Part shown: one piece after another, positions 1-43,749 of the stretch
How the letters are laid out: each line of letters opens with the position of its first letter
Position numbering within the stretch: the first letter of the stretch is position 1
DNA from: a virus
IMG/VR virus record: IMGVR_UViG_3300040801_004504
Coordinates: 1 to 43,749 of that record
Length of the DNA stretch: 43,749 nt
Strand: one strand, 5' to 3'
Translations under genes and position numbers: made by a program
The notes under the pieces: generated by a model
Seen by the model: the letters and a program-made list of their open reading frames with translations, nothing else
What the model was told of the DNA's origin: nothing
The model's database searches: none

Positions 1-44
1 GGTTGCTCAGTTCGGATGGGTGACGTACTTTTGCCCTCCCATCG

Positions 45-116
45 GGTCTCGTAGTACAACGGATAGTATACAGGTTTCCGAAGCCTGCGATGATGGTTCG
101 ATTCCATCCGAGACCA
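45..116 (+). tRNA. tRNA-Arg (anticodon CCG), prophage integration target
   Basis: The cloverleaf folds cleanly. The acceptor stem pairs 45-51 with 109-115. The anticodon stem pairs 71-75 with 83-87, closing a TTCCGAA loop whose anticodon is CCG at 78-80. The T stem pairs 92-96 with 104-108 around TTCGATT. The discriminator base is A116 and CCA is not encoded. The gene remains functional in sequence because the left attachment copy, which must come from the phage side of the crossover, restores the 3' end. Confidence 0.95.
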
Positions 117-117
117 C
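102..117 (+). repeat. attachment core repeat, left copy (inside tRNA 3' end)
   Basis: TTCCATCCGAGACCAC is identical to 43621-43636. It covers part of the T loop, the 3' T-stem strand, the 3' acceptor strand and the discriminator base, the usual crossover location for tRNA-targeting integrases. Identity stops exactly at both edges (GA before and AAC after here; CG before and CCT after at the right copy). Confidence 0.9.
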
Positions 118-171
118 AACAGCCCCTGGTACTCAGCTAATTAGGGCCATTACTGACCAATTCACTGACCC

Positions 172-540
172 CTAAGTGGTCTCTGGCTTTTCTAACTTTT
201 TGTCGGATAATCCGTCGCCTGCCCGATCTGGAAGCGGTGCCAGCCAGCGATCGGCCAGTAGATCACGGACATCGTCGACGTGGTAACGCTCGGCAATACC
301 AGTACGCCGTGGGGCCAGCCGGCCCTCGTGCGTCCAGTTGCGGACCGTCTGGGGGGTTACGTTCAGTACATCGGCTACCTGCCGGGTAGTCAGGTACTGC
401 ACCCGAGACAGTACCACATCTACCCGCGAGGCGGCTTGCGCCTCCCGGGTATCACTAGCCGGAGACATGAGAATATTACGGAGGAGTAATTTTAACTCTT
501 TCCTCAGGTCCTCTTTCGTGGTGATGACAATCTCACTCAT
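172..540 (-). CDS. MerR/HTH_17-like DNA-binding protein, probable excisionase
   Basis: A 122-aa protein. Residues about 50-95 form a helix-turn-helix of the excisionase/MerR (HTH_17) type: LTTRQVADVLNVTPQTVRNW, then a basic wing (EGRLAPRRTG) and a YHVDDVRDLL helix. Such proteins bend attachment-site DNA for excision or act as small regulators. It is the last gene of the leftward early operon and, in the circular phage genome, lies next to the integrase across attP. It overlaps the upstream gene by 8 nt (ATGAGTGA). A transcription-regulator role is the alternative; excisionase is inferred from fold plus position. Confidence 0.7.
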   Translation of the reverse strand: MSEIVITTKEDLRKELKLLLRNILMSPASDTREAQAASRVDVVLSRVQYLTTRQVADVLNVTPQTVRNWTHEGRLAPRRTGIAERYHVDDVRDLLADRWLAPLPDRAGDGLSDKKLEKPETT

Positions 541-781
541 TCAGTATGTGTAGTGCCTCACGGCGATTAGCGAATAGGGCGCGCCCCCGATCCGTCGGGT
601 ACCAGTGGCGGTTGAGCCTGCACCAGTCGATCAGCCCCGCTCGCTTCATCCTGGCCACGGCATCACCGGTAGCCTCGCCGGTAGCTCCACAGATTACTTG
701 TAGTTGGGTGCCCCGGCAGGGCTTGATCAGACACAGGTAGCTGAGCAGGATGAAGTCGAGGGGGTGGATAGACTGACGCAC
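533..781 (-). CDS. small winged-helix protein, unknown role
   Basis: An 82-aa protein with a GTG start placed 3 nt after the previous stop. The pattern FILLSYLCLIKPCRGTQLQVICGA followed by DAVARMKRAGLIDW and a strand-rich RHWYPTDRGRALF resembles a winged helix in which the wing precedes a C-terminal helix, as in small phage or plasmid regulators (split here for length). Two Cys residues occur near the N-terminus. It overlaps the HTH gene downstream by 8 nt, so the two are probably translationally coupled. The winged-helix call is by eye only. Confidence 0.55.
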   Translation of the reverse strand: MRQSIHPLDFILLSYLCLIKPCRGTQLQVICGATGEATGDAVARMKRAGLIDWCRLNRHWYPTDRGRALFANRREALHILNE

Positions 782-784
782 GGA

Positions 785-1525
785 CTACTGATCGATGATG
801 GTGATGTTCTTATCGGCCAGGCGTACCAACTCCCGATCGATGATGCGGTCGCGGAAGATGTCCTGCAGGTCCTTGAGCCCGACGGAGTCCAGCCAGTATT
901 CTACGCTTCCGTCACTCACGTCGAACATGATGTCGACGCGAAATGAAACCGGCTCCTGCCCCTTGTAGATGGGGGTTTTGAGGGTGAAGCGTAGATCGAA
1001 TTCCGTTTTGACCCGCTGCTCGAAGTGATATAGCTTGTTACCCTTCGTGTCGTCGGCCTTTTCAAGCTCCTGGGTGACGGTAGCACGGAAGCGCTGCAGG
1101 TCGCTGACGATCTTCAGGTTTTCCTCCCGGTCAGCGAATAGCGAACGGTTCATCTTCAGCAGCTGGCCGAGTTTCTTGGCCGTGTACGTGCGGCTGGTAT
1201 TGATGGCCAGCGCCTGGAGGGCGGTAGCCTCGCTTAGCCTTCCGGTGACGGTGTGGCCACCCTCGGTTTGGTGCTCGTCGTTGCTGCGAAACGTAATCGT
1301 TCCCGCATCCCGGTTCACGACCGCGTGGCAATCGTTGGTGAAGTAGTCATATCCGGATGCGATCTTTCCGGTGACCCAGTCGGCCGGCGCGGTAATCGTA
1401 CCGTTGACGGTCACCCGTTCGGCGACAACTTCGGGGCGGGCCTGGCCGTGTCGGATTGTAACCTCGCCATCGGCGGCTTGAATGTAGAGATGGGGGGTGT
1501 CGGGAGTAGTATTTTGTTGTGACAT
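785..1525 (-). CDS. conserved-type phage early protein, unknown (weakly DUF2303-like)
   Basis: A 246-aa soluble protein beginning MSQQNTTPDTPHLYIQ. The N-terminal half is strand-rich with a HAVVNRDAGTITF segment. A helical middle (LGQLLKMNRSLFADREENLK, about 128-147) is followed by a strand-rich domain ending in ITIIDQ. The 'LKTPIYKGQEPVSFRVDIMF' segment and overall shape recall DUF2303 (YfdQ-like) phage proteins found near recombination/replication genes, but I hold that weakly. It starts 9 nt after the preceding stop in the leftward operon. Confidence 0.6.
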   Translation of the reverse strand: MSQQNTTPDTPHLYIQAADGEVTIRHGQARPEVVAERVTVNGTITAPADWVTGKIASGYDYFTNDCHAVVNRDAGTITFRSNDEHQTEGGHTVTGRLSEATALQALAINTSRTYTAKKLGQLLKMNRSLFADREENLKIVSDLQRFRATVTQELEKADDTKGNKLYHFEQRVKTEFDLRFTLKTPIYKGQEPVSFRVDIMFDVSDGSVEYWLDSVGLKDLQDIFRDRIIDRELVRLADKNITIIDQ

Positions 1526-1534
1526 GGTAATTCG

Positions 1535-2023
1535 TTATGCGGTTTTGGACATGGTGAGAATGGAGCCCTGGCGCTCGCCGGGCTTGAGGGGACGGTCGTA
1601 GACGAACAGGCCGTGCTCATCGTAGTAGGCCATGCGGCCGACGTCGTGATAGGCCATGCCGAAGAGCGTCTGGTCGATCGATTCGTAACCCTGGTTGATC
1701 TTGCGCAGCAGGGCGGAGGTGGAAGACTTTAGCGTCTTGACGCCATCGCTTCCGAAGTCGATAGTATCGGCCTGGTCGGTCAGTACCTGGTGGATGGACT
1801 CGACGGGGTTATCGTAGCTCTCGGCAGCCTGCTTGAGTTCCTTGCTGAGCTCGAGGCGAGCCTCCAGGCGGGAACTGAGGCGGAAGTACTCATCCTTCAT
1901 CTCGATGAGCTCGTGGGGTTCGAAGGTCTTGCGGACCTTATCCTTTTCGCGGACGTCGTAGTTGTCCGTGAGCAGGGTAGTGTTGACCTGTTCGTCAATC
2001 ACTGGGGAGGATGGTTTTGGCAT
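1535..2023 (-). CDS. hypothetical early-operon protein, largely helical
   Basis: A 162-aa protein, no family recognised. A charged helical region at residues about 30-70 (FEPHELIEMKDEYFRLSSRL, then EARLELSKELKQAAE) suggests a coiled coil. A less regular C-terminal part contains GMAYHDVGRMAYYDEHG. It has no signal peptide or TM segment. It lies between a winged-helix gene and the unknown protein at 785-1525 and is presumably co-expressed with replication functions. Confidence 0.6.
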   Translation of the reverse strand: MPKPSSPVIDEQVNTTLLTDNYDVREKDKVRKTFEPHELIEMKDEYFRLSSRLEARLELSKELKQAAESYDNPVESIHQVLTDQADTIDFGSDGVKTLKSSTSALLRKINQGYESIDQTLFGMAYHDVGRMAYYDEHGLFVYDRPLKPGERQGSILTMSKTA

Positions 2024-2079
2024 AAGTGAAGGGTTTGCGATTTACCCGCGGGAGGGAGTAGATCAGTGAGGAATATGGT

Positions 2080-2466
2080 TTAGGAAGCACTGCGCATACT
2101 AGCGTAGATGCGACGTAGATTTTCTACCACCGGACCGGGCAGGTGGGGTTTCAGTAGCTCGGCCGCGGCGGCGAAGTCCTTGAGTTCTTTTGCTTTTTCG
2201 TAGCGGCGGGCCCGGGGCAGCCAGTTTGATTCGTGCGGGTCATAGGTGAGACGTTCACCGCCGGCGGCATCCTGGCTGATCAGGCAGCCCTTCGACAGTA
2301 GGGCGGCCACCCTGCCCGATACGCTGGACTTCTGACCGCTGGCCATCCCTTCGGCAATCTGGGCACGAGTACTACCCGGATGATCCCGAAGGAAGTCGAT
2401 TACCCGGCGCTCACTCGCGCTGAAGTCGGTGCTGCGGTAGACGTGGAGTTGGTGCGAACTACTCAT
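2080..2466 (-). CDS. winged-helix (MarR-like) DNA-binding protein
   Basis: About 128 aa from MSSSHQLHVYRS. I chose this ATG rather than the one 15 nt upstream because it gives an ATGAGTAG 8-nt overlap with the preceding stop, matching coupling elsewhere in this operon. Residues about 18-65 carry a winged helix: ASERRVIDFLRDHPGSTRAQ, then IAEGMASGQKSSVSGRVAAL and LSKGCLI, with a wing at AAGGERLTYDP. The basic C-terminal helix (RARRYEKAKELKDF) may extend DNA contact. Probably a phage transcriptional regulator; the target is unknown. Confidence 0.65.
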   Translation of the reverse strand: MSSSHQLHVYRSTDFSASERRVIDFLRDHPGSTRAQIAEGMASGQKSSVSGRVAALLSKGCLISQDAAGGERLTYDPHESNWLPRARRYEKAKELKDFAAAAELLKPHLPGPVVENLRRIYASMRSAS

Positions 2467-3352
2467 CGGTCGGTAGTTCACGGCCCAGTACGACCACCCA
2501 GACCACGAGCTTACGCCCCCGGATCTCGGCCGGTGCCCGACCTACCGTATCCTGATGGCGACGTAGTGAGCTTAGTGTCTTGTAGCCTGCGTCGGTCCGG
2601 GCACTGGCCTGTTCCCGTCTAACCTGTTCCTGGGCGGCGGCCCATATCTCGGCCTTCTGAGTATCACGGGTGTAGTGAATCAGGTCAGCGTCCTCGGCCA
2701 GGCTGAACCAGAGCAGGGGGATGTCGGACGGATGATCATACCGGCCTTCCTCTTTGGCAGCCCTGACATCGGCGGGGAAATTAGCCAGGATACGATCGTA
2801 CTCCTTGCGAAATTCTTCGCTGATTCGCTGCTGTTCGGCCTCGCGCCGTTCTAGGTATTGCTGCCGGGCAAGTTCCATCGTGATGCTACGTCGGTACCGG
2901 TCGTAGGCCGACAGGACCCGGCCGAACTGGGTGACATTGAACTGACCGCCGTACATCTCCAGCGCTTTGAAACGACCGCCGGCCCAGAGTCGGTACGCCT
3001 GCCGTATCTCCCGCAGCCCGAGGTGACCGAATTGATCGCGGGCAATGGCGACGCATTCGGCGACCAGAGCCCCGTCGACCTCCTGCCGTGCGCCGTATCG
3101 TGGCGCCACGAACTTAACCACACTAGCAATACCGCCGGCTAGCAGCTGGCCGTCCATGATGCGCATCGGATCCTGCCGACCTTGGGCGATTAGGTCGACT
3201 TCGTGCCCGGTGAGGGCGGCGTACTCAGAACCCGGCCGTGCCAGTTCGCTCACAGTATTCTCGATACGCAAGCTCAGCGCCTTCGAGGGCGGCAGCATCG
3301 GAGACGACGTCGGCCGGGCTGGTGGCGTAGCGGGATGATTTGAATTTTCCAT
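2459..3352 (-). CDS. replication-associated hypothetical protein
   Basis: About 297 aa from MENSNHPATPP. A Pro-rich N-terminus precedes a helical domain with HLGLREIRQAYRLWAGGRFK and YGGQFNVTQFGRVLSAYDRY (residues about 115-160), a combination seen in phage proteins encoded beside replication initiators. A long charged coiled coil follows (REAEQQRISEEFRKEYDRIL). This start overlaps the upstream rep gene by 128 nt; an ATG at 3298 would shorten the overlap. Helicase-loader or primosome accessory is a guess from position only. Confidence 0.6.
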   Translation of the reverse strand: MENSNHPATPPARPTSSPMLPPSKALSLRIENTVSELARPGSEYAALTGHEVDLIAQGRQDPMRIMDGQLLAGGIASVVKFVAPRYGARQEVDGALVAECVAIARDQFGHLGLREIRQAYRLWAGGRFKALEMYGGQFNVTQFGRVLSAYDRYRRSITMELARQQYLERREAEQQRISEEFRKEYDRILANFPADVRAAKEEGRYDHPSDIPLLWFSLAEDADLIHYTRDTQKAEIWAAAQEQVRREQASARTDAGYKTLSSLRRHQDTVGRAPAEIRGRKLVVWVVVLGRELPTDE

Positions 3353-4322
3353 GGGTAGTGCGTTTGATCTTGTCGCGGGATTGTTGATTGCGGGTGCGGT
3401 CCTCGACCGCTTTGCGGGCTTCGGTCTTGAGGTAGCCGGGTAGTTTGCGGATGAGGGCGCCGGGGTCCAGTCCGCTGCGCCCGGCGTGGTGCTGGGCGCA
3501 GGCGTAGACGGCGGCGTAGACGTTGATGCCGGCCAGGTCGACGCCGGCGGCACGGGCAGCGCAGTCGAGGCGTCGACGACCGCGGTCGGTTGCGATGGCC
3601 GCCATTACCGAATCGGTCAGGTCTTCATAGGTCTGCCGATCAGGGTCGGACTGAATGACTTCGTCGTAGGTCGGGCCGAGGTGGCGGATGCGGGCTTCCG
3701 CCGGCTGCCAGCCTATCCGGGCCGCGGCGGCCTGCATAGCCTCTTCGAGTACGCCGACGGGCTGACCCCCTGGCACCCGGTCCGCTGCGGGCTTTTCTTT
3801 TTGCGCGGAACTTTTTTCTTTTTCCGGAGCCGCTTCGGCTACCGCGTACTGACGGTCGAGGTCGGCAACCGATTCCAGATCGAATTTTTGTTCGCGCTCG
3901 CTTGGTAGGTAGGTAGGACTGGATAATACTTCTCTGGATAATACTTCGGGTTCATTTCGTGCACCCTCCCGGTTCATATTATGCACCCCCAGTGTTTGTT
4001 GGGGGTTCATTTCGTGCACCCCCCCCGGGGAAGCCGAGCCGAGGTCTGCGTAAATGCTGATCTGGCCGGTCGCCAGCTGGTAGTTCGTGCTAAGGTGACG
4101 GCCGGTACGATCCTGGCGCGACTCGGTACAGTACACCTTCTTTCTAATCAGGCGGCGACGGACCTTCAGCACCGTGTTCTTGGCCCAGCCGGTCAACTCC
4201 GTAAGGCGGCGGATGCTCGGCCAGCAGCGGCCGTTGGCGTTGAGGTGACGGGCTATGTGGCTGGCCAGGTAGTACTCCTGGGCGTCGAGGTCATCGAGCA
4301 GGTCGGTGTGGATATTGAGCAT
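3225..4322 (-). CDS. replication-initiator-like protein with N-terminal wHTH (HTH_36 type)
   Basis: A 365-aa protein. Residues about 14-72 match the HTH_36 winged helix of phage replication proteins: AQEYYLASHIARHLNANGRC, then WPSIRRLTELTGWAKNTVLK and VRRRLIRKKVY. A low-complexity linker (about 95-190) contains repeated GVHxMN and LSREVLSS elements; the DNA encoding it carries iterons, so the protein probably binds inside its own gene, as lambda O does. The C-terminal half is helical with a basic tail (KIKRTTHGKFKSSRY). Its ATG overlaps the previous stop (TGATG). Initiator role is inferred from fold, iterons and operon. Confidence 0.72.
   Translation of the reverse strand: MLNIHTDLLDDLDAQEYYLASHIARHLNANGRCWPSIRRLTELTGWAKNTVLKVRRRLIRKKVYCTESRQDRTGRHLSTNYQLATGQISIYADLGSASPGGVHEMNPQQTLGVHNMNREGARNEPEVLSREVLSSPTYLPSEREQKFDLESVADLDRQYAVAEAAPEKEKSSAQKEKPAADRVPGGQPVGVLEEAMQAAAARIGWQPAEARIRHLGPTYDEVIQSDPDRQTYEDLTDSVMAAIATDRGRRRLDCAARAAGVDLAGINVYAAVYACAQHHAGRSGLDPGALIRKLPGYLKTEARKAVEDRTRNQQSRDKIKRTTHGKFKSSRYATSPADVVSDAAALEGAELAYREYCERTGTAGF
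3921..3947. repeat. tandem 12-bp AT-rich direct repeat next to iterons
   Basis: GGATAATACTTC occurs at 3921-3932 and 3936-3947, two bases before the first iteron; a TAGG tandem (3905-3916) precedes it. An AT-richer repeated stretch beside iterons is where a DNA-unwinding element would be expected. The same bases encode the duplicated 'LSREVLSS' of the initiator. Confidence 0.6.
3949..4021. repeat. three 18-bp iterons, candidate replication origin
   Basis: GGTTCATTTCGTGCACCC occurs at 3949-3966 and 4004-4021. A variant with four changed central bases (GGTTCATATTATGCACCC) is at 3971-3988. Start-to-start spacings are 22 and 33 bp, i.e. whole numbers of helical turns, so all copies face the same side of the helix. 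They lie in the linker-coding part of the replication-initiator-like gene. Iterons inside the initiator gene are the established arrangement of lambdoid origins. Assignment as ori is inference. Confidence 0.72.
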
Positions 4323-4516
4323 CAGTAGCAGAGGTTGGGTTCTTCGCCCCGCAGGCGGCGGCGTAGCTCGGTCAGCTCGGCGGCGAAGAAGAGCATCTCG
4401 GCCCGGCTACGGCTGGCATCACGACCGGTGCGTAAGTCATCGGCGTGCGCCTGCCGGAGAGCACGGTAGTTGTGCCGGCAGATGCGGTAGGCGGTTTCTA
4501 GGGGACAGCGAATCAT
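4322..4516 (-). CDS. hypothetical small helical protein
   Basis: A 64-aa, Arg-rich protein beginning MIRCPLETAYRICRHNYRAL. The ATG at 4516 is chosen over an upstream in-frame start because it shares one base with the preceding stop (TAATG) and the gene ends in TGATG with the rep gene: strict head-to-tail coupling. Two predicted helices (9-40, 45-60), a few Cys/His but no clear zinc motif. Function unknown. Confidence 0.55.
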   Translation of the reverse strand: MIRCPLETAYRICRHNYRALRQAHADDLRTGRDASRSRAEMLFFAAELTELRRRLRGEEPNLCY

Positions 4517-4722
4517 TAGATCTTGGAGGTTAGTACCGCGGTCGAGCCTTCCCACTCGAGGCGGTAGTGAAGGGGTGGCCAGCGAAAGGGTGATGGGGTG
4601 TGACCGCGTGACCAGTGGTCGCCGCGGATGAGTAGTCTGGCGGGCTTACCAGCTTCGGCGGCCAGCTGACCGACCACGGTGTAGCTGCGGCTACCAATGC
4701 GGAGTCTGCGGGGATTCTTCAT
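4516..4722 (-). CDS. hypothetical small basic protein
   Basis: A 68-aa, Arg-rich, strand-rich protein (RRLRIGSRSYTVVGQLAAEA ... LLIRGDHWSRGH ... LHYRLEWEGSTAVLTSKI). It overlaps the upstream gene by 4 nt (ATGA). The single-domain beta pattern could be an SH3- or OB-like barrel, but nothing specific is recognised. Confidence 0.55.
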   Translation of the reverse strand: MKNPRRLRIGSRSYTVVGQLAAEAGKPARLLIRGDHWSRGHTPSPFRWPPLHYRLEWEGSTAVLTSKI

Positions 4723-5021
4723 CGGGATGCCAGTTGGTAGCGATCGACGAAAGCCAGTCCCTTCCAGCCTTGGCTGACGGCGTAGCGAATGACGCGCTGC
4801 TGAGCCTGGGCTACGCTACGTGCCTCGACTACCCGGCATTCCCCACCCGAGTGTTTTGAGTCGGGCAGGTGCGGGGCCAGCGCACCGCGCCAGGCCTTCT
4901 CAGCGCAGTAGGCCTTACCGGCCGTGGCGAACTGTACGGGGTGGACGTACACGCCCTCGACCAGGCGGTGACCGAGGTGCTCGAAGTGGATGTAGACTAG
5001 GTAGCGTGGGCCCATTGGCAT
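4719..5021 (-). CDS. hypothetical protein, first gene of leftward early operon
   Basis: About 100 aa from MPMGPRYLVYIHFEH. The upstream in-frame region (to 5144) is rejected as coding because it consists of Arg/Pro-rich sequence that runs through a strong hairpin. The protein has a YLVYIHF strand, a KAYCAEKAWRGAL helix and a C-terminal SVAQAQQRVIRYAVSQGWKG helix, suggesting an alpha/beta fold. No family recognised. As first gene it is probably expressed early. Confidence 0.55.
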   Translation of the reverse strand: MPMGPRYLVYIHFEHLGHRLVEGVYVHPVQFATAGKAYCAEKAWRGALAPHLPDSKHSGGECRVVEARSVAQAQQRVIRYAVSQGWKGLAFVDRYQLASR

Positions 5022-5329
5022 GAGTTTGGCCGGCCGCCGGTGGGCAGCTGATCGGGTTGGTGACCAAATCGGTCGGGTAGAAAGGGGCCAGACGCAACGA
5101 AGCCGCGACGGACCTGGGTCCGGGCGGCTTCGTTTGAGGAGCAAATCAGTCCAGAGCTACGCACTGGGGTGGGCTTTTCTAGGGGTTGACGGCCCGGCCC
5201 GAAATAATCTTTTACCCCACCCCCGTAGGGGTAGTGACGTCACGCTCTAACCAATCGCTCCACAAACGGTGTCACCCGATTGTGGGTGCAAGGTAGGGTT
5301 TTCAAACTTTGAAATGCAAATTCTGCAAA
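5022..5329. promoter_or_regulatory. control region of the leftward early operon, no gene
   Basis: No coding sequence is supported in these 308 bases. They hold a long imperfect hairpin (5096-5134), an inverted repeat TACCCC/GGGGTA (5213-5218/5228-5233), a perfect palindrome GTGACGTCAC (5234-5243), and the start of a TTTGCA-rich block. A poor leftward promoter can be drawn (-33 TTTG, 21-bp spacer, -7 TACCTTGC at 5288-5295 on the minus strand). The palindromes are candidate operators; none can be tied to a particular protein. Confidence 0.5.
5096..5134. promoter_or_regulatory. leader hairpin ahead of the leftward operon
   Basis: AACGAAGCCGC (5096-5106) pairs perfectly with GCGGCTTCGTT (5124-5134). 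Inside, GGACC (5110-5114) pairs with GGTCC (5117-5121). There is no T-run on either strand, so this is not a classical terminator. It would sit in the 5' leader of the leftward transcript, about 75 nt before the first start codon, and could act as an attenuator, mRNA-stability element or protein-binding site. Confidence 0.55.
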
Positions 5330-5345
5330 CTATTTTTGCAAACTT
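5287..5345 (+). repeat. regulatory module, left copy
   Basis: It starts with TGCAAGGTAG (5287-5296) and ends with TTTGCAAACTT (5335-5345). Both words recur in the same order and orientation at 7788-7797 and 7844-7854. Between them are further TGCAAA words (5315-5320, 5324-5329). The two copies bracket the AT-rich accessory cassette. They may be shared operators, the remains of the insertion that brought the cassette in, or both. Confidence 0.6.
5308..5338 (+). promoter_or_regulatory. rightward Bacteroidota-type promoter, apparently orphan
   Basis: TTTG at 5308-5311, a 19-bp spacer and TATTTTTG at 5331-5338 match the Bacteroidota -33 TTTG / -7 TAnnTTTG consensus exactly. It points rightward into genes lying on the opposite strand, so it would make antisense RNA. 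Its flanking words match those around the real rightward promoter at 7836-7867, suggesting it is the ancestral or duplicated copy. Confidence 0.5.
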
Positions 5346-5491
5346 CCCGGGAGGTGAATAAGATCAGATAGGTCAACATCGAACGCAGTGGCTAGATTGC
5401 GCAGGCCGTCACCAAGAATAGTAGCGTCGTCCTTAATGTCAGATGAGACGGAGATTTGTGTTTCGGCTAATGTATATGAAAGCGGGGTCAT
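5330..5491 (-). CDS. doubtful small ORF, possible HTH-protein remnant
   Basis: 53 aa from the ATG at 5491 (a GTG at 5533 would add 14). The tail GLRNLATAFDVDLSDLIHLP resembles the last helix of XRE-family repressors ('LxxLAxALGVxLSDLL'), but the rest of that HTH is not visible. The candidate rightward promoter overlaps its end. It may be a decayed repressor, a real small protein or spurious. Confidence 0.3.
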   Translation of the reverse strand: MTPLSYTLAETQISVSSDIKDDATILGDGLRNLATAFDVDLSDLIHLPGSLQK

Positions 5492-5534
5492 AGGATGAAG
5501 GATTAGTTTCCATTCAGCGGATAGGAAAGCCACT

Positions 5535-5550
5535 AGAGTAAGTATACTCT
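5535..5550. promoter_or_regulatory. inverted repeat AGAGTA-N4-TACTCT
   Basis: AGAGTA (5535-5540) and TACTCT (5545-5550) form a 6-bp inverted repeat just before the small ORF. Immediately beyond it, TAGGTTTG on the minus strand (5552-5559) matches a -7 box, and a 7-bp AACCTAC direct repeat occurs at 5554-5560 and 5574-5580. This looks like a small operator/promoter, but no good -33 element is seen. Confidence 0.35.
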
Positions 5551-5576
5551 ACAAACCTACAAGAAAAATAACGAAC

Positions 5577-6284
5577 CTACAGCCGCTTTTGCAAACTTTC
5601 CAACATATTGTTGTAATCTTCGATTTCTTGTTTGAATTTTTCCTGCTTCTCGGGAGACGACCTGTTGTAGGCAGACATGATTCTATTGAATGCAATCGTC
5701 AGATCTCTCACCTGTTTACGCAGCTTCGCATACTCGTCTATAGCCAGTCGCTTCTCAGTATTGGCAACGCGCAGTTTTGCTTCAAGAGTGTCAAAGATTT
5801 CCGCTAGTTCTCTAAGTCTATTTCCCGGCCTGATCTCACCGTGAACAAAATCTCCTACCTTCTGCTCTACCAGTTTGTCGTATTCATGGACTGGATCAGA
5901 AGTGTTCTGATTATTGAGATCGAGAAGCCGGTTGTATGGACGATCGCTGCCAGCGATGTACTTCTTAAGTAGAGGCCATGAATAAGCTGCTAGGTTGCGA
6001 AGGAAGAAGCTGACTACACGGTATACGTCAGGGCCTCCAATAGTCTGCCCACGCTCTCCTCTCTGCCTGGCATGGTACGAACGACGTACTGTCTGCAAAG
6101 CAGTTTGGTTATCCATGTCCGGATAGTTGTCGTTTAACCTACGCTCGTACTCTCTAATTTTCAGCTTCCCCCTTAGCTCGTTACTGTTAAGGTGGTCCTG
6201 TTTTGCAGCCTCGATCAGACCGTACAAAAATTCTATGTTTTGATCCTTGTTACTATCTAGTGCTGGATCATTGATCTTTATCAT
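5577..6284 (-). CDS. accessory-cassette protein with C-terminal coiled coil, unknown
   Basis: About 235 aa from the ATG at 6284 (MIKINDPALDSNKDQNIEFL). The longer GTG start at 6311 is rejected because it would overlap the -7 promoter box. The N-terminal half is helical (KQDHLNSNELRGKLKIREYE ...). From about residue 160 it is a long coiled coil (LAEIFDTLEAKLRVANTEKR, LRKQVRDLTIAFNRIMSAYN). It has no signal peptide or TM segment, hence cytoplasmic. It is AT-richer than the phage core and has its own promoter. A lysogenic accessory role (for example exclusion) is only a guess. Confidence 0.6.
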   Translation of the reverse strand: MIKINDPALDSNKDQNIEFLYGLIEAAKQDHLNSNELRGKLKIREYERRLNDNYPDMDNQTALQTVRRSYHARQRGERGQTIGGPDVYRVVSFFLRNLAAYSWPLLKKYIAGSDRPYNRLLDLNNQNTSDPVHEYDKLVEQKVGDFVHGEIRPGNRLRELAEIFDTLEAKLRVANTEKRLAIDEYAKLRKQVRDLTIAFNRIMSAYNRSSPEKQEKFKQEIEDYNNMLESLQKRL

Positions 6285-6310
6285 ACGCGCAGGCCACTGG
6301 CCGTTTCGCA

Positions 6311-6342
6311 CAAAGATAAAACCAAATGCAAACTAGCGCGAA
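6311..6342 (-). promoter_or_regulatory. promoter for the coiled-coil accessory gene
   Basis: On the minus strand TATCTTTG (6311-6318) matches the -7 TAnnTTTG consensus exactly. A 20-bp spacer and TTCG (6339-6342) stand at -33. TTTGCAT (6325-6331 reversed) lies inside the spacer, the same word that covers the rightward promoter at 7.84 kb. This box also decides the start codon of the downstream gene. Confidence 0.6.
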
Positions 6343-6428
6343 CTTTGTAAGATGAGGGACAAGTAAGCAACTACGAACAGTGGCGTACGGACGATCTTAA
6401 GAAGACGGTAACAGTATTTACCGGAAGG

Positions 6429-7226
6429 TCAGTTCATAATTAAACGGAACCCATTGGGATAGCCTCCCCCTATATTTGGGATAATGATGTTTAGCGTGCC
6501 ACTTATGAACTCTTGCTTAAAAATATTACCCGTGAGATGGTTATCGATAACTTGATGGTTTGACAAGTCGTACATCTGCATTTGGTAGTACATAATAGTG
6601 CTATCAGATGGGTTGTGTATTCCCAATTTGAAATCGCCTAAGCCATCTGATGTACTGGAATTCCCCTCAACTACCAGCTTGAAAATGGGAGAGCTAGAAG
6701 ATGTGGACACATTATATCCTTCAGACCGATTCCCAGTCAGTAATATTCCGCCTTCAGTCAACATCCACCCACACACTGTAAGCCCATCTGTAGTAGCGCA
6801 ACTTGAAAATAGCCCGGCACTAGTCCTAGGAGAAGATAAGGCATAAGGAACATCTCTTAATATGGACCTGCCTAGTTTCTGAAAGTCGTTGCCACCATCG
6901 GTATCTATCTCGGTAGATAGTGAGTACCTGAAAGATGTGAAGTCGAGATTATCAGCGGTACCGTCCTGTGGCTCCCCTTCAGTCAAAACTAGGTTAACCA
7001 GACCAAACTGATTAGTTCTGGTTTCAAAAACCTCAACGTAGTGGGTGTCCGTAGAATCATCTACGGGGGAGTAGGAGAATCTAAAGGATACATTCGATTC
7101 TGTGATAGGTGTGCCCTCTGCATTCCTCACGACGGCCTGATAGCTAATTCCTTGAGCCACCAAGTTTAGTGACAATGACAGTACTAACGCGACTGGTAGA
7201 ACGAGACGTAAAAATATTGTTTTCAT
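6429..7226 (-). CDS. secreted accessory protein sharing the fibre C-terminal 'PNIGG' domain
   Basis: A 265-aa protein. Residues 1-24 form a Sec signal peptide (LVLPVALVLSLSLNLVAQ, cleavage near VA|QG). Residues about 25-135 match an exported domain common in Bacteroidota ('QGISYQAVVRNAEGTPI ... TNQFGLVNLVL ... GGNDFQKLGRSILRDVPYAL'), often found at the start of surface or tail-fibre-like proteins. The last 95 residues (IIIPNIGGGYPNGFRLIMN) are homologous to the C-termini of two late-operon proteins at 22444-23517 and 23547-24230. It is cotranscribed with the T9SS cargo gene (15-nt gap). Likely displayed outside the cell; function unknown. Confidence 0.72.
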   Translation of the reverse strand: MKTIFLRLVLPVALVLSLSLNLVAQGISYQAVVRNAEGTPITESNVSFRFSYSPVDDSTDTHYVEVFETRTNQFGLVNLVLTEGEPQDGTADNLDFTSFRYSLSTEIDTDGGNDFQKLGRSILRDVPYALSSPRTSAGLFSSCATTDGLTVCGWMLTEGGILLTGNRSEGYNVSTSSSSPIFKLVVEGNSSTSDGLGDFKLGIHNPSDSTIMYYQMQMYDLSNHQVIDNHLTGNIFKQEFISGTLNIIIPNIGGGYPNGFRLIMN

Positions 7227-7241
7227 ACTAGAGTTTCGAAG

Positions 7242-7763
7242 TTATTTAGCTTTGATTATGGTGTGAGTAGAGTTATAAATTGTGCCGGATAGATTGCGAG
7301 TTTGAATTATGTAGATACCCGATGCGTGAGCAGATAAATCGATCTCGATATTGGACTGACCGTTTACAATCACATCGTTGAGAACAACAGATCCGAGGCT
7401 GTTAAGGACTCTTATGGTTAGCGATTGATCTTGACTATAGGGAGTGATGTAGACCCTTCCTGATGTCGGGTTAGGATAAATTCGTATGAGATAGTCTACG
7501 TTTATTGAGTTCGAGGAAGTCAAGGTGCGATCCACCTGGTGAAATCCCTGCGTGAGGACCACATCATTGTTGATGTAAGTTTCTGTAACTGACTCGCCTA
7601 TCGTATAACTGATGAAGATGGTTTCATTTTCGACGAACCCTCCATCAACAGCTAGGACTACCGGACCCAAGGTCTGACAGGCAATATTGTGGCATGCTAT
7701 CGAAAGGATCAGCACAAAATTGTACTTCGCTACCCACCTAGTTATCATCATGATATTTTGCAT
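7242..7763 (-). CDS. T9SS type A sorting-domain protein (secreted)
   Basis: About 173 aa from MQNIMMITRW; the ATGs at 7751 and 7748 are alternatives. A hydrophobic signal (FVLILSIACHNIACQ) is followed by VLAVDGGFVENETIFISYTI, GESVTETY and VLTQGFHQ, the core of a widespread short Bacteroidota secreted family. The C-terminus (about 92-173: IRIYPNPTSGRVYI ... LNSLGSVVLNDVIVNGQ ... IEIDLSAHASGIYII) is a type A sorting domain. The T9SS exports such proteins across the outer membrane, so this phage gene uses a host-specific machine. It is AT-rich and the first gene of the pair with 6429-7226. Confidence 0.82.
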   Translation of the reverse strand: MQNIMMITRWVAKYNFVLILSIACHNIACQTLGPVVLAVDGGFVENETIFISYTIGESVTETYINNDVVLTQGFHQVDRTLTSSNSINVDYLIRIYPNPTSGRVYITPYSQDQSLTIRVLNSLGSVVLNDVIVNGQSNIEIDLSAHASGIYIIQTRNLSGTIYNSTHTIIKAK

Positions 7764-7787
7764 ACACCCACGTCTACTTTGTTTAGA

Positions 7788-7854
7788 TGCAAGGTAGCAG
7801 TATGTACCAAGAATAAAGAAAACTAGTTTGCATAGTTTGCATGTTTGCAAACTT
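7788..7854 (+). repeat. regulatory module, right copy
   Basis: TGCAAGGTAG at 7788-7797 and TTTGCAAACTT at 7844-7854 repeat the left copy (5287-5345) in order and orientation. Two more TTTGCAT words lie at 7827-7833 and 7836-7842, giving three near-tandem half-sites spaced 8-9 bp. They overlap the -33 and spacer of the rightward promoter, the expected place for a repressor. Confidence 0.6.
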
Positions 7855-7867
7855 ATGCCTATCTTTG
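7836..7867 (+). promoter_or_regulatory. main rightward early promoter
   Basis: TTTG (7836-7839), a 20-bp spacer and TATCTTTG (7860-7867) match the Bacteroidota sigma-factor consensus exactly. Transcription should start near 7874, leaving a short leader before the ATG at 7913. The TTTGCA half-sites overlap it, implying repression in the lysogen. Confidence 0.72.
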
Positions 7868-7912
7868 CTCACGAACCCGCCGCCCGACAAGCGGCACAAA
7901 CGACCCTGAGTC

Positions 7913-8506
7913 ATGAGCAAATCACCCAATTCCAACGTAGCCAAGCCTACTAATCCCCCCACCGAGACGGCACCTGCGTCCGCGCCCCAGCAGATGAGCG
8001 ACCAGTCGTCGGCCATCATGGTCGATGCCAGCGGCAAGCCCGTCGTCGAGGTCTCCCAGTTCCTTCAGCTGCTCAACCAGGGTGGCGAGATGGCGGACTT
8101 CGACATCATGGACCTGCCCGACCTGAGCGATGCCCCGGTGGTACCCCTTTCTCTGGTGGAGGACTACTGGAGCCCCGAGAGTAAGGGCGAGGTACGTAAG
8201 CTGGCCTTCCTGGGCGTCAAGACCGTAGAGATTCCGAGCATGTCGGAAGAGAACCGCGGCGAGCTCGTCGAGCGCACCTACGTGGAGTTCGTGGAACGGC
8301 AGGCCGACGGTACCGGCAAGATGGTTACCAGTGCGGCCGCCCGACTGGTGGGATTCTTTACCGATCGCAACGTCCCCCGCGGCACCTTCTGGCAGATCAC
8401 TTACAACGGCAAGGTCCAGAACAAGACCAACGCCTACAAGAGCGACTCGTTCCTGATCAACATGATCGTGGTACCGAGCCGTGCAAAGTCCGCCCAACGT
8501 GGGTAG
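7913..8506 (+). CDS. rightward-operon early protein, unknown
   Basis: A 197-aa protein. A disordered Pro/Ser/Thr-rich N-terminus (1-45) is followed by a compact domain: DYWSPESKGEVRKLAFLGVK, VERTYVEFVERQ, AARLVGFFTDRNVPRGTFWQ and ITYNGKVQNKTNAYKSDSF. The beta-rich pattern and position as first gene suggest a nucleic-acid-binding (OB-like) protein in replication or recombination, but this is by eye only. Confidence 0.65.
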   Translation: MSKSPNSNVAKPTNPPTETAPASAPQQMSDQSSAIMVDASGKPVVEVSQFLQLLNQGGEMADFDIMDLPDLSDAPVVPLSLVEDYWSPESKGEVRKLAFLGVKTVEIPSMSEENRGELVERTYVEFVERQADGTGKMVTSAAARLVGFFTDRNVPRGTFWQITYNGKVQNKTNAYKSDSFLINMIVVPSRAKSAQRG

Positions 8507-8528
8507 TCAGGTAGAAGCGACGGCAGCA

Positions 8529-9287
8529 ATGGATTTCGATCTGTTCCTGCCTAACCTGTATGAGGTGGGTGAGGTGGTACCCGTCGACCTGACGGCCCTA
8601 CCCCACCCCCGCGCGCTGCGCTCCTTCCGTACCGAGACGGAGCTGGCGCTGGACTACCTCCGGCGTACTTGCGATCGCTCCCACCGCTGCTGCGTGTGTG
8701 CCAGTCACCGGCAGGACGCTACCGATGAGGAACGGTTTGAGTTCAGTCAGCTGCCGCTGGTTCCCCTGGAAGATCAGATCGTACTGGTGCACGTAGTAAC
8801 CCACACGCCGGCCTACTACATACCGGGTGACCCGCCGCTGCGGCGCCCCTACCGACATACCGTCACCGCCCGGCGCCGCCGGTACCTTGAAGAGATGTTG
8901 GACGGTTGCGATGAGGGTACGAAGGCTACGCCCTTCTTCGCCACCGCCCGGCCGGCGTGTGCCTTCACCTTCGACTGGGCGGCGCTGGCCGCACTGATCC
9001 AGCTGGCCGAGGGCGGACCATCCGACATCGATGTACTCGATGAGTACCTCCACCTCGAGGGTCAACCCTACCGGGCCACGGCCATTGACCGCAATGATTT
9101 GCGCGACTACCTGGCCGGTGATGAGCGGCGGGTCTACCGTCGTGCGGCGGATGCGGCCATCGGCCACGAGAAGCTACGCAAGCTAGGGGACCTACGCGAT
9201 GCCCTGGCGGCCGGAAAGTTTGATGACCTGCGCAGCGAGCTGAGCCGCCTACCAGCGGACGCCTTTGCCTACCAGGCGCCGATCTAA
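8529..9287 (+). CDS. hypothetical protein with Cys/His cluster
   Basis: About 252 aa from MDFDLFLPNLYEV. The GTG at 8481, which would overlap the previous gene, is less likely than this ATG. A Cys/His cluster (CDRSHRCCVCASH, about 47-59) could bind metal or an Fe-S cluster. The middle contains FFATARPACAFTFDWAALAA; the C-terminus is helical. A terminator follows, so 7913-9287 forms a two-gene unit. No family recognised. Confidence 0.6.
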   Translation: MDFDLFLPNLYEVGEVVPVDLTALPHPRALRSFRTETELALDYLRRTCDRSHRCCVCASHRQDATDEERFEFSQLPLVPLEDQIVLVHVVTHTPAYYIPGDPPLRRPYRHTVTARRRRYLEEMLDGCDEGTKATPFFATARPACAFTFDWAALAALIQLAEGGPSDIDVLDEYLHLEGQPYRATAIDRNDLRDYLAGDERRVYRRAADAAIGHEKLRKLGDLRDALAAGKFDDLRSELSRLPADAFAYQAPI

Positions 9288-9346
9288 CCTACCCGATTTA
9301 CGCCGGGAAGAATCACTTAGTCTACTGGGTTCATAGTGTCTTTGAT

Positions 9347-9378
9347 GGGGTTCACCCCTAGCGGTGGACCCCCTTTTC
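9347..9378 (+). terminator. intrinsic terminator after the first two rightward genes
   Basis: GGGGTTCACC (9347-9356) pairs with GGTGGACCCC (9363-9372) over 10 bp with one G-T pair and a six-base loop, followed by CTTTTC. It lies 60 nt after the stop of 8529-9287. Partial readthrough is expected, since the next genes run the same way. Confidence 0.72.
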
Positions 9379-9390
9379 ATCCCTCAGATC

Positions 9391-9468
9391 ATGTTTGAAT
9401 TACTCATCACTCTGGTGCTCATTTGGTGTCTAAAGGCCGACGATCAGCCCGCAAATCCTACCTCATGA
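9391..9468 (+). CDS. very small membrane peptide
   Basis: 25 codons, ATG to TGA: MFELLITLVLIWCLKADDQP and four more residues. Residues 2-14 form a hydrophobic segment. It begins 13 nt after the terminator and its stop is linked by ATGA to a 7-codon frame that runs into the GTG of the next gene, so it may serve as a translated leader. Weak evidence. Confidence 0.35.
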   Translation: MFELLITLVLIWCLKADDQPANPTS

Positions 9469-9484
9469 TTGAATATATTATCCT

Positions 9485-10240
9485 GTGAGTGTTCCGACCA
9501 TCAAGGAACTATACCGTATGCTGGAGGGTCTGGCCCGCCACCGCCGCTTCATGGAGGTCTACGACGATCTACTAACCATACAGCTATGTTGTCTGGCGAT
9601 GCAAACGGAGGAGGAACTGTACCTCGAAACGATCGCTCGCTATGACCAGCAGGTCGTCAGAGAAGAGTGGCCTGCGGTGATTGGCTATCTATGGCGGTTG
9701 TACCAATATCACCTCGAACGGGGGGATGGTTGGTACGATCCGCTCGGTATGATCTTCGAGGAATATACCAGCCGCCGCGGTGCCTCCCAGATGGGGCAGT
9801 TCTTTACGCCACCCGGCGTATGCGATCTGATGGCGTCGATCGCTGCTACCTCCCATAGCGGGACGTGGGTGAATGACCCCAGCGCCGGCTCGGGCCGCAA
9901 CTTACTGGCTCACATCGGTCTCGACCCGGCCCATCGTCTACAGTGTCGCTACCTCGGTCAGGACCTCGACCGGATGTGCGTGAAGATGACGGCGCTTAAC
10001 CTGGCGATGCACGGAATGAGTGGCTACTCTATTCACTGCAACACCCTCACCCTGGAGGTTTTCGGGGGATGGCGCGTGTATCTGGCCGAAACCGGATTGG
10101 GCGTCCGCAAACTGAGCGTCGAGCAGGCAAGGGCTATGGTAGTTCCTTGCACCCCCGCCACTGATCCTGACACTGCCAATGAGATCGCACCTACCCCCAG
10201 CGGGGAAGCGGCAGCGGAGCTTCAGTTACAGCTATTCTAA
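9485..10240 (+). CDS. N6-adenine methyltransferase-like protein lacking motif IV
   Basis: A 251-aa protein with a GTG start. A helical N-terminus precedes the type I/gamma-class core: GQFFTPPGVCDLM (104-116, motif X-like), NDPSAGSGRNLL (130-141, motif I, SAM binding) and YLGQDLDRMCVKMTALNLAM (156-175, motif II). After VFGGWRVYL the catalytic (N/D)PP(Y/F) motif expected around residues 200-220 is absent and an acidic, Pro-rich tail follows. SAM binding is plausible, catalysis is not. It may be a decoy or accessory for a host or phage methylase, or a degenerate enzyme. Confidence 0.75.
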   Translation: MSVPTIKELYRMLEGLARHRRFMEVYDDLLTIQLCCLAMQTEEELYLETIARYDQQVVREEWPAVIGYLWRLYQYHLERGDGWYDPLGMIFEEYTSRRGASQMGQFFTPPGVCDLMASIAATSHSGTWVNDPSAGSGRNLLAHIGLDPAHRLQCRYLGQDLDRMCVKMTALNLAMHGMSGYSIHCNTLTLEVFGGWRVYLAETGLGVRKLSVEQARAMVVPCTPATDPDTANEIAPTPSGEAAAELQLQLF

Positions 10241-10254
10241 ACTATATCACACCC

Positions 10255-10353
10255 ATGCGAAAATCTTCACACTACGATTTATTCACTGCCACGCTGCTTG
10301 CTACCCTGCTAATTGCGGGTTACTTGATCATGTGCTCACCGGTGGTACTGTAA
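10255..10353 (+). CDS. small one-TM protein
   Basis: 32 aa from ATG to TAA. A polar start (MRKSSHYDLF) leads into a TM helix (TATLLATLLIAGYLIMCSP). It starts 15 nt after the methyltransferase-like gene and ends 25 nt before the zinc-ribbon-like gene, so it fits the operon spacing. Function unknown. Confidence 0.45.
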   Translation: MRKSSHYDLFTATLLATLLIAGYLIMCSPVVL

Positions 10354-10377
10354 AGTTCTACTCGAAATAAAACTACC

Positions 10378-10659
10378 GTGCGAGATCTATTTGGAAACGA
10401 CAGCCCCTACTTAACGCCCCGCGGCTACAATCCTAATACCCGGAATAAGGATGGGTCCTGGAAGGTCAACCCTATGACGATCACCCACGGTACTACCGAG
10501 GGGCAGCGGTGCAAACACTGCGCTCACTTTGTTATCAAATTGTACAGCAAACGGTACTTCAAATGTGCGCTACGGGGGAACGTGGATAAAGCATCCCCGC
10601 AGAGTGATCATCGGGCCAACTGGGTGGCATGTGGGAAGTTCGATAGGCACACCGAATGA
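10378..10659 (+). CDS. small zinc-ribbon-like phage protein
   Basis: A 93-aa protein with a GTG start. Residues about 43-88 carry C-x2-C (CKHCAHFV), a single Cys (YFKCALRG), His (SDHR) and a final Cys (WVACGKF). The arrangement 'CxxCxHxV...YFKC...D.R..W.ACGKF' is one I associate with widespread small phage proteins of unknown role. Metal binding is likely; a DNA- or protein-binding role cannot be decided. Confidence 0.65.
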   Translation: MRDLFGNDSPYLTPRGYNPNTRNKDGSWKVNPMTITHGTTEGQRCKHCAHFVIKLYSKRYFKCALRGNVDKASPQSDHRANWVACGKFDRHTE

Positions 10660-10735
10660 CCGTAAATTACCTGCTTTGCACTCCAATTAAATGTATGCAA
10701 ATCGAAACAAATAAAGGTTAGAAGGTGTTATATAT

Positions 10736-11146
10736 ATGAACGGTGCAACGGCACAATTCATATCTTTTCATCAAGATCCTGCCGCCTACAGTAACAGGCA
10801 CTTTGACATGTTGTACTCACCAATTACGGTGTTCCGCTTAATTGCGGAACTTTCCCCCGCTGGCTTCACCCGCCGAATTGCTGATCTCGAAACGGTTACC
10901 ACTGGCTACAGTGTGGCCTACAGGGAAACGCAAGACGGCTACGGCGATGCCGGTCTACGGGCTGCGATTGATCACGCCACCCAGCACGCCGGCTTTGTCG
11001 GAGGGTGGTTGGATACCCAGACGGGCCGCTACTACTTCGATAGTGTGCGCATTTTCGATAACGAAGCGGAGGCCATCCGCTTCGGACGGGAGAACGGCCA
11101 GCTGGCTATCTGGAACTTTGCAGACATGGCTGAAATTCGGCTTTAG
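10736..11146 (+). CDS. hypothetical protein of a phage/plasmid accessory type
   Basis: A 136-aa protein. Features are GFTRRIADLETVTTGYSVAY, GFVGGWLDTQTGRYYFDSVR and AEAIRFGRENGQLAIWNFAD. The last block recalls a family of small, acidic mobile-element proteins in which a 'GGWxD...YxD...A...A...N.Q.AIWD' pattern is typical, but I cannot name it. A single TGCAAA word lies 42 nt upstream. It ends just before a very stable hairpin. Confidence 0.55.
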   Translation: MNGATAQFISFHQDPAAYSNRHFDMLYSPITVFRLIAELSPAGFTRRIADLETVTTGYSVAYRETQDGYGDAGLRAAIDHATQHAGFVGGWLDTQTGRYYFDSVRIFDNEAEAIRFGRENGQLAIWNFADMAEIRL

Positions 11147-11152
11147 ATTGAC

Positions 11153-11180
11153 ACCCGGGGGCTTCGGTCCCCGGGTTATC
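11153..11180 (+). terminator. stable UUCG hairpin, probable terminator
   Basis: ACCCGGGG (11153-11160) pairs with CCCCGGGT (11169-11176). The loop adds a G-T pair and a C(TTCG)G tetraloop, giving a 10-bp stem capped by the classic stable UUCG loop. TATCTT follows instead of a strong T-run. It lies 7 nt after the stop of 10736-11146. It could terminate, or protect the 3' end of the upstream mRNA. Confidence 0.6.
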
Positions 11181-11208
11181 TTAGTACAACTCTACAACTA
11201 CCTACAGT

Positions 11209-11700
11209 ATGACTACTCACTTCCCCCCAGACATTGCGGAGCGCCTACGGGCTGCACGTGCCAACTTCGGCCGCGCCGGGATTCGGCTCGTGATCGACCC
11301 ACCCGACGAAAATGACCGAGTCCGCGTGTTTATTCATCAACCTGACAGCCCCCAACTTGCGCGAGCGCTGACAGATACCGAACTGCACGAACGTGCCGTT
11401 GACGTGTTCGCCGGCACTGACTACCGTCCAGAAATTACAGTCACCCCCTCGGCTAAGTATGCTATTGATCGTACCGATTCGGAAGGCCTCTGCGTCCGTA
11501 GGCTGGTTGAGCCCTACCACGTGGCGCGTATTGCCCGTGGTGAAGGCACACCTGCCCTTAAGCTCAGGAAGCATCCTGATGCCTACCACCTGGTGGCTGT
11601 GACCGATATGAACCCGGGAACCTTGAAAAACCTGGCTAAGACCGCTACATCTTTGATTATTCGGAACCAGCTGTACAACCTCCTCAGTAATGCCCGGTAA
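11209..11700 (+). CDS. hypothetical rightward-operon protein
   Basis: A 163-aa soluble protein. A helical start (DIAERLRAARANFGRAGIRL) is followed by an alpha/beta domain (VRVFIHQPDSPQLARALTDT), then CVRRLVEPYHVARIARGEG and a C-terminal helix (GTLKNLAKTATSLIIRNQL). No recognised family or catalytic motif. It overlaps the next gene by 11 nt. Confidence 0.55.
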   Translation: MTTHFPPDIAERLRAARANFGRAGIRLVIDPPDENDRVRVFIHQPDSPQLARALTDTELHERAVDVFAGTDYRPEITVTPSAKYAIDRTDSEGLCVRRLVEPYHVARIARGEGTPALKLRKHPDAYHLVAVTDMNPGTLKNLAKTATSLIIRNQLYNLLSNAR

Positions 11701-11908
11701 GACCCTCACGTCGATTCAGGCGCTCGCCTTTGTTGAGCACCCGGCCATTCAGTTCACCGAGGTCGCCCGACGCTTCTACGCCGATGGTAAGCCGTACGCT
11801 CGCCAGCGGCTACGACGGCGACTGTATCAAGTAGCCAGCATCAGTGAAGACACTCTGGTACGACTGACCGAGGTTCGCGATCGGTTGGTCAGGGAGATTG
11901 CGGGATAA
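11690..11908 (+). CDS. small basic helical protein
   Basis: 72 aa. FTEVARRFYADGKPYARQRL followed by RRRLYQVASISEDTLVRLTE reads as a helix, a basic turn and two helices, which could be an atypical DNA-binding domain. The start overlaps the end of 11209-11700 by 11 nt, indicating coupled translation. Function unknown. Confidence 0.5.
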   Translation: MPGKTLTSIQALAFVEHPAIQFTEVARRFYADGKPYARQRLRRRLYQVASISEDTLVRLTEVRDRLVREIAG

Positions 11909-11985
11909 ACTGTACAACTAATTCATTAACCAGCCCCCTGTGGCAACTGACGTGGCTGCTGTGTTGGGCGCATATTTGTTTTATC

Positions 11986-12207
11986 ATGAAATACTATATA
12001 GGGAAAACCGGCCCCCACATTCTACTAGCTGGAGGTCGTCTTATTCAAGACGGGATCGGTAACTCTGTCTCAGAAAGTGAGTTTTGGTCAAGAATGAAAG
12101 AAGTTCTTGGGGACAAGTTCAATGAGAAGGAAGAAGCGATACGTCATCAACTATCGCTGTCCGATAACTACATTCAATTTGGTGATCTCAAGTTTTCTGT
12201 CTTGTAG
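11986..12207 (+). CDS. hypothetical small protein
   Basis: 73 aa (MKYYIGKTGPHILLAGGRLI ... LSDNYIQFGDLKFSVL), AT-richer than its upstream neighbours. The 77-nt gap before it holds no clear promoter, though an A/T-rich TATTTGTTTTATC precedes the ATG. No domain recognised; acidic/basic mix, soluble. Confidence 0.45.
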   Translation: MKYYIGKTGPHILLAGGRLIQDGIGNSVSESEFWSRMKEVLGDKFNEKEEAIRHQLSLSDNYIQFGDLKFSVL

Positions 12208-12302
12208 CTGCGCCTAATGTGAGTGACGGTGCAGGCCGACGTAGGAGGCTTGACACTGGCACTTTATTGGGCGATGGTCTTCTTCTTTATAATCAAGTAA
12301 AA

Positions 12303-13166
12303 ATGAGTCTTACACCAACCAGACCAGTATGTCGGTACTATGGGGGGAAGTGGAAATTGGCCCATTGGGTAATTGGCCATTTCCCTAGACACCGCGCATA
12401 CGTTGAAGCCTTCGGCGGTGCCGGGTCTGTGCTGATGAAGAAGCGGCAATCTATCGTAGAGGTATACAATGATCTGAGTGATGAAATGGTCAATCTTTTT
12501 CGAGTGCTCAGAAACCGAGAAATGTCTGCGGAGCTTCGCAGATTACTCGACCTGACCCCCTGGTCTCGATCTGAATGGCTGAGCTGCTACGAACCTTCAG
12601 GCGACATCGTAGAGCAAGCCAGGCGAACGGTGGTGCTGTGCGCTCAGGGTCACAACCCATCCAAAGCCCTCAACCGGCGTAGTAACGGATGGCGGTCGTC
12701 TTCCTCTGGCAATCATCGATTACCGCAAGACTTTCAGGCATACACTGCGGCCCTTACCCTCATTACCGATAGGCTGAAGGGAGTGCTCATCGAAAACCGG
12801 CCAGCCGAAAAGGTGTGCCGACAACATGATCGGATTTCAACCTTGCACTACCTAGACCCTCCCTACCCGGGCGCAACGAGATCTACGAACAACGGCAACT
12901 ATTATCAACACGAACTACGCCGGATGGAACAGCACGAAGAGTTGGCGGGGTGGGCTAACGACCTAAGGGGCATGGTCGTAGTCTCTGGCTACGATTGTGA
13001 CGAATACGACCAGTGGTTTGGGGGTAGGGGTTGGAAGCGCGTCGCTACCACTGCTACCACTGGAGCGGCTGGGGGTGGATCTACCGGCAAATCGACTATT
13101 GCTACCGAAGTACTCTGGCTCAACCCTTTGGCTGCATCGATGCAAAAGCAGTTGGGGTTGTTCTGA
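12303..13166 (+). CDS. dam: D12-class (Dam-type) DNA adenine N6-methyltransferase
   Basis: 287 aa from the ATG at 12303, preferred over a GTG at 12219 because the conserved N-terminal motif begins right after it. Motifs: CRYYGGKWKLA (10-20, SAM site/motif X), YVEAFGGAGSVLMKK (33-47, motif I), EVYNDLSDEMVNLFRVLR (53-70) and LHYLDPPYP (181-189, motif IV). It transfers methyl from SAM to adenine N6. No restriction nuclease is nearby, so it is an orphan phage methylase, probably protecting phage DNA or marking replication. Last gene of the rightward operon; it converges on leftward genes at a palindrome. Confidence 0.88.
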   Translation: MSLTPTRPVCRYYGGKWKLAHWVIGHFPRHRAYVEAFGGAGSVLMKKRQSIVEVYNDLSDEMVNLFRVLRNREMSAELRRLLDLTPWSRSEWLSCYEPSGDIVEQARRTVVLCAQGHNPSKALNRRSNGWRSSSSGNHRLPQDFQAYTAALTLITDRLKGVLIENRPAEKVCRQHDRISTLHYLDPPYPGATRSTNNGNYYQHELRRMEQHEELAGWANDLRGMVVVSGYDCDEYDQWFGGRGWKRVATTATTGAAGGGSTGKSTIATEVLWLNPLAASMQKQLGLF

Positions 13167-13179
13167 TCTCGCCCAATAC

Positions 13180-13209
13180 TAGGATATACGCAATATTGCG
13201 TATATCCTA
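13180..13209. repeat. 30-bp perfect palindrome between convergent genes
   Basis: TAGGATATACGCAAT (13180-13194) is followed directly by its exact reverse complement (13195-13209). It lies 13 nt after the methylase stop and 17 nt before the end of the last late gene. A bidirectional transcription barrier is the simplest reading. However, the AT-rich stem, zero spacer and lack of T-runs are unusual for one, so a protein-binding site is also possible. Confidence 0.7.
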
Positions 13210-13226
13210 CGCCGCGTACGCTGCAT

Positions 13227-13562
13227 TTACGAAACTCGGTCCTTCAACGCTCTAACCTCACCCAGAACATCTTGGACGTCCTTGGTCACGCGTTGAAACG
13301 CTTCGCGCATAGCTAGCGAGTGGGTACCGCTGCGCTCCAGCACCTTCTCCAGAAGACTCATATTCTGGGCATCTGACATCAGGCGTTTCTCCTTATCCTC
13401 GATGAGTTGGCCGACCAGGTCGCGGTTCTCTTTACGAATCCGCTCAATCTCTTCGTTCTTACCCTGTACGTCTCGGTACATATAGAATATGAACGCCACG
13501 GCCACGGTCATGGCCGGACCGCCATTCTTAATCACTACCTCCAGAATACTACCGAACTCCAT
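13227..13562 (-). CDS. holin-like protein: one TM segment plus coiled coil
   Basis: 111 aa. An N-terminal TM helix (about 7-29: LEVVIKNGGPAMTVAVAFIF, then YMY) is followed by a charged coiled coil (NEEIERIRKENRDLVGQLIE) to the C-terminus. This is the layout of BhlA-like phage holins, but also of many membrane adaptors. It starts 1 nt after the cupin gene. A second holin candidate exists at 20294-20479, so this one may do something else, for example partner the cupin protein. Confidence 0.5.
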   Translation of the reverse strand: MEFGSILEVVIKNGGPAMTVAVAFIFYMYRDVQGKNEEIERIRKENRDLVGQLIEDKEKRLMSDAQNMSLLEKVLERSGTHSLAMREAFQRVTKDVQDVLGEVRALKDRVS

Positions 13563-13563
13563 A

Positions 13564-14220
13564 CTACACCAAGGGGCTTAAATTGGGATCTTCCGACGTA
13601 ACCGGTTCTCCCCATATACATACAAATTTGGCCAGGCCTTGGCTTTCCAGTACTGCGTGAGGGTCATCGGGGGCAATTTCAATGACGTCACCAGGCCCCA
13701 GGATGAGGAACCGACGGTCGTTCTGCGGACCTACCTCCACGGTAACCTCGCCCAAAACTCCAATAAGGACTTCCTTCCACGGGTGGTGGTGGGTATTGAA
13801 GCGAGATCCAGGCAGCATACGGACCCCAAGAAGCTTACCCGGCATGTCCGGCCAAAAGCCCCGGATGAAGGCCTTCACAACACGCTCATCATCCGGAAAC
13901 TCCATCCACGTACCGTAGGGTAGATTGACCTTCCAAATGTCCGATTCCAGTTCAGCGATAGTACTCTTTTCGATTAGCATTTCGACGAACTCCCGGTTGT
14001 CGATGTTCGCATACTCTGCTACCCGACGCGACAGGCGTACCTGTGCATGATCTGTTTCCATGATCTCTTCCCGAGCACTGACCAGTTTATCGCGCAAACG
14101 TCGCTTCTGGTCATAAAATATTACCGTCATTGTGGCCAGGACCACACAGAGAAACGACAATATCACGAAGGCCGTCAGCGACATCAGGGTACGGATATAA
14201 ATGACCAGGGGCCGGCTCAC
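13564..14220 (-). CDS. membrane-anchored cupin-domain protein
   Basis: 218 aa with a GTG start (an ATG 36 nt later is possible). A TM helix at about 12-34 precedes a basic stretch and short coiled coil. A cupin fold follows at about 128-207: metal-site motif 1 GSRFNTHHHPWKEVLIGVLG (138-157; ligands H144, H146, E150) and motif 2 GPGDVIEIAPDDPHAV (175-190; H188). The HxHxxxE...H pattern is intact, so metal binding is likely. Cupins bind or convert small molecules; the substrate here is unknown. Late-operon position next to a holin-like gene is unusual. Confidence 0.72.
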   Translation of the reverse strand: MSRPLVIYIRTLMSLTAFVILSFLCVVLATMTVIFYDQKRRLRDKLVSAREEIMETDHAQVRLSRRVAEYANIDNREFVEMLIEKSTIAELESDIWKVNLPYGTWMEFPDDERVVKAFIRGFWPDMPGKLLGVRMLPGSRFNTHHHPWKEVLIGVLGEVTVEVGPQNDRRFLILGPGDVIEIAPDDPHAVLESQGLAKFVCIWGEPVTSEDPNLSPLV

Positions 14221-14265
14221 GCAGCGAACTGGCCCCTGGTGCGGGTTGTAGGTATTCTGACTGAG

Positions 14266-14691
14266 CTACTCGGCAATCATCGCCTCCAGCCGTTCGATGG
14301 TCCAGGCTTCTGCGCTGGCTACGCCGGGGCCCTGACTTTCGTTGAGCGACGCGGCAACGGCCTGCAGGGTAGCTTTTCGGGTGGCTCGCTTAGCGAGTGA
14401 GATTGCACTTTCGATACCGCCGTAGATGCGGGTGATGTCGAAGGCATCCTCGCTGGAAACCTCATCGAGTTCGTTGGCGAAGCTGGAGGTACTATCAAGT
14501 TTCTCATCGATGGTGGCCAAGGCGAGTTCTTCGCCAACTTCTCCGATGCCCTGTACGCCATCCTGTCCCTTCATCAGGGGGTCGAAAACGTCGGATACAT
14601 CTTTGAAATCGATCACGCCGTCTTCCATCGAGGCGTACCCGGCGTTGATACCGGCGCCTACGAGGCGGTTGAGTTCTTTGGTTTCTTTCAC
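14266..14691 (-). CDS. hypothetical late-operon protein
   Basis: 141 aa, acidic and largely helical, with a GTG start. The beginning KETKELNRLVGAGINAGYAS, then MEDGVIDFKDVSDVFDPLM, resembles small phage structural-region proteins of Flavobacteriia phages that I cannot name further. It sits between the PSBD-tailed protein and the membrane cupin. No signal or TM segment. Confidence 0.5.
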   Translation of the reverse strand: MKETKELNRLVGAGINAGYASMEDGVIDFKDVSDVFDPLMKGQDGVQGIGEVGEELALATIDEKLDSTSSFANELDEVSSEDAFDITRIYGGIESAISLAKRATRKATLQAVAASLNESQGPGVASAEAWTIERLEAMIAE

Positions 14692-14706
14692 GGAAGGGAG
14701 TATTGG

Positions 14707-15324
14707 TTAGGGGTTATCGATGACAGCCTGGACGTCGGCCTTCGTCACGGTTCCGTTCTTACCGGTACCGGTGACCTTTGAGATGTCGACGCCGTGCTGG
14801 CCAGCCAGCTTAGCTGCGGCATCACTGGCTTCGGTATCCTCAGCGGATGTGCTGACCTGAGCAATACCGACACCCTGCGCTCCGGCAACATTCACCCGGC
14901 TGATCGGATTATCGGCGCCGTCAACTACGATGGCCGACAGTGTCCCGGAGCCGGTGTGCTCGACGTCAATCGAGGTGGCGGTACCACTGTTCTGAGTGAC
15001 CGATACGATGGAGTCGACCTCCTGGCGATCGATCAGTTCGTGGATCGCATCCTGAATGCGCTGCGGACTGGAAGCAGCCGGAAGCGGATATTCGATACGT
15101 TCCTGTGTCAGCGAGTCTTCCCGACTGAAGGGAATGAAGCTCACCACGCCGTCCTTACCGGCATACTTGATGCCCTGGATAGTGGACTTGCCACTAAGGG
15201 CTACCGTGCCGGTATCGGTTCCGGCAGATCCCGGCTCATCGCGGTCGACGAGGCGGGTAGCGTTTTCGGAATTAGCGGCAGGGTTGGAGCGAAACTTACC
15301 GGCGAGATTGAGATCGTAGGCCAT
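14707..15324 (-). CDS. virion-region protein with C-terminal E3-binding (PSBD)-like domain
   Basis: 205 aa. A beta-rich body (GTVALSGKSTIQGIKYAG ... VVSFIPFSRED ... GTATSIDVEHTGSGTLSAIV) ends in a 35-residue domain at about 168-202: ASDAAAKLAGQHGVDISKVT, then GTGKNGTVTKADVQAVI. That is the peripheral subunit-binding domain pattern of dihydrolipoamide acyltransferases (LAxxxGxDxxxVxGTGxxGxxxxxDV). The same module ends 24217-25068. The body could be a decoration or fibre protein. It overlaps the preceding stop by one base (TGATG). Confidence 0.6.
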   Translation of the reverse strand: MAYDLNLAGKFRSNPAANSENATRLVDRDEPGSAGTDTGTVALSGKSTIQGIKYAGKDGVVSFIPFSREDSLTQERIEYPLPAASSPQRIQDAIHELIDRQEVDSIVSVTQNSGTATSIDVEHTGSGTLSAIVVDGADNPISRVNVAGAQGVGIAQVSTSAEDTEASDAAAKLAGQHGVDISKVTGTGKNGTVTKADVQAVIDNP

Positions 15325-15668
15325 CAGGTGTAATTTTGGTCGATGTCACCCCAGCGGCTACCGTCAGGGTGTGGACAGGTGGCGTCTACCACTTTAAGTT
15401 GTGAGGTCGAAAAGTAGCGCCGCACCCGACTTTTAGCCGAAGCTATACACCCACAGGGGGTACACTGACCGACCCCGGGAAAGATTACGATACCCCTTAC
15501 AGTGAAGTCCTTGCGTAGCAGCGGACAGGTCTGGCACCGGGCGAAGCGTAGACGTGCCTGTTCCGGATCGGCAAGCTCCCCACCCCAGGCCACTAAGTCG
15601 ACTACCGCTTTCTCGACGATAGTGTCGGTGGGAAAGCTACCCCCACCGGGTGCGTCCGATGTTTTCAT
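15324..15668 (-). CDS. Cys-rich zinc-binding-like protein
   Basis: 114 aa. Cysteines are arranged CQTC (45-48), CTPCGC (69-74) and a final C (ATCPHPDGSRWGD), i.e. C-x2-C ... C-x2-C-x-C ... C. This resembles small phage proteins of the type 'C..C......C..CGC....K.......CP...W'. Probably a structural zinc site. It overlaps the upstream connector gene by 32 nt. Role unknown. Confidence 0.55.
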   Translation of the reverse strand: MKTSDAPGGGSFPTDTIVEKAVVDLVAWGGELADPEQARLRFARCQTCPLLRKDFTVRGIVIFPGVGQCTPCGCIASAKSRVRRYFSTSQLKVVDATCPHPDGSRWGDIDQNYT

Positions 15669-16335
15669 GGCGACTTTGTTTGGGCTTCGCGGAGCTGCTA
15701 CACTTACTACACTGGCCAGAACAGGTACAGCTGCGATCGCTGGAACCCAGACCGGGATAGGACTGAATGCACTTTGAATCGGTGGAATTTAAGTAGTGAT
15801 CGAGCACGGTCTTTACCTTGCTCTTGTCTCTGTACACGGCACGCAGCAGGGAATCCATCAGCGCCTTATCCTGAATATTGTAATTCCTTCCCCCGTACGT
15901 TACGCCCTGATCACCCAACTGAGTAACGAGATAGGGGAAGCGCTCGGCAAGGACGGTGTACGCCAGGTAGGGCCCAACGAAGTTACAGTAGAGATCGGCG
16001 TATACCTCAGCGCATTCACCGACAAACTTCGGAGCTTCCTTCCATACCGTGGCGTTGGAAGGATCATCGGTGGTAGTTGTAGCGGCCACGCGGTAGGTGC
16101 CTCGGTAAATCACCACCTGACCGGCGGCGTAGCCTTCAGACCTATCGATGTACTGACGTGCAGCGGAATAGTCTACCTGGGCCTCTACCATTTCCACCCA
16201 GAGTTGGCCGAGCGTCTTGAGACCCTCGCTGTATTCAATCAGGTAGAGCTCACGCAATGGGCACGGAGAAAACGGTAGCTTGACGGGCGTCATTGCTACT
16301 ACATCCTCGGGGGTAAGCAGTCCTCTACGTTCCAT
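15637..16335 (-). CDS. probable head-tail connector protein
   Basis: 232 aa. It lies directly after the portal gene (11-nt overlap), the usual place of an adaptor. A helical region, an inserted beta module (GYAAGQVVIYRGTYRVAATT, about 68-87) and a conserved-looking helical segment (VGPYLAYTVLAERFPYLVTQ, about 119-138) recall phage adaptor proteins with 'PYLAYxVxARY'. The C-terminus is Cys-rich (CTCSGQCSKC), odd for this class. Call rests mainly on position. Confidence 0.5.
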   Translation of the reverse strand: MERRGLLTPEDVVAMTPVKLPFSPCPLRELYLIEYSEGLKTLGQLWVEMVEAQVDYSAARQYIDRSEGYAAGQVVIYRGTYRVAATTTTDDPSNATVWKEAPKFVGECAEVYADLYCNFVGPYLAYTVLAERFPYLVTQLGDQGVTYGGRNYNIQDKALMDSLLRAVYRDKSKVKTVLDHYLNSTDSKCIQSYPGLGSSDRSCTCSGQCSKCSSSAKPKQSRHENIGRTRWG

Positions 16336-17725
16336 CAGTCTCTGGTTGTTCGTCGCCCTGATCAGGCGTTTGTAAGTCCGACCCTCCGAGTTTCTGGGCA
16401 GGAGCTATCGGTTTAAGGTCCTTGATCAGTTCGGATACCGCATCCGGGAATTCGATGCCGAGATCGCGGTAGGGTGCCGGGACGTTCTCGTCTTCGAAAA
16501 TATTTGACAGTACGCCATTCCACAGATTTTCGAAGTAGTCCTGTTTGGGAGCAATCACTTCGCGGTTTTTCTCTACGTAGGTATCGTACAGCAGATTGCC
16601 CCCCAAAGAGGCATTAGCCTGTCGTAGGCTGGTAAGCGTAAGGTCCCAACTGAGCGATGCGGCTACAAAACTAGAAGCGTGTTGCTCCTGGAACTGCAGG
16701 TATTTCGTATCGTGGTTGACTTCGAAGTCAATGGCAGAGGGTGGATTGGTCCCGAAGGGGTGTTCAACGACTGCCACTTCGGCCTGGCCGGGCCGGGGCC
16801 CGATCGTATCGCCGGGGGCAGCCATAACCGTCACCAGCCGCTTAATTTCAAAGGCGTCACGCTGGAATGAGTCGACCTCATTGCCGTCTTCGTCGACCTC
16901 ACCACCGATAGCATTCGGATCCTGTCCCTCGATGGCAATTATCTTCTTCGCCAGTATGGCGGTAGCCGCTACCTTGCTCACGTGGTTGCTGGTCTGAAAG
17001 TCGGTGTAGTAGGCCGGCATGAAGCGTATGACGTTGGAACGTCCGTAGTAGCTGCCCTCATCATCGTCAACGCTTTCACGCAGGTGGACGACGGTACGCT
17101 CCGTCTGCTGGTCTCCCTCGTCCTGCATCCAGCGAAGGGGTTCACCTATGTCGCGGGTGACACGGTACAGTTTCGGTTTAGCCCCGGCAATGGTGCCGCT
17201 CTGCGTTAGGTGACGCGAGTGTAGCAGGAACCATTCGCCCGGATCGTAACTCTTCGTGTAGATGCAGTGCAGGTAGTGGAGTACTTCGAAACGGTAGGCG
17301 TAGGAATCTCCCACCCGTGATCGGGTAATTGCCAGGTAGGCATTGCCGGATTGTGCCAGGTGATCATCCATCGTTCCGGATAGCTTGATCATTCGCGTGA
17401 GGCTGAGATTAAACCCCTTAATTATCTCGGTGAACTTCACTCGGGTAGCGTAGTCTACTTCAGATCGTTTGGAGGCCAGCCCGGGAACGGCACGGCCACA
17501 TACCCGTACGCGGTGGCCGAAGGTCAGCTCCCTGCGAACCTTCATAACGGTGCCGTAGGTCGGTGAGAGTCCACACAGATCACGCAATAGCGCCAGGAAA
17601 GCATGAGAACCGTGCTGACTATCCCCGTAGTAAGGGATGCACCGATGCTTTCCAATCCAGGTAGTTACGGCTGCTTCGTCTACCTGCTCGTAGGGGATGG
17701 GGTTGCGGAACTGGAAAATGCTCAT
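16325..17725 (-). CDS. phage portal protein
   Basis: 466 aa from MSIFQFRNPIPYEQ; the ATG at 17725 is supported by a 4-nt ATGA overlap with the subtilase gene. The portal-like features are a helical N-terminus, the strand-rich stretch SGNAYLAITRSRVGDSYAYR, then YDPGEWFLLHSRHL, TVVHLRESVDDDEGSYYGRS, a stem-type region with VNHDTKYLQFQEQHASSFVA, and an acidic Pro-rich tail. Portals form the dodecameric DNA gate at the capsid vertex. Length fits the family. It is far from terminase and capsid genes, which is unusual. Confidence 0.75.
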   Translation of the reverse strand: MSIFQFRNPIPYEQVDEAAVTTWIGKHRCIPYYGDSQHGSHAFLALLRDLCGLSPTYGTVMKVRRELTFGHRVRVCGRAVPGLASKRSEVDYATRVKFTEIIKGFNLSLTRMIKLSGTMDDHLAQSGNAYLAITRSRVGDSYAYRFEVLHYLHCIYTKSYDPGEWFLLHSRHLTQSGTIAGAKPKLYRVTRDIGEPLRWMQDEGDQQTERTVVHLRESVDDDEGSYYGRSNVIRFMPAYYTDFQTSNHVSKVAATAILAKKIIAIEGQDPNAIGGEVDEDGNEVDSFQRDAFEIKRLVTVMAAPGDTIGPRPGQAEVAVVEHPFGTNPPSAIDFEVNHDTKYLQFQEQHASSFVAASLSWDLTLTSLRQANASLGGNLLYDTYVEKNREVIAPKQDYFENLWNGVLSNIFEDENVPAPYRDLGIEFPDAVSELIKDLKPIAPAQKLGGSDLQTPDQGDEQPETDGT

Positions 17726-18825
17726 CCCGATGCGTTGGTATTTCCGTAGAACAGTACGCGGAGATCTAGCGACCCGTCGGGACGCTTGCGCCCCATCAAC
17801 TTGACCGGTGCCCATTCGTCTTCGGGTGAGGGAGTTCCCTTCGTCTCATCGTCGTCCGTCACTGGCTCATTTCCTTCTGGTACATTAAGGTATCGTTCCA
17901 GCCGCGGTACTCCGAGGCCACTATCGTCATCCCGCCCCGGCTGGAGTATGTCGGTAGCGTGTTCGGCCAGGAAGCCGGCCAACTTATCCTGACTGTCGAT
18001 GTCCGACCGTAGCGAAAGTATCAGTGCGGCAACACCGGCCACCTGAGGGCATGCCATCGACGTTCCGCTCAGCTTGGCGTACCCACCATTTTTGTGGGTT
18101 GAGTAGATGGCGCCACCCGGGGCGGCAAGGTCAATCTCTCGACCACCGGCCGAGAAACTTGACCGACGGTCTCCCGGTTGGTCGGTGCTGGCTACGGTGA
18201 TGACCGGAGCGTAGTTACCCGGGGGGCCTACGGTGCTGCTGCCCCCGGAAAAGCCGCTGTTACCAGCGGCTACGATGATGAAACAGCCGCGGCCGATGGC
18301 GTAGTCGATGGCAGATTTTAGGTGAGAGGGAGTAGCCTGCCCCGCCGGGCCGCCAAGGCTGAGGGATAGGATGCGGCGCTTACCTTTCAGCCTACCCGCA
18401 TCTTCCAGGTCTGCGACGTAGCGAATCATTTGTGAGATCCACATGTAGGAACCGCCGCCGCTATCGTTGAGCACCTTGCAGGCTACTAGGCCAGCGGCCG
18501 GAGCAATGCCCATCACGCCGACTTCGTTGTCTACCCCCGCGACAATTCCGGCACAGTGCGTACCGTGGCCGTGATGGTCTCGATCGGGGGAGTTGGTCAG
18601 GTTTTTATTGAACTCTTGCAGATTGTTGACGGCAAGGTCAGGATGGTCGGCGAATGTGCCGGCGGTGTCGAGCACGAATACGACCGCATTTTCGCCCCGA
18701 GTGAACTCATGAGCCGCCGCCGCCTGCAGGTAGACGTTCCCCCAGTCAACCACCTGACCGGCAGATAGGGCGATGGGGTCGACGTGGTATTCGGGTAGCT
18801 GAATGTCGTAGCGTGGATCGTTCAT
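17722..18825 (-). CDS. subtilisin-like (S8) serine protease without signal peptide
   Basis: 367 aa from MNDPRYDIQLPEYH; the ATG at 18825 overlaps the amidase stop by 4 nt. The S8 triad is complete: Asp53 (VVFVLDTAG), His87 (HHGHGTHCAG) and Ser256 (LSGTSMACP), with the oxyanion Asn189 (VAAGNSG). An acidic linker and a short 'APVKLMGRKRPDGSLDL' tail follow (about 320-367). No signal peptide or long propeptide is seen, so it should act in the cytoplasm or virion, or leave at lysis. An S49 prohead protease is encoded elsewhere, so its target is unclear. Confidence 0.9.
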   Translation of the reverse strand: MNDPRYDIQLPEYHVDPIALSAGQVVDWGNVYLQAAAAHEFTRGENAVVFVLDTAGTFADHPDLAVNNLQEFNKNLTNSPDRDHHGHGTHCAGIVAGVDNEVGVMGIAPAAGLVACKVLNDSGGGSYMWISQMIRYVADLEDAGRLKGKRRILSLSLGGPAGQATPSHLKSAIDYAIGRGCFIIVAAGNSGFSGGSSTVGPPGNYAPVITVASTDQPGDRRSSFSAGGREIDLAAPGGAIYSTHKNGGYAKLSGTSMACPQVAGVAALILSLRSDIDSQDKLAGFLAEHATDILQPGRDDDSGLGVPRLERYLNVPEGNEPVTDDDETKGTPSPEDEWAPVKLMGRKRPDGSLDLRVLFYGNTNASG

Positions 18826-20276
18826 CGGCGGTAGAAGTGTTTGGCAATCATCCATCCGCAACCGCGGTTGGTGTTCTTAGATGGAGGTAGTGGCTCGGTA
18901 TTAGAATCTTCGTTCTCAATCGGTTCGGGCACCTCAGTAGCTGGATGTTCGGGAACGTCACCTTCCTCATTGGCCACATCCCGGTCGGTCCTGGCCTGTC
19001 GGATCATGTCCAGCAATCGCTCTTTGGGGAAGTAGTGGCCAGGACAGGTCCATCCGGGCCGCAGTTCATTGTGGAAAGTCACCTCACAGTTGCGACCGAG
19101 CAGATCATCATGGCGCAGAACTCCGGCCACGGCTGCTAGCAACGAGTCCTCCGTAGGCGGGTGTTGCTCGAAGTTGCCTAGCAGGCAGTGCCCCACACTA
19201 AGGCCGTTGTAACCTCCACAGTGGTAACTGACCGTTTCGGGACGTTGCGTGAGGCAGGTCTGGCCGGATGGGTCGGTGACTTCGTGGTAGGCAATACCCG
19301 GCCAGTCCTGACCGGTCGGCAGACCATTGGAGGCTACACCCTTGGGAGCACTGTGAAAGGCGGCGATACTACGGACGGTATCGTAGTCGGACCCAGACAT
19401 GTGGAAGACATACTTCACCTTCTCACTGATTTCTACGATCCCGTATCGCTTGGAGGGGTGGCTGGGTAGCTGGTCAATCAAATCGATCGGCCGGGGTAGT
19501 TCACCCCCCGAATACGGCCGTACCATAGCCACAGACATGGCGAGTTGCCCCTCAAATTTGGCGTAGAAACCCGGCGGCGGCGGGTTGTCCCAGTCAATTC
19601 CCGTCGCTTCGTAGTGCGCCAGAAGGGCACGATACTGCTCGTAGGTAATGGGCTCATCCAGCTCCCCCACTTCCGTCCAGGACTGGTAGCGCTTGATCAC
19701 CTTGGTTCGCTCCTTATCCTTGCGTTCAGCACGGCGTCGAGCTTTTCCCTCCTTAGTCGGTTTGAAAATTTTGATCAGGCCCGGCAGGAAGCTGATCACT
19801 TCCCATATTCCCACCAATGCCGCCGGTGTAGTCAGGGTCCGGACCTTTTGGTCGCTGGCGGCATTCTTACCCCATAGAGTGAATACTAGGTGAAAGGCAG
19901 CGGCCTGAAGTAGATAGAGTGCGACCCACACCAACAGCCATACCCAGAAGGGAGCGGCTGGGAAGATGAGGCTTAGCAGTATAACGATGGCCGTACGTAC
20001 GGCGGCGTACTGTACTTCCTGCAGCAGGTGCCATCCGTCCGTGAGGAATACCAGGGCGGTAGTCGACAGCGGGAAACGCTCTTCGAGGGGACGGATGAGC
20101 TTGCCATCTGGTCCGCTACGGTATTTGTTGCGCCAACTTTCGGAAGGTTTCCAGAAATGATCCTTGAGGCCGGCAGTCCACCCCCGTCCATAGTGGAATT
20201 GCAGCTTGTCGGCGGCGCCCTTGGCTGCGTGTGCTATTACCAATAGGACGACGGCGATAGTTATATACAATACCAT
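18822..20276 (-). CDS. membrane-anchored N-acetylmuramoyl-L-alanine amidase (endolysin fusion)
   Basis: 484 aa. Residues 1-170 form a membrane domain: one TM at 1-15, then LSTTALVFLTDGWHLLQEVQ (70-89) and hydrophobic stretches at about 92-136, a pattern seen in stand-alone Bacteroidota phage membrane proteins. A basic linker (175-200) leads to an amidase_2/PGRP domain (about 285-430) with Zn-ligand candidates H292 (FHMSG), H402 (FHNEL) and C411 (TCPGH) and the YHEVTDPSG strand. It cuts the amide between MurNAc and the peptide stem. An acidic Pro-rich tail follows. It lies just after a holin candidate, as a lysis cassette. Confidence 0.82.
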   Translation of the reverse strand: MVLYITIAVVLLVIAHAAKGAADKLQFHYGRGWTAGLKDHFWKPSESWRNKYRSGPDGKLIRPLEERFPLSTTALVFLTDGWHLLQEVQYAAVRTAIVILLSLIFPAAPFWVWLLVWVALYLLQAAAFHLVFTLWGKNAASDQKVRTLTTPAALVGIWEVISFLPGLIKIFKPTKEGKARRRAERKDKERTKVIKRYQSWTEVGELDEPITYEQYRALLAHYEATGIDWDNPPPPGFYAKFEGQLAMSVAMVRPYSGGELPRPIDLIDQLPSHPSKRYGIVEISEKVKYVFHMSGSDYDTVRSIAAFHSAPKGVASNGLPTGQDWPGIAYHEVTDPSGQTCLTQRPETVSYHCGGYNGLSVGHCLLGNFEQHPPTEDSLLAAVAGVLRHDDLLGRNCEVTFHNELRPGWTCPGHYFPKERLLDMIRQARTDRDVANEEGDVPEHPATEVPEPIENEDSNTEPLPPSKNTNRGCGWMIAKHFYRR

Positions 20277-20293
20277 GGGTTAGGTGTGGAATG

Positions 20294-20479
20294 TTAGTTT
20301 AATAGGGCTACGATTTGCGGCGCGAATAGTAAGGCGATTGCAGCTAGGCCGAATACCACCATATAGGCCCATATTGGGGCGTCCTGTCCGTAACGGCGCT
20401 TTACGGCGAATACCCCCAGTAGAACTATGATTGCTGGGGGTACGAATGCTACTAGGTTGGCGAGTAGTTCCTCTTTCAT
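20294..20479 (-). CDS. holin candidate, two TM segments
   Basis: 61 aa with TM helices at about 8-25 (LVAFVPPAIIVLLGVFAV) and 36-60 (IWAYMVVFGLAAIALLFAPQ), joined by a short basic loop (KRRYGQ). Size, topology and position directly before the amidase gene fit a small class II-type holin that lets or triggers endolysin action. Evidence is structural and positional only. Confidence 0.62.
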   Translation of the reverse strand: MKEELLANLVAFVPPAIIVLLGVFAVKRRYGQDAPIWAYMVVFGLAAIALLFAPQIVALLN

Positions 20480-20489
20480 GACGTTCCGT

Positions 20490-22424
20490 TTAGTTAGCCG
20501 TCTTCAGGGCCGACACTGATATGTTCGGGCCGGCAAAGTTGCCAGCACCAAAGTAGTAGCTTCCGCCTACAATGGCCGATGTGGTAGCGGCGTCATTTGA
20601 CTCCAACGCTGGCCGCCCCCCGCTCGAAAGCCGGCGGCTTAATAGGGAGTTCACCAACGTAATCGGCCGGTTAGTTGTGATGACTGGGTATAGGCCCGAG
20701 GTAGTCGAAAGCGTACCCTGGATTACCGTTCGACCGGTACCCGTATCCGGTGCGCTGGAAGCGCTGGATATGACTGGTGCGGCGTCCGTTCGTAGAGTGC
20801 CGGCGATGTAAGTGTTGCCACTATTGGTGCCGCTCTGGTTCATCTTGATTACGCTCTGCTCACGACTGTAGATATTTCCCGAGATGCTGACCTCTCCCCC
20901 CTGGGGCTGATCCAGCAGAATGAACCCGTCATCGATCACGCAACTGCGGCATTCAATATCTACGTAGGAACCGGTCAAGTCTCCCGAAAGTCTCGCCATT
21001 CGCGGATTATCACCAAACGTATTGCTGCTGTAGACGACGTCGGAATAGTCGACGTCCCCCTGAAATGCAAGCGCACTACCCCTTGGGGGTACAGCTATCT
21101 CATCGATTTGGATCTGGACGGTGCTATTCGTCACCCCCGCGCCCCGCTCAATAGTGAATAAGCGCGAGAACTGGCCGCGTTTGCTGCCATAGTCCTGTGT
21201 CGGGAAATTGCTGATTCCAGTCTTCACTCGAGCGACTATAAATTGTACCTGGCTGTTGTCCAGTATATGGCGATTAACCTGCAGCCAAAGCGCAGGGTGT
21301 ACGTTATTCTCGGCTATCTCCAGTTCTCTTACTACGAAGCGAAAGTTTTGGTTTTGCTGCGGCCGGTCTCTCATAGTTTCGAAGAATCCGGTACTTAGAA
21401 TAGCACCCTCAGCTTCAATAACCCGATCTACTACTCCCGAAACATTCACGCCGGCGGGGCTTGATCCGTTCACTGCGCAGAGCACGTTGGAGCGGCTCCG
21501 CGGATTGAAGGAACCGACTTCAACGTTGATATTTATTTCGGGTATTGCGTCCCCGTTCGCCAGCGTCGGGTCTTGGTCATCCACGTAGGCGTATACCGAA
21601 CCGGAATTTGTGAGCCGCAAATTGCCCGTCATTGTGACATCGTATGTTCCGTCGGCGTTAGTAGGCAGGTCAATAGTGTTGTACGCCTGTACCTCGAAGA
21701 GCTTCACTTGACCGGTACCGGTACTGGTAATTGCCACATTGTCGAAACTGAAGGTTACGTCATCCGGTGGGTTGACAATCGTACCACCGAGGTCACCCTC
21801 CAGGCTGTACTCGCTATTGTAGGTGTGGACTACGTCGCCGGGTAGGAAGCCGCCGGCCTCGATCGCTGCACGTAAGTCTTGCCAAGGACGGGTCGGGTCG
21901 CCTACCGCTGCCGTGGCGTTGTTACCTTGGACCCGATTCACGTACCGAATGCGGCCGTAGTCGACCGGTTCTCCGCCAGCGGCCACCTCCGCGTTGTGCG
22001 TCAAGATTGCGCTCATCATCGCCTGGCTGATCGATTGGCTATTGGCGGGCGGCACCGGTATGGTGGGCTTCGTCGGGTCGTAGGCGTAGACCACCCCGAT
22101 CCCGATAGGCTCGGTATTCGTGGTGCCGATCCCCTGCAGCGTCAGTTCTGCGTCCCCGAAAGTGGTGGCTCCTACGGTCTCCACCGAGTACTGTTGCCGC
22201 GTGTTGGTCAGCACCCGCATTCCGGCGGTGATTTGGCTGGCGAGGTACCCCAGGCCGCTCTGATCGGCTTGCATCGTCATCGTGACTTGGTAAGTATTGC
22301 CGCTCGGGTTCGTAATGTCCGAAAAGCTACCGACCATGTAGTAGCGCCCCTGGATTTGTCCGCATGCGGGCACCGCCATCGCTAGAAGGACCGCCAGTAG
22401 AAAGTGCGTAATGTTGAATTTCAT
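20490..22424 (-). CDS. tailspike-like beta-helix protein with Sec signal peptide
   Basis: 644 aa. Residues 1-22 are a signal peptide (FLLAVLLAMAVPACGQ; VPAC could be a poor lipobox). Residues about 24-150 are clearly homologous to the same region of 22444-23517 (shared LTMQADQ/MTMQADQ, GYLAxQ, GVVYxYD, PPANxQxISQA). From about 160 the sequence is a strand-rich repeat with RIRYVNRVQGNNATAAVGDP, then RPWQDLRAAIEAGGFLPGDV, the start of a pectin-lyase-like beta-helix. This is a likely receptor-binding or depolymerase spike. A Sec signal on such a protein is unexpected. Confidence 0.65.
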   Translation of the reverse strand: MKFNITHFLLAVLLAMAVPACGQIQGRYYMVGSFSDITNPSGNTYQVTMTMQADQSGLGYLASQITAGMRVLTNTRQQYSVETVGATTFGDAELTLQGIGTTNTEPIGIGVVYAYDPTKPTIPVPPANSQSISQAMMSAILTHNAEVAAGGEPVDYGRIRYVNRVQGNNATAAVGDPTRPWQDLRAAIEAGGFLPGDVVHTYNSEYSLEGDLGGTIVNPPDDVTFSFDNVAITSTGTGQVKLFEVQAYNTIDLPTNADGTYDVTMTGNLRLTNSGSVYAYVDDQDPTLANGDAIPEININVEVGSFNPRSRSNVLCAVNGSSPAGVNVSGVVDRVIEAEGAILSTGFFETMRDRPQQNQNFRFVVRELEIAENNVHPALWLQVNRHILDNSQVQFIVARVKTGISNFPTQDYGSKRGQFSRLFTIERGAGVTNSTVQIQIDEIAVPPRGSALAFQGDVDYSDVVYSSNTFGDNPRMARLSGDLTGSYVDIECRSCVIDDGFILLDQPQGGEVSISGNIYSREQSVIKMNQSGTNSGNTYIAGTLRTDAAPVISSASSAPDTGTGRTVIQGTLSTTSGLYPVITTNRPITLVNSLLSRRLSSGGRPALESNDAATTSAIVGGSYYFGAGNFAGPNISVSALKTAN

Positions 22425-22443
22425 TGTATTGATTTTCGGAATA

Positions 22444-23517
22444 TTAGTTCCAGATGGCTCGGTAATAATTAGGGTAGTTGCCGCCTATATTCGGTATCTC
22501 GAACCGATTTTCGAGGTTCCTCTGTAGGTCTTGTTTTGGCACATTGCCCGTCAGGTGAACGTCTACCTTTTGATTGTTGCTTTGGTCGTACATCTGGTAG
22601 CTGTAGTCGTCTGCCAGCCTGCCTGTGAACCGGAAAACGGCCGTACCGGAGGCGTTGGCACCATCGCTGTTTCCAACGGCCGCAATCTTCAGCGCCGTAC
22701 AGCTACAGTCTATTTGGTAGCCAGTAGTAGCGTCCCCGCTGAACGTCGGCTCTTCTTCGCCGAAATGCCACACTGTAATAGACATATCCGTTCCGTAGCT
22801 GTTGCCGGTTCGTTTAATTCTGCTGCCTACCGTTACGGTCTCGTCGCTGTTTGTCAGCCCGAGCTCTCCCGTTGCCGGGTTGTAGGTCGGATCTTGATAT
22901 TCGTCGGTCGGGTCGTCGTCGCCACTCGGGAAGATGGTCGGCTTCCCGACTAGTTCTGCCCAAGTAGGCAAGGGTCGGGTGTAAGTAATGGGATTGCCTG
23001 CACTTCCGTCACCGGTCACCGGCGCTTGCGTCTCTACCGTGGAGCTTCCGCCGGCAAGTTCCTGCGTAGCCACCTCGAAGTTGTGGATGAGCATTCGCGC
23101 CAGCAGCGCCTGGCTAATGCCCTGTGCGTTGGCCGGCAGCGGCGGTATCATCCGCGTCGTGCCGTCGTATTCGTAGACTACCCCTACGCCCGAGGGTCCG
23201 AGGGTCGTGCCTTCGATCTCGAGCAGGGTCACCGTTGCGCTTGAGAAGTTGGACGACGGCACTGCCGTGATTTCGTACTCGCGCCCGGTGGCCGTGAGCA
23301 AGCGCCAACCGACCTGCACCTGATTGGCGAGGTAGCCCGCGCCGAGTTGATCGGCCTGCATCGTCAGCGTCGCCTGGTGGGTGGTAGCTGTCGGGCTACT
23401 TACGTCCGTGATCGTGGCCGCCATGCTGAAGCGTGTCTCGAGCTGTGCGCTGGCATCGGTAGCGAAAGCGAGGCATGCCAGTAGCAGGAAGGCCCCGTAA
23501 AGGTTGCTAAGTTTCAT
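22444..23517 (-). CDS. fibre-like protein with signal peptide and C-terminal PNIGG domain
   Basis: 357 aa. The signal peptide is 1-25 (AFLLLACLAFATDASAQ, AxA site). Residues about 26-150 share a domain with the N-terminus of 20490-22424. A linker (VETQAPVTGDGSAGNPITYT) and a short beta repeat lead to the C-terminal domain (about 262-357, ending FEIPNIGGNYPNYYRAIWN) shared with 23547-24230 and with the secreted accessory protein at 6429-7226. Being in the fibre block it may be virion-associated, but the signal peptide argues for export. Confidence 0.65.
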   Translation of the reverse strand: MKLSNLYGAFLLLACLAFATDASAQLETRFSMAATITDVSSPTATTHQATLTMQADQLGAGYLANQVQVGWRLLTATGREYEITAVPSSNFSSATVTLLEIEGTTLGPSGVGVVYEYDGTTRMIPPLPANAQGISQALLARMLIHNFEVATQELAGGSSTVETQAPVTGDGSAGNPITYTRPLPTWAELVGKPTIFPSGDDDPTDEYQDPTYNPATGELGLTNSDETVTVGSRIKRTGNSYGTDMSITVWHFGEEEPTFSGDATTGYQIDCSCTALKIAAVGNSDGANASGTAVFRFTGRLADDYSYQMYDQSNNQKVDVHLTGNVPKQDLQRNLENRFEIPNIGGNYPNYYRAIWN

Positions 23518-23546
23518 TCCGATAGGTTGTTTGGCCTGGCCATTGA

Positions 23547-24230
23547 TTAGCGCAGGAGTTGATCAAATCCATTGGGGTAGCTACCGCCAATGTTGGGGGT
23601 TTCCAGAGTGGTTACGTTGCCAGCCACGGCCTGCCCGAGGGAATGCCCGCGGGCGACCTTATCGGCTTCCTGTTTCTGGCTACCGTCGTAGATCTGGTGG
23701 GTGAACTTCCGGTCGTAGCCGTTGGCGCTGTTGTCGACGATGAACAACAGCGTCCCGTCGGCCTGTGCCGTGTTGCTGTCGCCGGTAAGGTCGATGTGAT
23801 CGATGTGACTTCCCGCCGGCATGGTCAGGCGGTAGCCGTTGGCACTGTCGCCGTCAACATTTGGTTCCGTGGCTCCGTGGTAGTGTACTACTACCGCCAA
23901 ACCGTCGATCGTTTCAGAGTATACGTTATAGGCTGACCCCCCACCGCCTCCGCCCGTTCCCTGGGTTTGCCAGTTGGTGTTGCCTAGGTGGGCATCGACA
24001 GCGGCAACGATTTCGGCGGGGGTTTGGTCTTGCGTTGCCTGCTGCTCAATGCTGCCCAGCTTACTTGCAGCTGCATCGGTGAAAGCGTTCGTATTCGAGT
24101 TGGACTCGTAGGCCGACTTCACCGCGGCCGGGTTGAGCGGGGGCAGGGGAATGATCTCGTCAATCTCGATCGCGGCCGCTCGAACTTCCTCGGTGCCGCT
24201 GACGGTCGTATCGTTCTTACTTTTCATCAT
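23547..24230 (-). CDS. tail-fibre-like protein with C-terminal PNIGG domain
   Basis: 227 aa, no signal peptide. Residues about 30-85 (PAAVKSAYESNSNTNAFTDA, then AASKLGSIEQQATQDQTPAE) are the short helical repeat typical of phage fibre or baseplate-attached proteins ('FTDA..KL..IE..AT.DQT..EI'). A Gly-rich hinge (92-97) follows. The C-terminal 95 residues (TPNIGGSYPNGFDQLLR) match two other proteins in this element. Probably a receptor-binding tip or virion attachment protein. It overlaps the upstream gene by 14 nt. Confidence 0.68.
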   Translation of the reverse strand: MMKSKNDTTVSGTEEVRAAAIEIDEIIPLPPLNPAAVKSAYESNSNTNAFTDAAASKLGSIEQQATQDQTPAEIVAAVDAHLGNTNWQTQGTGGGGGGSAYNVYSETIDGLAVVVHYHGATEPNVDGDSANGYRLTMPAGSHIDHIDLTGDSNTAQADGTLLFIVDNSANGYDRKFTHQIYDGSQKQEADKVARGHSLGQAVAGNVTTLETPNIGGSYPNGFDQLLR

Positions 24231-25068
24231 CGATCTTTTTTACGTCAGCCTTCAGAATGCGTCCTTCCTGGCCCGTCCCGCATACCTGGTGAAGATCCAG
24301 TCCACGCTCTTCGGCCAGCGTCTTGGCGGCCTCGGTTGCATCTACTTCCTCGGTGGCGGTAGTGACCTCGTTCGGCTGGCCCTCCTGCTGGGCACGTACT
24401 TCGTTGGGGCCGTAGGCTCCGTAAATGCCGTCCCCGTTGTCGTCTTTTCCGTAGACATCGTTACCCGATCCGAAGGCCTGCACCCCCTGGGGGAGCAGAT
24501 TGTCGCGCATCTGCTGGGTGCCGACGTTCGCGTAGAGCGGAGCGTACTGCACCCGGCCGCCGAAGTCGAGCTCGTCGCGAGCATTGTCACCAGCCGCCTG
24601 GCCGGCGTTGTCCTGGTGGCGGATGATCCGATTGCGCTGGAAGGGCCGGCCGAACACCTCGCCATCGTACTCTACGCCGGTAACCCGTTCGGTACGATCG
24701 GCCATGATGGTGTGGCAGACCAGATCGCAGTTCTCGATCATGTTACGAATCTTCTTCGTACGGGCGGCGCTCTTCCCTTCCAGGATTACGGTCTCGACCA
24801 CCTCGTAGAAGGCGTTGTCCGAGGTGCGGGTCGCATCCCAGGTAGCGCTCTCGCGGTCGAATTCGATCTCGACGAATCCGGTGGCGCCGGTCTTGAAGAT
24901 GTACCGTAGGATGATTCCGTTTTCGGGATCGAAGGCGCCGGGGTCAGCCAGCATGGCCTCCCAGTCTATTTCGTTTCGCTTGGCTACGAACTTGCGACGG
25001 GGGCCCTTGAGGGGGTTACAGCTGTCGTCGAATCCGAATCCCTCCAGTTGGGACGTTAAATAGGGCAT
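24217..25068 (-). CDS. capsid-neighbour protein with C-terminal E3-binding (PSBD)-like domain
   Basis: 283 aa. The body (PLKGPRRKFVAKRNEIDWEA ... IRNMIENCDLVCHTIMADRT) lies directly after the capsid candidate (11-nt gap), where head decoration or completion proteins are usual. Residues about 245-280 (TEAAKTLAEERGLDLHQVCG, then TGQEGRILKADVKKI) are an excellent match to the peripheral subunit-binding domain of 2-oxo acid dehydrogenase E2 proteins. In a virion the module probably serves protein-protein contacts. No enzymatic domain is seen. Confidence 0.62.
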   Translation of the reverse strand: MPYLTSQLEGFGFDDSCNPLKGPRRKFVAKRNEIDWEAMLADPGAFDPENGIILRYIFKTGATGFVEIEFDRESATWDATRTSDNAFYEVVETVILEGKSAARTKKIRNMIENCDLVCHTIMADRTERVTGVEYDGEVFGRPFQRNRIIRHQDNAGQAAGDNARDELDFGGRVQYAPLYANVGTQQMRDNLLPQGVQAFGSGNDVYGKDDNGDGIYGAYGPNEVRAQQEGQPNEVTTATEEVDATEAAKTLAEERGLDLHQVCGTGQEGRILKADVKKIDDEK

Positions 25069-25079
25069 GTTTCGGGTAT

Positions 25080-26288
25080 TTAGGCGGGTTCGTTGAAGCG
25101 GTAACCGCCGCTGATGTAATCGGTGTCGTTGAAGGCGGCAGCCAGGCGCATGTGTGCCAGGTAGGTGGTCTTGCCCAGGTCGCGGTTATCCGTGGACTGC
25201 TGGACGCGGATGGCCACATCTTCCGGCGCACTGGGAATCTGGGCGAACGAACCGCCGAGTTGCACGGTGCCGGTCAGCATGAGGTAGTCGAAGTGGGGGG
25301 TACCGGTGAGGTACTCAGCGAACACGTTGACCTCCGTGACCGGGATTGCCGGGATGCCGTCAATACGGTAGACCGTCAGGGGGGCGGCGTTGGCCTGCCC
25401 CATGTCGACCTGCAGGGTGTCCACCGTAATGCGCACCTGATTGGTGGCCAGGGCGGCATCCTGTTCTTGCTTTTTCAGGTGAATCGAACGCAACACCGAG
25501 GTGCTGACCAGCCAGACGGGGACGTTCTGTACCGCCCCGAACCCGACCTGACCGCCTAGGGTCACGGCATCGTAGAGCTTTTCGGGGGCAGCCTGGAGCC
25601 GGGCGTCGAAGAGCGCCAGCGGGTCACCGGTGAACTTCTTTCCATCGTTGCTGATGTCAGCGTTCTGGATCAGGTTGTTGTCGAGGTGAGCGTACTTGGC
25701 CGGCTTATCGGCGGCCATTTCGCGGGCGGCCTGCATCCAGCCGCGGCGTACGAAGGCAGACTTCAGGAAGGCCTGCCGAATGTTGGTGGCTACCCCGGGG
25801 AGGAACTTGGGATCCTGGAACAGACCACCGGCCGTCAGGACGGCCTTGATGTTCATCACCGTACTCCGCATGATGCTGTCGGTGAGCAGATCGGTCACCG
25901 GGGCCCGCTTGACCACTTCGGGACTGGTTCCCCACTCCATCCAGGTTTCGAAGGCCGAGCCGAAGTACTCATCGTAGCAGTCCTCTACGTTGATCTTAGC
26001 TTTGGTGGATTCGATCGAACGCTGGTCGTAGCGCAGACGTCCCTGGGGGGTCCAGGCACACGAGTTGTGCGGCTGCAGGAGCAGGGCGTCGGATTTAGCC
26101 CAGTGCAGAACGAACTCGTGGTCCTTGTTCATCTGCATCCAGTAGTAGAGGTTGAAGGCCCGCTGCCACAGACTTACATTGTCGTAGTACTCGGCACGTA
26201 CTAGCGCGTTGACGCGCCGCTCCTTGTACTCGAAGTAGCGGTTACTACCAATGGTAGAGAAGTCCGGCTTGTAGAGGAAGTTTTCCAT
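25080..26288 (-). CDS. major capsid protein candidate
   Basis: 402 aa. It follows the protease-scaffold gene, the standard position of the major capsid protein. It contains no TM or signal, an acidic and aromatic-rich N-terminal arm (YFEYKERRVNALVRAEYYDN, residues about 18-37), long helices (MRSTVMNIKAVLTAGGLF) and a strand-rich C-terminal half (QVRITVDTLQVDMGQANAAP ... FDYLMLTGTVQLGGSFA), compatible with an HK97-like fold. I cannot confirm the fold by eye. Confidence 0.65.
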   Translation of the reverse strand: MENFLYKPDFSTIGSNRYFEYKERRVNALVRAEYYDNVSLWQRAFNLYYWMQMNKDHEFVLHWAKSDALLLQPHNSCAWTPQGRLRYDQRSIESTKAKINVEDCYDEYFGSAFETWMEWGTSPEVVKRAPVTDLLTDSIMRSTVMNIKAVLTAGGLFQDPKFLPGVATNIRQAFLKSAFVRRGWMQAAREMAADKPAKYAHLDNNLIQNADISNDGKKFTGDPLALFDARLQAAPEKLYDAVTLGGQVGFGAVQNVPVWLVSTSVLRSIHLKKQEQDAALATNQVRITVDTLQVDMGQANAAPLTVYRIDGIPAIPVTEVNVFAEYLTGTPHFDYLMLTGTVQLGGSFAQIPSAPEDVAIRVQQSTDNRDLGKTTYLAHMRLAAAFNDTDYISGGYRFNEPA

Positions 26289-26350
26289 TGTGTTTGGTCT
26301 GAATGGGGCCGTTTGGTCCCGGTCTTAGGTATTTCTTGAAGGAGTGAGGA

Positions 26351-27688
26351 TCAGTACTTACTGGTCGATTCGTCGACGCGCGTGGCGGTTTCGAACTGCG
26401 ATCGGTCGGCCTGGTTGGCGTTCGAGCGATCGGGGGCGTTACCCACCTTGAGGTTGGCGATGGTCTGGTTGAGTTCCTTACGGTCCTGGCTGGCTTTCGA
26501 AAGCTCCTCACTCTGTTCCTTGATGAGGTCGGCCTGACTCTGGACGGTCTTGTTGAGTGCGTCAACGCGCTCGACCAGTTCGGTATACTGCTGCTCGGTT
26601 ACGCCTTCATTGGGCGTGGACTGCTGTTCGTTTTCCATTTCTTCGTTGGTGGATTGCTGGTCGTTCACGGGATCGGTATGGATTGTTTCGGGTGAGGGGA
26701 TGCTAGTCTGCCCCAGGCCAATGGCGGAGGCGACTGATCTGAAAATTCCAGGGCGAGAGTTCATCGTTGTGCCGGTTGGATTACGGGAGTAGTTTCGTTC
26801 TTGATTGCGTTCGGATTGAATCACGCCGGCCAGTAGAGCGACTACCTGGCCGTACGTAGCCACGCCATCGATCAGACCCATACGGGCTGCGTCCGAAGCC
26901 GAGAAAAGGGCTCCGGCCTGCATGTTATCTTTCTCTTCGGTTGTACGCTTCATGTCGGGCCGCATCCGTTCGACGTCGTCGATGAATGCCTGGGCGCCGG
27001 CGGTGACGTAGTTCCGAAGCAGAGTCTCGTCACCGTCGAGAAGGGCGCGGTAGTCAGCGTTCTTGGCGGTGGACTGCTCGGCGTAGATGTAGCCGATCGT
27101 TTCCTGAATCTCTGCCAGCACCTCCCGATCGAAGCTGATGTAGGATCCGATACTACCGATGTCCGTGCTGCTATGGGCTGCGTAGATGACATCGGCCGAT
27201 AGGGTGCCACGTAGCGCCGCCGAGGCCAGCATCTGAGTGTATACGGCCACCGGCTTGGTGATGTCGGTCAGGGCATTCTGGAGTTCGGTACCCGATTCGC
27301 TCTCACCTCCACCACTATCCACTTCGAAAAGAATAGCGCCAACCCGAGGATCGGATTCAACCAGCCGAAGGAGGTTGATCGTATCCCGGACGCCGTAGGA
27401 GCATATCCCCCCGTCCATCATCATGGGACCGGACATAATGATGTGAGCGATCAGGGAACCGTTCTCGGCTTCACTATCGAAGTCACCCTCGGCATTGGTT
27501 AGCTGACTGCTCACTAGCCGTCCTCCGGTCCGGAGGTCCAGATAGGTAAGTGCCTCCTTCGTGGAAGGAGCCTGGCCACCACTATCCTGCGACTCCAGCA
27601 GGAAACGGGATAGGTATCGCAGGCCGTAGCCGGCTTCGATCTCCCACTTCGCGCTGAGTAGCGCACGCTGTGCCTGAAAATTGGACAT
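26351..27688 (-). CDS. prohead protease (S49/SppA-like) fused to scaffold domain
   Basis: 445 aa. The protease domain (about 78-290) has EVDSGGGE (122-129), the nucleophile Ser156 in MLASAALRGTLSADVIYA, followed by TDIGSIGSY (175-183), and the partner Lys209 in STAKNADYR. The usual Gly-Gly after Ser is Ala-Ala. Residues about 345-430 are a Gln/Glu-rich coiled coil (LNKTVQSQADLIKEQSEELS) typical of scaffold. Lambda C/Nu3 is the established parallel, with scaffold also made from an internal start; ATGs at codon 309 (26764) and 351 (26638) could serve. It processes the prohead next to the capsid gene. Confidence 0.83.
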   Translation of the reverse strand: MSNFQAQRALLSAKWEIEAGYGLRYLSRFLLESQDSGGQAPSTKEALTYLDLRTGGRLVSSQLTNAEGDFDSEAENGSLIAHIIMSGPMMMDGGICSYGVRDTINLLRLVESDPRVGAILFEVDSGGGESESGTELQNALTDITKPVAVYTQMLASAALRGTLSADVIYAAHSSTDIGSIGSYISFDREVLAEIQETIGYIYAEQSTAKNADYRALLDGDETLLRNYVTAGAQAFIDDVERMRPDMKRTTEEKDNMQAGALFSASDAARMGLIDGVATYGQVVALLAGVIQSERNQERNYSRNPTGTTMNSRPGIFRSVASAIGLGQTSIPSPETIHTDPVNDQQSTNEEMENEQQSTPNEGVTEQQYTELVERVDALNKTVQSQADLIKEQSEELSKASQDRKELNQTIANLKVGNAPDRSNANQADRSQFETATRVDESTSKY

Positions 27689-27748
27689 TGCCCCAATGTT
27701 GGCCCACCGGCTGCGGAATGGCGAATACCGGTGTTCGCAGAGGGTACA

Positions 27749-28009
27749 CTAACCGCCCCCCTGGGGTATGTGGATGTTCCGAATACGACGCACACTGGAG
27801 GGAGTAATCCCGTAGATAGTGGCCAGGGTCTTGACCGCCACCCCGGAGCGCAGCGCATCCACCAGTAGCGGCCGGAGCATATCCCAGTAATCCATGCCCG
27901 CTAGGAAGGAGAGCTGCTCCTGGGGAATATCCGAGATCTTCGAAACGCGCTGTCCGGATATTCGCCGGTAAAATTCTAGGGTAACCTTCAGGTAGCGTCG
28001 CTTATTCAT
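27749..28009 (-). CDS. small protein with C-terminal HTH-like segment
   Basis: 86 aa from MNKRRYLKVTLEFYRRI; the ATG at 28009 gives an 8-nt overlap with the previous gene. A helical body (FLAGMDYWDMLRPLLVDALR) ends in SGVAVKTLATIYGITPSSVR, then RIRNI, a helix-turn-helix pattern like those of small transposase or terminase-type recognition domains. Its place between tail and protease genes is unexplained. Function unknown. Confidence 0.5.
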   Translation of the reverse strand: MNKRRYLKVTLEFYRRISGQRVSKISDIPQEQLSFLAGMDYWDMLRPLLVDALRSGVAVKTLATIYGITPSSVRRIRNIHIPQGGG

Positions 28010-28208
28010 GGGGTGGGGATTGATCAAGGTAGGCGGCTACTGCTTCGGCGACGTCGGGAATGTCACAGCAGAGTTGGAGGTAATCCATGCCAACTCGATA
28101 GTGATTCAGAAGGGTGATGATGGCTACGTAGTCACCGCTGGCCAGGTGTTGCTCCAATAATTCCCGTCGATCTTCAGGTAGCCGAGACCAGTACATGACC
28201 AGTGCCAT
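28002..28208 (-). CDS. small hypothetical protein
   Basis: 68 aa, helical (YWSRLPEDRRELLEQHLASG ... DIPDVAEAVAAYLDQS), acidic, no motif recognised. It starts 2 nt after the baseplate gene and overlaps the HTH-like gene, so it is cotranscribed with the tail genes. With its neighbour it may be a chaperone or regulatory pair; no direct evidence. Confidence 0.5.
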   Translation of the reverse strand: MALVMYWSRLPEDRRELLEQHLASGDYVAIITLLNHYRVGMDYLQLCCDIPDVAEAVAAYLDQSPPHE

Positions 28209-28210
28209 AG

Positions 28211-30391
28211 CTATTTGATAACGTGGCCTTCCACCAAAACAGGTAAGCGTGATCCCCGTGGATGATCCCTTACTGCCGTCGGCTGAATGAGGATGTCGCT
28301 ACCGCCATGGCGTATTAGAATGAGACGACGGAAGTCAATAGCATCGTACGTTTGGTCTCCGCCGTTGAGTAGAATTTCTACCGATCGATCTTCCCGGGCC
28401 ACCTTTTCACCCTCATAGAAGCGACTGTACAGATCACGCCCGGGGTAGCCCTTCCACACTAGAGGGGCGGGTCCGTCACTCTCTTCCTGATCTGAATAGG
28501 GTCTACCCGGTGCCGCCATAGAGAAGTAGGGGTAGGTACTTTCGTTGCCGCCCTCAAATAGGTAGGCTACTTCACTACGGGCCGCAACCATACCCCAGTA
28601 GTTGAAAACCCGTGGCGCAATTTCCAGGCTCGCACTGCCTCCCCGTTCGCTGTCCCACATCCTCAGCATCCTAATACCTTCCGGGCCTCCGGTCTCGGAT
28701 GGTCTGGAACTATGTTCGGCGGTCGGTTCGAATAGTGGATTCCGGCGTTCGTCCACTTCACTACCGCGGCGGCCGGTGTTGATCTTGCGCTGCCAGGCGC
28801 TACGCTCGGCGGTCGTTACCGCTTCGTCGTTGCTGCTCACGAAATCGTAGAGGATGTATCGGTTCTGAAGCTCGTTCGGATCGGTGACCCAACGAAGCGA
28901 TCCGGGTACCGTCAATGCCCGAAAGTCGAACGGCGATGCACTTCGCTGGAAGTATGCCGGTATGGTATTCTGAGTTCCATCCACTTCGGATAGGTAGGAA
29001 AATGGAACGTCCATCGACACCGTACGGCTGGCTAGGTTAGTACTGAGCTTCGCATTCATCAGGTGAGCTACCCCCTGTAATAGTTCCAGTGCGGTCACCT
29101 CGGATGTCATTACCGGCCGTACCTCGCTGCCCGGACTGTAGTAGGGTGGATCGGGTCGCCACACCACCCCGACGTGATGGGCGAATATTGAGGATGAGAA
29201 TCCAGGCAATCCCGAACCGCTATCCCTACGACTGGGGATTGAATACGATATACGGACGCTGTAACCCAATACCTGATCTTCGTCGGTTTCACCCTCAATC
29301 GGTTCGTCGGATAGGGGTGTGCGAAGCTCGAAAGTGACCGATCCGGTATGGCGTACCGACTGACCGTCAGGATCGTAGATAATGCTGTGGCTCGTCTCAC
29401 CAACAACCTCGCCGAGACGAAAGCTTCTATCCCCCTGCCGGTGCACTGCTACCGAGATTCTGAGTAGTGCGGTATGCCCGGCGGGAGGGGGCTCTACGGT
29501 GAGGTCATAATCCAACTCAATGTCCATCACTCCAAACTCCTCGCGGCGGTATTGCCCCCCGTACCGGTATCGGTAGTACGGACCCTGGGTAACCTCTCGA
29601 CTTTCCCGCCCCGACCTTAGTGTGTAGGTGATATCACCCCACCGATCTGATTCATCGCTTACCGCACTCATTCCCGACGATCCGGTCCAGACGGAATTAT
29701 TCGTTTCCAACCTTACTACCCAGGGCGTTACCTTGCCCGGGTAGTAGTGCCACCTCTCCCCCAAAAGGTAAGCATACCAGGCCCGGCCATCTCCGGACTT
29801 GAGATGGGGGCAGACGAAATTCCACCCGATGCGGTTGAAGGCTAACCGGAGGATGTGGTAGATACTTACCGCAATCCGTAAATCGCGAAGATCTACGCCC
29901 TCTTCATTCTCATCCGCTTCGCGCCACAATTCACCGCCGAAGTCAGCCAGCAGCGGCAGCAAGATGGCCTCACCGATCGGGCTGCTCCAGGCAGCCGCAA
30001 CTGCGGAGTAGGTCCACTCAATACCACCCAGATCAATGTCGGATAGTAGGGTAGCTTCCATACCATCCTGCCAGTCTTCGGCGTAGGGTTCCAGCTCGTA
30101 TCCCTCCCGTTCGGAGTAGGATACGGTACGCACCGAAGATATATCCTGATACTGTCCGTCCTTCAGCACCGTGACCGGAAAGGTGAACGTACCGCCGGAT
30201 AGGACGGTAGGGTCGGCTACGGCCAACAAACGGCGGTTACGTACGGTGGCGGGTAGCGAGATGGAAAGTGCGGCCTCCTGAGTGATCCGACTAATCTCGT
30301 CTACCCTATCCATAGCCTTGCTGGTAGTCAGTTCCGTACCGATGGGGACGTCGAGCTGTTCGCCGCTATCTGATAGTATTACCTCCAACAT
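28211..30391 (-). CDS. large tail/baseplate protein
   Basis: 726 aa, the second gene after the tape-measure follower. It starts MLEVILSDSGEQLDVPIG, then DRVDEISRITQEAALSISLP ATVRN-type sequence, a pattern I associate with Bacteroidota phage baseplate-hub proteins. The middle includes RIAVSIYHILRLAFNRIGW and the C-terminal part VTALELLQGVAHLMNAKLST. It is beta-rich, without signal or TM. It probably forms the tail tip/hub between tape measure and fibres. TGATG coupling with the upstream gene. Confidence 0.6.
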   Translation of the reverse strand: MLEVILSDSGEQLDVPIGTELTTSKAMDRVDEISRITQEAALSISLPATVRNRRLLAVADPTVLSGGTFTFPVTVLKDGQYQDISSVRTVSYSEREGYELEPYAEDWQDGMEATLLSDIDLGGIEWTYSAVAAAWSSPIGEAILLPLLADFGGELWREADENEEGVDLRDLRIAVSIYHILRLAFNRIGWNFVCPHLKSGDGRAWYAYLLGERWHYYPGKVTPWVVRLETNNSVWTGSSGMSAVSDESDRWGDITYTLRSGRESREVTQGPYYRYRYGGQYRREEFGVMDIELDYDLTVEPPPAGHTALLRISVAVHRQGDRSFRLGEVVGETSHSIIYDPDGQSVRHTGSVTFELRTPLSDEPIEGETDEDQVLGYSVRISYSIPSRRDSGSGLPGFSSSIFAHHVGVVWRPDPPYYSPGSEVRPVMTSEVTALELLQGVAHLMNAKLSTNLASRTVSMDVPFSYLSEVDGTQNTIPAYFQRSASPFDFRALTVPGSLRWVTDPNELQNRYILYDFVSSNDEAVTTAERSAWQRKINTGRRGSEVDERRNPLFEPTAEHSSRPSETGGPEGIRMLRMWDSERGGSASLEIAPRVFNYWGMVAARSEVAYLFEGGNESTYPYFSMAAPGRPYSDQEESDGPAPLVWKGYPGRDLYSRFYEGEKVAREDRSVEILLNGGDQTYDAIDFRRLILIRHGGSDILIQPTAVRDHPRGSRLPVLVEGHVIK

Positions 30392-32013
30392 CAGCGCTGG
30401 AAGGTTTCGTGAGTAGTGAGCAGACTGAGGAGCGGACGGGAGGGATTATCGCTTACGTGTAATCGTAACTCTTCCGGACTGAAGAGTACCTTGGTGTACC
30501 GCTCGCGCTGGGTGGTCTCGTCCGTCCACCGTAGAATACCGTAGGGGGAAGAGGCCACCGACTCCAGTAGCTTCGCCTGGGATGATCGGGTATAGGCTAG
30601 TTGCACCTGAATGCGCTCGCTAGCAGATTGATTGAACTGAGAGACGCCACCCTCGGAGAACGGAAAGCCAGAATCTACCGGCCCCTGATTCGTGCTAAAT
30701 ATTAGCGGTTGATTGACGGTTTGCCGGTCGCTGGCGAGCGACCGAGCTAGTACTTCATCAACCGGGATCGTAGCCCAACTGCCCAGACCCTCCAGCAGGT
30801 ATAGTTCCGCCGGCTGGCAACCCTCGTTATCGTGAAAGTCAATAGTCAGTTGATCGCTTTCCTGGGCCCACGAGAAAATACCGATGTCGTGTTCTACGGC
30901 AATTTCCAAACGGTCAACTGATCCGGATAAGCTTTCGGGAACTGCGTTGTGACCGGTCGGTACTACCAGGATACCAGTACCCTCTATCTCCTGTACGCTT
31001 TCGTCGAGCACGAGATAAGTTAGATTGCCGTTGAAGGTCACCTTTCGGAGCATGCGGTAGCTGACCCGACGCGGTAGACTACTCCCATAAAAGGGGTTTT
31101 CGCCCAGGTATATAGCGGTCCAGGCATTACTGTTTCTGGCGATACGACGACGATCGGACCGCACCGTCAGCCAGGGAAGTTTTGCGCCACCCGATGAGTA
31201 GGCGTTGATGTTGTTCCGGTTGGGCCCAAAGGGCTTGAATACGTCCGTCTCCCAGGGTTGCAGTAGGGAAGCTACCACGGGTACACCCCCCGTCTCCCGT
31301 ACCTGCCCGTAGACCGGTTCGCCCCCGCCGGGGTTACGGACGTAGGTTCCGTACCGGATGGTGAATTGCTCCAGCGCGGATTCATCCCATACGGGTACGG
31401 CTATAGCTGGATCCGGGGGTGGGGAGAAGCTGACCTGGGACCTGGCCTCGCTACGAATGTCGATGGTAGCCTGACTGTCTTCGTCAAAGGGAGCGTACCG
31501 CTCCGGTCCGATGGGACCGGTTCCGGTGAACACCTGATAGTATAGTTGCTCATCCGCACGCTGTTCCGTACGCCCCGGTTCATATACCAGCGCCACGTTC
31601 GACAGTCCATCCAAATCGTTATCGGCCGCGTAGTCTTCATCGTCGGATACCGCTGCCGCTTCGGCAATTACCCGATAGGAGCTATCCGCTGCCGAGGGCC
31701 GTACAGACCTCACGAAGTAGTTCCGAAAGGCCGGAGATCGCCGAAGCATGCCGGCCAGATTGAAGGTAGACAGGAACAGTAGCGAGGAGTGGTCAAACGT
31801 TCGGTCGGTGTAGCGGCTGCTGTCGTCCGTAGTGTACTCCTGGCCGCGGACCCGGAACGTTTGACCGTTCTGCCCGGTACCGGTGATGGTGAAGACGTAG
31901 CGGCTCCTGCGGGCGGACTGAACGATCAGTTCCGGATGCCGGACTACATACTGGACCGGGCGACCGAGTACGGAGGGGGTGAAAGCGTCGGGGGCCTGGA
32001 TAAGGGTCAGCAT
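30391..32013 (-). CDS. tail-tip/baseplate protein
   Basis: 540 aa, strand-rich. It starts MLTLIQAPDAFTPSVLGRPV, QYVVRHPELI, and has an immunoglobulin- or jelly-roll-like middle (SEARSQVSFSPPPDPAIAVP). No enzyme motif is seen. Located two genes downstream of the tape measure, coupled by a 7-nt overlap before it and TGATG after it, so it belongs to the distal tail module. Family not recognised. Confidence 0.55.
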   Translation of the reverse strand: MLTLIQAPDAFTPSVLGRPVQYVVRHPELIVQSARRSRYVFTITGTGQNGQTFRVRGQEYTTDDSSRYTDRTFDHSSLLFLSTFNLAGMLRRSPAFRNYFVRSVRPSAADSSYRVIAEAAAVSDDEDYAADNDLDGLSNVALVYEPGRTEQRADEQLYYQVFTGTGPIGPERYAPFDEDSQATIDIRSEARSQVSFSPPPDPAIAVPVWDESALEQFTIRYGTYVRNPGGGEPVYGQVRETGGVPVVASLLQPWETDVFKPFGPNRNNINAYSSGGAKLPWLTVRSDRRRIARNSNAWTAIYLGENPFYGSSLPRRVSYRMLRKVTFNGNLTYLVLDESVQEIEGTGILVVPTGHNAVPESLSGSVDRLEIAVEHDIGIFSWAQESDQLTIDFHDNEGCQPAELYLLEGLGSWATIPVDEVLARSLASDRQTVNQPLIFSTNQGPVDSGFPFSEGGVSQFNQSASERIQVQLAYTRSSQAKLLESVASSPYGILRWTDETTQRERYTKVLFSPEELRLHVSDNPSRPLLSLLTTHETFQR

Positions 32014-32486
32014 GGATCTACTACTTCGTTGTTGCCGGTCTGCTGGAGCTCAATGAACTGGAAGAGTTCCTGCCCGGGGCTGCCCGGATTGGTCTCAAGG
32101 CCGTACGCCTTGACCGTCTGCCCATCGTTCGGACCGTAGGCCGAAGAGTTGGCCGCGATGCCGTAGACTGCGTTACTGGCCGGCTGGCCTTCGGTGTAGG
32201 TGATCATGCGCAGGTAGGTGCGGGCGGGTAGGATGTGATCCGGGTGTAGAAGCTCGATCACCTCCTCCGGGGTAGTCGCATCGAATACCTTACCGTACAG
32301 CAGCTTACCGGCCTCGTAGAGTCCAATGAGGTCGTCGGCCCGGTTAGGTATCACCGAAACCGCCGTACCGGGTGCGCATCGTTCGAGCTGGGTGGCATTG
32401 GTCGGGGCGGCAATCGTGCTCAAGAGCTCGGCCGGCTGATCAATTGAGGCCTGTACTGATTTTACCAAGTTGGTTAGGAAGCCCAT
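32007..32486 (-). CDS. small tail protein after the tape measure
   Basis: 159 aa (MGFLTNLVKSVQASIDQPAE ... TYLRMITYTEGQPASNAVYG). TAATG couples it to the tape-measure stop. The helical N-terminus and beta-rich C-terminus could be a distal-tail or tape-measure-capping protein. No specific family recognised; the assignment is positional. Confidence 0.5.
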   Translation of the reverse strand: MGFLTNLVKSVQASIDQPAELLSTIAAPTNATQLERCAPGTAVSVIPNRADDLIGLYEAGKLLYGKVFDATTPEEVIELLHPDHILPARTYLRMITYTEGQPASNAVYGIAANSSAYGPNDGQTVKAYGLETNPGSPGQELFQFIELQQTGNNEVVDPC

Positions 32487-35400
32487 TACTTACCCGTTCG
32501 TTTGTCGAGTCTTTCCTGACGTTCCCGGCGCCGGTTGGCGTCCGCCGCGCCGTCGGCAACCCCCTTCCTGCCGGCTTCGTAGATCGCCCGGGCGGCGGCG
32601 GCAGCGATCTTGGCCGCAGCCTCGTCGGATAGTTCGGCCTGAGGGGATTCGGATTGCGGACCGAAGACCTGGGCATAGGTACCGTTGTGCTGCGCATTCA
32701 GTAGCGCGATGCCGTCGAGATTGGGGGGTTCGATAATCCCACCCTCGTCGAAGATGGGCCGGCCGAAGCCGCGAAACCGGTTGATGTGATCCAGCGTGAC
32801 ACCCTTACCGCGGAAGCTGCGGCCGTACATGCCATTGAGTTCCTTACGGTGGTTGGCGGCGCTGCGCTTGTTGATGACGATCACGTTGCCGTTCTCGTCG
32901 TAGTCGATGAACTCGCCGTCCTCAGCCAGTACGTTATGGCCGTTCAGCGTCAGCGGTACCCCGCCGCCCGGGCCGTTATGCGACTGCCCGCGTACCCAAC
33001 CCTGCATCACCTTGTAGTTTCGCTCAGCCCTACGTCGACGGCGCGTTCTGGGGCTAACCGGTCGTACGTCTTCGTCTTCGAAGATACCGCCCCGGGCCGC
33101 GATGGTTTGCGATCGGATGGCTTTGACCTGTTTGGCGGTAGACAGCGCCAGGGCCGTGATCTGGGCCGCCTTGAATACGGAAGATAGGGGCTGTGGGATC
33201 AGGCTCTGGGCGGAGAGTATGTTGATGACCCCGGCGGCCGAGGAGGCAAGCAGGGCAGCGATCTGGTACTTCTTGGCGGCTTCGAGTTCCTTCTGTCGGA
33301 CCTCGCGTTCGGCTTCTACCTGCTGTTCGCGTAGCTCTTCCTGGCGATCGGCGTTACCCTCGGCTGCTTCAATCTCGGCAGCGTAGCGAGCCTGGATTTC
33401 GTTGATCTGCTGGTTTGCGCGGGCCGATACGCCTTGCTCAAGGGAGGTAGCAATGTTGCCTATCCGGCCGGTAGCCTCATCGGCAATGGCCAGAATTTTT
33501 TGCAGGGAGTCGGCTCGTCGCTCGGCTTCGTGCAGAGTGTTGCGCGTTACGGTCTCCTCGCGGGACTTCGTGTTCTCGATGATGCGTTCGTTCAGGCGAT
33601 CCTGAAACTCATCCGTCTGACGCTCCAGGGCGGACTGAGTTTGCGAGAGCTGATCAATCTCGGCGTCCGTTTCCGGCAGGATACTGACGGGGGTGATATC
33701 ATCACCCAGCCGGGCGATCTCATTCCTGATCTTCACCCGTGCATCCTGCAACTTCTCGATGGCCTGCTCAACCCCCAGGATGTCTTCGATCAGGGAACGC
33801 TCCTGGTCACTTCCCGACACCGCACCGGTCAGTTCCGTCTGAAGATCGGAGAGCTGCGCCTGCAGGAAGCCGATGCTATCGCGGGCGAACTTCTCGGTGG
33901 CCACCGCGGCGGCTTTGGTGCGGCCCTCGTACTTGGCTATCTCGTCTTTCAGCTCGGCAATACGCTTACCCGTACGGGTGAAGGCGGATGAATTAACGTC
34001 CAGTTTCTCGTAGGACTTTTGTAGTCTGCCCAGTTCGGCCTTCATGGTAGCCAGCGAGCGGATCGACTTCTTCGATTCCTCGTTGTTCTTTTTCTGTGAC
34101 TCAGTGTTTTCGTCTACCTCATCGGCTACCTCTCCGTAGCCGGCACCTGCGCCCCCGCCCCCGAAGTTGGGTGTATCCTCGATAGCCTCACCCAGGCCCA
34201 GTAGGTTGCGGAAGAAAGAGTTGACCGACTTACCGGCACCGTTCACCGTCTCGCTGACACTGTTGAGCCCTTTTTCCAGGGAGGTGAGCCAGCCCACGAC
34301 GGTTTCGACCTCCTTAACCGTATCGCTCAACACGTCGTTCAGGCCACCCACGACGTCAAGGGTCCCTTCCCCTTTGTCGTTGACCAGTCCCATGTCGCGG
34401 GCCAGGTCAACGAACATGCCACCGATGGGGCGCAATGCGTCGAAGAGATCACCGAAGAAGTTAATCACTGGAACTAGGAATCGTAGAAATAGAGCCTGAC
34501 CGCGGGTGACCAGACTATCCATCGTAGAACCCGTCGTGCCGAATGCTTTAGCTACCTCTTCCTGGGCTAGCACAAACTCATCGATAGCTTCCTTTTCTTT
34601 CAGCTTCTGTTGAGCATAATCACTACTTGTATCAATGACTTTCTTTGTAGCCTGGTCAATATCGCCTAAAGACTTAACGAAATCAAGTCCACCGTCTTCG
34701 CCTACCCCACCGTAGACATCTGCTAGAATAGCACCAACCTCCGGGGCGTCGTCACGAAGGGTTTGAACTTGCGTTGAAATTTTAGCAATTGCAGCGCCTA
34801 TGTTCTTTTCAGATACAAGCTTCTCTATATCTTCAGAAGCCAATCCTATACCTTCGATAGCTTCTCTTGTTGCTGGCGTTAGTTCGCGCAATCGGGTACG
34901 TGCTTCGTTGATAACATCAACTGCTCGATCATTAAAGATGCCCTGTTCGTTACCCCTACGAATTACTTCCTGAAAGGCGTTAGCAGCGGCTTCACCCTCC
35001 CCAAAAACTTCCTTGAACGCCGGACCGAATTCCAATAGACTATCCAAGTATTCTCCGTTGGTATCTAAACCGGTAGCTAGACCATTGGTGATTCTGTTGA
35101 AGGCGTCCTCGTATGTTATCCCTGTACTTTCAGAGTAAGCATTGGCAGCCCGTAGAATTTCATTAGCATCACGATCGAACGTTTGGGCGATGGATGAAGC
35201 TTCCCGGGTCAGCGCATCCAGGCGTTCGCCCTCCGTGCCGGTGAGCGCTTCGACCTGAGCCTGGAGGGAACGGTACTCTTCGGTCAGGTCCTTGACGTAC
35301 TTGGTGGTGGCCACCGCGGCGGAACCGGCTGCGGTGATAAAACCGGCGGGAGTGGCTAGGCTGGCAAAGTCGACACCGGCGGCGCCGACGAGAGCCTCAC

Positions 35401-36148
35401 CCACCCCGTCCAGGGCAGAGGCGTAGTTGCCCACATTTCGCTGATATTGGCCCATGTCGGCGTCGAGTTCCTTGAGCTCCTTGTCGAGCTTCGCGATACG
35501 CGTCAGTAGGTCCTGGCCGACAACTTGGCGTTCGGCCTTACCGAGCTCGCGGTACTGCCGGCGCAGGTTGACCAGTTCGGCGTTGAGCGCTCGGTAACTG
35601 CCTTCGGCCTTGCCGCCGGCCACGGCCTGGTCGCGAGCCGTATCGCGGACCTCCTGACGGTACTGACCGAGCTCGGTCTTAAGTTGAGCGATACGGTTGA
35701 GGAGTGGCTTGCCGGCTACTCCGCGTTCTTCCCTGCTAAGGCTTTCATACTCGTCCTGTACAAGACGTAGCTCTGCCTTTAGTCCGCGGATGGATTCAGC
35801 GGTGATGTCGTCGGCCCGTTGCTGGGATTTGCTCCGCTCTTCATTGGCTTTCTCCACCGATTTGGCGGCCTCCCGTTCTTGCCGGGCCCGGTCTTTGGCG
35901 GCTTTGGCGGCTTCCTTGGCGGCCTTCTTGGCAGCCACGGCTTCGGCATTGTACTGGTCTTTCAGGTCGGCCTGCACCTGCTGTAACCGCTTCAGCTGCT
36001 TCTCCTGATCGGACCGTTCAGAACTGCCAAACTCGGCGGACTTGTAGGCCTTCGACACGGCCTTGACGGCGGCGGCCAGTTCCTTTTCGTTGGAAATGGC
36101 GCGCTCGACACCTTCGATGACAACTTTGAACGCAATTACTTTGGCCAT
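32486..36148 (-). CDS. tail tape measure protein
   Basis: 1220 aa from MAKVIAFKVVIEGVERAISN; the ATG at 36148 is preferred over an upstream one because conserved-looking sequence begins there. Long coiled coils fill 20-260 and 780-1010. A hydrophobic/Gly-rich block (LVGAAGVDFASLATPAGFIT) and a TMP-type core (EANEILRAANAYSEST-like, FNDRAVDVINEARTRLRELT) lie between. The C-terminus has GGVPLTLNGHNVLAEDGEFI. It sets tail length and leaves with DNA. The core at about 34560-35160 is visibly AT-richer than both flanks, suggesting a recombined patch. Confidence 0.88.
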   Translation of the reverse strand: MAKVIAFKVVIEGVERAISNEKELAAAVKAVSKAYKSAEFGSSERSDQEKQLKRLQQVQADLKDQYNAEAVAAKKAAKEAAKAAKDRARQEREAAKSVEKANEERSKSQQRADDITAESIRGLKAELRLVQDEYESLSREERGVAGKPLLNRIAQLKTELGQYRQEVRDTARDQAVAGGKAEGSYRALNAELVNLRRQYRELGKAERQVVGQDLLTRIAKLDKELKELDADMGQYQRNVGNYASALDGVGEALVGAAGVDFASLATPAGFITAAGSAAVATTKYVKDLTEEYRSLQAQVEALTGTEGERLDALTREASSIAQTFDRDANEILRAANAYSESTGITYEDAFNRITNGLATGLDTNGEYLDSLLEFGPAFKEVFGEGEAAANAFQEVIRRGNEQGIFNDRAVDVINEARTRLRELTPATREAIEGIGLASEDIEKLVSEKNIGAAIAKISTQVQTLRDDAPEVGAILADVYGGVGEDGGLDFVKSLGDIDQATKKVIDTSSDYAQQKLKEKEAIDEFVLAQEEVAKAFGTTGSTMDSLVTRGQALFLRFLVPVINFFGDLFDALRPIGGMFVDLARDMGLVNDKGEGTLDVVGGLNDVLSDTVKEVETVVGWLTSLEKGLNSVSETVNGAGKSVNSFFRNLLGLGEAIEDTPNFGGGGAGAGYGEVADEVDENTESQKKNNEESKKSIRSLATMKAELGRLQKSYEKLDVNSSAFTRTGKRIAELKDEIAKYEGRTKAAAVATEKFARDSIGFLQAQLSDLQTELTGAVSGSDQERSLIEDILGVEQAIEKLQDARVKIRNEIARLGDDITPVSILPETDAEIDQLSQTQSALERQTDEFQDRLNERIIENTKSREETVTRNTLHEAERRADSLQKILAIADEATGRIGNIATSLEQGVSARANQQINEIQARYAAEIEAAEGNADRQEELREQQVEAEREVRQKELEAAKKYQIAALLASSAAGVINILSAQSLIPQPLSSVFKAAQITALALSTAKQVKAIRSQTIAARGGIFEDEDVRPVSPRTRRRRRAERNYKVMQGWVRGQSHNGPGGGVPLTLNGHNVLAEDGEFIDYDENGNVIVINKRSAANHRKELNGMYGRSFRGKGVTLDHINRFRGFGRPIFDEGGIIEPPNLDGIALLNAQHNGTYAQVFGPQSESPQAELSDEAAAKIAAAAARAIYEAGRKGVADGAADANRRRERQERLDKRTGK

Positions 36149-36419
36149 GGTCGGGCAGCTTTCAATCCACGACACGCACGGATTGCCACAATTAGTTGCA
36201 AGTTAATTATTTTACTACGAATTGTAGACCGCATGAATGATGCACGACAAAGCGTCTGGGTTTGCACGAAAAACCTGCACGGTTTAAAATCAAATCGGAA
36301 CAGATTAGGAACAAAGTGCGTACTGATTGTATACTAAGTGCGACTTAATTTGTTATTTTGTAAGTGACTTTTTTGGTAGAAAGTCAGTAGTTACAGAACA
36401 GTCTAGCAGCGACGACATA
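36149..36419 (+). promoter_or_regulatory. AT-rich divergent control region for the toxin-antitoxin pair and tape measure
   Basis: No gene is supported in these 271 bases. AAGTGCG occurs at 36314-36320 and 36336-36342, 22 bp apart (two helical turns), each starting a small inverted repeat (AGT-GCGT-ACT, 36315-36324; AAGT-GCG-ACTT, 36336-36346). A third AAGT-G-ACTT lies at 36362-36370. TTAATTTG (36345-36352) and TTATTTTG (36353-36360) are near matches to a rightward -7 box. This looks like an autoregulated promoter of the Panacea gene. Confidence 0.5.
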
Positions 36420-36950
36420 ATGGAAGAGGCAATCGCAGTAGCGAATTACTTTATCGACAAGTCGATACACGACCCGGACCCGCGGGCGGCCGTGACCAAC
36501 ATGAAACTGATCAAGTTGGTCTACATCGCTCATGGTTGGTACCTGGCCATGTACGACCGACCGCTCATCAAAGAGAATGCCGAGGCCTGGAAGTACGGGC
36601 CGGTCATTCCGACGGTCTACGAAGAGTTTCGGCACCATGGGGGGGAGTACATTACCGAGAAGGCAAACGGTTCATTCTGGAAGAGCAACAGCCGCTACGA
36701 ACTTACCGAACGTGAGGGTCTGGCGCCGTTCCTGGATAAGGTATGGAACACCTATGGCTACTACACAGGGGGACAGCTGATGAACCTGACCCACCAAGTA
36801 GGTACCCCCTGGGAGATGACCTGGCACCACTACGGCGGTCGGGGCGGGTTCGGTGTCACTATCCTCAATCCGCTCATCCAGAGCCACTATCGGGACAAGC
36901 TGGAAACGAACAAGAAGGCCAATGCAGCAGCCGAACCCGAAGGAGTTTGA
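36420..36950 (+). CDS. Panacea-domain (DUF4065/SocA-like) antitoxin
   Basis: 176 aa from MEEAIAVANYFIDKS; the ATG at 36420 starts exactly at the domain. Signature blocks: VTNMKLIKLVYIAHGWYLAM (25-44), EAWKYGPVIPTVYEEF (55-70) and a later LTHQVGTPWEMTWHHY. Panacea is an established antitoxin domain that neutralises unrelated toxins, including membrane-acting ones, often in prophages. It lies on the opposite strand to the late operon with its own control region, as phage 'moron' genes do. The downstream overlapping two-TM gene is the probable toxin. Which partner is toxic is inference. Confidence 0.85.
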   Translation: MEEAIAVANYFIDKSIHDPDPRAAVTNMKLIKLVYIAHGWYLAMYDRPLIKENAEAWKYGPVIPTVYEEFRHHGGEYITEKANGSFWKSNSRYELTEREGLAPFLDKVWNTYGYYTGGQLMNLTHQVGTPWEMTWHHYGGRGGFGVTILNPLIQSHYRDKLETNKKANAAAEPEGV

Positions 36951-37317
36951 GAATTTAAGTGAACCGGAGGCGCCCTCGAATCAGCCTTCGGAATCAAACA
37001 GTATAGAGGAGAGAGATTATCAAGCGGGACTCCTTGAGAATGCCGACCGGCAAAGTCACCGACGAGATCAGGAGCTTTACAATCTATCCTATAGTGTTGG
37101 TAAGTTCTCTATCGTAGTAGCCTTCGTGGTGTTCCTGCTCATCGCATTGATCCGGGTTCTACACCTACTGTTACCTACCGGTTGGACCTGGATGGAGGGA
37201 GATCAGATTGAGAGCGTCGATTCCCTTCTCAACCTATTCTACGGGGGCGCGATCGGTAGCTTTCTGACTAAGTTCGTCGAGAACCACCTGGCCAAAAAGC
37301 GTAACCGACAGCTTTAG
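36922..37317 (+). CDS. two-TM protein overlapping the Panacea gene, probable toxin
   Basis: 131 aa from MQQPNPKEFENLSEP; the ATG lies inside the antitoxin gene (29-nt overlap). A polar, acidic N-terminus (1-50) leads to TM1 (about 61-84: KFSIVVAFVVFLLIALIRVL, HLLL), a loop with WTWMEGDQ, a second hydrophobic segment (102-118: LLNLFYGGAIGSFLTKF) and a basic tail (HLAKKRNRQL). The basic end suggests both termini are cytoplasmic. Membrane toxins paired with Panacea are established; I do not recognise this one. A superinfection-exclusion protein is the alternative. Confidence 0.62.
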   Translation: MQQPNPKEFENLSEPEAPSNQPSESNSIEERDYQAGLLENADRQSHRRDQELYNLSYSVGKFSIVVAFVVFLLIALIRVLHLLLPTGWTWMEGDQIESVDSLLNLFYGGAIGSFLTKFVENHLAKKRNRQL

Positions 37318-37327
37318 TATCAGGCTA

Positions 37328-37864
37328 TCAAGAGCGAATGGCCTTCTCTAATTCATCGGTCAGGGACCCTTCCAGTAAGACCTCCAGTCGCAGCCGTTTT
37401 TCTATCTCCCGTTCGTTCACCTCCAGTCCTTTCTGAATCCACCCCGTGCGGCGTCCGTTCTGACTAAACGAATAGCTACCACGGGTAGGATGACCTTCCC
37501 GTTTTGCAGTTTGCGCGATGGCGAAGGCTACACCCTTACGCTCCTGATCCGACAGGGAGGGCTTGACCGTACGCAGCCAGCGGATGAGACCCTGTATGTA
37601 CTTCGACTTACCGCTTCCACCGCCGCCGCCATACGGCACCTTACTGGCTTTCACGCCATCGTTTACCGGGTCAACCATGTACTCTTCTGCCAGTATCCAA
37701 CCCTCCAGTCGCTGTAGGTCACGCTTCTCAATGCGCCCTTCCAGTGAGTCCCGGCCCCGGCCGGTGGCCACGTGGCCCTGCTGAGTGATTTCTTCCCTAC
37801 CCTGCTCCACCAGCCAGTCGAGCAACTCACCGAAGCGCTTCTCGATGCGCTGTTCTAACAGCAT
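37328..37864 (-). CDS. HK97 gp10-like tail completion protein candidate
   Basis: 178 aa. A helical start (EQRIEKRFGELLDWLVEQGR) is followed by ITQQGHVATGRGRDSLEG, the 'TGxLRxSI' type motif of HK97-gp10-like neck/tail completion proteins, then a Gly-rich loop (PYGGGGGSGKSKY) and a basic helical C-terminus. It overlaps the upstream gene by 10 nt. The order neck protein before tape measure fits a siphovirus tail module. The Panacea pair has inserted directly after it. Confidence 0.6.
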   Translation of the reverse strand: MLLEQRIEKRFGELLDWLVEQGREEITQQGHVATGRGRDSLEGRIEKRDLQRLEGWILAEEYMVDPVNDGVKASKVPYGGGGGSGKSKYIQGLIRWLRTVKPSLSDQERKGVAFAIAQTAKREGHPTRGSYSFSQNGRRTGWIQKGLEVNEREIEKRLRLEVLLEGSLTDELEKAIRS

Positions 37865-38529
37865 TTTCCGGAGCAGTTTACGACGCCCCGGGCGTTCGGT
37901 TCAGTCCGGTCGTAGCGGAAGGCCGGACCGTCCAGAACGATACATTCGGTAAGCGATACGGAGAACATGAGGCCGCGGAGGTGGGAGTAATCGCCCCAGG
38001 GTCTGATCTCACTACCCAGGTCGACGAAGTCCGCAATCTCTACATCCTGATCAATGAGGGATAGGTCGGCACGTTCGGGGTTGGTCCACACCTGGCCGAG
38101 CGTCGTGTGTAGGTAGAGACGGTACTGGAGTAGTTCCTGCCTGATGGCCGTAGCCATACGTAGCAGGTTGTCGTACACCTGTGGTCCCGACCTTACCCCA
38201 CAGTGATCAGCATGCAGGTGGTCGATCAAAATTACGTCCACGGTGTGGGTTACCGTGTTGCCCCCTTTGGTACGGCTCTGCCGCAGCTCTGGCATGATGA
38301 CGGGGAACTGACCCTTCATGTCAGAAGAAAGAGCGCCGGCACCGTCCCAGTCTCGGCTCCAGAAGTTGCCGGCTAGGTAGTCCTCAAAGGTGTACCCGTA
38401 GCTCACATGATCAAGCTGGGGAACCTGATCAATCAGGGCAAACGAATTGACCGTAAGGCCCGGCCGGTAGGCCATGTCCTTGGTCACCTGAAGCAGGATG
38501 CCGTATAGTACAGATAGGTTCGGGGTCAT
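37855..38529 (-). CDS. hypothetical neck/tail-module protein
   Basis: 224 aa from MTPNLSVLYGILLQVTKDMA; the ATG at 38529 gives a 4-nt overlap with the small TM gene. A helical segment (YDNLLRMATAIRQELLQYRL) lies between strand-rich parts (HTVDVILIDHLHADHCG ... RGLMFSVSLTECIVLDGPAF). Position between terminase and tape measure suggests a tail terminator or tail-tube role, but no family is recognised. The C-terminus ends in CSGKCC. Confidence 0.5.
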   Translation of the reverse strand: MTPNLSVLYGILLQVTKDMAYRPGLTVNSFALIDQVPQLDHVSYGYTFEDYLAGNFWSRDWDGAGALSSDMKGQFPVIMPELRQSRTKGGNTVTHTVDVILIDHLHADHCGVRSGPQVYDNLLRMATAIRQELLQYRLYLHTTLGQVWTNPERADLSLIDQDVEIADFVDLGSEIRPWGDYSHLRGLMFSVSLTECIVLDGPAFRYDRTEPNARGVVNCSGKCC

Positions 38530-38633
38530 GCTTCCTGATTGTCTCGGTGGAAGAATAGCCAGTAACATATCATGATGATCACGCAGGCGCGGGCGAGGGC
38601 ATCCATGATCATAACCACTTCGGAACCGTTCAT
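38526..38633 (-). CDS. 35-aa single-TM peptide
   Basis: MNGSEVVMIMDALARACVII and then MICYWLFFHRDNQEA. One TM helix spans about 7-27. It is coupled by ATGA overlaps to both neighbours (38630-38633 and 38526-38529), which is the main reason to accept so small a gene. Function unknown. Confidence 0.5.
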   Translation of the reverse strand: MNGSEVVMIMDALARACVIIMICYWLFFHRDNQEA

Positions 38634-39673
38634 AGGCGTGACATTTTCAGGCAGTAGGCCCCGACGAACGAACGCCAGTCGGAGTAGAATACACTCTGGA
38701 AAGGCGTGAGATGAAGCCCTTCGAACCATCGCTCTTCTACACCGATCTGGTAGAACACCCGCCATCCGGAGACCTCCCAAGCCTGCTTAGCTGCTGCTTG
38801 CATACGCCGCATATGCTTACGCTGACCCTCCGACACCCTGGAACTCGCGGAGCTGTTCATCGCTCGGCCCGGAGGGCTCTTGGTGAAGAAGTCGTATTGC
38901 CGTCTTGCGCGAATTTCAGCAAGGCGGCGACGGTAAAAAAAACGGATGTCCTGAACGGTCTGTAGGTCAATGTTGCGCAGCAGCTTACGGCGACGGACAA
39001 GCCAACGTTCGCGGGCCCCATCATCCCAGGGAAGTTGTTCGCCGAAACGGCGCAACAGGATGGCTACCTGGGTCAGTCCCAGGGTGTAGTCGAGTGAACT
39101 GGCCCGTTCCGGATCCTCGTACCCCCTTATCTTACCGATCTCGGTAGCGTGGCGTCGCAGGTATTCCTGACACTCGATCGCCTCACCGGTGTTGAGTGGC
39201 TTACCGGACATCACCCGTGCAACCCGGTCGCGGACGACTTTGAAAGTCTTACCGTCCGTTTTTACCTGCAGAAAGTCGGGCAGCGAATCGATTGGATACT
39301 TATCCAGCACCTCCGCCTTGGTCGGTTCACATTCCTTAGCAATGCCGGCGAGATGGGCGTAGACGCGTGTCTGGCTCAGTTCGGTTCCGAGAGTGATGCG
39401 ATAGTTCGAATTGAACAGATGGACTACATCATCGCCCGGCAGGCTGGTGGGGAGATCGTGAACTGCTGCCCCGGTGACCTTTTCGAGAGCCTCGGCCATG
39501 GCCCGTTCGGCCTGACCAGCTTCGGCTTCACCGTCCGCGACCTGTCGGGAAATCAGATGAAACCTATTCTCCCAGGCCCGGAAGTCGCAGAACTTTCCGA
39601 AGTGCCACTCGCTGGCGTCCAATGGGAGGAATAGGTCACGGTCCTGACCGTCGATGTTAGTGACTAGCGTCAT
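38630..39673 (-). CDS. hypothetical virion-module protein
   Basis: 347 aa, soluble. An N-terminal alpha/beta part (MTLVTNIDGQDRDLFLPLDA), a middle with VKTDGKTFKVVRDRVARVMS, and a helical basic C-terminal half (LVRRRKLLRNIDLQTVQDIR, FFYRRRLAEIRARRQYDFF). No motif recognised. TAATG couples it to the upstream gene. It may be a head/neck structural or assembly protein, judged only by the operon. Confidence 0.5.
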   Translation of the reverse strand: MTLVTNIDGQDRDLFLPLDASEWHFGKFCDFRAWENRFHLISRQVADGEAEAGQAERAMAEALEKVTGAAVHDLPTSLPGDDVVHLFNSNYRITLGTELSQTRVYAHLAGIAKECEPTKAEVLDKYPIDSLPDFLQVKTDGKTFKVVRDRVARVMSGKPLNTGEAIECQEYLRRHATEIGKIRGYEDPERASSLDYTLGLTQVAILLRRFGEQLPWDDGARERWLVRRRKLLRNIDLQTVQDIRFFYRRRLAEIRARRQYDFFTKSPPGRAMNSSASSRVSEGQRKHMRRMQAAAKQAWEVSGWRVFYQIGVEERWFEGLHLTPFQSVFYSDWRSFVGAYCLKMSRL

Positions 39674-40179
39674 TAGGTTGATTGTAGGGCTGCGTCGCGG
39701 TAGTATTTCGCGATCTTGTTGGCAATCGTTTCTGCCTTCGTAGAATTGCCGACATTGACACCCAACTGGCGGGCGTGCATCATGAGGATGTCGGGATTAT
39801 CCTGGAAGGCGTTTAATACGCCCTCCTTGGTCTGAAGGTGCGTAGTATCATTCTCGTGAATTGACGTTCGGCCCTGGGGAGGGCAGTCGACACATTCACC
39901 ATCGTCCCAGTTCGTGCGGATTTTCGTGCGCCGGATCTTGGGGGTGGCGTCCCGGCTCTTCCCGCTGGCTACCCGCGGGCGGCTGGTGACCCTGCCGCGG
40001 ACCTTCTGTTCCAGCTCACCTAGTCCGGTGATGATGGCGTGGCGGTCTTCGGGAAATACGTGGCCCAGCGTGGTGAAGATTGCGGCGAGGTCCGGCCCCC
40101 GGCCCCGGCTCTCGAATTCGGGGGCGGCATCAATCAGTACCTCCATGATCGGGGCAAGCGAGGTGTTGGCAATTTCCAT
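39673..40179 (-). CDS. protein with C-terminal HeH/SAP-like domain
   Basis: 168 aa. A basic middle (KVRGRVTSRPRVASGKSRDA, TPKIRRTKIRTNW) precedes a lone CVDC pair. The last 40 residues (NPDILMMHARQLGVNVGNST, then KAETIANKIAKYY) form a helix-extended-loop-helix pattern of the SAP/HeH type often appended to phage head or DNA-binding proteins. It is the first gene behind a good promoter (40245-40276). Possible DNA-packaging accessory or head-tail protein. Confidence 0.55.
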   Translation of the reverse strand: MEIANTSLAPIMEVLIDAAPEFESRGRGPDLAAIFTTLGHVFPEDRHAIITGLGELEQKVRGRVTSRPRVASGKSRDATPKIRRTKIRTNWDDGECVDCPPQGRTSIHENDTTHLQTKEGVLNAFQDNPDILMMHARQLGVNVGNSTKAETIANKIAKYYRDAALQST

Positions 40180-40244
40180 ACGGTGCTAAGCTCTGTCTTT
40201 AAGTCAGGGCGGGGCCGTCAACACCATCAATGATTGCTCGCTAG

Positions 40245-40276
40245 CAAATATAGAACATTCTGTTTGAATCCTCAAA
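40245..40276 (-). promoter_or_regulatory. leftward promoter for the morphogenesis operon
   Basis: On the minus strand TTTG (40273-40276), a 20-bp spacer and TATATTTG (40245-40252) fit the Bacteroidota consensus exactly. It lies in the 99-nt gap between the large terminase stop and the ATG at 40179, an AT-rich gap in an otherwise tightly packed operon. It should drive the tail, capsid and lysis genes apart from terminase. Confidence 0.68.
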
Positions 40277-40278
40277 TT

Positions 40279-41496
40279 TCAAACGAATCCTCTCATCTTC
40301 CCCCTACGGATGACCCTGGGCTTGATCGTTTCCATACAGTAGTAACGGATAGCATCCCAACCATGATTGAACGCATCGATGGGATCATTAGTAAGTTCAC
40401 CCGTGCGCGGACCGCTCTTGATTTTCTTGTAGGTGTACTTCTTGCGCTCCTGGATGATGTCTTCCGAATCCGATGTGACGTGTACGTTCGTCTGGTTGAC
40501 CAGGCTAAGGCCGTACTCAATCGAGCCCGGGCCCTTCTTAACCTCGATGATGCGGTAGCCAAGACGGCGCAGGTGGTCACAGGCCCTGGCGTCGGCACCG
40601 TCGGCGTAAATCGGTACGGTACGTTTGGGTATGCCGAGCTTCACGAAGGCCCGGTCTAGGTCGTCCAGGGACATTCCGCGTCGGTAGAGCAGCTGTCGGG
40701 CGAAAAGGTCTTCCTGCCCGTTCTGTAGCCCACAGTGCACCAAGGCGGTCGGGTCAGCACGGTAGCCGAAGTCCAGCCCGTACCCCTGCCGAGCTAGCTG
40801 ATCCGGCATCCGGTGGACCACTTCCATTCTGGGTATGCAGAGCTCACCTAGCTGACCGGTCTTACCCAGGCCGTACACCTTCCAAAGTTGCTCGTCCTTC
40901 TTCCTGATGTCGCGCAGTTCCATTAACGCACCCTCCGAAACGTAGGGGTTGTGGGTGAAGTTGGAGTAGTACACGATCGTATCGGACCGGCCCATCAGGT
41001 GTTCGTGGGCCCAGAAAGGAGCGGTGGGATTGTAGTCGACGAAGATCTCCTCGGAAGTACGCATGGTGACTTGCCGGAAGACGGAGTAGGGGACGCCGTT
41101 GCCCTCGTTGAAAAAAGCAATGTTACGCTTTCCGTTCTTGGCATCCTGGGCATCGCCGTAGCTCACGAACTCCAGAATGGAACCGTTCTTAAACTCCCAG
41201 CTGAAGGTAGACTTGTTATGCTTCGCGACCTCTGCCTGGATGGCCGGGCTGCTAGGCAGTATGCGGGTTTCGAAGTCACGGTAGCTTCCCTTGCGCAGGT
41301 TGGGCATGTCCTGACCAACTACGGTAGCGATACGCGACTTCTCCAGTAAGCGAAGAACTATGACCTGGAGGATGGAATACGTCTTCCCGCTGGAGGTACC
41401 CCCCTGGTTTATCTTGATCCGGTGCTTACGGTCCGCGTAGTTCCAGTTAAAAACCGGGGTGGCTTCACTGTCGAACAGATCAGGGTGCAATCCCAT
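40279..41496 (-). CDS. terL: terminase large subunit
   Basis: 405 aa from MGLHPDLFDSEATP (ATG at 41496; the in-frame TTG six bases earlier is less likely). ATPase: Walker A GGTSSGKT (32-39), Walker B IAFFNE (126-131) and VDYNPT coupling motif (153-158). RNase H-like nuclease: YGLDFGYRADPTALV (239-253, Asp242), IYADGADARACDHL (296-309, Asp299) and NDPIDAFNHGWDAIRYY (370-386). It is the Terminase_3/PBSX-like type. It cuts concatemeric DNA and pumps it into the prohead through the portal. It overlaps the small subunit by 17 nt. Confidence 0.93.
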   Translation of the reverse strand: MGLHPDLFDSEATPVFNWNYADRKHRIKINQGGTSSGKTYSILQVIVLRLLEKSRIATVVGQDMPNLRKGSYRDFETRILPSSPAIQAEVAKHNKSTFSWEFKNGSILEFVSYGDAQDAKNGKRNIAFFNEGNGVPYSVFRQVTMRTSEEIFVDYNPTAPFWAHEHLMGRSDTIVYYSNFTHNPYVSEGALMELRDIRKKDEQLWKVYGLGKTGQLGELCIPRMEVVHRMPDQLARQGYGLDFGYRADPTALVHCGLQNGQEDLFARQLLYRRGMSLDDLDRAFVKLGIPKRTVPIYADGADARACDHLRRLGYRIIEVKKGPGSIEYGLSLVNQTNVHVTSDSEDIIQERKKYTYKKIKSGPRTGELTNDPIDAFNHGWDAIRYYCMETIKPRVIRRGKMRGFV

Positions 41497-42091
41497 CGTC
41501 AATCTCGTCTTCTGAGGTCACCGGCGGGGTGGCGCTACTGACCTGAACGGTGAAGGTGAGTGGCTGACCACCCGGTGAACTGTGCTCGTGCTGACTTCGG
41601 ATGGGCGCATCGGCGCCGATCATATCCCTGAGCGCCTTGAGGGCGGTCTGTTTATCGTAAAATTCTACCTTGACCCATTCGGTGTAGACCTCCTTACCCT
41701 CCCTATCGTAGCTGTCCCGCTTCGTTTCTACCTTCTTGATACAGGCCTTGACGTGAGCCGGAAGATCCGCGTATTCTTCGCGACTGAACCAGTCGGTCAT
41801 AATGTGGTCGATGCCAGCTTCGACCTGAGCTTTGTAGTGTTGGGCTATCCAGAGTGCACTGATGCCGGCAGCTTCAGCGATGTTGTTCCGGAGATGATCA
41901 AGATAGGCTTTGATCTTACCATTTCTTAGCAGTCGGGAAGCACCCGAGGCAGCCGCAGCATCGGTTTTAACCTTGTAGCCGGCGTCCTTATACGCCCGCG
42001 TACCGTTCCAGTCGATGGCGTATTCCTGAGCGAACCGGCGCTGTAAATCGGTAAGTTTGGAAAAGTCGGTATCAGTAAGTCGGGCAGACAA
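41480..42091 (-). CDS. terS: terminase small subunit (Terminase_2 family)
   Basis: 203 aa. The start is a TTG at 42091, forced because no other start precedes the conserved domain: LTDLQRRFAQEYAIDWNGTR, then AYKDAGYKVKTDAAAASGAS and RLLRNGKIKAYL (about 12-65), the N-terminal DNA-binding domain of Terminase_2. The rest is helical, with ALKALRDMIG near 155-164 and an acidic tail. It recognises the packaging site and hands DNA to TerL. The packaging site is probably nearby. Confidence 0.9.
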   Translation of the reverse strand: MSARLTDTDFSKLTDLQRRFAQEYAIDWNGTRAYKDAGYKVKTDAAAASGASRLLRNGKIKAYLDHLRNNIAEAAGISALWIAQHYKAQVEAGIDHIMTDWFSREEYADLPAHVKACIKKVETKRDSYDREGKEVYTEWVKVEFYDKQTALKALRDMIGADAPIRSQHEHSSPGGQPLTFTVQVSSATPPVTSEDEIDDGIAP

Positions 42092-42110
42092 TTACAACGT
42101 TTTGTTGTAA
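42092..42110. repeat. 7-bp inverted repeat before the small terminase
   Basis: TTACAAC (42092-42098) and GTTGTAA (42104-42110) flank a GTTTT spacer, ending one base before the TTG start. TACTTTTA on the minus strand (42107-42114) is a 7/8 match to a -7 box. The repeat could be an operator, a small terminator of integrase transcription, or part of the packaging site. Confidence 0.45.
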
Positions 42111-42140
42111 AAGTACGAAATGTTGAATAGATGTCTACCC

Positions 42141-43442
42141 CTACCCAACGTCTCGCTTCCCACCGTAGTATGGTAGGGCCTTCAATCTGGCGGCCCGCTG
42201 CTCGGCGTCTTCCTTGATGTAGTGGAGCAACGTCTTTCTATCGGCATGGCCGGTCATGGCCTGGATGTCGTCGAGATGGATTCCGGCGGCGTGTGCGTTG
42301 GTAGCAAAGCTACGTCGGGCCGTGTGGGTACTGATGAGTTCGTACTTCTTGAACTCTTGGATGACGGACTTGCCGCGGATCTGTCGGACCAACCTGACGG
42401 TTTCGGTCATGCCTGCCATCTGGCAGACCTCCTTTACGTACCGGTTGATAGTTTGAGGCTTCCGATCCGGTAGCTTCCAATCGTATCGTTCTCCTACGGT
42501 TCGCATCATCTCGCTCAGAGGGATGACTACGCGTTTACGGATTCCCTTCTGGGTGAATAGGCTAAGCATTTGGCGGCCGTCCACCTCGATCAGGTTGCCG
42601 GCGTTGATCTGCGGCCACCGATTCACCCGAAGGCCAGTACAGCAGCCGGCCAGAAAGAGGTCACGGCACTCCGTGTGAAGCTGGAAATCGGATAAATCGA
42701 AGTTGGCCAGATGCTCGAGCTCTTCGTCGTAGAGTGCGATGGTATCCATCGCCTGAGAGGATAGCCGGAGGTGGCTTTTGAGCTGCACCGAGTGAATATC
42801 TGCCCCCAGTTTGTGGCCGTGGGCGGCGGCATGGATGCAGACCTGCTTGAACTTGCGTAGCATCTTATGGACGGTGGAGTCACTCCGCTCTTCCGGAAGG
42901 GTCCAGAAGTAGTCGCGGTACTCCTCGAACAGTCCGAGATTGATGTCGGCAAAACGAGTGCGCTGGATACGCTGAGCGTCAAACCGGATGAACCAGTCCC
43001 GGGCAACCCGATCGCTAGCAACCGTTGCTCGTGACAGGTTGGCAGTCCGCTCACGGTCGCGAATGAAGGTTCGGTAGTAGTCCGCTACGGTGGGTTCTTC
43101 CATCCGAACGACGGTCTCTTCGCCGTGAATACGGTGACGCAACATCTTCTTCAGTAGATCCGGAGTGAGTTCACTGATGCGATGATCACGACGGTACTCG
43201 TTGTAGGTTCGGCGTACGAACTGGTCGAGGTCGTCCAGAATGCGGTTTACCTCCAGGTAGTCCGGTCGTCGGCGGCACCACTTATCCAGTACGCGTTGAG
43301 CTTTCTTATCCCAGTGGTCCGGGCTGACATGCTCGGACGTAGAGACATGAATGCGCTGACGGCGGTATGCGAAGCGAAGGAGGATCATCGCTTCCCGATC
43401 CGTCTTGGGCTTCTCAAGGTAGTAGCGGACCTTGTGGGACAT
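42141..43442 (-). CDS. int: tyrosine recombinase integrase
   Basis: 433 aa. An N-terminal arm-binding domain (ILLRFAYRRQRIHVSTSEHV, about 20-39) and SAM-like core-binding domain (about 118-215) precede the catalytic domain with Arg272 (CTGLRVNRW), Lys299 (FTQKGIRKRV), HTAR 373-376 (STHTARRSFATN), His399 (MTGHADRKT) and the nucleophile Tyr408 (LLHYIK). The layout is that of Bacteroidota phage/conjugative integrases. It joins attP to the 3' end of tRNA-Arg. It lies 178 nt from the right attachment copy. Confidence 0.95.
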   Translation of the reverse strand: MSHKVRYYLEKPKTDREAMILLRFAYRRQRIHVSTSEHVSPDHWDKKAQRVLDKWCRRRPDYLEVNRILDDLDQFVRRTYNEYRRDHRISELTPDLLKKMLRHRIHGEETVVRMEEPTVADYYRTFIRDRERTANLSRATVASDRVARDWFIRFDAQRIQRTRFADINLGLFEEYRDYFWTLPEERSDSTVHKMLRKFKQVCIHAAAHGHKLGADIHSVQLKSHLRLSSQAMDTIALYDEELEHLANFDLSDFQLHTECRDLFLAGCCTGLRVNRWPQINAGNLIEVDGRQMLSLFTQKGIRKRVVIPLSEMMRTVGERYDWKLPDRKPQTINRYVKEVCQMAGMTETVRLVRQIRGKSVIQEFKKYELISTHTARRSFATNAHAAGIHLDDIQAMTGHADRKTLLHYIKEDAEQRAARLKALPYYGGKRDVG

Positions 43443-43511
43443 GAGGACTGTGCTTTGGTGAACTGATTTGCCCGACCAATGTACATCCGATTGGACACAA
43501 CATCCAACAAA

Positions 43512-43542
43512 AGAACTTACCCCATTTAGTATTTAAAACAAA
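43512..43542 (-). promoter_or_regulatory. weak integrase promoter
   Basis: On the minus strand TTTG (43539-43542), a 19-bp spacer and TAAGTTCT (43512-43519) match the Bacteroidota consensus with two mismatches in the -7 box. It lies 70 nt upstream of the integrase ATG in an AT-rich stretch. Weakness would suit a gene needed in small amounts. Confidence 0.45.
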
Positions 43543-43555
43543 TGTTTTACTTTTT

Positions 43556-43620
43556 GCCAAACTACAACGTAGCAATAGCTAGCGATAGTGATGCTAGCAA
43601 AACAATTGGTAGTTTTGCCG
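43556..43620. promoter_or_regulatory. putative integrase/excisionase arm sites next to the right attachment copy
   Basis: GCCAAACTAC (43556-43565) and GGTAGTTTTGCC (43608-43619) form an imperfect inverted repeat. GCTAGC occurs twice, 15 bp apart (43578-43583, 43593-43598). The block abuts the core repeat, where recombinase arm and excisionase sites are expected. Binding is inference. Confidence 0.4.
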
Positions 43621-43636
43621 TTCCATCCGAGACCAC
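43621..43636. repeat. attachment core repeat, right copy
   Basis: TTCCATCCGAGACCAC is an orphan copy of the tRNA-Arg 3' end with no 5' tRNA half before it, so it marks the original end of the host tRNA gene displaced by integration. Confidence 0.9.
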
Positions 43637-43655
43637 CCTGTTCAGTCGGTTAGCC

Positions 43656-43749
43656 ATGTCCTTTACCGGCATCCTCCCCCCCCTCTTGCTAGCGCTTGTT
43701 CTTGCCGCCCTTGCGGTGGCGCTCCGGCGTGGGGTTTGGAGTTGGTTAC
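43656..43749 (+). CDS. partial host ORF, hydrophobic N-terminus
   Basis: Reading from the ATG at 43656 to the window end gives 31 codons: MSFTGILPPLLLALVLAALA, then VALRRGVWSWL. This is a membrane segment or signal sequence. It lies outside the prophage. Too short to identify and cut by the window. Confidence 0.35.
   Translation, partial: MSFTGILPPLLLALVLAALAVALRRGVWSWL

Follow-up and report, generated by a model that had tools for sequence, protein, structure and literature searches.

Several described systems come close to the locus reported here, which encodes an exported, chimeric fibre protein that we call P0001. Surface proteins conferring superinfection exclusion include Llp of T5, Cor of phi80 and SieA of P22, and P0001 would likewise make a receptor or entry path unavailable; to our knowledge, no such protein (Llp, Cor and SieA included) reuses its own phage's fibre tip. 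PblA and PblB of Streptococcus mitis phage SM1 are phage-encoded adhesins of the lysogen surface (PMC2920869), and P0001 resembles them as a putative phage-encoded protein of that surface, but they arrive there via the phage holin and lysin, bind choline and contain no bacterial secreted-fibre base. In Bdellovibrio bacteriovorus, the mosaic adhesive trimer (MAT) fibres stand on the cell surface as trimers and exchange their tips (Caulton 2024, PMC10769870). They have a signal peptide, a profile-homologous beta-rich N-terminal base and interchangeable C-terminal tips, some of them phage-like, and these three traits recall P0001. Unlike these, P0001 falls short of the curated family score (24 against 60 bits), has no long shaft, comes from a phage gene next to that of a T9SS-sorted protein, and carries a tip in common with the phage's own fibres. 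The gene pair on plasmid pAUEa of Aureispira anguillae (WP_264793647/WP_264793648) matches the locus in base domain, partner gene, order and orientation.

The window, that is, the whole stretch of DNA analysed (43,749 bases), is a complete IMG/VR virus record. Profile searches recognised an integrase, a replication initiator and a MerR-type regulator; the capsid protease is of the S49 type, a long tape measure protein is probable from its translation, and a terminase was recognised by similarity, being closest in the phage search to those of Bacteroides and related phages (33-41% identity) and without a match among viral contigs. Because these genes are present together, the record most probably represents a temperate phage that infects a Bacteroidota bacterium.

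P0001 (265 aa; 6429-7226, minus strand) lies ~16 kb from the fibre block and consists of a signal peptide (7155-7226) supported by sequence and hydropathy, a MAT-N-like base directly after it (~6831-7154, residues 25-132), which is the layout of MAT fibres with their beta-rich base of ~130 aa, and a tip (~6432-6794). Judged by its sequence, it is a MAT-like Bacteroidota secreted-fibre base joined to the phage's own kind of tip. Over its first 132 residues, P0001 resembles a hypothetical protein encoded on the Aureispira plasmid (E=7e-15), and residues 14-91 match the profile NF053851 (Bdello_MAT_N, E=2.7e-5) at the sub-threshold score given above. The same profile is matched by every one of 63 aligned N-terminal segments from relatives (best 1e-16) and in 77 of 296 Bacteroidota genomes, as opposed to none of 14 controls, with all 296 below the curated cut-off. 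Genome contigs contain 249 stretches of this large base-domain family, and the tails of 49 relatives fall into 20 different Pfam families (collagen, S74, Fib_succ_major, Lcl_C, Kelch and others), indicating that tips are swapped on a conserved base, as in MAT fibres. The tail of P0001 measures 133 aa, and 77 of 79 complete relatives have a longer one (median 377 aa); P0001 thus has almost no shaft, and its tip should sit near the membrane. A second viral contig (L095) also carries a MAT-N-like gene, followed by one whose fn3-domain product is probably exported, and encodes in addition an AAA/TniB-like ATPase, a phage lysozyme and, from sequence and position, a probable transposase; phages thus do acquire such genes, although the base on L095 bears a SusD-like tail and P0001 alone combines a phage-borne MAT-N base with a phage fibre tip.

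Directly upstream of P0001 on the same strand is P0007 (7242-7763), which encodes a small exported protein with a T9SS type A sorting domain (Por_Secre_tail, E=4.7e-12; TIGR04183, 8.6e-9) and which, from start codon context, likely begins at the ATG at 7763. P0001 itself lacks a T9SS sorting domain. P0007 is homologous to the Aureispira partner protein, whose gene is directly upstream of the MAT-N-like gene on the plasmid, and a P0007-like T9SS gene occupies the same position in 40 of 95 loci related to P0001, these loci having been picked by base domain alone. With its base domain directly downstream of such a gene, P0001-P0007 is organised as are the MAT-N-like/T9SS pairs of Bacteroidota; in contrast to P0001, the tails of those pairs are of collagen, S74, Fib_succ_major, Kelch and other types, and none tested has the P0001 tip.

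That tip also occurs on two proteins of the fibre block, P0002 and P0003, all three ORFs being on the minus strand. An initial annotation had proposed one C-terminal domain of ~95 residues common to two fibre-region proteins and an exported accessory protein. The domain and its distribution are borne out, while its length is nearer 120 residues, over which the three proteins align through to the C-terminus. Pairwise BLASTP of the tips gives E=3e-17 for P0001/P0002, 1e-11 for P0001/P0003 and 4e-12 for P0002/P0003, and the best of 5,000 shuffles reached at most 24.6 bits compared with 65.9 and 48.9 bits observed, so that real tips score two to almost three times the best shuffle. A profile built from only the two tips of another virus (L004, described below) retrieves all three window tips (E=1e-20 to 7e-9, Z=1e6) and no other ORF of the window. 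Common to all five known copies are a G..S motif, a D, a Q, a G and a C-terminal PNIGGxYPN; the end of the domain coincides with the stop codon in every carrier. The P0001 and P0002 tips are only ~35% identical, and their binding specificity may therefore differ. Among annotated phages, viral contigs, genome contigs and ~810 Bacteroidota genomes, no relatives of the tip were found beyond this phage and L004. We rejected a domain ubiquitous in hosts, since the ~810 Bacteroidota genomes yielded just two marginal matches (L093, L094), both spurious on inspection; the ubiquity in host proteins that would have counted against the initial annotation is thus not seen, and the domain is phage-associated. 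On this sequence evidence, what the three proteins share is a fibre-tip domain of phages, and a rare one.

The fibre block comprises three genes on the minus strand. P0003 (227 aa; 23547-24230) has no signal peptide; through residues 34-82, which carry a motif frequent in marine phage fibres, it resembles tail-fibre proteins from numerous phages (E down to 3e-9). The tip (~23550-23912) follows, and the earlier description of this carrier as signal-less, with an N-terminus of fibre type, is right. P0002 (357 aa; 22444-23517) begins with a signal peptide (~23443-23517), followed by an N-terminal domain in common with P0005 (~23068-23442) and the tip (~22447-22788). This signal, also noted initially, looks real because there is no other start codon ahead of the conserved domain. 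P0005 (644 aa; 20490-22424), the third gene, has the P0002-type N-terminal domain and no tip, and its signal peptide is putative; an internal ATG could serve as the start. It is an oddity that P0002, and probably also P0005, carry signal peptides despite belonging to a fibre module. Fibre proteins entering the Sec pathway would bypass the usual cytoplasmic assembly, and P0002 may thus act at the cell surface as well or join virions only after lysis. A structure model of full-length P0002 was poor (pLDDT 59).

The module P0003-P0002-P0005 recurs in unchanged order in L004 (IMGVR_UViG_3300040801_001133), an otherwise unrelated 94-kb virus, with 46% identity over 618 residues for P0005 and relatedness across both halves for P0002 and P0003. 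The N-terminal domains correspond, and the tip is found on the same two adjacent fibre genes. L004 differs in its low GC (35%, over 15.7 kb of the record) and in lacking signal peptides, its relatives of P0002 and P0005 starting exactly where the signal peptides of the window proteins end; no MAT-N gene was found in its 94 kb. A further suggestion, that other phages would pair fibre and secreted carriers of the domain, was not borne out: no such pairing was found, L004 having two fibre carriers and no MAT-like one. A pattern scan insensitive to distant relatives did not find the module in other viral contigs or in 395 genomes, and a search of the annotated phages yielded nothing related to P0001, P0002, P0005 or P0007.

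The reading that we prefer, at a probability of roughly 0.4, is that P0001 is a lysogenic-conversion fibre in which a base and a phage tip are exported with P0007 and occupy the receptor in cis, reducing adsorption. P0001 would be expressed along with the T9SS-sorted P0007, both genes lying in the prophage's presumed lysogeny region, would be exported and, if retained at the surface, possibly as a trimer, would hold the phage tip beside the lysogen's own outer membrane. There the displayed tip would most likely bind the ligand of the virion fibre, so that the receptor is occupied or masked and fewer related phages adsorb, or fewer progeny adsorb again. A tip with almost no shaft fits occupancy of a receptor in cis, which would keep out related phages or returning progeny; superinfection exclusion or mimicry by P0001, as the initial annotation proposed, is consistent with this and plausible. 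Points against the reading are the ~35% identity between the P0001 and P0002 tips, the fact that P0001 itself carries no T9SS sorting domain, the lack of a recognised repressor or of a confident fold match, and the result that no second phage with the same pairing was found. A more specific form, in which P0001 is dedicated to self-exclusion and carries the phage's own receptor-binding tip on a host-phylum base, with its T9SS partner in the immunity region, so as to occupy the receptor, we put forward only tentatively, as an unlikely case.

The same chimeric surface fibre might instead benefit the lysogen through adhesion in trans, to ligand-bearing particles, prey or adjacent cells. MAT fibres are known on the surface of a predator (PMC10769870), PblA and PblB are a precedent for phage-encoded surface adhesins (PMC2920869), and the T9SS partner and the mosaicism of tips are in keeping with such a function. 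We nevertheless consider adhesion in trans rather unlikely, as the short tail would give P0001 poor reach and its tip is of the kind that the phage itself uses rather than a general lectin.

The predicted structure of the tip bears on what it might do. The model is all-beta with ten strands (pLDDT 82, pTM 0.79), and Foldseek searches with it against PDB and BFVD gave no match at E<=0.001; the best PDB match (E 0.014, TM ~0.4) and the best viral match, an uncharacterised phage protein (E 0.0038, TM 0.51), both lie above that threshold, and assignment to a known fold was dropped, sub-threshold matches not being counted as evidence. A joint MAFFT alignment of P0001 tips and bases was misaligned and was left out of the folding. 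Receptor binding is thus not inferable from the fold of the tip, which is a putative receptor binder. The domain could alternatively be a C-terminal trimerisation or folding cap without a role in receptor binding, reused by P0001 in order to trimerise, which would suit a domain modelled as compact and all-beta that always ends at the stop codon, in the C-terminal place taken by S74 chaperone domains on 6 of the 49 related tails. We regard a cap as quite improbable: no S74 domain was matched by Pfam in P0001, P0002 or P0003, the tip is present in divergent copies on both adjacent fibre proteins, and the non-S74 MAT tips studied so far fold independently, one of them binding glycan (PMC10769870).

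The genomic setting of P0001 is an island of low GC (5100-7860; 42-47%, compared with 56-64% in most flanking intervals), within which P0001, P0007 and a third gene, P0006 (5577-6284, minus strand), are alike in low gene-level GC and GC3. The island is bordered by clusters of an operator-like half-site. The left cluster (5301-5344, minus strand), comprising AGTTTGCA and one-mismatch forms, stands before a leftward replication operon, and the right cluster (7825-7867, plus strand) overlaps a promoter, TTTG-N20-TATCTTTG, of the Bacteroidota type (TAnnTTTG; PMC10309648), with a rightward operon starting at 7913. Exact AGTTTGCA sites number 7 in the window, all within 5324-7853, against 0.82 expected, and at both borders half-sites of this motif build a 24-nt imperfect inverted repeat. 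Just one other exact TATCTTTG exists, ahead of P0006 and adjoining another half-site. P0006 is an orphan for which no relatives were found, and it is a candidate regulator; none of the genes of the presumed lysogeny region was recognisable as a repressor.

Transposon ends were considered for the border repeats, but operators fit better because the half-site also occurs inside the island and overlaps a promoter. From their arrangement, the repeats would be operators of divergent early promoters that enclose a lysogeny region. Lysogeny genes are usually located between divergent early promoters, and with the island so enclosed, P0007-P0001 would likely be expressed in the lysogen. The island might still be a host passenger or an assembly join, with the likeness of the tips left from an old transfer and without present function; the sharp change in GC, the inverted repeats at both borders, which could be the ends of an inserted element, and a tip identity of just 35% would all be compatible with this. 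It is an improbable account, however, in that the same half-site is found at both borders and within the island, phage genes flank the island on both sides, and a tip this rare shares a record with its relatives on the fibres. Export of P0001 during lytic growth, to join or decorate virions after lysis as P0002 and P0005 might, seems still less probable: their signal peptides make export of fibre proteins apparently habitual in this phage, but P0001 is separated from them by 16 kb and sits in the low-GC island, outside the late operon, with a bacterial base and a T9SS partner. The MAT-like base and T9SS partner, together with a position between operator-like repeats in the presumed lysogeny region, favour display on the surface of the lysogen over virion decoration.

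Lysogenic conversion by way of a displayed tip would bring together three fields that are mostly pursued separately, namely the adsorption tips of phages, the secreted mosaic fibres of Bacteroidota with their T9SS partner, and lysogenic conversion, through a mosaic fibre/T9SS gene pair that is large as a group in Bacteroidota and nearly unstudied. If this reading is true, phages display their own tips on a host fibre base, which would be a simple, testable route to prophage-driven surface change and exclusion, and would also provide a source for the phage-like tips found on bacterial mosaic fibres.

All seven exact sites of AGTTTGCA lie inside 5301-7867, placed at divergent promoters of Bacteroidota type, and they are candidate operators for an as yet unrecognised repressor, perhaps P0006, the product of an orphan gene in the low-GC island.

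The gene at 24217-25068, which adjoins a putative capsid gene, encodes a C-terminal E3-binding (peripheral subunit-binding) domain (PF02817, E=3.8e-10) that the C-terminus of the 14707-15324 product resembles; these two C-termini are possible docking domains for virion proteins. Signal peptides occur on two fibre-module proteins, P0002 (22444-23517) and, probably, P0005 (20490-22424), and are missing from their homologues in L004, a 94-kb virus with the same module; P0005 may be a lipoprotein, or an internal ATG may be its start.

Elsewhere in the window, a subtilase gene (17722-18861; PF00082, E=5.7e-48) overlaps both neighbours, an amidase gene on one side and a probable portal gene on the other, and a SocA/Panacea-domain antitoxin-like gene (36327-36950, plus strand) lies inside the late region. 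A cupin-domain protein is encoded at 13564-14220, and a cupin-like protein also appears in L004 (12405-12833), downstream of its fibre module.

Genes resembling MAT-N, the base domain of Bdellovibrio mosaic adhesive trimer fibres, occur elsewhere too. On a plasmid of Aureispira anguillae (Saprospiraceae), a T9SS protein and a MAT-N-like fibre form a pair (L009:5443-7833) that adjoins a recombinase gene. Another viral contig (L095:9938-12252) encodes a MAT-N-like protein with a SusD-like tail and an fn3 protein, the latter probably exported, the two genes being apparent cargo of a transposable prophage.

Follow-up and report, generated by a model that had tools for sequence, protein, structure and literature searches.

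A prophage-borne T9SS cargo gene paired with a fibre gene that carries a phage-type tip

Why would a temperate phage carry a gene for a small protein of the type that its host sends out through the T9SS? A sequence-only reading of one virus record had proposed that the gene at 7,242–7,763 encodes T9SS cargo in a prophage, that it is cotranscribed with a secreted PNIGG-domain protein in an AT-rich cassette, and that the cassette serves lysogenic conversion. Here we ask what this protein is, what it travels with, and what the two products could do for a lysogen. The window is the whole virus record, 43,749 bases long, and its relevant features are collected in Table 1.

Table 1 Features of the prophage discussed in the text
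Feature	Position	Strand	Remarks
IMG/VR record IMGVR_UViG_3300040801_004504	1–43,749		Whole virus record, identical with the window
tRNA-Arg(CCG)	45–117	+	Host gene, integration site; attL core 102–117
Left operator-like cluster	5314–5345		5314–5337 is one arm of a 24-nt inverted repeat (88%)
Third gene of the AT-rich cassette	5577–6311	-	Coiled-coil-like, without family; possibly a repressor
Single TGCAAACTT copy	5590–5598	+	Inside the cassette
Single TGCAAACTA copy	6327–6335	+	Upstream of the third cassette gene
Chimeric secreted fibre protein, 265 aa	6429–7226	-	15 bases downstream of the T9SS gene
Fibre C-terminal (PNIGG) tip	6432–6821	-	Homologous to the phage's own tail-module proteins
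Fibre N-terminal domain, residues 26–135	6822–7151	-	Like host chromosomal fibres and, below cut-off, NF053851 Bdello_MAT_N
T9SS type A cargo, 173 aa	7242–7763	-	Signal sequence, beta region of about 45 aa, sorting domain; HMMs, AlphaFold, Foldseek
T9SS type A sorting domain, residues 95–162	7278–7481	-	PF18962, TIGR04183
Right operator-like cluster	7819–7854		Three TGCAAACTW; 7819–7842 is the other repeat arm; adjoins TATCTTTG at 7860–7867
Tail-module protein	22444–23517	-	Signal-like N-terminus; same tip family as the fibre
Predicted tail fibre protein	23547–24230	-	C-terminus of the same tip family as the fibre
Tyrosine integrase	42141–43442	-	Beside the right repeat copy; profile match
attR core	43621–43636	+	16-bp repeat of the tRNA 3' end

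Results

The record is an integrated prophage of a Lewinella-type host

A 16-bp direct repeat occurs at 102 and 43621, its first copy forming the 3' end of the tRNA-Arg(CCG) gene, and a terminase, a head protease and a tape measure protein are recognisable in the prophage. An identical tRNA-Arg is present in 12 stretches of our genome collection, all labelled Neolewinella, Lewinella or Saprospiraceae. Taken together, the repeats at the tRNA gene, the integrase, the structural genes and the tRNA matches identify an integrated temperate phage in a host of the Lewinella type, a marine bacterium. The last 113 bases, beyond attR, resemble the DNA that follows the tRNA gene in a Saprospiraceae MAG (L005; local alignment score 23, against 7–12 for the other 11 stretches), and the locus in that MAG would be an empty integration site. 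We rejected the idea that the cargo gene is a host gene at the prophage edge, because it lies 7 kb inside attL. The presumed origin of the host in a T9SS-rich lineage was borne out: all 12 genomes with the identical tRNA-Arg contain matches to our A1 profile, 68 to 146 per genome, which serve here as a count of T9SS cargo.

We looked for prophages of the same kind with the terminase in 248 genomes of the host family; matches came from four of them, three on or at contig ends, and no comparable control region was recognised in the ORF listings of the pieces fetched (contigs C59, C626, C680, C41 and C21). One terminase relative (L065, G032:C21:34839-35855) has 13 TGA codons in frame and may belong to a recoded phage or be a decayed gene.

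Some other genes of the window deserve mention. Two structural-block proteins (14707–15324 and 24217–25068, minus strand) end in an E3-binding (peripheral subunit-binding) domain, PF02817, which scores well above its cut-off and is unexpected there. A subtilase (17722–18861, minus strand; PF00082, E 5.7e-48) lies in the late block beside an Amidase_2 protein (18822–20276). Within the late block, a SocA/Panacea antitoxin-like gene (36327–36950, plus strand) runs against the direction of its surroundings and is followed by a small ORF, possibly a toxin-antitoxin or defence insertion.

A small protein with a T9SS type A sorting domain

The sequence-only reading had suggested sorting-domain HMMs as its check, and both curated models score above their cut-offs: PF18962 gives 46.9 bits (cut-off 27, E 3.3e-12) over residues 95–162 of 173, and TIGR04183 gives 35.8 bits (cut-off 23, E 5.9e-9), its single match in the window. 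A PNP motif at residues 97–99 does not vary across the aligned family. AlphaFold models the C-terminal part with confidence as a beta-sandwich (block pLDDT about 77–90) of the Ig-like type, and Foldseek matches it to the sorting domains of NucA (8glk_D), mirolase (8qb1_A) and RemA (8gl6_D) with probability 1.00 and E values of 4e-3 to 7.5e-3; Ig-like domains of DUF3244 score higher than these solved sorting domains (E 1.3e-4). On the HMM scores and the fold we rejected a chance match, and the core proposal, T9SS cargo encoded by a prophage, holds.

The N-terminus has an 11-residue hydrophobic core (mean hydropathy 2.0), and Q is nearly invariant at the presumed mature start across the family; a Sec-type N-terminus is plausible. 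Between this N-terminus and the sorting domain lie only about 45–60 residues, modelled with low confidence, so the protein carries no recognisable enzyme. Its transport would depend on the T9SS, as expected from its family.

The neighbouring fibre joins a host-type base to a phage-type tip

We then considered the neighbour, which had been described as a secreted PNIGG-domain protein cotranscribed with the T9SS gene. The two genes lie on the same strand with a 15-base gap. The description itself is correct for the PNIGG part and incomplete for the whole: that part is homologous to the tail fibre of this phage, and the N-terminal half is a fibre domain of the host lineage.

This N-terminal base matches NF053851 Bdello_MAT_N with E 2.7e-5 and 24 bits, short of the curated cut-off of 60. 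Other fibres, chromosomal and phage-borne, behave similarly, with 8/8 matching at E <= 0.001 and 28–39 bits, all below the cut-off. The layout of MAT proteins, a signal peptide followed by a beta-rich domain of about 130 aa, is present in the fibre, where the signal peptide is judged by hydropathy only and residues 28–123 are beta-rich in the AlphaFold model (block pLDDT 78–97). At E <= 1e-10 the base was found in 168 of the 248 host-family genomes. The tips differ between relatives, which amounts to tip exchange; when five chromosomal fibres were scanned against Pfam, one had a C-terminal S74 chaperone domain and the others showed no clear tip family. The fibre protein contains no sorting domain.

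Of the 174 ORFs in the record, just two others are homologous to the tip: the predicted tail fibre (27.5% identity, E 2e-10) and the adjacent tail-module protein (35% identity, E 1e-16). The N-terminus of the predicted tail fibre matches annotated tail fibres of many phages. Among the 248 host-family genomes the tip family occurs in one, the same by single sequence and by profile, and there the tip lies on a 10-kb contig (L054) whose genes, judged from their translations, are tail- or baseplate-like. No member was detected in a 395-genome sample of the phylum, searched without a positive control, or in an IMG/VR scan with the tip alignment. The AlphaFold model of the tip is poor (pLDDT mostly <65), and Foldseek returned no solved relative. 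Phages found with this tip arrangement number one.

Signal-like starts recur around such genes. The tail-module protein (22444–23517) and its neighbour (20490–22424), on the minus strand, both have signal-like hydrophobic starts and resemble each other in an N-terminal region (46% over 141 residues), and on L054 a signal-bearing protein directly follows the tip-family gene.

T9SS and fibre genes are paired in host chromosomes and in other phages

To see whether the association of the two genes is general, we turned to host genomes. By tblastn the 173-aa protein had matches in 11 of 12 host-lineage genomes, mostly only to the sorting domains of large proteins; the full-length matches adjoined genes related to the N-terminal half of the fibre. 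Profile searches of 12 Lewinella-group genomes were used for the pairing itself, with a full-length relative defined as a match from model position 8 or earlier. Among the matches listed, all 14 full-length T9SS relatives have a fibre gene beside them in the same orientation. Of the 16 fibre genes listed, 14 are paired with such a T9SS gene, the remaining two being chromosomal fibres without such a partner. The T9SS gene comes first in 11 of the 14 pairs and the fibre gene in three. These counts include rows of the search alignments (10 of the 14 T9SS relatives and 11 of the 16 fibre genes), of which the T9SS rows were chosen as full-length relatives and the fibre rows by their adjacency to T9SS rows; with the rows set aside, pairing is 4/4 for T9SS genes and 3/5 for fibre genes. 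Judged by these matches, the cargo gene is one half of a two-gene module with the fibre gene. The earlier interpretation is partly supported but incomplete, the small T9SS protein being the constant partner of a fibre protein. By its own terms this interpretation would have been refuted by the cassette turning up outside prophages at the same position, which was not observed: the two-gene module does exist outside prophages, but was not found there with this tip or in this place.

An IMG/VR scan with the fibre-base alignment yielded three loci (G259, G260 and G261). The first is Mu-like, with a transposase, a MuB-like protein, an endolysin and a tape measure protein; in it, a protein whose sorting domain scores above cut-off comes after a fibre with a SusD-like tip. 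The portal and the major head protein mark G260 as crAss-like, and there a small T9SS protein (E 3e-11 against the 173-aa cargo, sorting domain above cut-off) precedes a fibre whose Lcl_C-like tip falls below that family's cut-off. We do not count G261 as a pair, since its fibre lies at the record end and the sorting-domain match elsewhere is below cut-off. An uncommon combination is seen in a Mu-like phage record (L056, 8001–9587), where a fibre base and a SusD-like domain are fused.

Neither the G259 nor the G260 tip matched any other ORF of its own record, which argues against a general rule that tips are taken from the tail of the phage itself. When IMG/VR was scanned with single proteins (T9SS protein, fibre, terminase and tail fibre), no relatives came up. 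A tblastn search of 50,697 phage records likewise gave none for the T9SS protein, the fibre, the signal-bearing tail-module protein or the third cassette gene, nor for the T9SS protein or fibre base of G260.

The pair lies between operator-like clusters

The T9SS and fibre genes have 42–44% GC against 56% for the prophage, so the cassette is AT-rich as proposed. It is also marked by a repeated sequence. The 8-mer AGTTTGCA has seven copies in the 43,749-base record, all inside 2.5 kb, and forms the tightest cluster of the 1348 8-mers with at least five copies. Written as TGCAAACTW, a motif chosen after seeing it, the seven copies all lie within 5324–7854, against 0.47 expected in the window. 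The AT-rich genes are enclosed by the outer clusters, which are the arms of a 24-nt inverted repeat spaced 2,481 bases apart, and the TATCTTTG box abutting the right cluster faces the rightward operon.

In phage lambda, the operators OL and OR flank cI and rexAB, and a cassette between operator-like clusters recalls this arrangement. Such a geometry would place the pair among the genes expressed in the lysogen, and the cassette would then belong to the lysogeny-control region. Family profile searches revealed no recognisable repressor in the cassette. We tried a 67-aa ORF (5330–5533) for this role and set it aside, as it matches no family clearly; the third cassette gene has no clear family match either, and no relative in the 248 host-family genomes or the phage records. 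The position is compatible with the lysogenic conversion that had been suggested, which we retain as a suggestion.

Discussion

What, then, could the pair do? With modest confidence we favour a two-gene surface-fibre module of the Bacteroidota type, in which a T9SS-exported partner holds a docked fibre that displays a phage-type tip and alters the adhesion of the lysogen or the access of phages to it. Both proteins would cross the inner membrane by Sec, as their N-termini suggest. The small protein, which carries the type A sorting domain, would then cross the outer membrane through the host T9SS in the manner of its family. The mosaic fibre, with its host-type base and phage tail-type tip, may dock on the T9SS protein and in this way be exported or kept at the surface; the near-constant gene pairing and the lack of a sorting domain in the fibre point to such docking. 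The lysogen would thus display a tip that presumably binds, and this could change what the cell adheres to or which phages reach their receptor.

A substantial though smaller probability goes to a plain adhesin of lysogenic conversion, a fibre that sticks the lysogen to particles, polysaccharide or other bacteria and has no role in phage exclusion. The base is common in host genomes (168/248) and its tips are exchangeable, the SusD-like and Lcl_C-like tips of the other two phage records are both of a binding-protein type, and PblA and PblB of Streptococcus mitis, in the accessible text on them, are phage-encoded surface adhesins (PMC2920869). What an adhesin of this kind leaves unexplained is that the tip here belongs to a phage tail family.

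This membership is the starting point of a third possibility, superinfection exclusion by receptor masking, in which the surface tip binds the receptor of the tail fibre and blocks adsorption of related phages. In its favour, the tip has homologues in two proteins of the tail module, the phage's own tail fibre among them, and the site between operator-like clusters suits lysogen expression; exclusion has also been proposed for other phage-borne T9SS cargo by Bellas et al. (PMC7468147, accessible text). We nevertheless consider it unlikely. Tip and tail are just 27–35% identical, which does not imply a common specificity; the two halves of the fibre are equally low in GC, with 42.5% in the tip against 52–59% in the tail genes, so the tip was not copied recently from the tail genes now present; and the other two paired phage records show no internal tip match.

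Composition also bears on whether the module is cargo in transit, brought from a low-GC Bacteroidota chromosome or phage and without function for this phage. The 42–46% GC of the module stands out from the 56% of the prophage, and also from the 53–65% of eight chromosomal T9SS gene copies measured in the Lewinella group, so the module was not recently taken from a Lewinella-type chromosome. Against a mere passenger, both reading frames are unbroken and retain the positions that are invariant in their families, at 17–35% identity, and T9SS/fibre pairs occur in three unrelated phage types; we regard this explanation as quite unlikely. That the two proteins belong to the virion or to the lysis phase, and not to the lysogen, is very improbable: the tip is indeed common to tail proteins and two tail-module proteins also have signal-like N-termini, but the pair is remote from the late block and flanked by operator-like clusters, and it is not evident what a virion would use a T9SS sorting domain for.

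Returning to the surface-fibre module, a bolder form of it can be stated, though it is rather unlikely as a whole. The phage may have given a T9SS-dependent fibre module of Bacteroidota a new tip, taken from the family of its receptor-binding domains, and kept the module between its operators, the tips on the lysogen acting as a receptor block or an adhesin and the T9SS protein as the anchor of Bacteroidota MAT-like fibres.

How does this pair compare with known systems? The sequence-only reading suggested that few reports of phage-borne T9SS cargo exist, and we found two. Bellas et al. 2020 (PMC7468147) describe, in the text accessible, three T9SS-labelled Cryophage genes as a unique occurrence and suggest competition or superinfection exclusion; the available part of de Jonge et al. 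2019 (PMC6949934) places T9SS sorting domains near crAss-BACON ORFs. With these already in print, phage-borne T9SS cargo alone is not new. The Cryophage and crAss-BACON proteins are likewise phage products with sorting domains presumed to use the export machine of the host. The cargo in those cases, however, consists of an endoglucanase, a glycoside hydrolase, a PA14 protein and proteins associated with BACON, and neither a T9SS/fibre pair nor a phage-tail tip is described in the accessible parts of these papers. Among the open-licence papers listed, judged by their titles and the openings of their abstracts, we found no report of a phage-borne T9SS/fibre pair.

PblA and PblB of S. mitis phage SM1 are similar in being phage-encoded and acting as adhesins on the host surface. 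According to the available text they differ in reaching the surface by the phage holin and lysin, binding choline, and having no dedicated secretion signal or export partner (PMC2920869).

The closest likeness in architecture is to the MAT fibres of Bdellovibrio bacteriovorus (PMC10769870, accessible text), which share a signal peptide, a conserved beta-rich N-terminal domain and exchangeable C-terminal binding tips, some of them phage-like (S74). The pair described here departs from them in its base, which scores below the family cut-off, and in its Bacteroidota genes, its T9SS partner and its short fibre, and the same text names no PNIGG-type phage-tail tip for MAT. Bdellovibrio MAT fibres are surface exposed, and the authors left their anchor open (PMC10769870, as far as accessible). 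In Bacteroidota, a constant T9SS partner would supply such an anchor for MAT-like fibres. What had appeared as an isolated phage T9SS cargo would thus become a device of two parts, in which an export partner serves a fibre bearing a phage-type tip. Its position would be that of lysogeny control, and Mu-like and crAss-like phages offer parallels.

What the first reader, a model, noticed from the sequence alone, without database searches (positions are those of the whole stretch)
36149..37317. Panacea antitoxin with an overlapping, unrecognised two-TM partner inside the late operon
A full Panacea domain (TNMKLIKLVYIAHGWYLA; EAWKYGPVIPTVY) is followed, with a 29-nt overlap, by a 131-aa protein with two hydrophobic segments and a basic tail. 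The pair is on the opposite strand between a tail completion gene and the tape measure, with its own AT-rich control region. Panacea proteins neutralise many unrelated toxins (established). The pair therefore probably is a prophage toxin-antitoxin or anti-phage module with a possibly new membrane toxin. Antitoxin-first order with toxin start inside it implies coupled translation.
Basis: partly seen in the sequence, partly recalled or inferred. Interest (0 to 1): 0.82.

Follow-up and report, generated by a model that had tools for sequence, protein, structure and literature searches.

The report
Known-type phage Panacea toxin–antitoxin pair
This is a two-gene toxin–antitoxin module carried as cargo in a phage genome: a Panacea antitoxin and a small membrane protein that is a distant relative of a laboratory-tested toxin that makes holes in the bacterial membrane, so it is real but ordinary.

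Summary
Window 36420-36950 (+) encodes a 176-aa Panacea protein (PF13274, E 4e-21), and 36922-37317 (+) encodes a 131-aa membrane protein overlapping it by 29 nt, beside the minus-strand tape-measure gene. The toxin–antitoxin reading is well supported; "possibly new membrane toxin" is not. The second protein has no hit above a cut-off in four family libraries, yet it belongs to a family of small membrane proteins encoded beside Panacea genes in phages and in several bacterial phyla: 63 bits against a profile that excludes it, best local shuffle 25. That family includes the neighbour of the only Panacea gene found in Bartonella choladocola BBC0122, the pair published as membrane-depolarising and pore-forming (PMC8832971) and as PanT-D11 (PMC10440598). 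Sequence-to-profile match: 99.1 %, E 2e-18. The two antitoxin residues needed for neutralisation there are conserved. In 1144 sampled genomes, 8 of 9 strong homologues outside the three centre genomes lie beside a Panacea gene. A bolder idea, one docking motif shared by unrelated Panacea-linked toxins, fell to a reversed-sequence control.

The parts
36149..36419 (.). AT-rich divergent intergenic region between the tape-measure gene (-) and panA (+); likely holds the panAT promoter
   Evidence: GC 0.41, 0.36 at 36200-36399; two + and one - strand sigma-70-like matches lie here, three found against 0.9 expected over 35900-37600. No exact Bacteroidota-type TANNTTTG match here. Promoter not shown.
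36420..36950 (+). panA: stand-alone Panacea (SocA/DUF4065) antitoxin, 176 aa
   Evidence: PF13274 E 4.2e-21; 36 % identical over 165 aligned positions to the single Panacea protein found in B. choladocola BBC0122; Y59 and H125 match its Y56 and H120.
36922..37317 (+). panT: 131-aa membrane protein of the PanT-D11 (Bartonella) toxin family: disordered N-terminus, charged helix, strong TM1, HLLLP..W.W loop, weak Gly-rich second helix, basic tail
   Evidence: Profile match without itself 63.2 bits; 99.1 % / E 1.8e-18 to a 37-row family profile; model with helices 24-83 and 93-130, mean pLDDT 81.
36922..36950 (+). 29-nt panA/panT overlap
   Evidence: ORF coordinates; 30 of 44 family pairs overlap by the script's start choice.

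Best explanation
It is a phage-borne type II PanAT toxin-antitoxin pair. PanT, once free, inserts its long helix and hairpin in the inner membrane, depolarises it and probably forms pores, which stops growth. PanA, made first from the same transcript, binds the N-terminal, cytoplasmic part of PanT and holds it inactive. In the phage it sits as an independently expressed cargo gene pair (a moron) on the strand opposite to the late genes, where it most likely stabilises the prophage or aborts infection by other phages. Shown here: domain identity, family membership, gene order and overlap, conserved co-occurrence and conserved antitoxin residues. Inferred by homology: toxicity, pore formation, neutralisation by direct binding. 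Guessed: own promoter and the benefit to the phage.
For: PF13274 match. A profile built from 17 phage Panacea partners, not including P0002, gives P0002 63.2 bits, full shuffles at most 4.3, locally shuffled copies at most 25.2. The Panacea partner in B. choladocola BBC0122 scores 100.5 bits against that same profile, also without being in it; one Panacea match was found in that genome, so this should be the validated pair, and the published residues Y56 and H120 fall exactly on Y and H in it. BLASTP P0002 to that PanT: 27 % over 51 aa, E 2e-8 for the one comparison. hhalign of sub-clades 98.8 %, E 7e-17; single P0002 to a 37-row family profile 99.1 %, E 1.8e-18 over 114 columns, against 0.3-45.9 % for the three other partner types. 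Unsupervised clustering of the membrane modules of 113 partners puts P0002 and the Bartonella toxin in one group of 47. Co-occurrence: 8 of 9 strong matches outside the centre genomes adjoin a Panacea gene. PMC8832971 (passages, outline, section 5 part 1 of 2 and section 10) reports depolarisation with SYTOX-permeable pores for the Bartonella toxin and antitoxin-first order in 943 against 325 loci; PMC10440598 (section 10 and passages) reports that Panacea is predicted to contact the N-terminal region and the short helix before the membrane segment, and that Y56A and H120E abolish neutralisation.
Against: No toxicity or neutralisation test for this pair. Identity to the validated toxin is low. 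One strong homologue (L193) has no Panacea match within about 4 kb on either side, so the pairing is not absolute. My in-silico complex (PanA read through into PanT) gave no rise in confidence for the toxin's N-terminus (residues about 14-43: blocks of 51-74, against 59-91 for the toxin alone, which had a deeper alignment), so direct binding is not supported by it; no coordinates were available. The N-terminal motif of the family is not significant in P0002 itself (p 0.46).
Confidence: 0.85

Rival explanations
1. The pair is primarily an anti-phage or superinfection-exclusion module: Panacea senses an invading phage and releases the membrane protein, which aborts the infection. (A more specific biological role of the same pair, not a different identity.)
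For: Cargo position in a phage on the strand opposite to late genes; PMC10440598 proposes Panacea as a sensor and shows anti-phage activity for another membrane toxin system, RosmerTA of phage Kita.
Against: No PADLOC hit for either protein. In the parts I read, PMC10440598 reports anti-phage activity for RosmerTA and neutralisation data, not phage protection, for D11.
Confidence: 0.35
2. The membrane protein is a lysis accessory (holin or antiholin-like) of the phage and the Panacea protein regulates it.
For: Small membrane protein within the late region; helix hairpin model.
Against: It is on the opposite strand to the late genes; the endolysin and amidase matches lie far away at 18822-20276; the family occurs beside Panacea genes in bacterial genomes and close to integrase genes in two other phages; membership is in a toxin family.
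Confidence: 0.04
3. The partner is an unrelated or spurious ORF that merely overlaps the Panacea gene.
For: No hit above a cut-off in Pfam or NCBIfam, none below E 0.1 in PHROGs, none in PADLOC; no match in viral contigs, phages or plasmids with P0002 alone.
Against: Profile searches, a conserved start and overlap, and conserved neighbourhood.
Confidence: 0.01

Closest known systems
PanA-PanT of Bartonella choladocola (formerly B. apis) BBC0122: cluster T12 in PMC8832971, node D11 in PMC10440598
   Same: Stand-alone Panacea antitoxin first, membrane toxin second; 131-aa toxin with acidic N-terminal part, strong TM1, H..xP..W.WL loop and weak Gly-rich second helix; antitoxin Y56 and H120 conserved.
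   Different: Toxin 27 % identical over 51 aa; genes overlap by 29 nt here, 4-nt gap in Bartonella; phage-borne here.
PanA-PanT of E. coli STEC O31 (cluster T3)
   Same: Same antitoxin domain; two-TM membrane toxin with charged N-terminus. The locus in phage PhiR47_1 is identical to an E. coli locus whose PanA has the published accession WP_000287252.1; the toxin accession there, WP_000019187.1, differs in its last digit from the published one.
   Different: Different membrane module: second segment strong (type 0 median 2.09 against 1.17); P0002 against this type 10.5 %, E 0.003 over 26 columns.
SocAB (NF047745; SocB is cluster T10 in PMC8832971)
   Same: Antitoxin domain family.
   Different: Below the SocA equivalog cut-off (116 of 190 bits); SocB is, from recall, a cytosolic replication inhibitor of Caulobacter.
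RosmerTA (Gordonia phage Kita), PMC10440598
   Same: Phage-encoded membrane-depolarising toxin.
   Different: Different antitoxin domain (D25) and toxin (D5) (passages).

Membership tests
PanAT toxin-antitoxin system | Antitoxin with a Panacea (PF13274/DUF4065) domain | tested here: met
   76.4 bits, cut-off 25.7
PanAT toxin-antitoxin system | Two-gene locus, genes at most 100 nt apart | tested here: met
   29-nt overlap
PanAT toxin-antitoxin system | Pair conserved in more than one species | tested here: met
   29 of the 80 Panacea loci kept from GTDB genomes carry a partner of this family; 8 of 9 strong matches outside the centre genomes adjoin a Panacea gene
PanAT toxin-antitoxin system | Toxin inhibits growth and antitoxin rescues by direct binding | not testable with these tools
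   Needs a bench assay
PanT-D11/T12 membrane toxin family | Sequence homology to the validated B. choladocola toxin | tested here: met
   That L139 holds the validated protein is inferred from the strain name, one Panacea match in the genome and matching Y56/H120 numbering; the accession itself was not seen.
PanT-D11/T12 membrane toxin family | Charged N-terminus followed by membrane helices | tested here: met
   Net charge -6 before TM1, TM1 62-80, second segment weak; helices 24-83 and 93-130
PanT-D11/T12 membrane toxin family | Antitoxin residues Y56 and H120 needed for neutralisation | tested here: met
   Y59 and H125 of P0001
PanT-D11/T12 membrane toxin family | N-terminal AxxE(A/E)xx-hydrophobic motif seen in this family here | tested here: inconclusive
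   Leave-one-out significant in 20 of 38; P0002 p 0.46
PanT-Esc. col. (T3) family | Sequence homology of the membrane module | tested here: not met
   P0002: 10.5 %, E 0.003 over 26 columns; sub-clade profile 4.5 %
SocA equivalog (NF047745) | Score above 190 bits | tested here: not met
   116.2 bits

The most novel reading that the evidence does not exclude
The pair lies antisense inside the phage's own late region, so late transcription running from the gene at 37328-37864 on into the tape-measure gene would have to cross panAT and make antisense RNA to both genes. Late-phase induction, or a related superinfecting phage, could thereby shut off PanA supply and free PanT, turning the toxin into a timed membrane-collapse switch. 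I saw no convincing terminator that would stop such transcription (two weak minus-strand matches, as many as chance gives); equally, the tape-measure gene may have its own promoter in 36149-36419.
Probability: 0.07. Interest if true: 0.55.

Novelty: new member of a known kind. Interest (0 to 1): 0.27.

Why it matters
It adds a divergent phage member, probably of a Bacteroidota phage, to the PanT-D11 family and shows that the four libraries searched miss it. The family profile built here finds members beside Panacea genes in phages and in genomes titled Bacteroidota, Pseudomonadota, Planctomycetota, Acidobacteria, Chloroflexi and others, so such pairs can be annotated as membrane toxin–antitoxin modules rather than 'hypothetical'. 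Whether T12 and T3 are homologous, which PMC8832971 left open, stays open: full profiles share only a 16-column match (56.7 %, E 1e-4).

Tried and rejected
Single-sequence searches with P0002 in viral contigs, phages and plasmids found nothing; only a profile route worked. A viral scan with a five-row profile found one contig already held. The published Bartonella toxin as a single query also found nothing in phages.

Shared docking motif across unrelated Panacea-linked toxins: a first motif search found a type-1-specific basic pre-TM helix that did not transfer; a second did not transfer (z at most 1.9); a motif read off the family alignment (AxxE(A/E)xx-hydrophobic; P0002, redundant rows and three rows whose column was evidently not the motif were left out of training, 28 windows used) seemed to transfer to type 0 (z 4.1, 0 of 1000 shuffles), but reversed type-0 sequences scored alike (z 3.7). 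Rejected across types. Within the family it survives leave-one-out in 20 of 38 (31 of 38 without leaving out).

Complex modelling: only an intramolecular read-through was possible; inconclusive. A first 50-row alignment for it was misaligned and not used. Foldseek against viral models: P0002 alone no useful match (best E 5); the read-through model matched mostly unnamed viral proteins of about 110-190 aa (best E 2e-5), by their length probably through its Panacea half, which I did not check. No solved structure for P0001 at E 0.1; the PanT profile gives only weak matches at E 0.0085 and above, chiefly cytochrome oxidase subunit 4, taken as chance.

Empty-site comparison: no close relative of the phage was found. 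In L175 and L176 the homologue of the 37328 gene is followed by another same-strand ORF, with no panAT match. Six loci from genomes of the order of Sabulibacter with 35-40 % terminase identity lack panAT in the 12.5-13.2 kb that start with the terminase, but only one of them has a recognisable tape-measure match, so this is weak. Literature: one search found two papers for PanAT plus toxin-antitoxin; the listings showed none about this locus; supplements were not read.

Rows dropped: 21 of 80 viral Panacea loci were left out of the partner survey as near-copies of the E. coli locus; of the 59 used, 6 gave no partner; of 80 genome loci, 6 gave none. In the order search 8 matches with E 3e-5 to 8.5e-4 (L184-L191), none beside Panacea, were set aside as chance: seven are in frames of 466-1873 aa, one is broken. 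Two Panacea stops had been misplaced in my first overlap count (31 of 44); corrected to 30 of 44.

Full report
WHAT IS THERE. The window is a virus record of 43,749 bases with an integrase match at 42141-43442, terminase subunits at 40279-42091, endolysin and amidase matches at 18822-20276 and a tape-measure protein at 32486-36175, all on the minus strand. On the plus strand, between the tape-measure gene and an ORF without a convincing family hit (37328-37864), lie two overlapping genes: 36420-36950 (176 aa) and 36922-37317 (131 aa). The first is a Panacea protein (PF13274, 76.4 bits, E 4.2e-21). The second has no hit above a cut-off in Pfam or NCBIfam, nothing below E 0.1 in PHROGs and nothing in PADLOC.

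THE PARTNER IS A KNOWN KIND OF MEMBRANE TOXIN. Panacea relatives in phages and plasmids (121 phage and 35 plasmid records) led, in the seven loci opened, to neighbouring genes of 114-300 aa with hydrophobic segments. I then collected Panacea loci from viral contigs (80 loci kept, of which I surveyed 59) and from one-per-species genomes (80 loci kept of at least 548). Downstream partners: 44 distinct in viral contigs and 74 in genomes. A profile of 17 phage partners that excludes the window protein gives it 63.2 bits; full shuffles reach 4.3 (867 of 1000 scored) and 1000 locally shuffled copies reach 25.2. Clustering the membrane modules of 113 partners without supervision gives four groups (48, 47, 8 and 6 members) and four singletons; the window protein is in the group of 47. 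29 of the 80 genome loci carry a partner that scores 40 bits or more against the profile.

One of the 29 is Bartonella choladocola BBC0122 (L139), whose partner scores 100.5 bits against the same profile without having been in it. One Panacea match was found in that genome, so the pair should be the one that Kurata et al. 2022 (PMC8832971; passages, outline, section 5 part 1 of 2 and section 10 read) tested: its toxin depolarised the membrane and let SYTOX Green in. Ernits et al. 2023 (PMC10440598; section 10 and passages read) call it PanT-D11, model Panacea on the toxin's N-terminal region and pre-membrane helix, and show that Y56A and H120E in the antitoxin abolish neutralisation. In L139 residues 56 and 120 are indeed Y and H, and they align with Y59 and H125 of the window antitoxin. 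The window toxin matches the Bartonella toxin directly (27 % over 51 aa, E 2e-8 for the one comparison), by sub-clade profiles (98.8 %, E 7e-17) and as a single sequence against a 37-row family profile (99.1 %, E 1.8e-18 over 114 columns); the three other partner types give 0.3-45.9 % over 11-26 columns. One of those types is the E. coli T3 toxin: the PhiR47_1 locus is identical to an E. coli locus whose antitoxin has the published accession WP_000287252.1; the toxin accession there differs by its last digit from the published one.

IS THE PARTNER TIED TO PANACEA? I searched 1144 genomes (390, 385 and 369 around three genomes that hold the family) with a 36-row profile. At E 1e-6 there are 12 matches; leaving out the three centres, 9 in 8 genomes, of which 8 lie beside a Panacea gene (L178, L180, L181, L182, L183, L195, L196, L197; the last two from one genome) and 1 does not (L193; no Panacea match within about 4 kb). 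Eight weaker matches in the first search, none beside Panacea, look like chance.

ANATOMY AND MECHANISM. The toxin model (mean pLDDT 81) has a disordered N-terminus, a helix 24-83 that runs through TM1, and a helix 93-130. TM1 is strong (2.97); the second segment is weak and glycine-rich (1.15), as in the family (median 1.17) and in the Bartonella toxin (1.17), unlike the E. coli type (median 2.09). A 29-nt overlap is ordinary: 30 of 44 family pairs overlap, three of them by exactly 29 nt, by the script's start choice, and the nearest Bacteroidota relatives start alike. From the homology the toxin should depolarise the membrane and the antitoxin should hold its N-terminal part. A read-through model of antitoxin plus toxin did not raise confidence in the toxin's N-terminus, so it neither supports nor excludes binding.

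CONTEXT. The nearest Panacea proteins found are in Sabulibacter and Rufibacter (44-48 %), so a Bacteroidota host is likely but not shown. Two other phages carry pairs of this family close to integrase genes, and one carries a Panacea pair of another type close to CI/Cro genes, which fits a mobile cargo pair. Two viral contigs with a relative of the flanking 37328 gene and six loci with a related terminase lack it in the stretch examined, a weak sign of insertion.

WHAT FAILED. I suspected a common N-terminal docking motif across unrelated Panacea partners. It is present within this family (leave-one-out 20 of 38; not significant in the window protein) but its transfer to another type vanished under a reversed-sequence control.

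VERDICT. Interest is modest.

Noticed in passing
   Followed up: partly
L139, L161, L023 and other family members, residues about 20-40: Conserved AxxE(A/E)xx-hydrophobic motif in the disordered N-terminus of the toxin family; a candidate antitoxin-binding site.
   Followed up: partly
L075, L085, L073: Partners whose N-terminal part repeats a segment like EIQAFENNEDQ before the membrane part.
   Followed up: no
L002 (Salinibacter ruber plasmid pSR56), 2479-3381: A 300-aa Panacea partner with four hydrophobic segments, as if two toxin modules were fused.
   Followed up: no
window 9485-10240 and 12219-13166 (+): Two genes with phage DNA-methyltransferase matches.
   Followed up: no
window 7848-7867: Neighbouring TANNTTTG motifs, one per strand, before the gene at 7913; 20 such motifs in the window against 11.5 expected, hinting at Bacteroidota-type promoters (motif recalled).
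   Followed up: no
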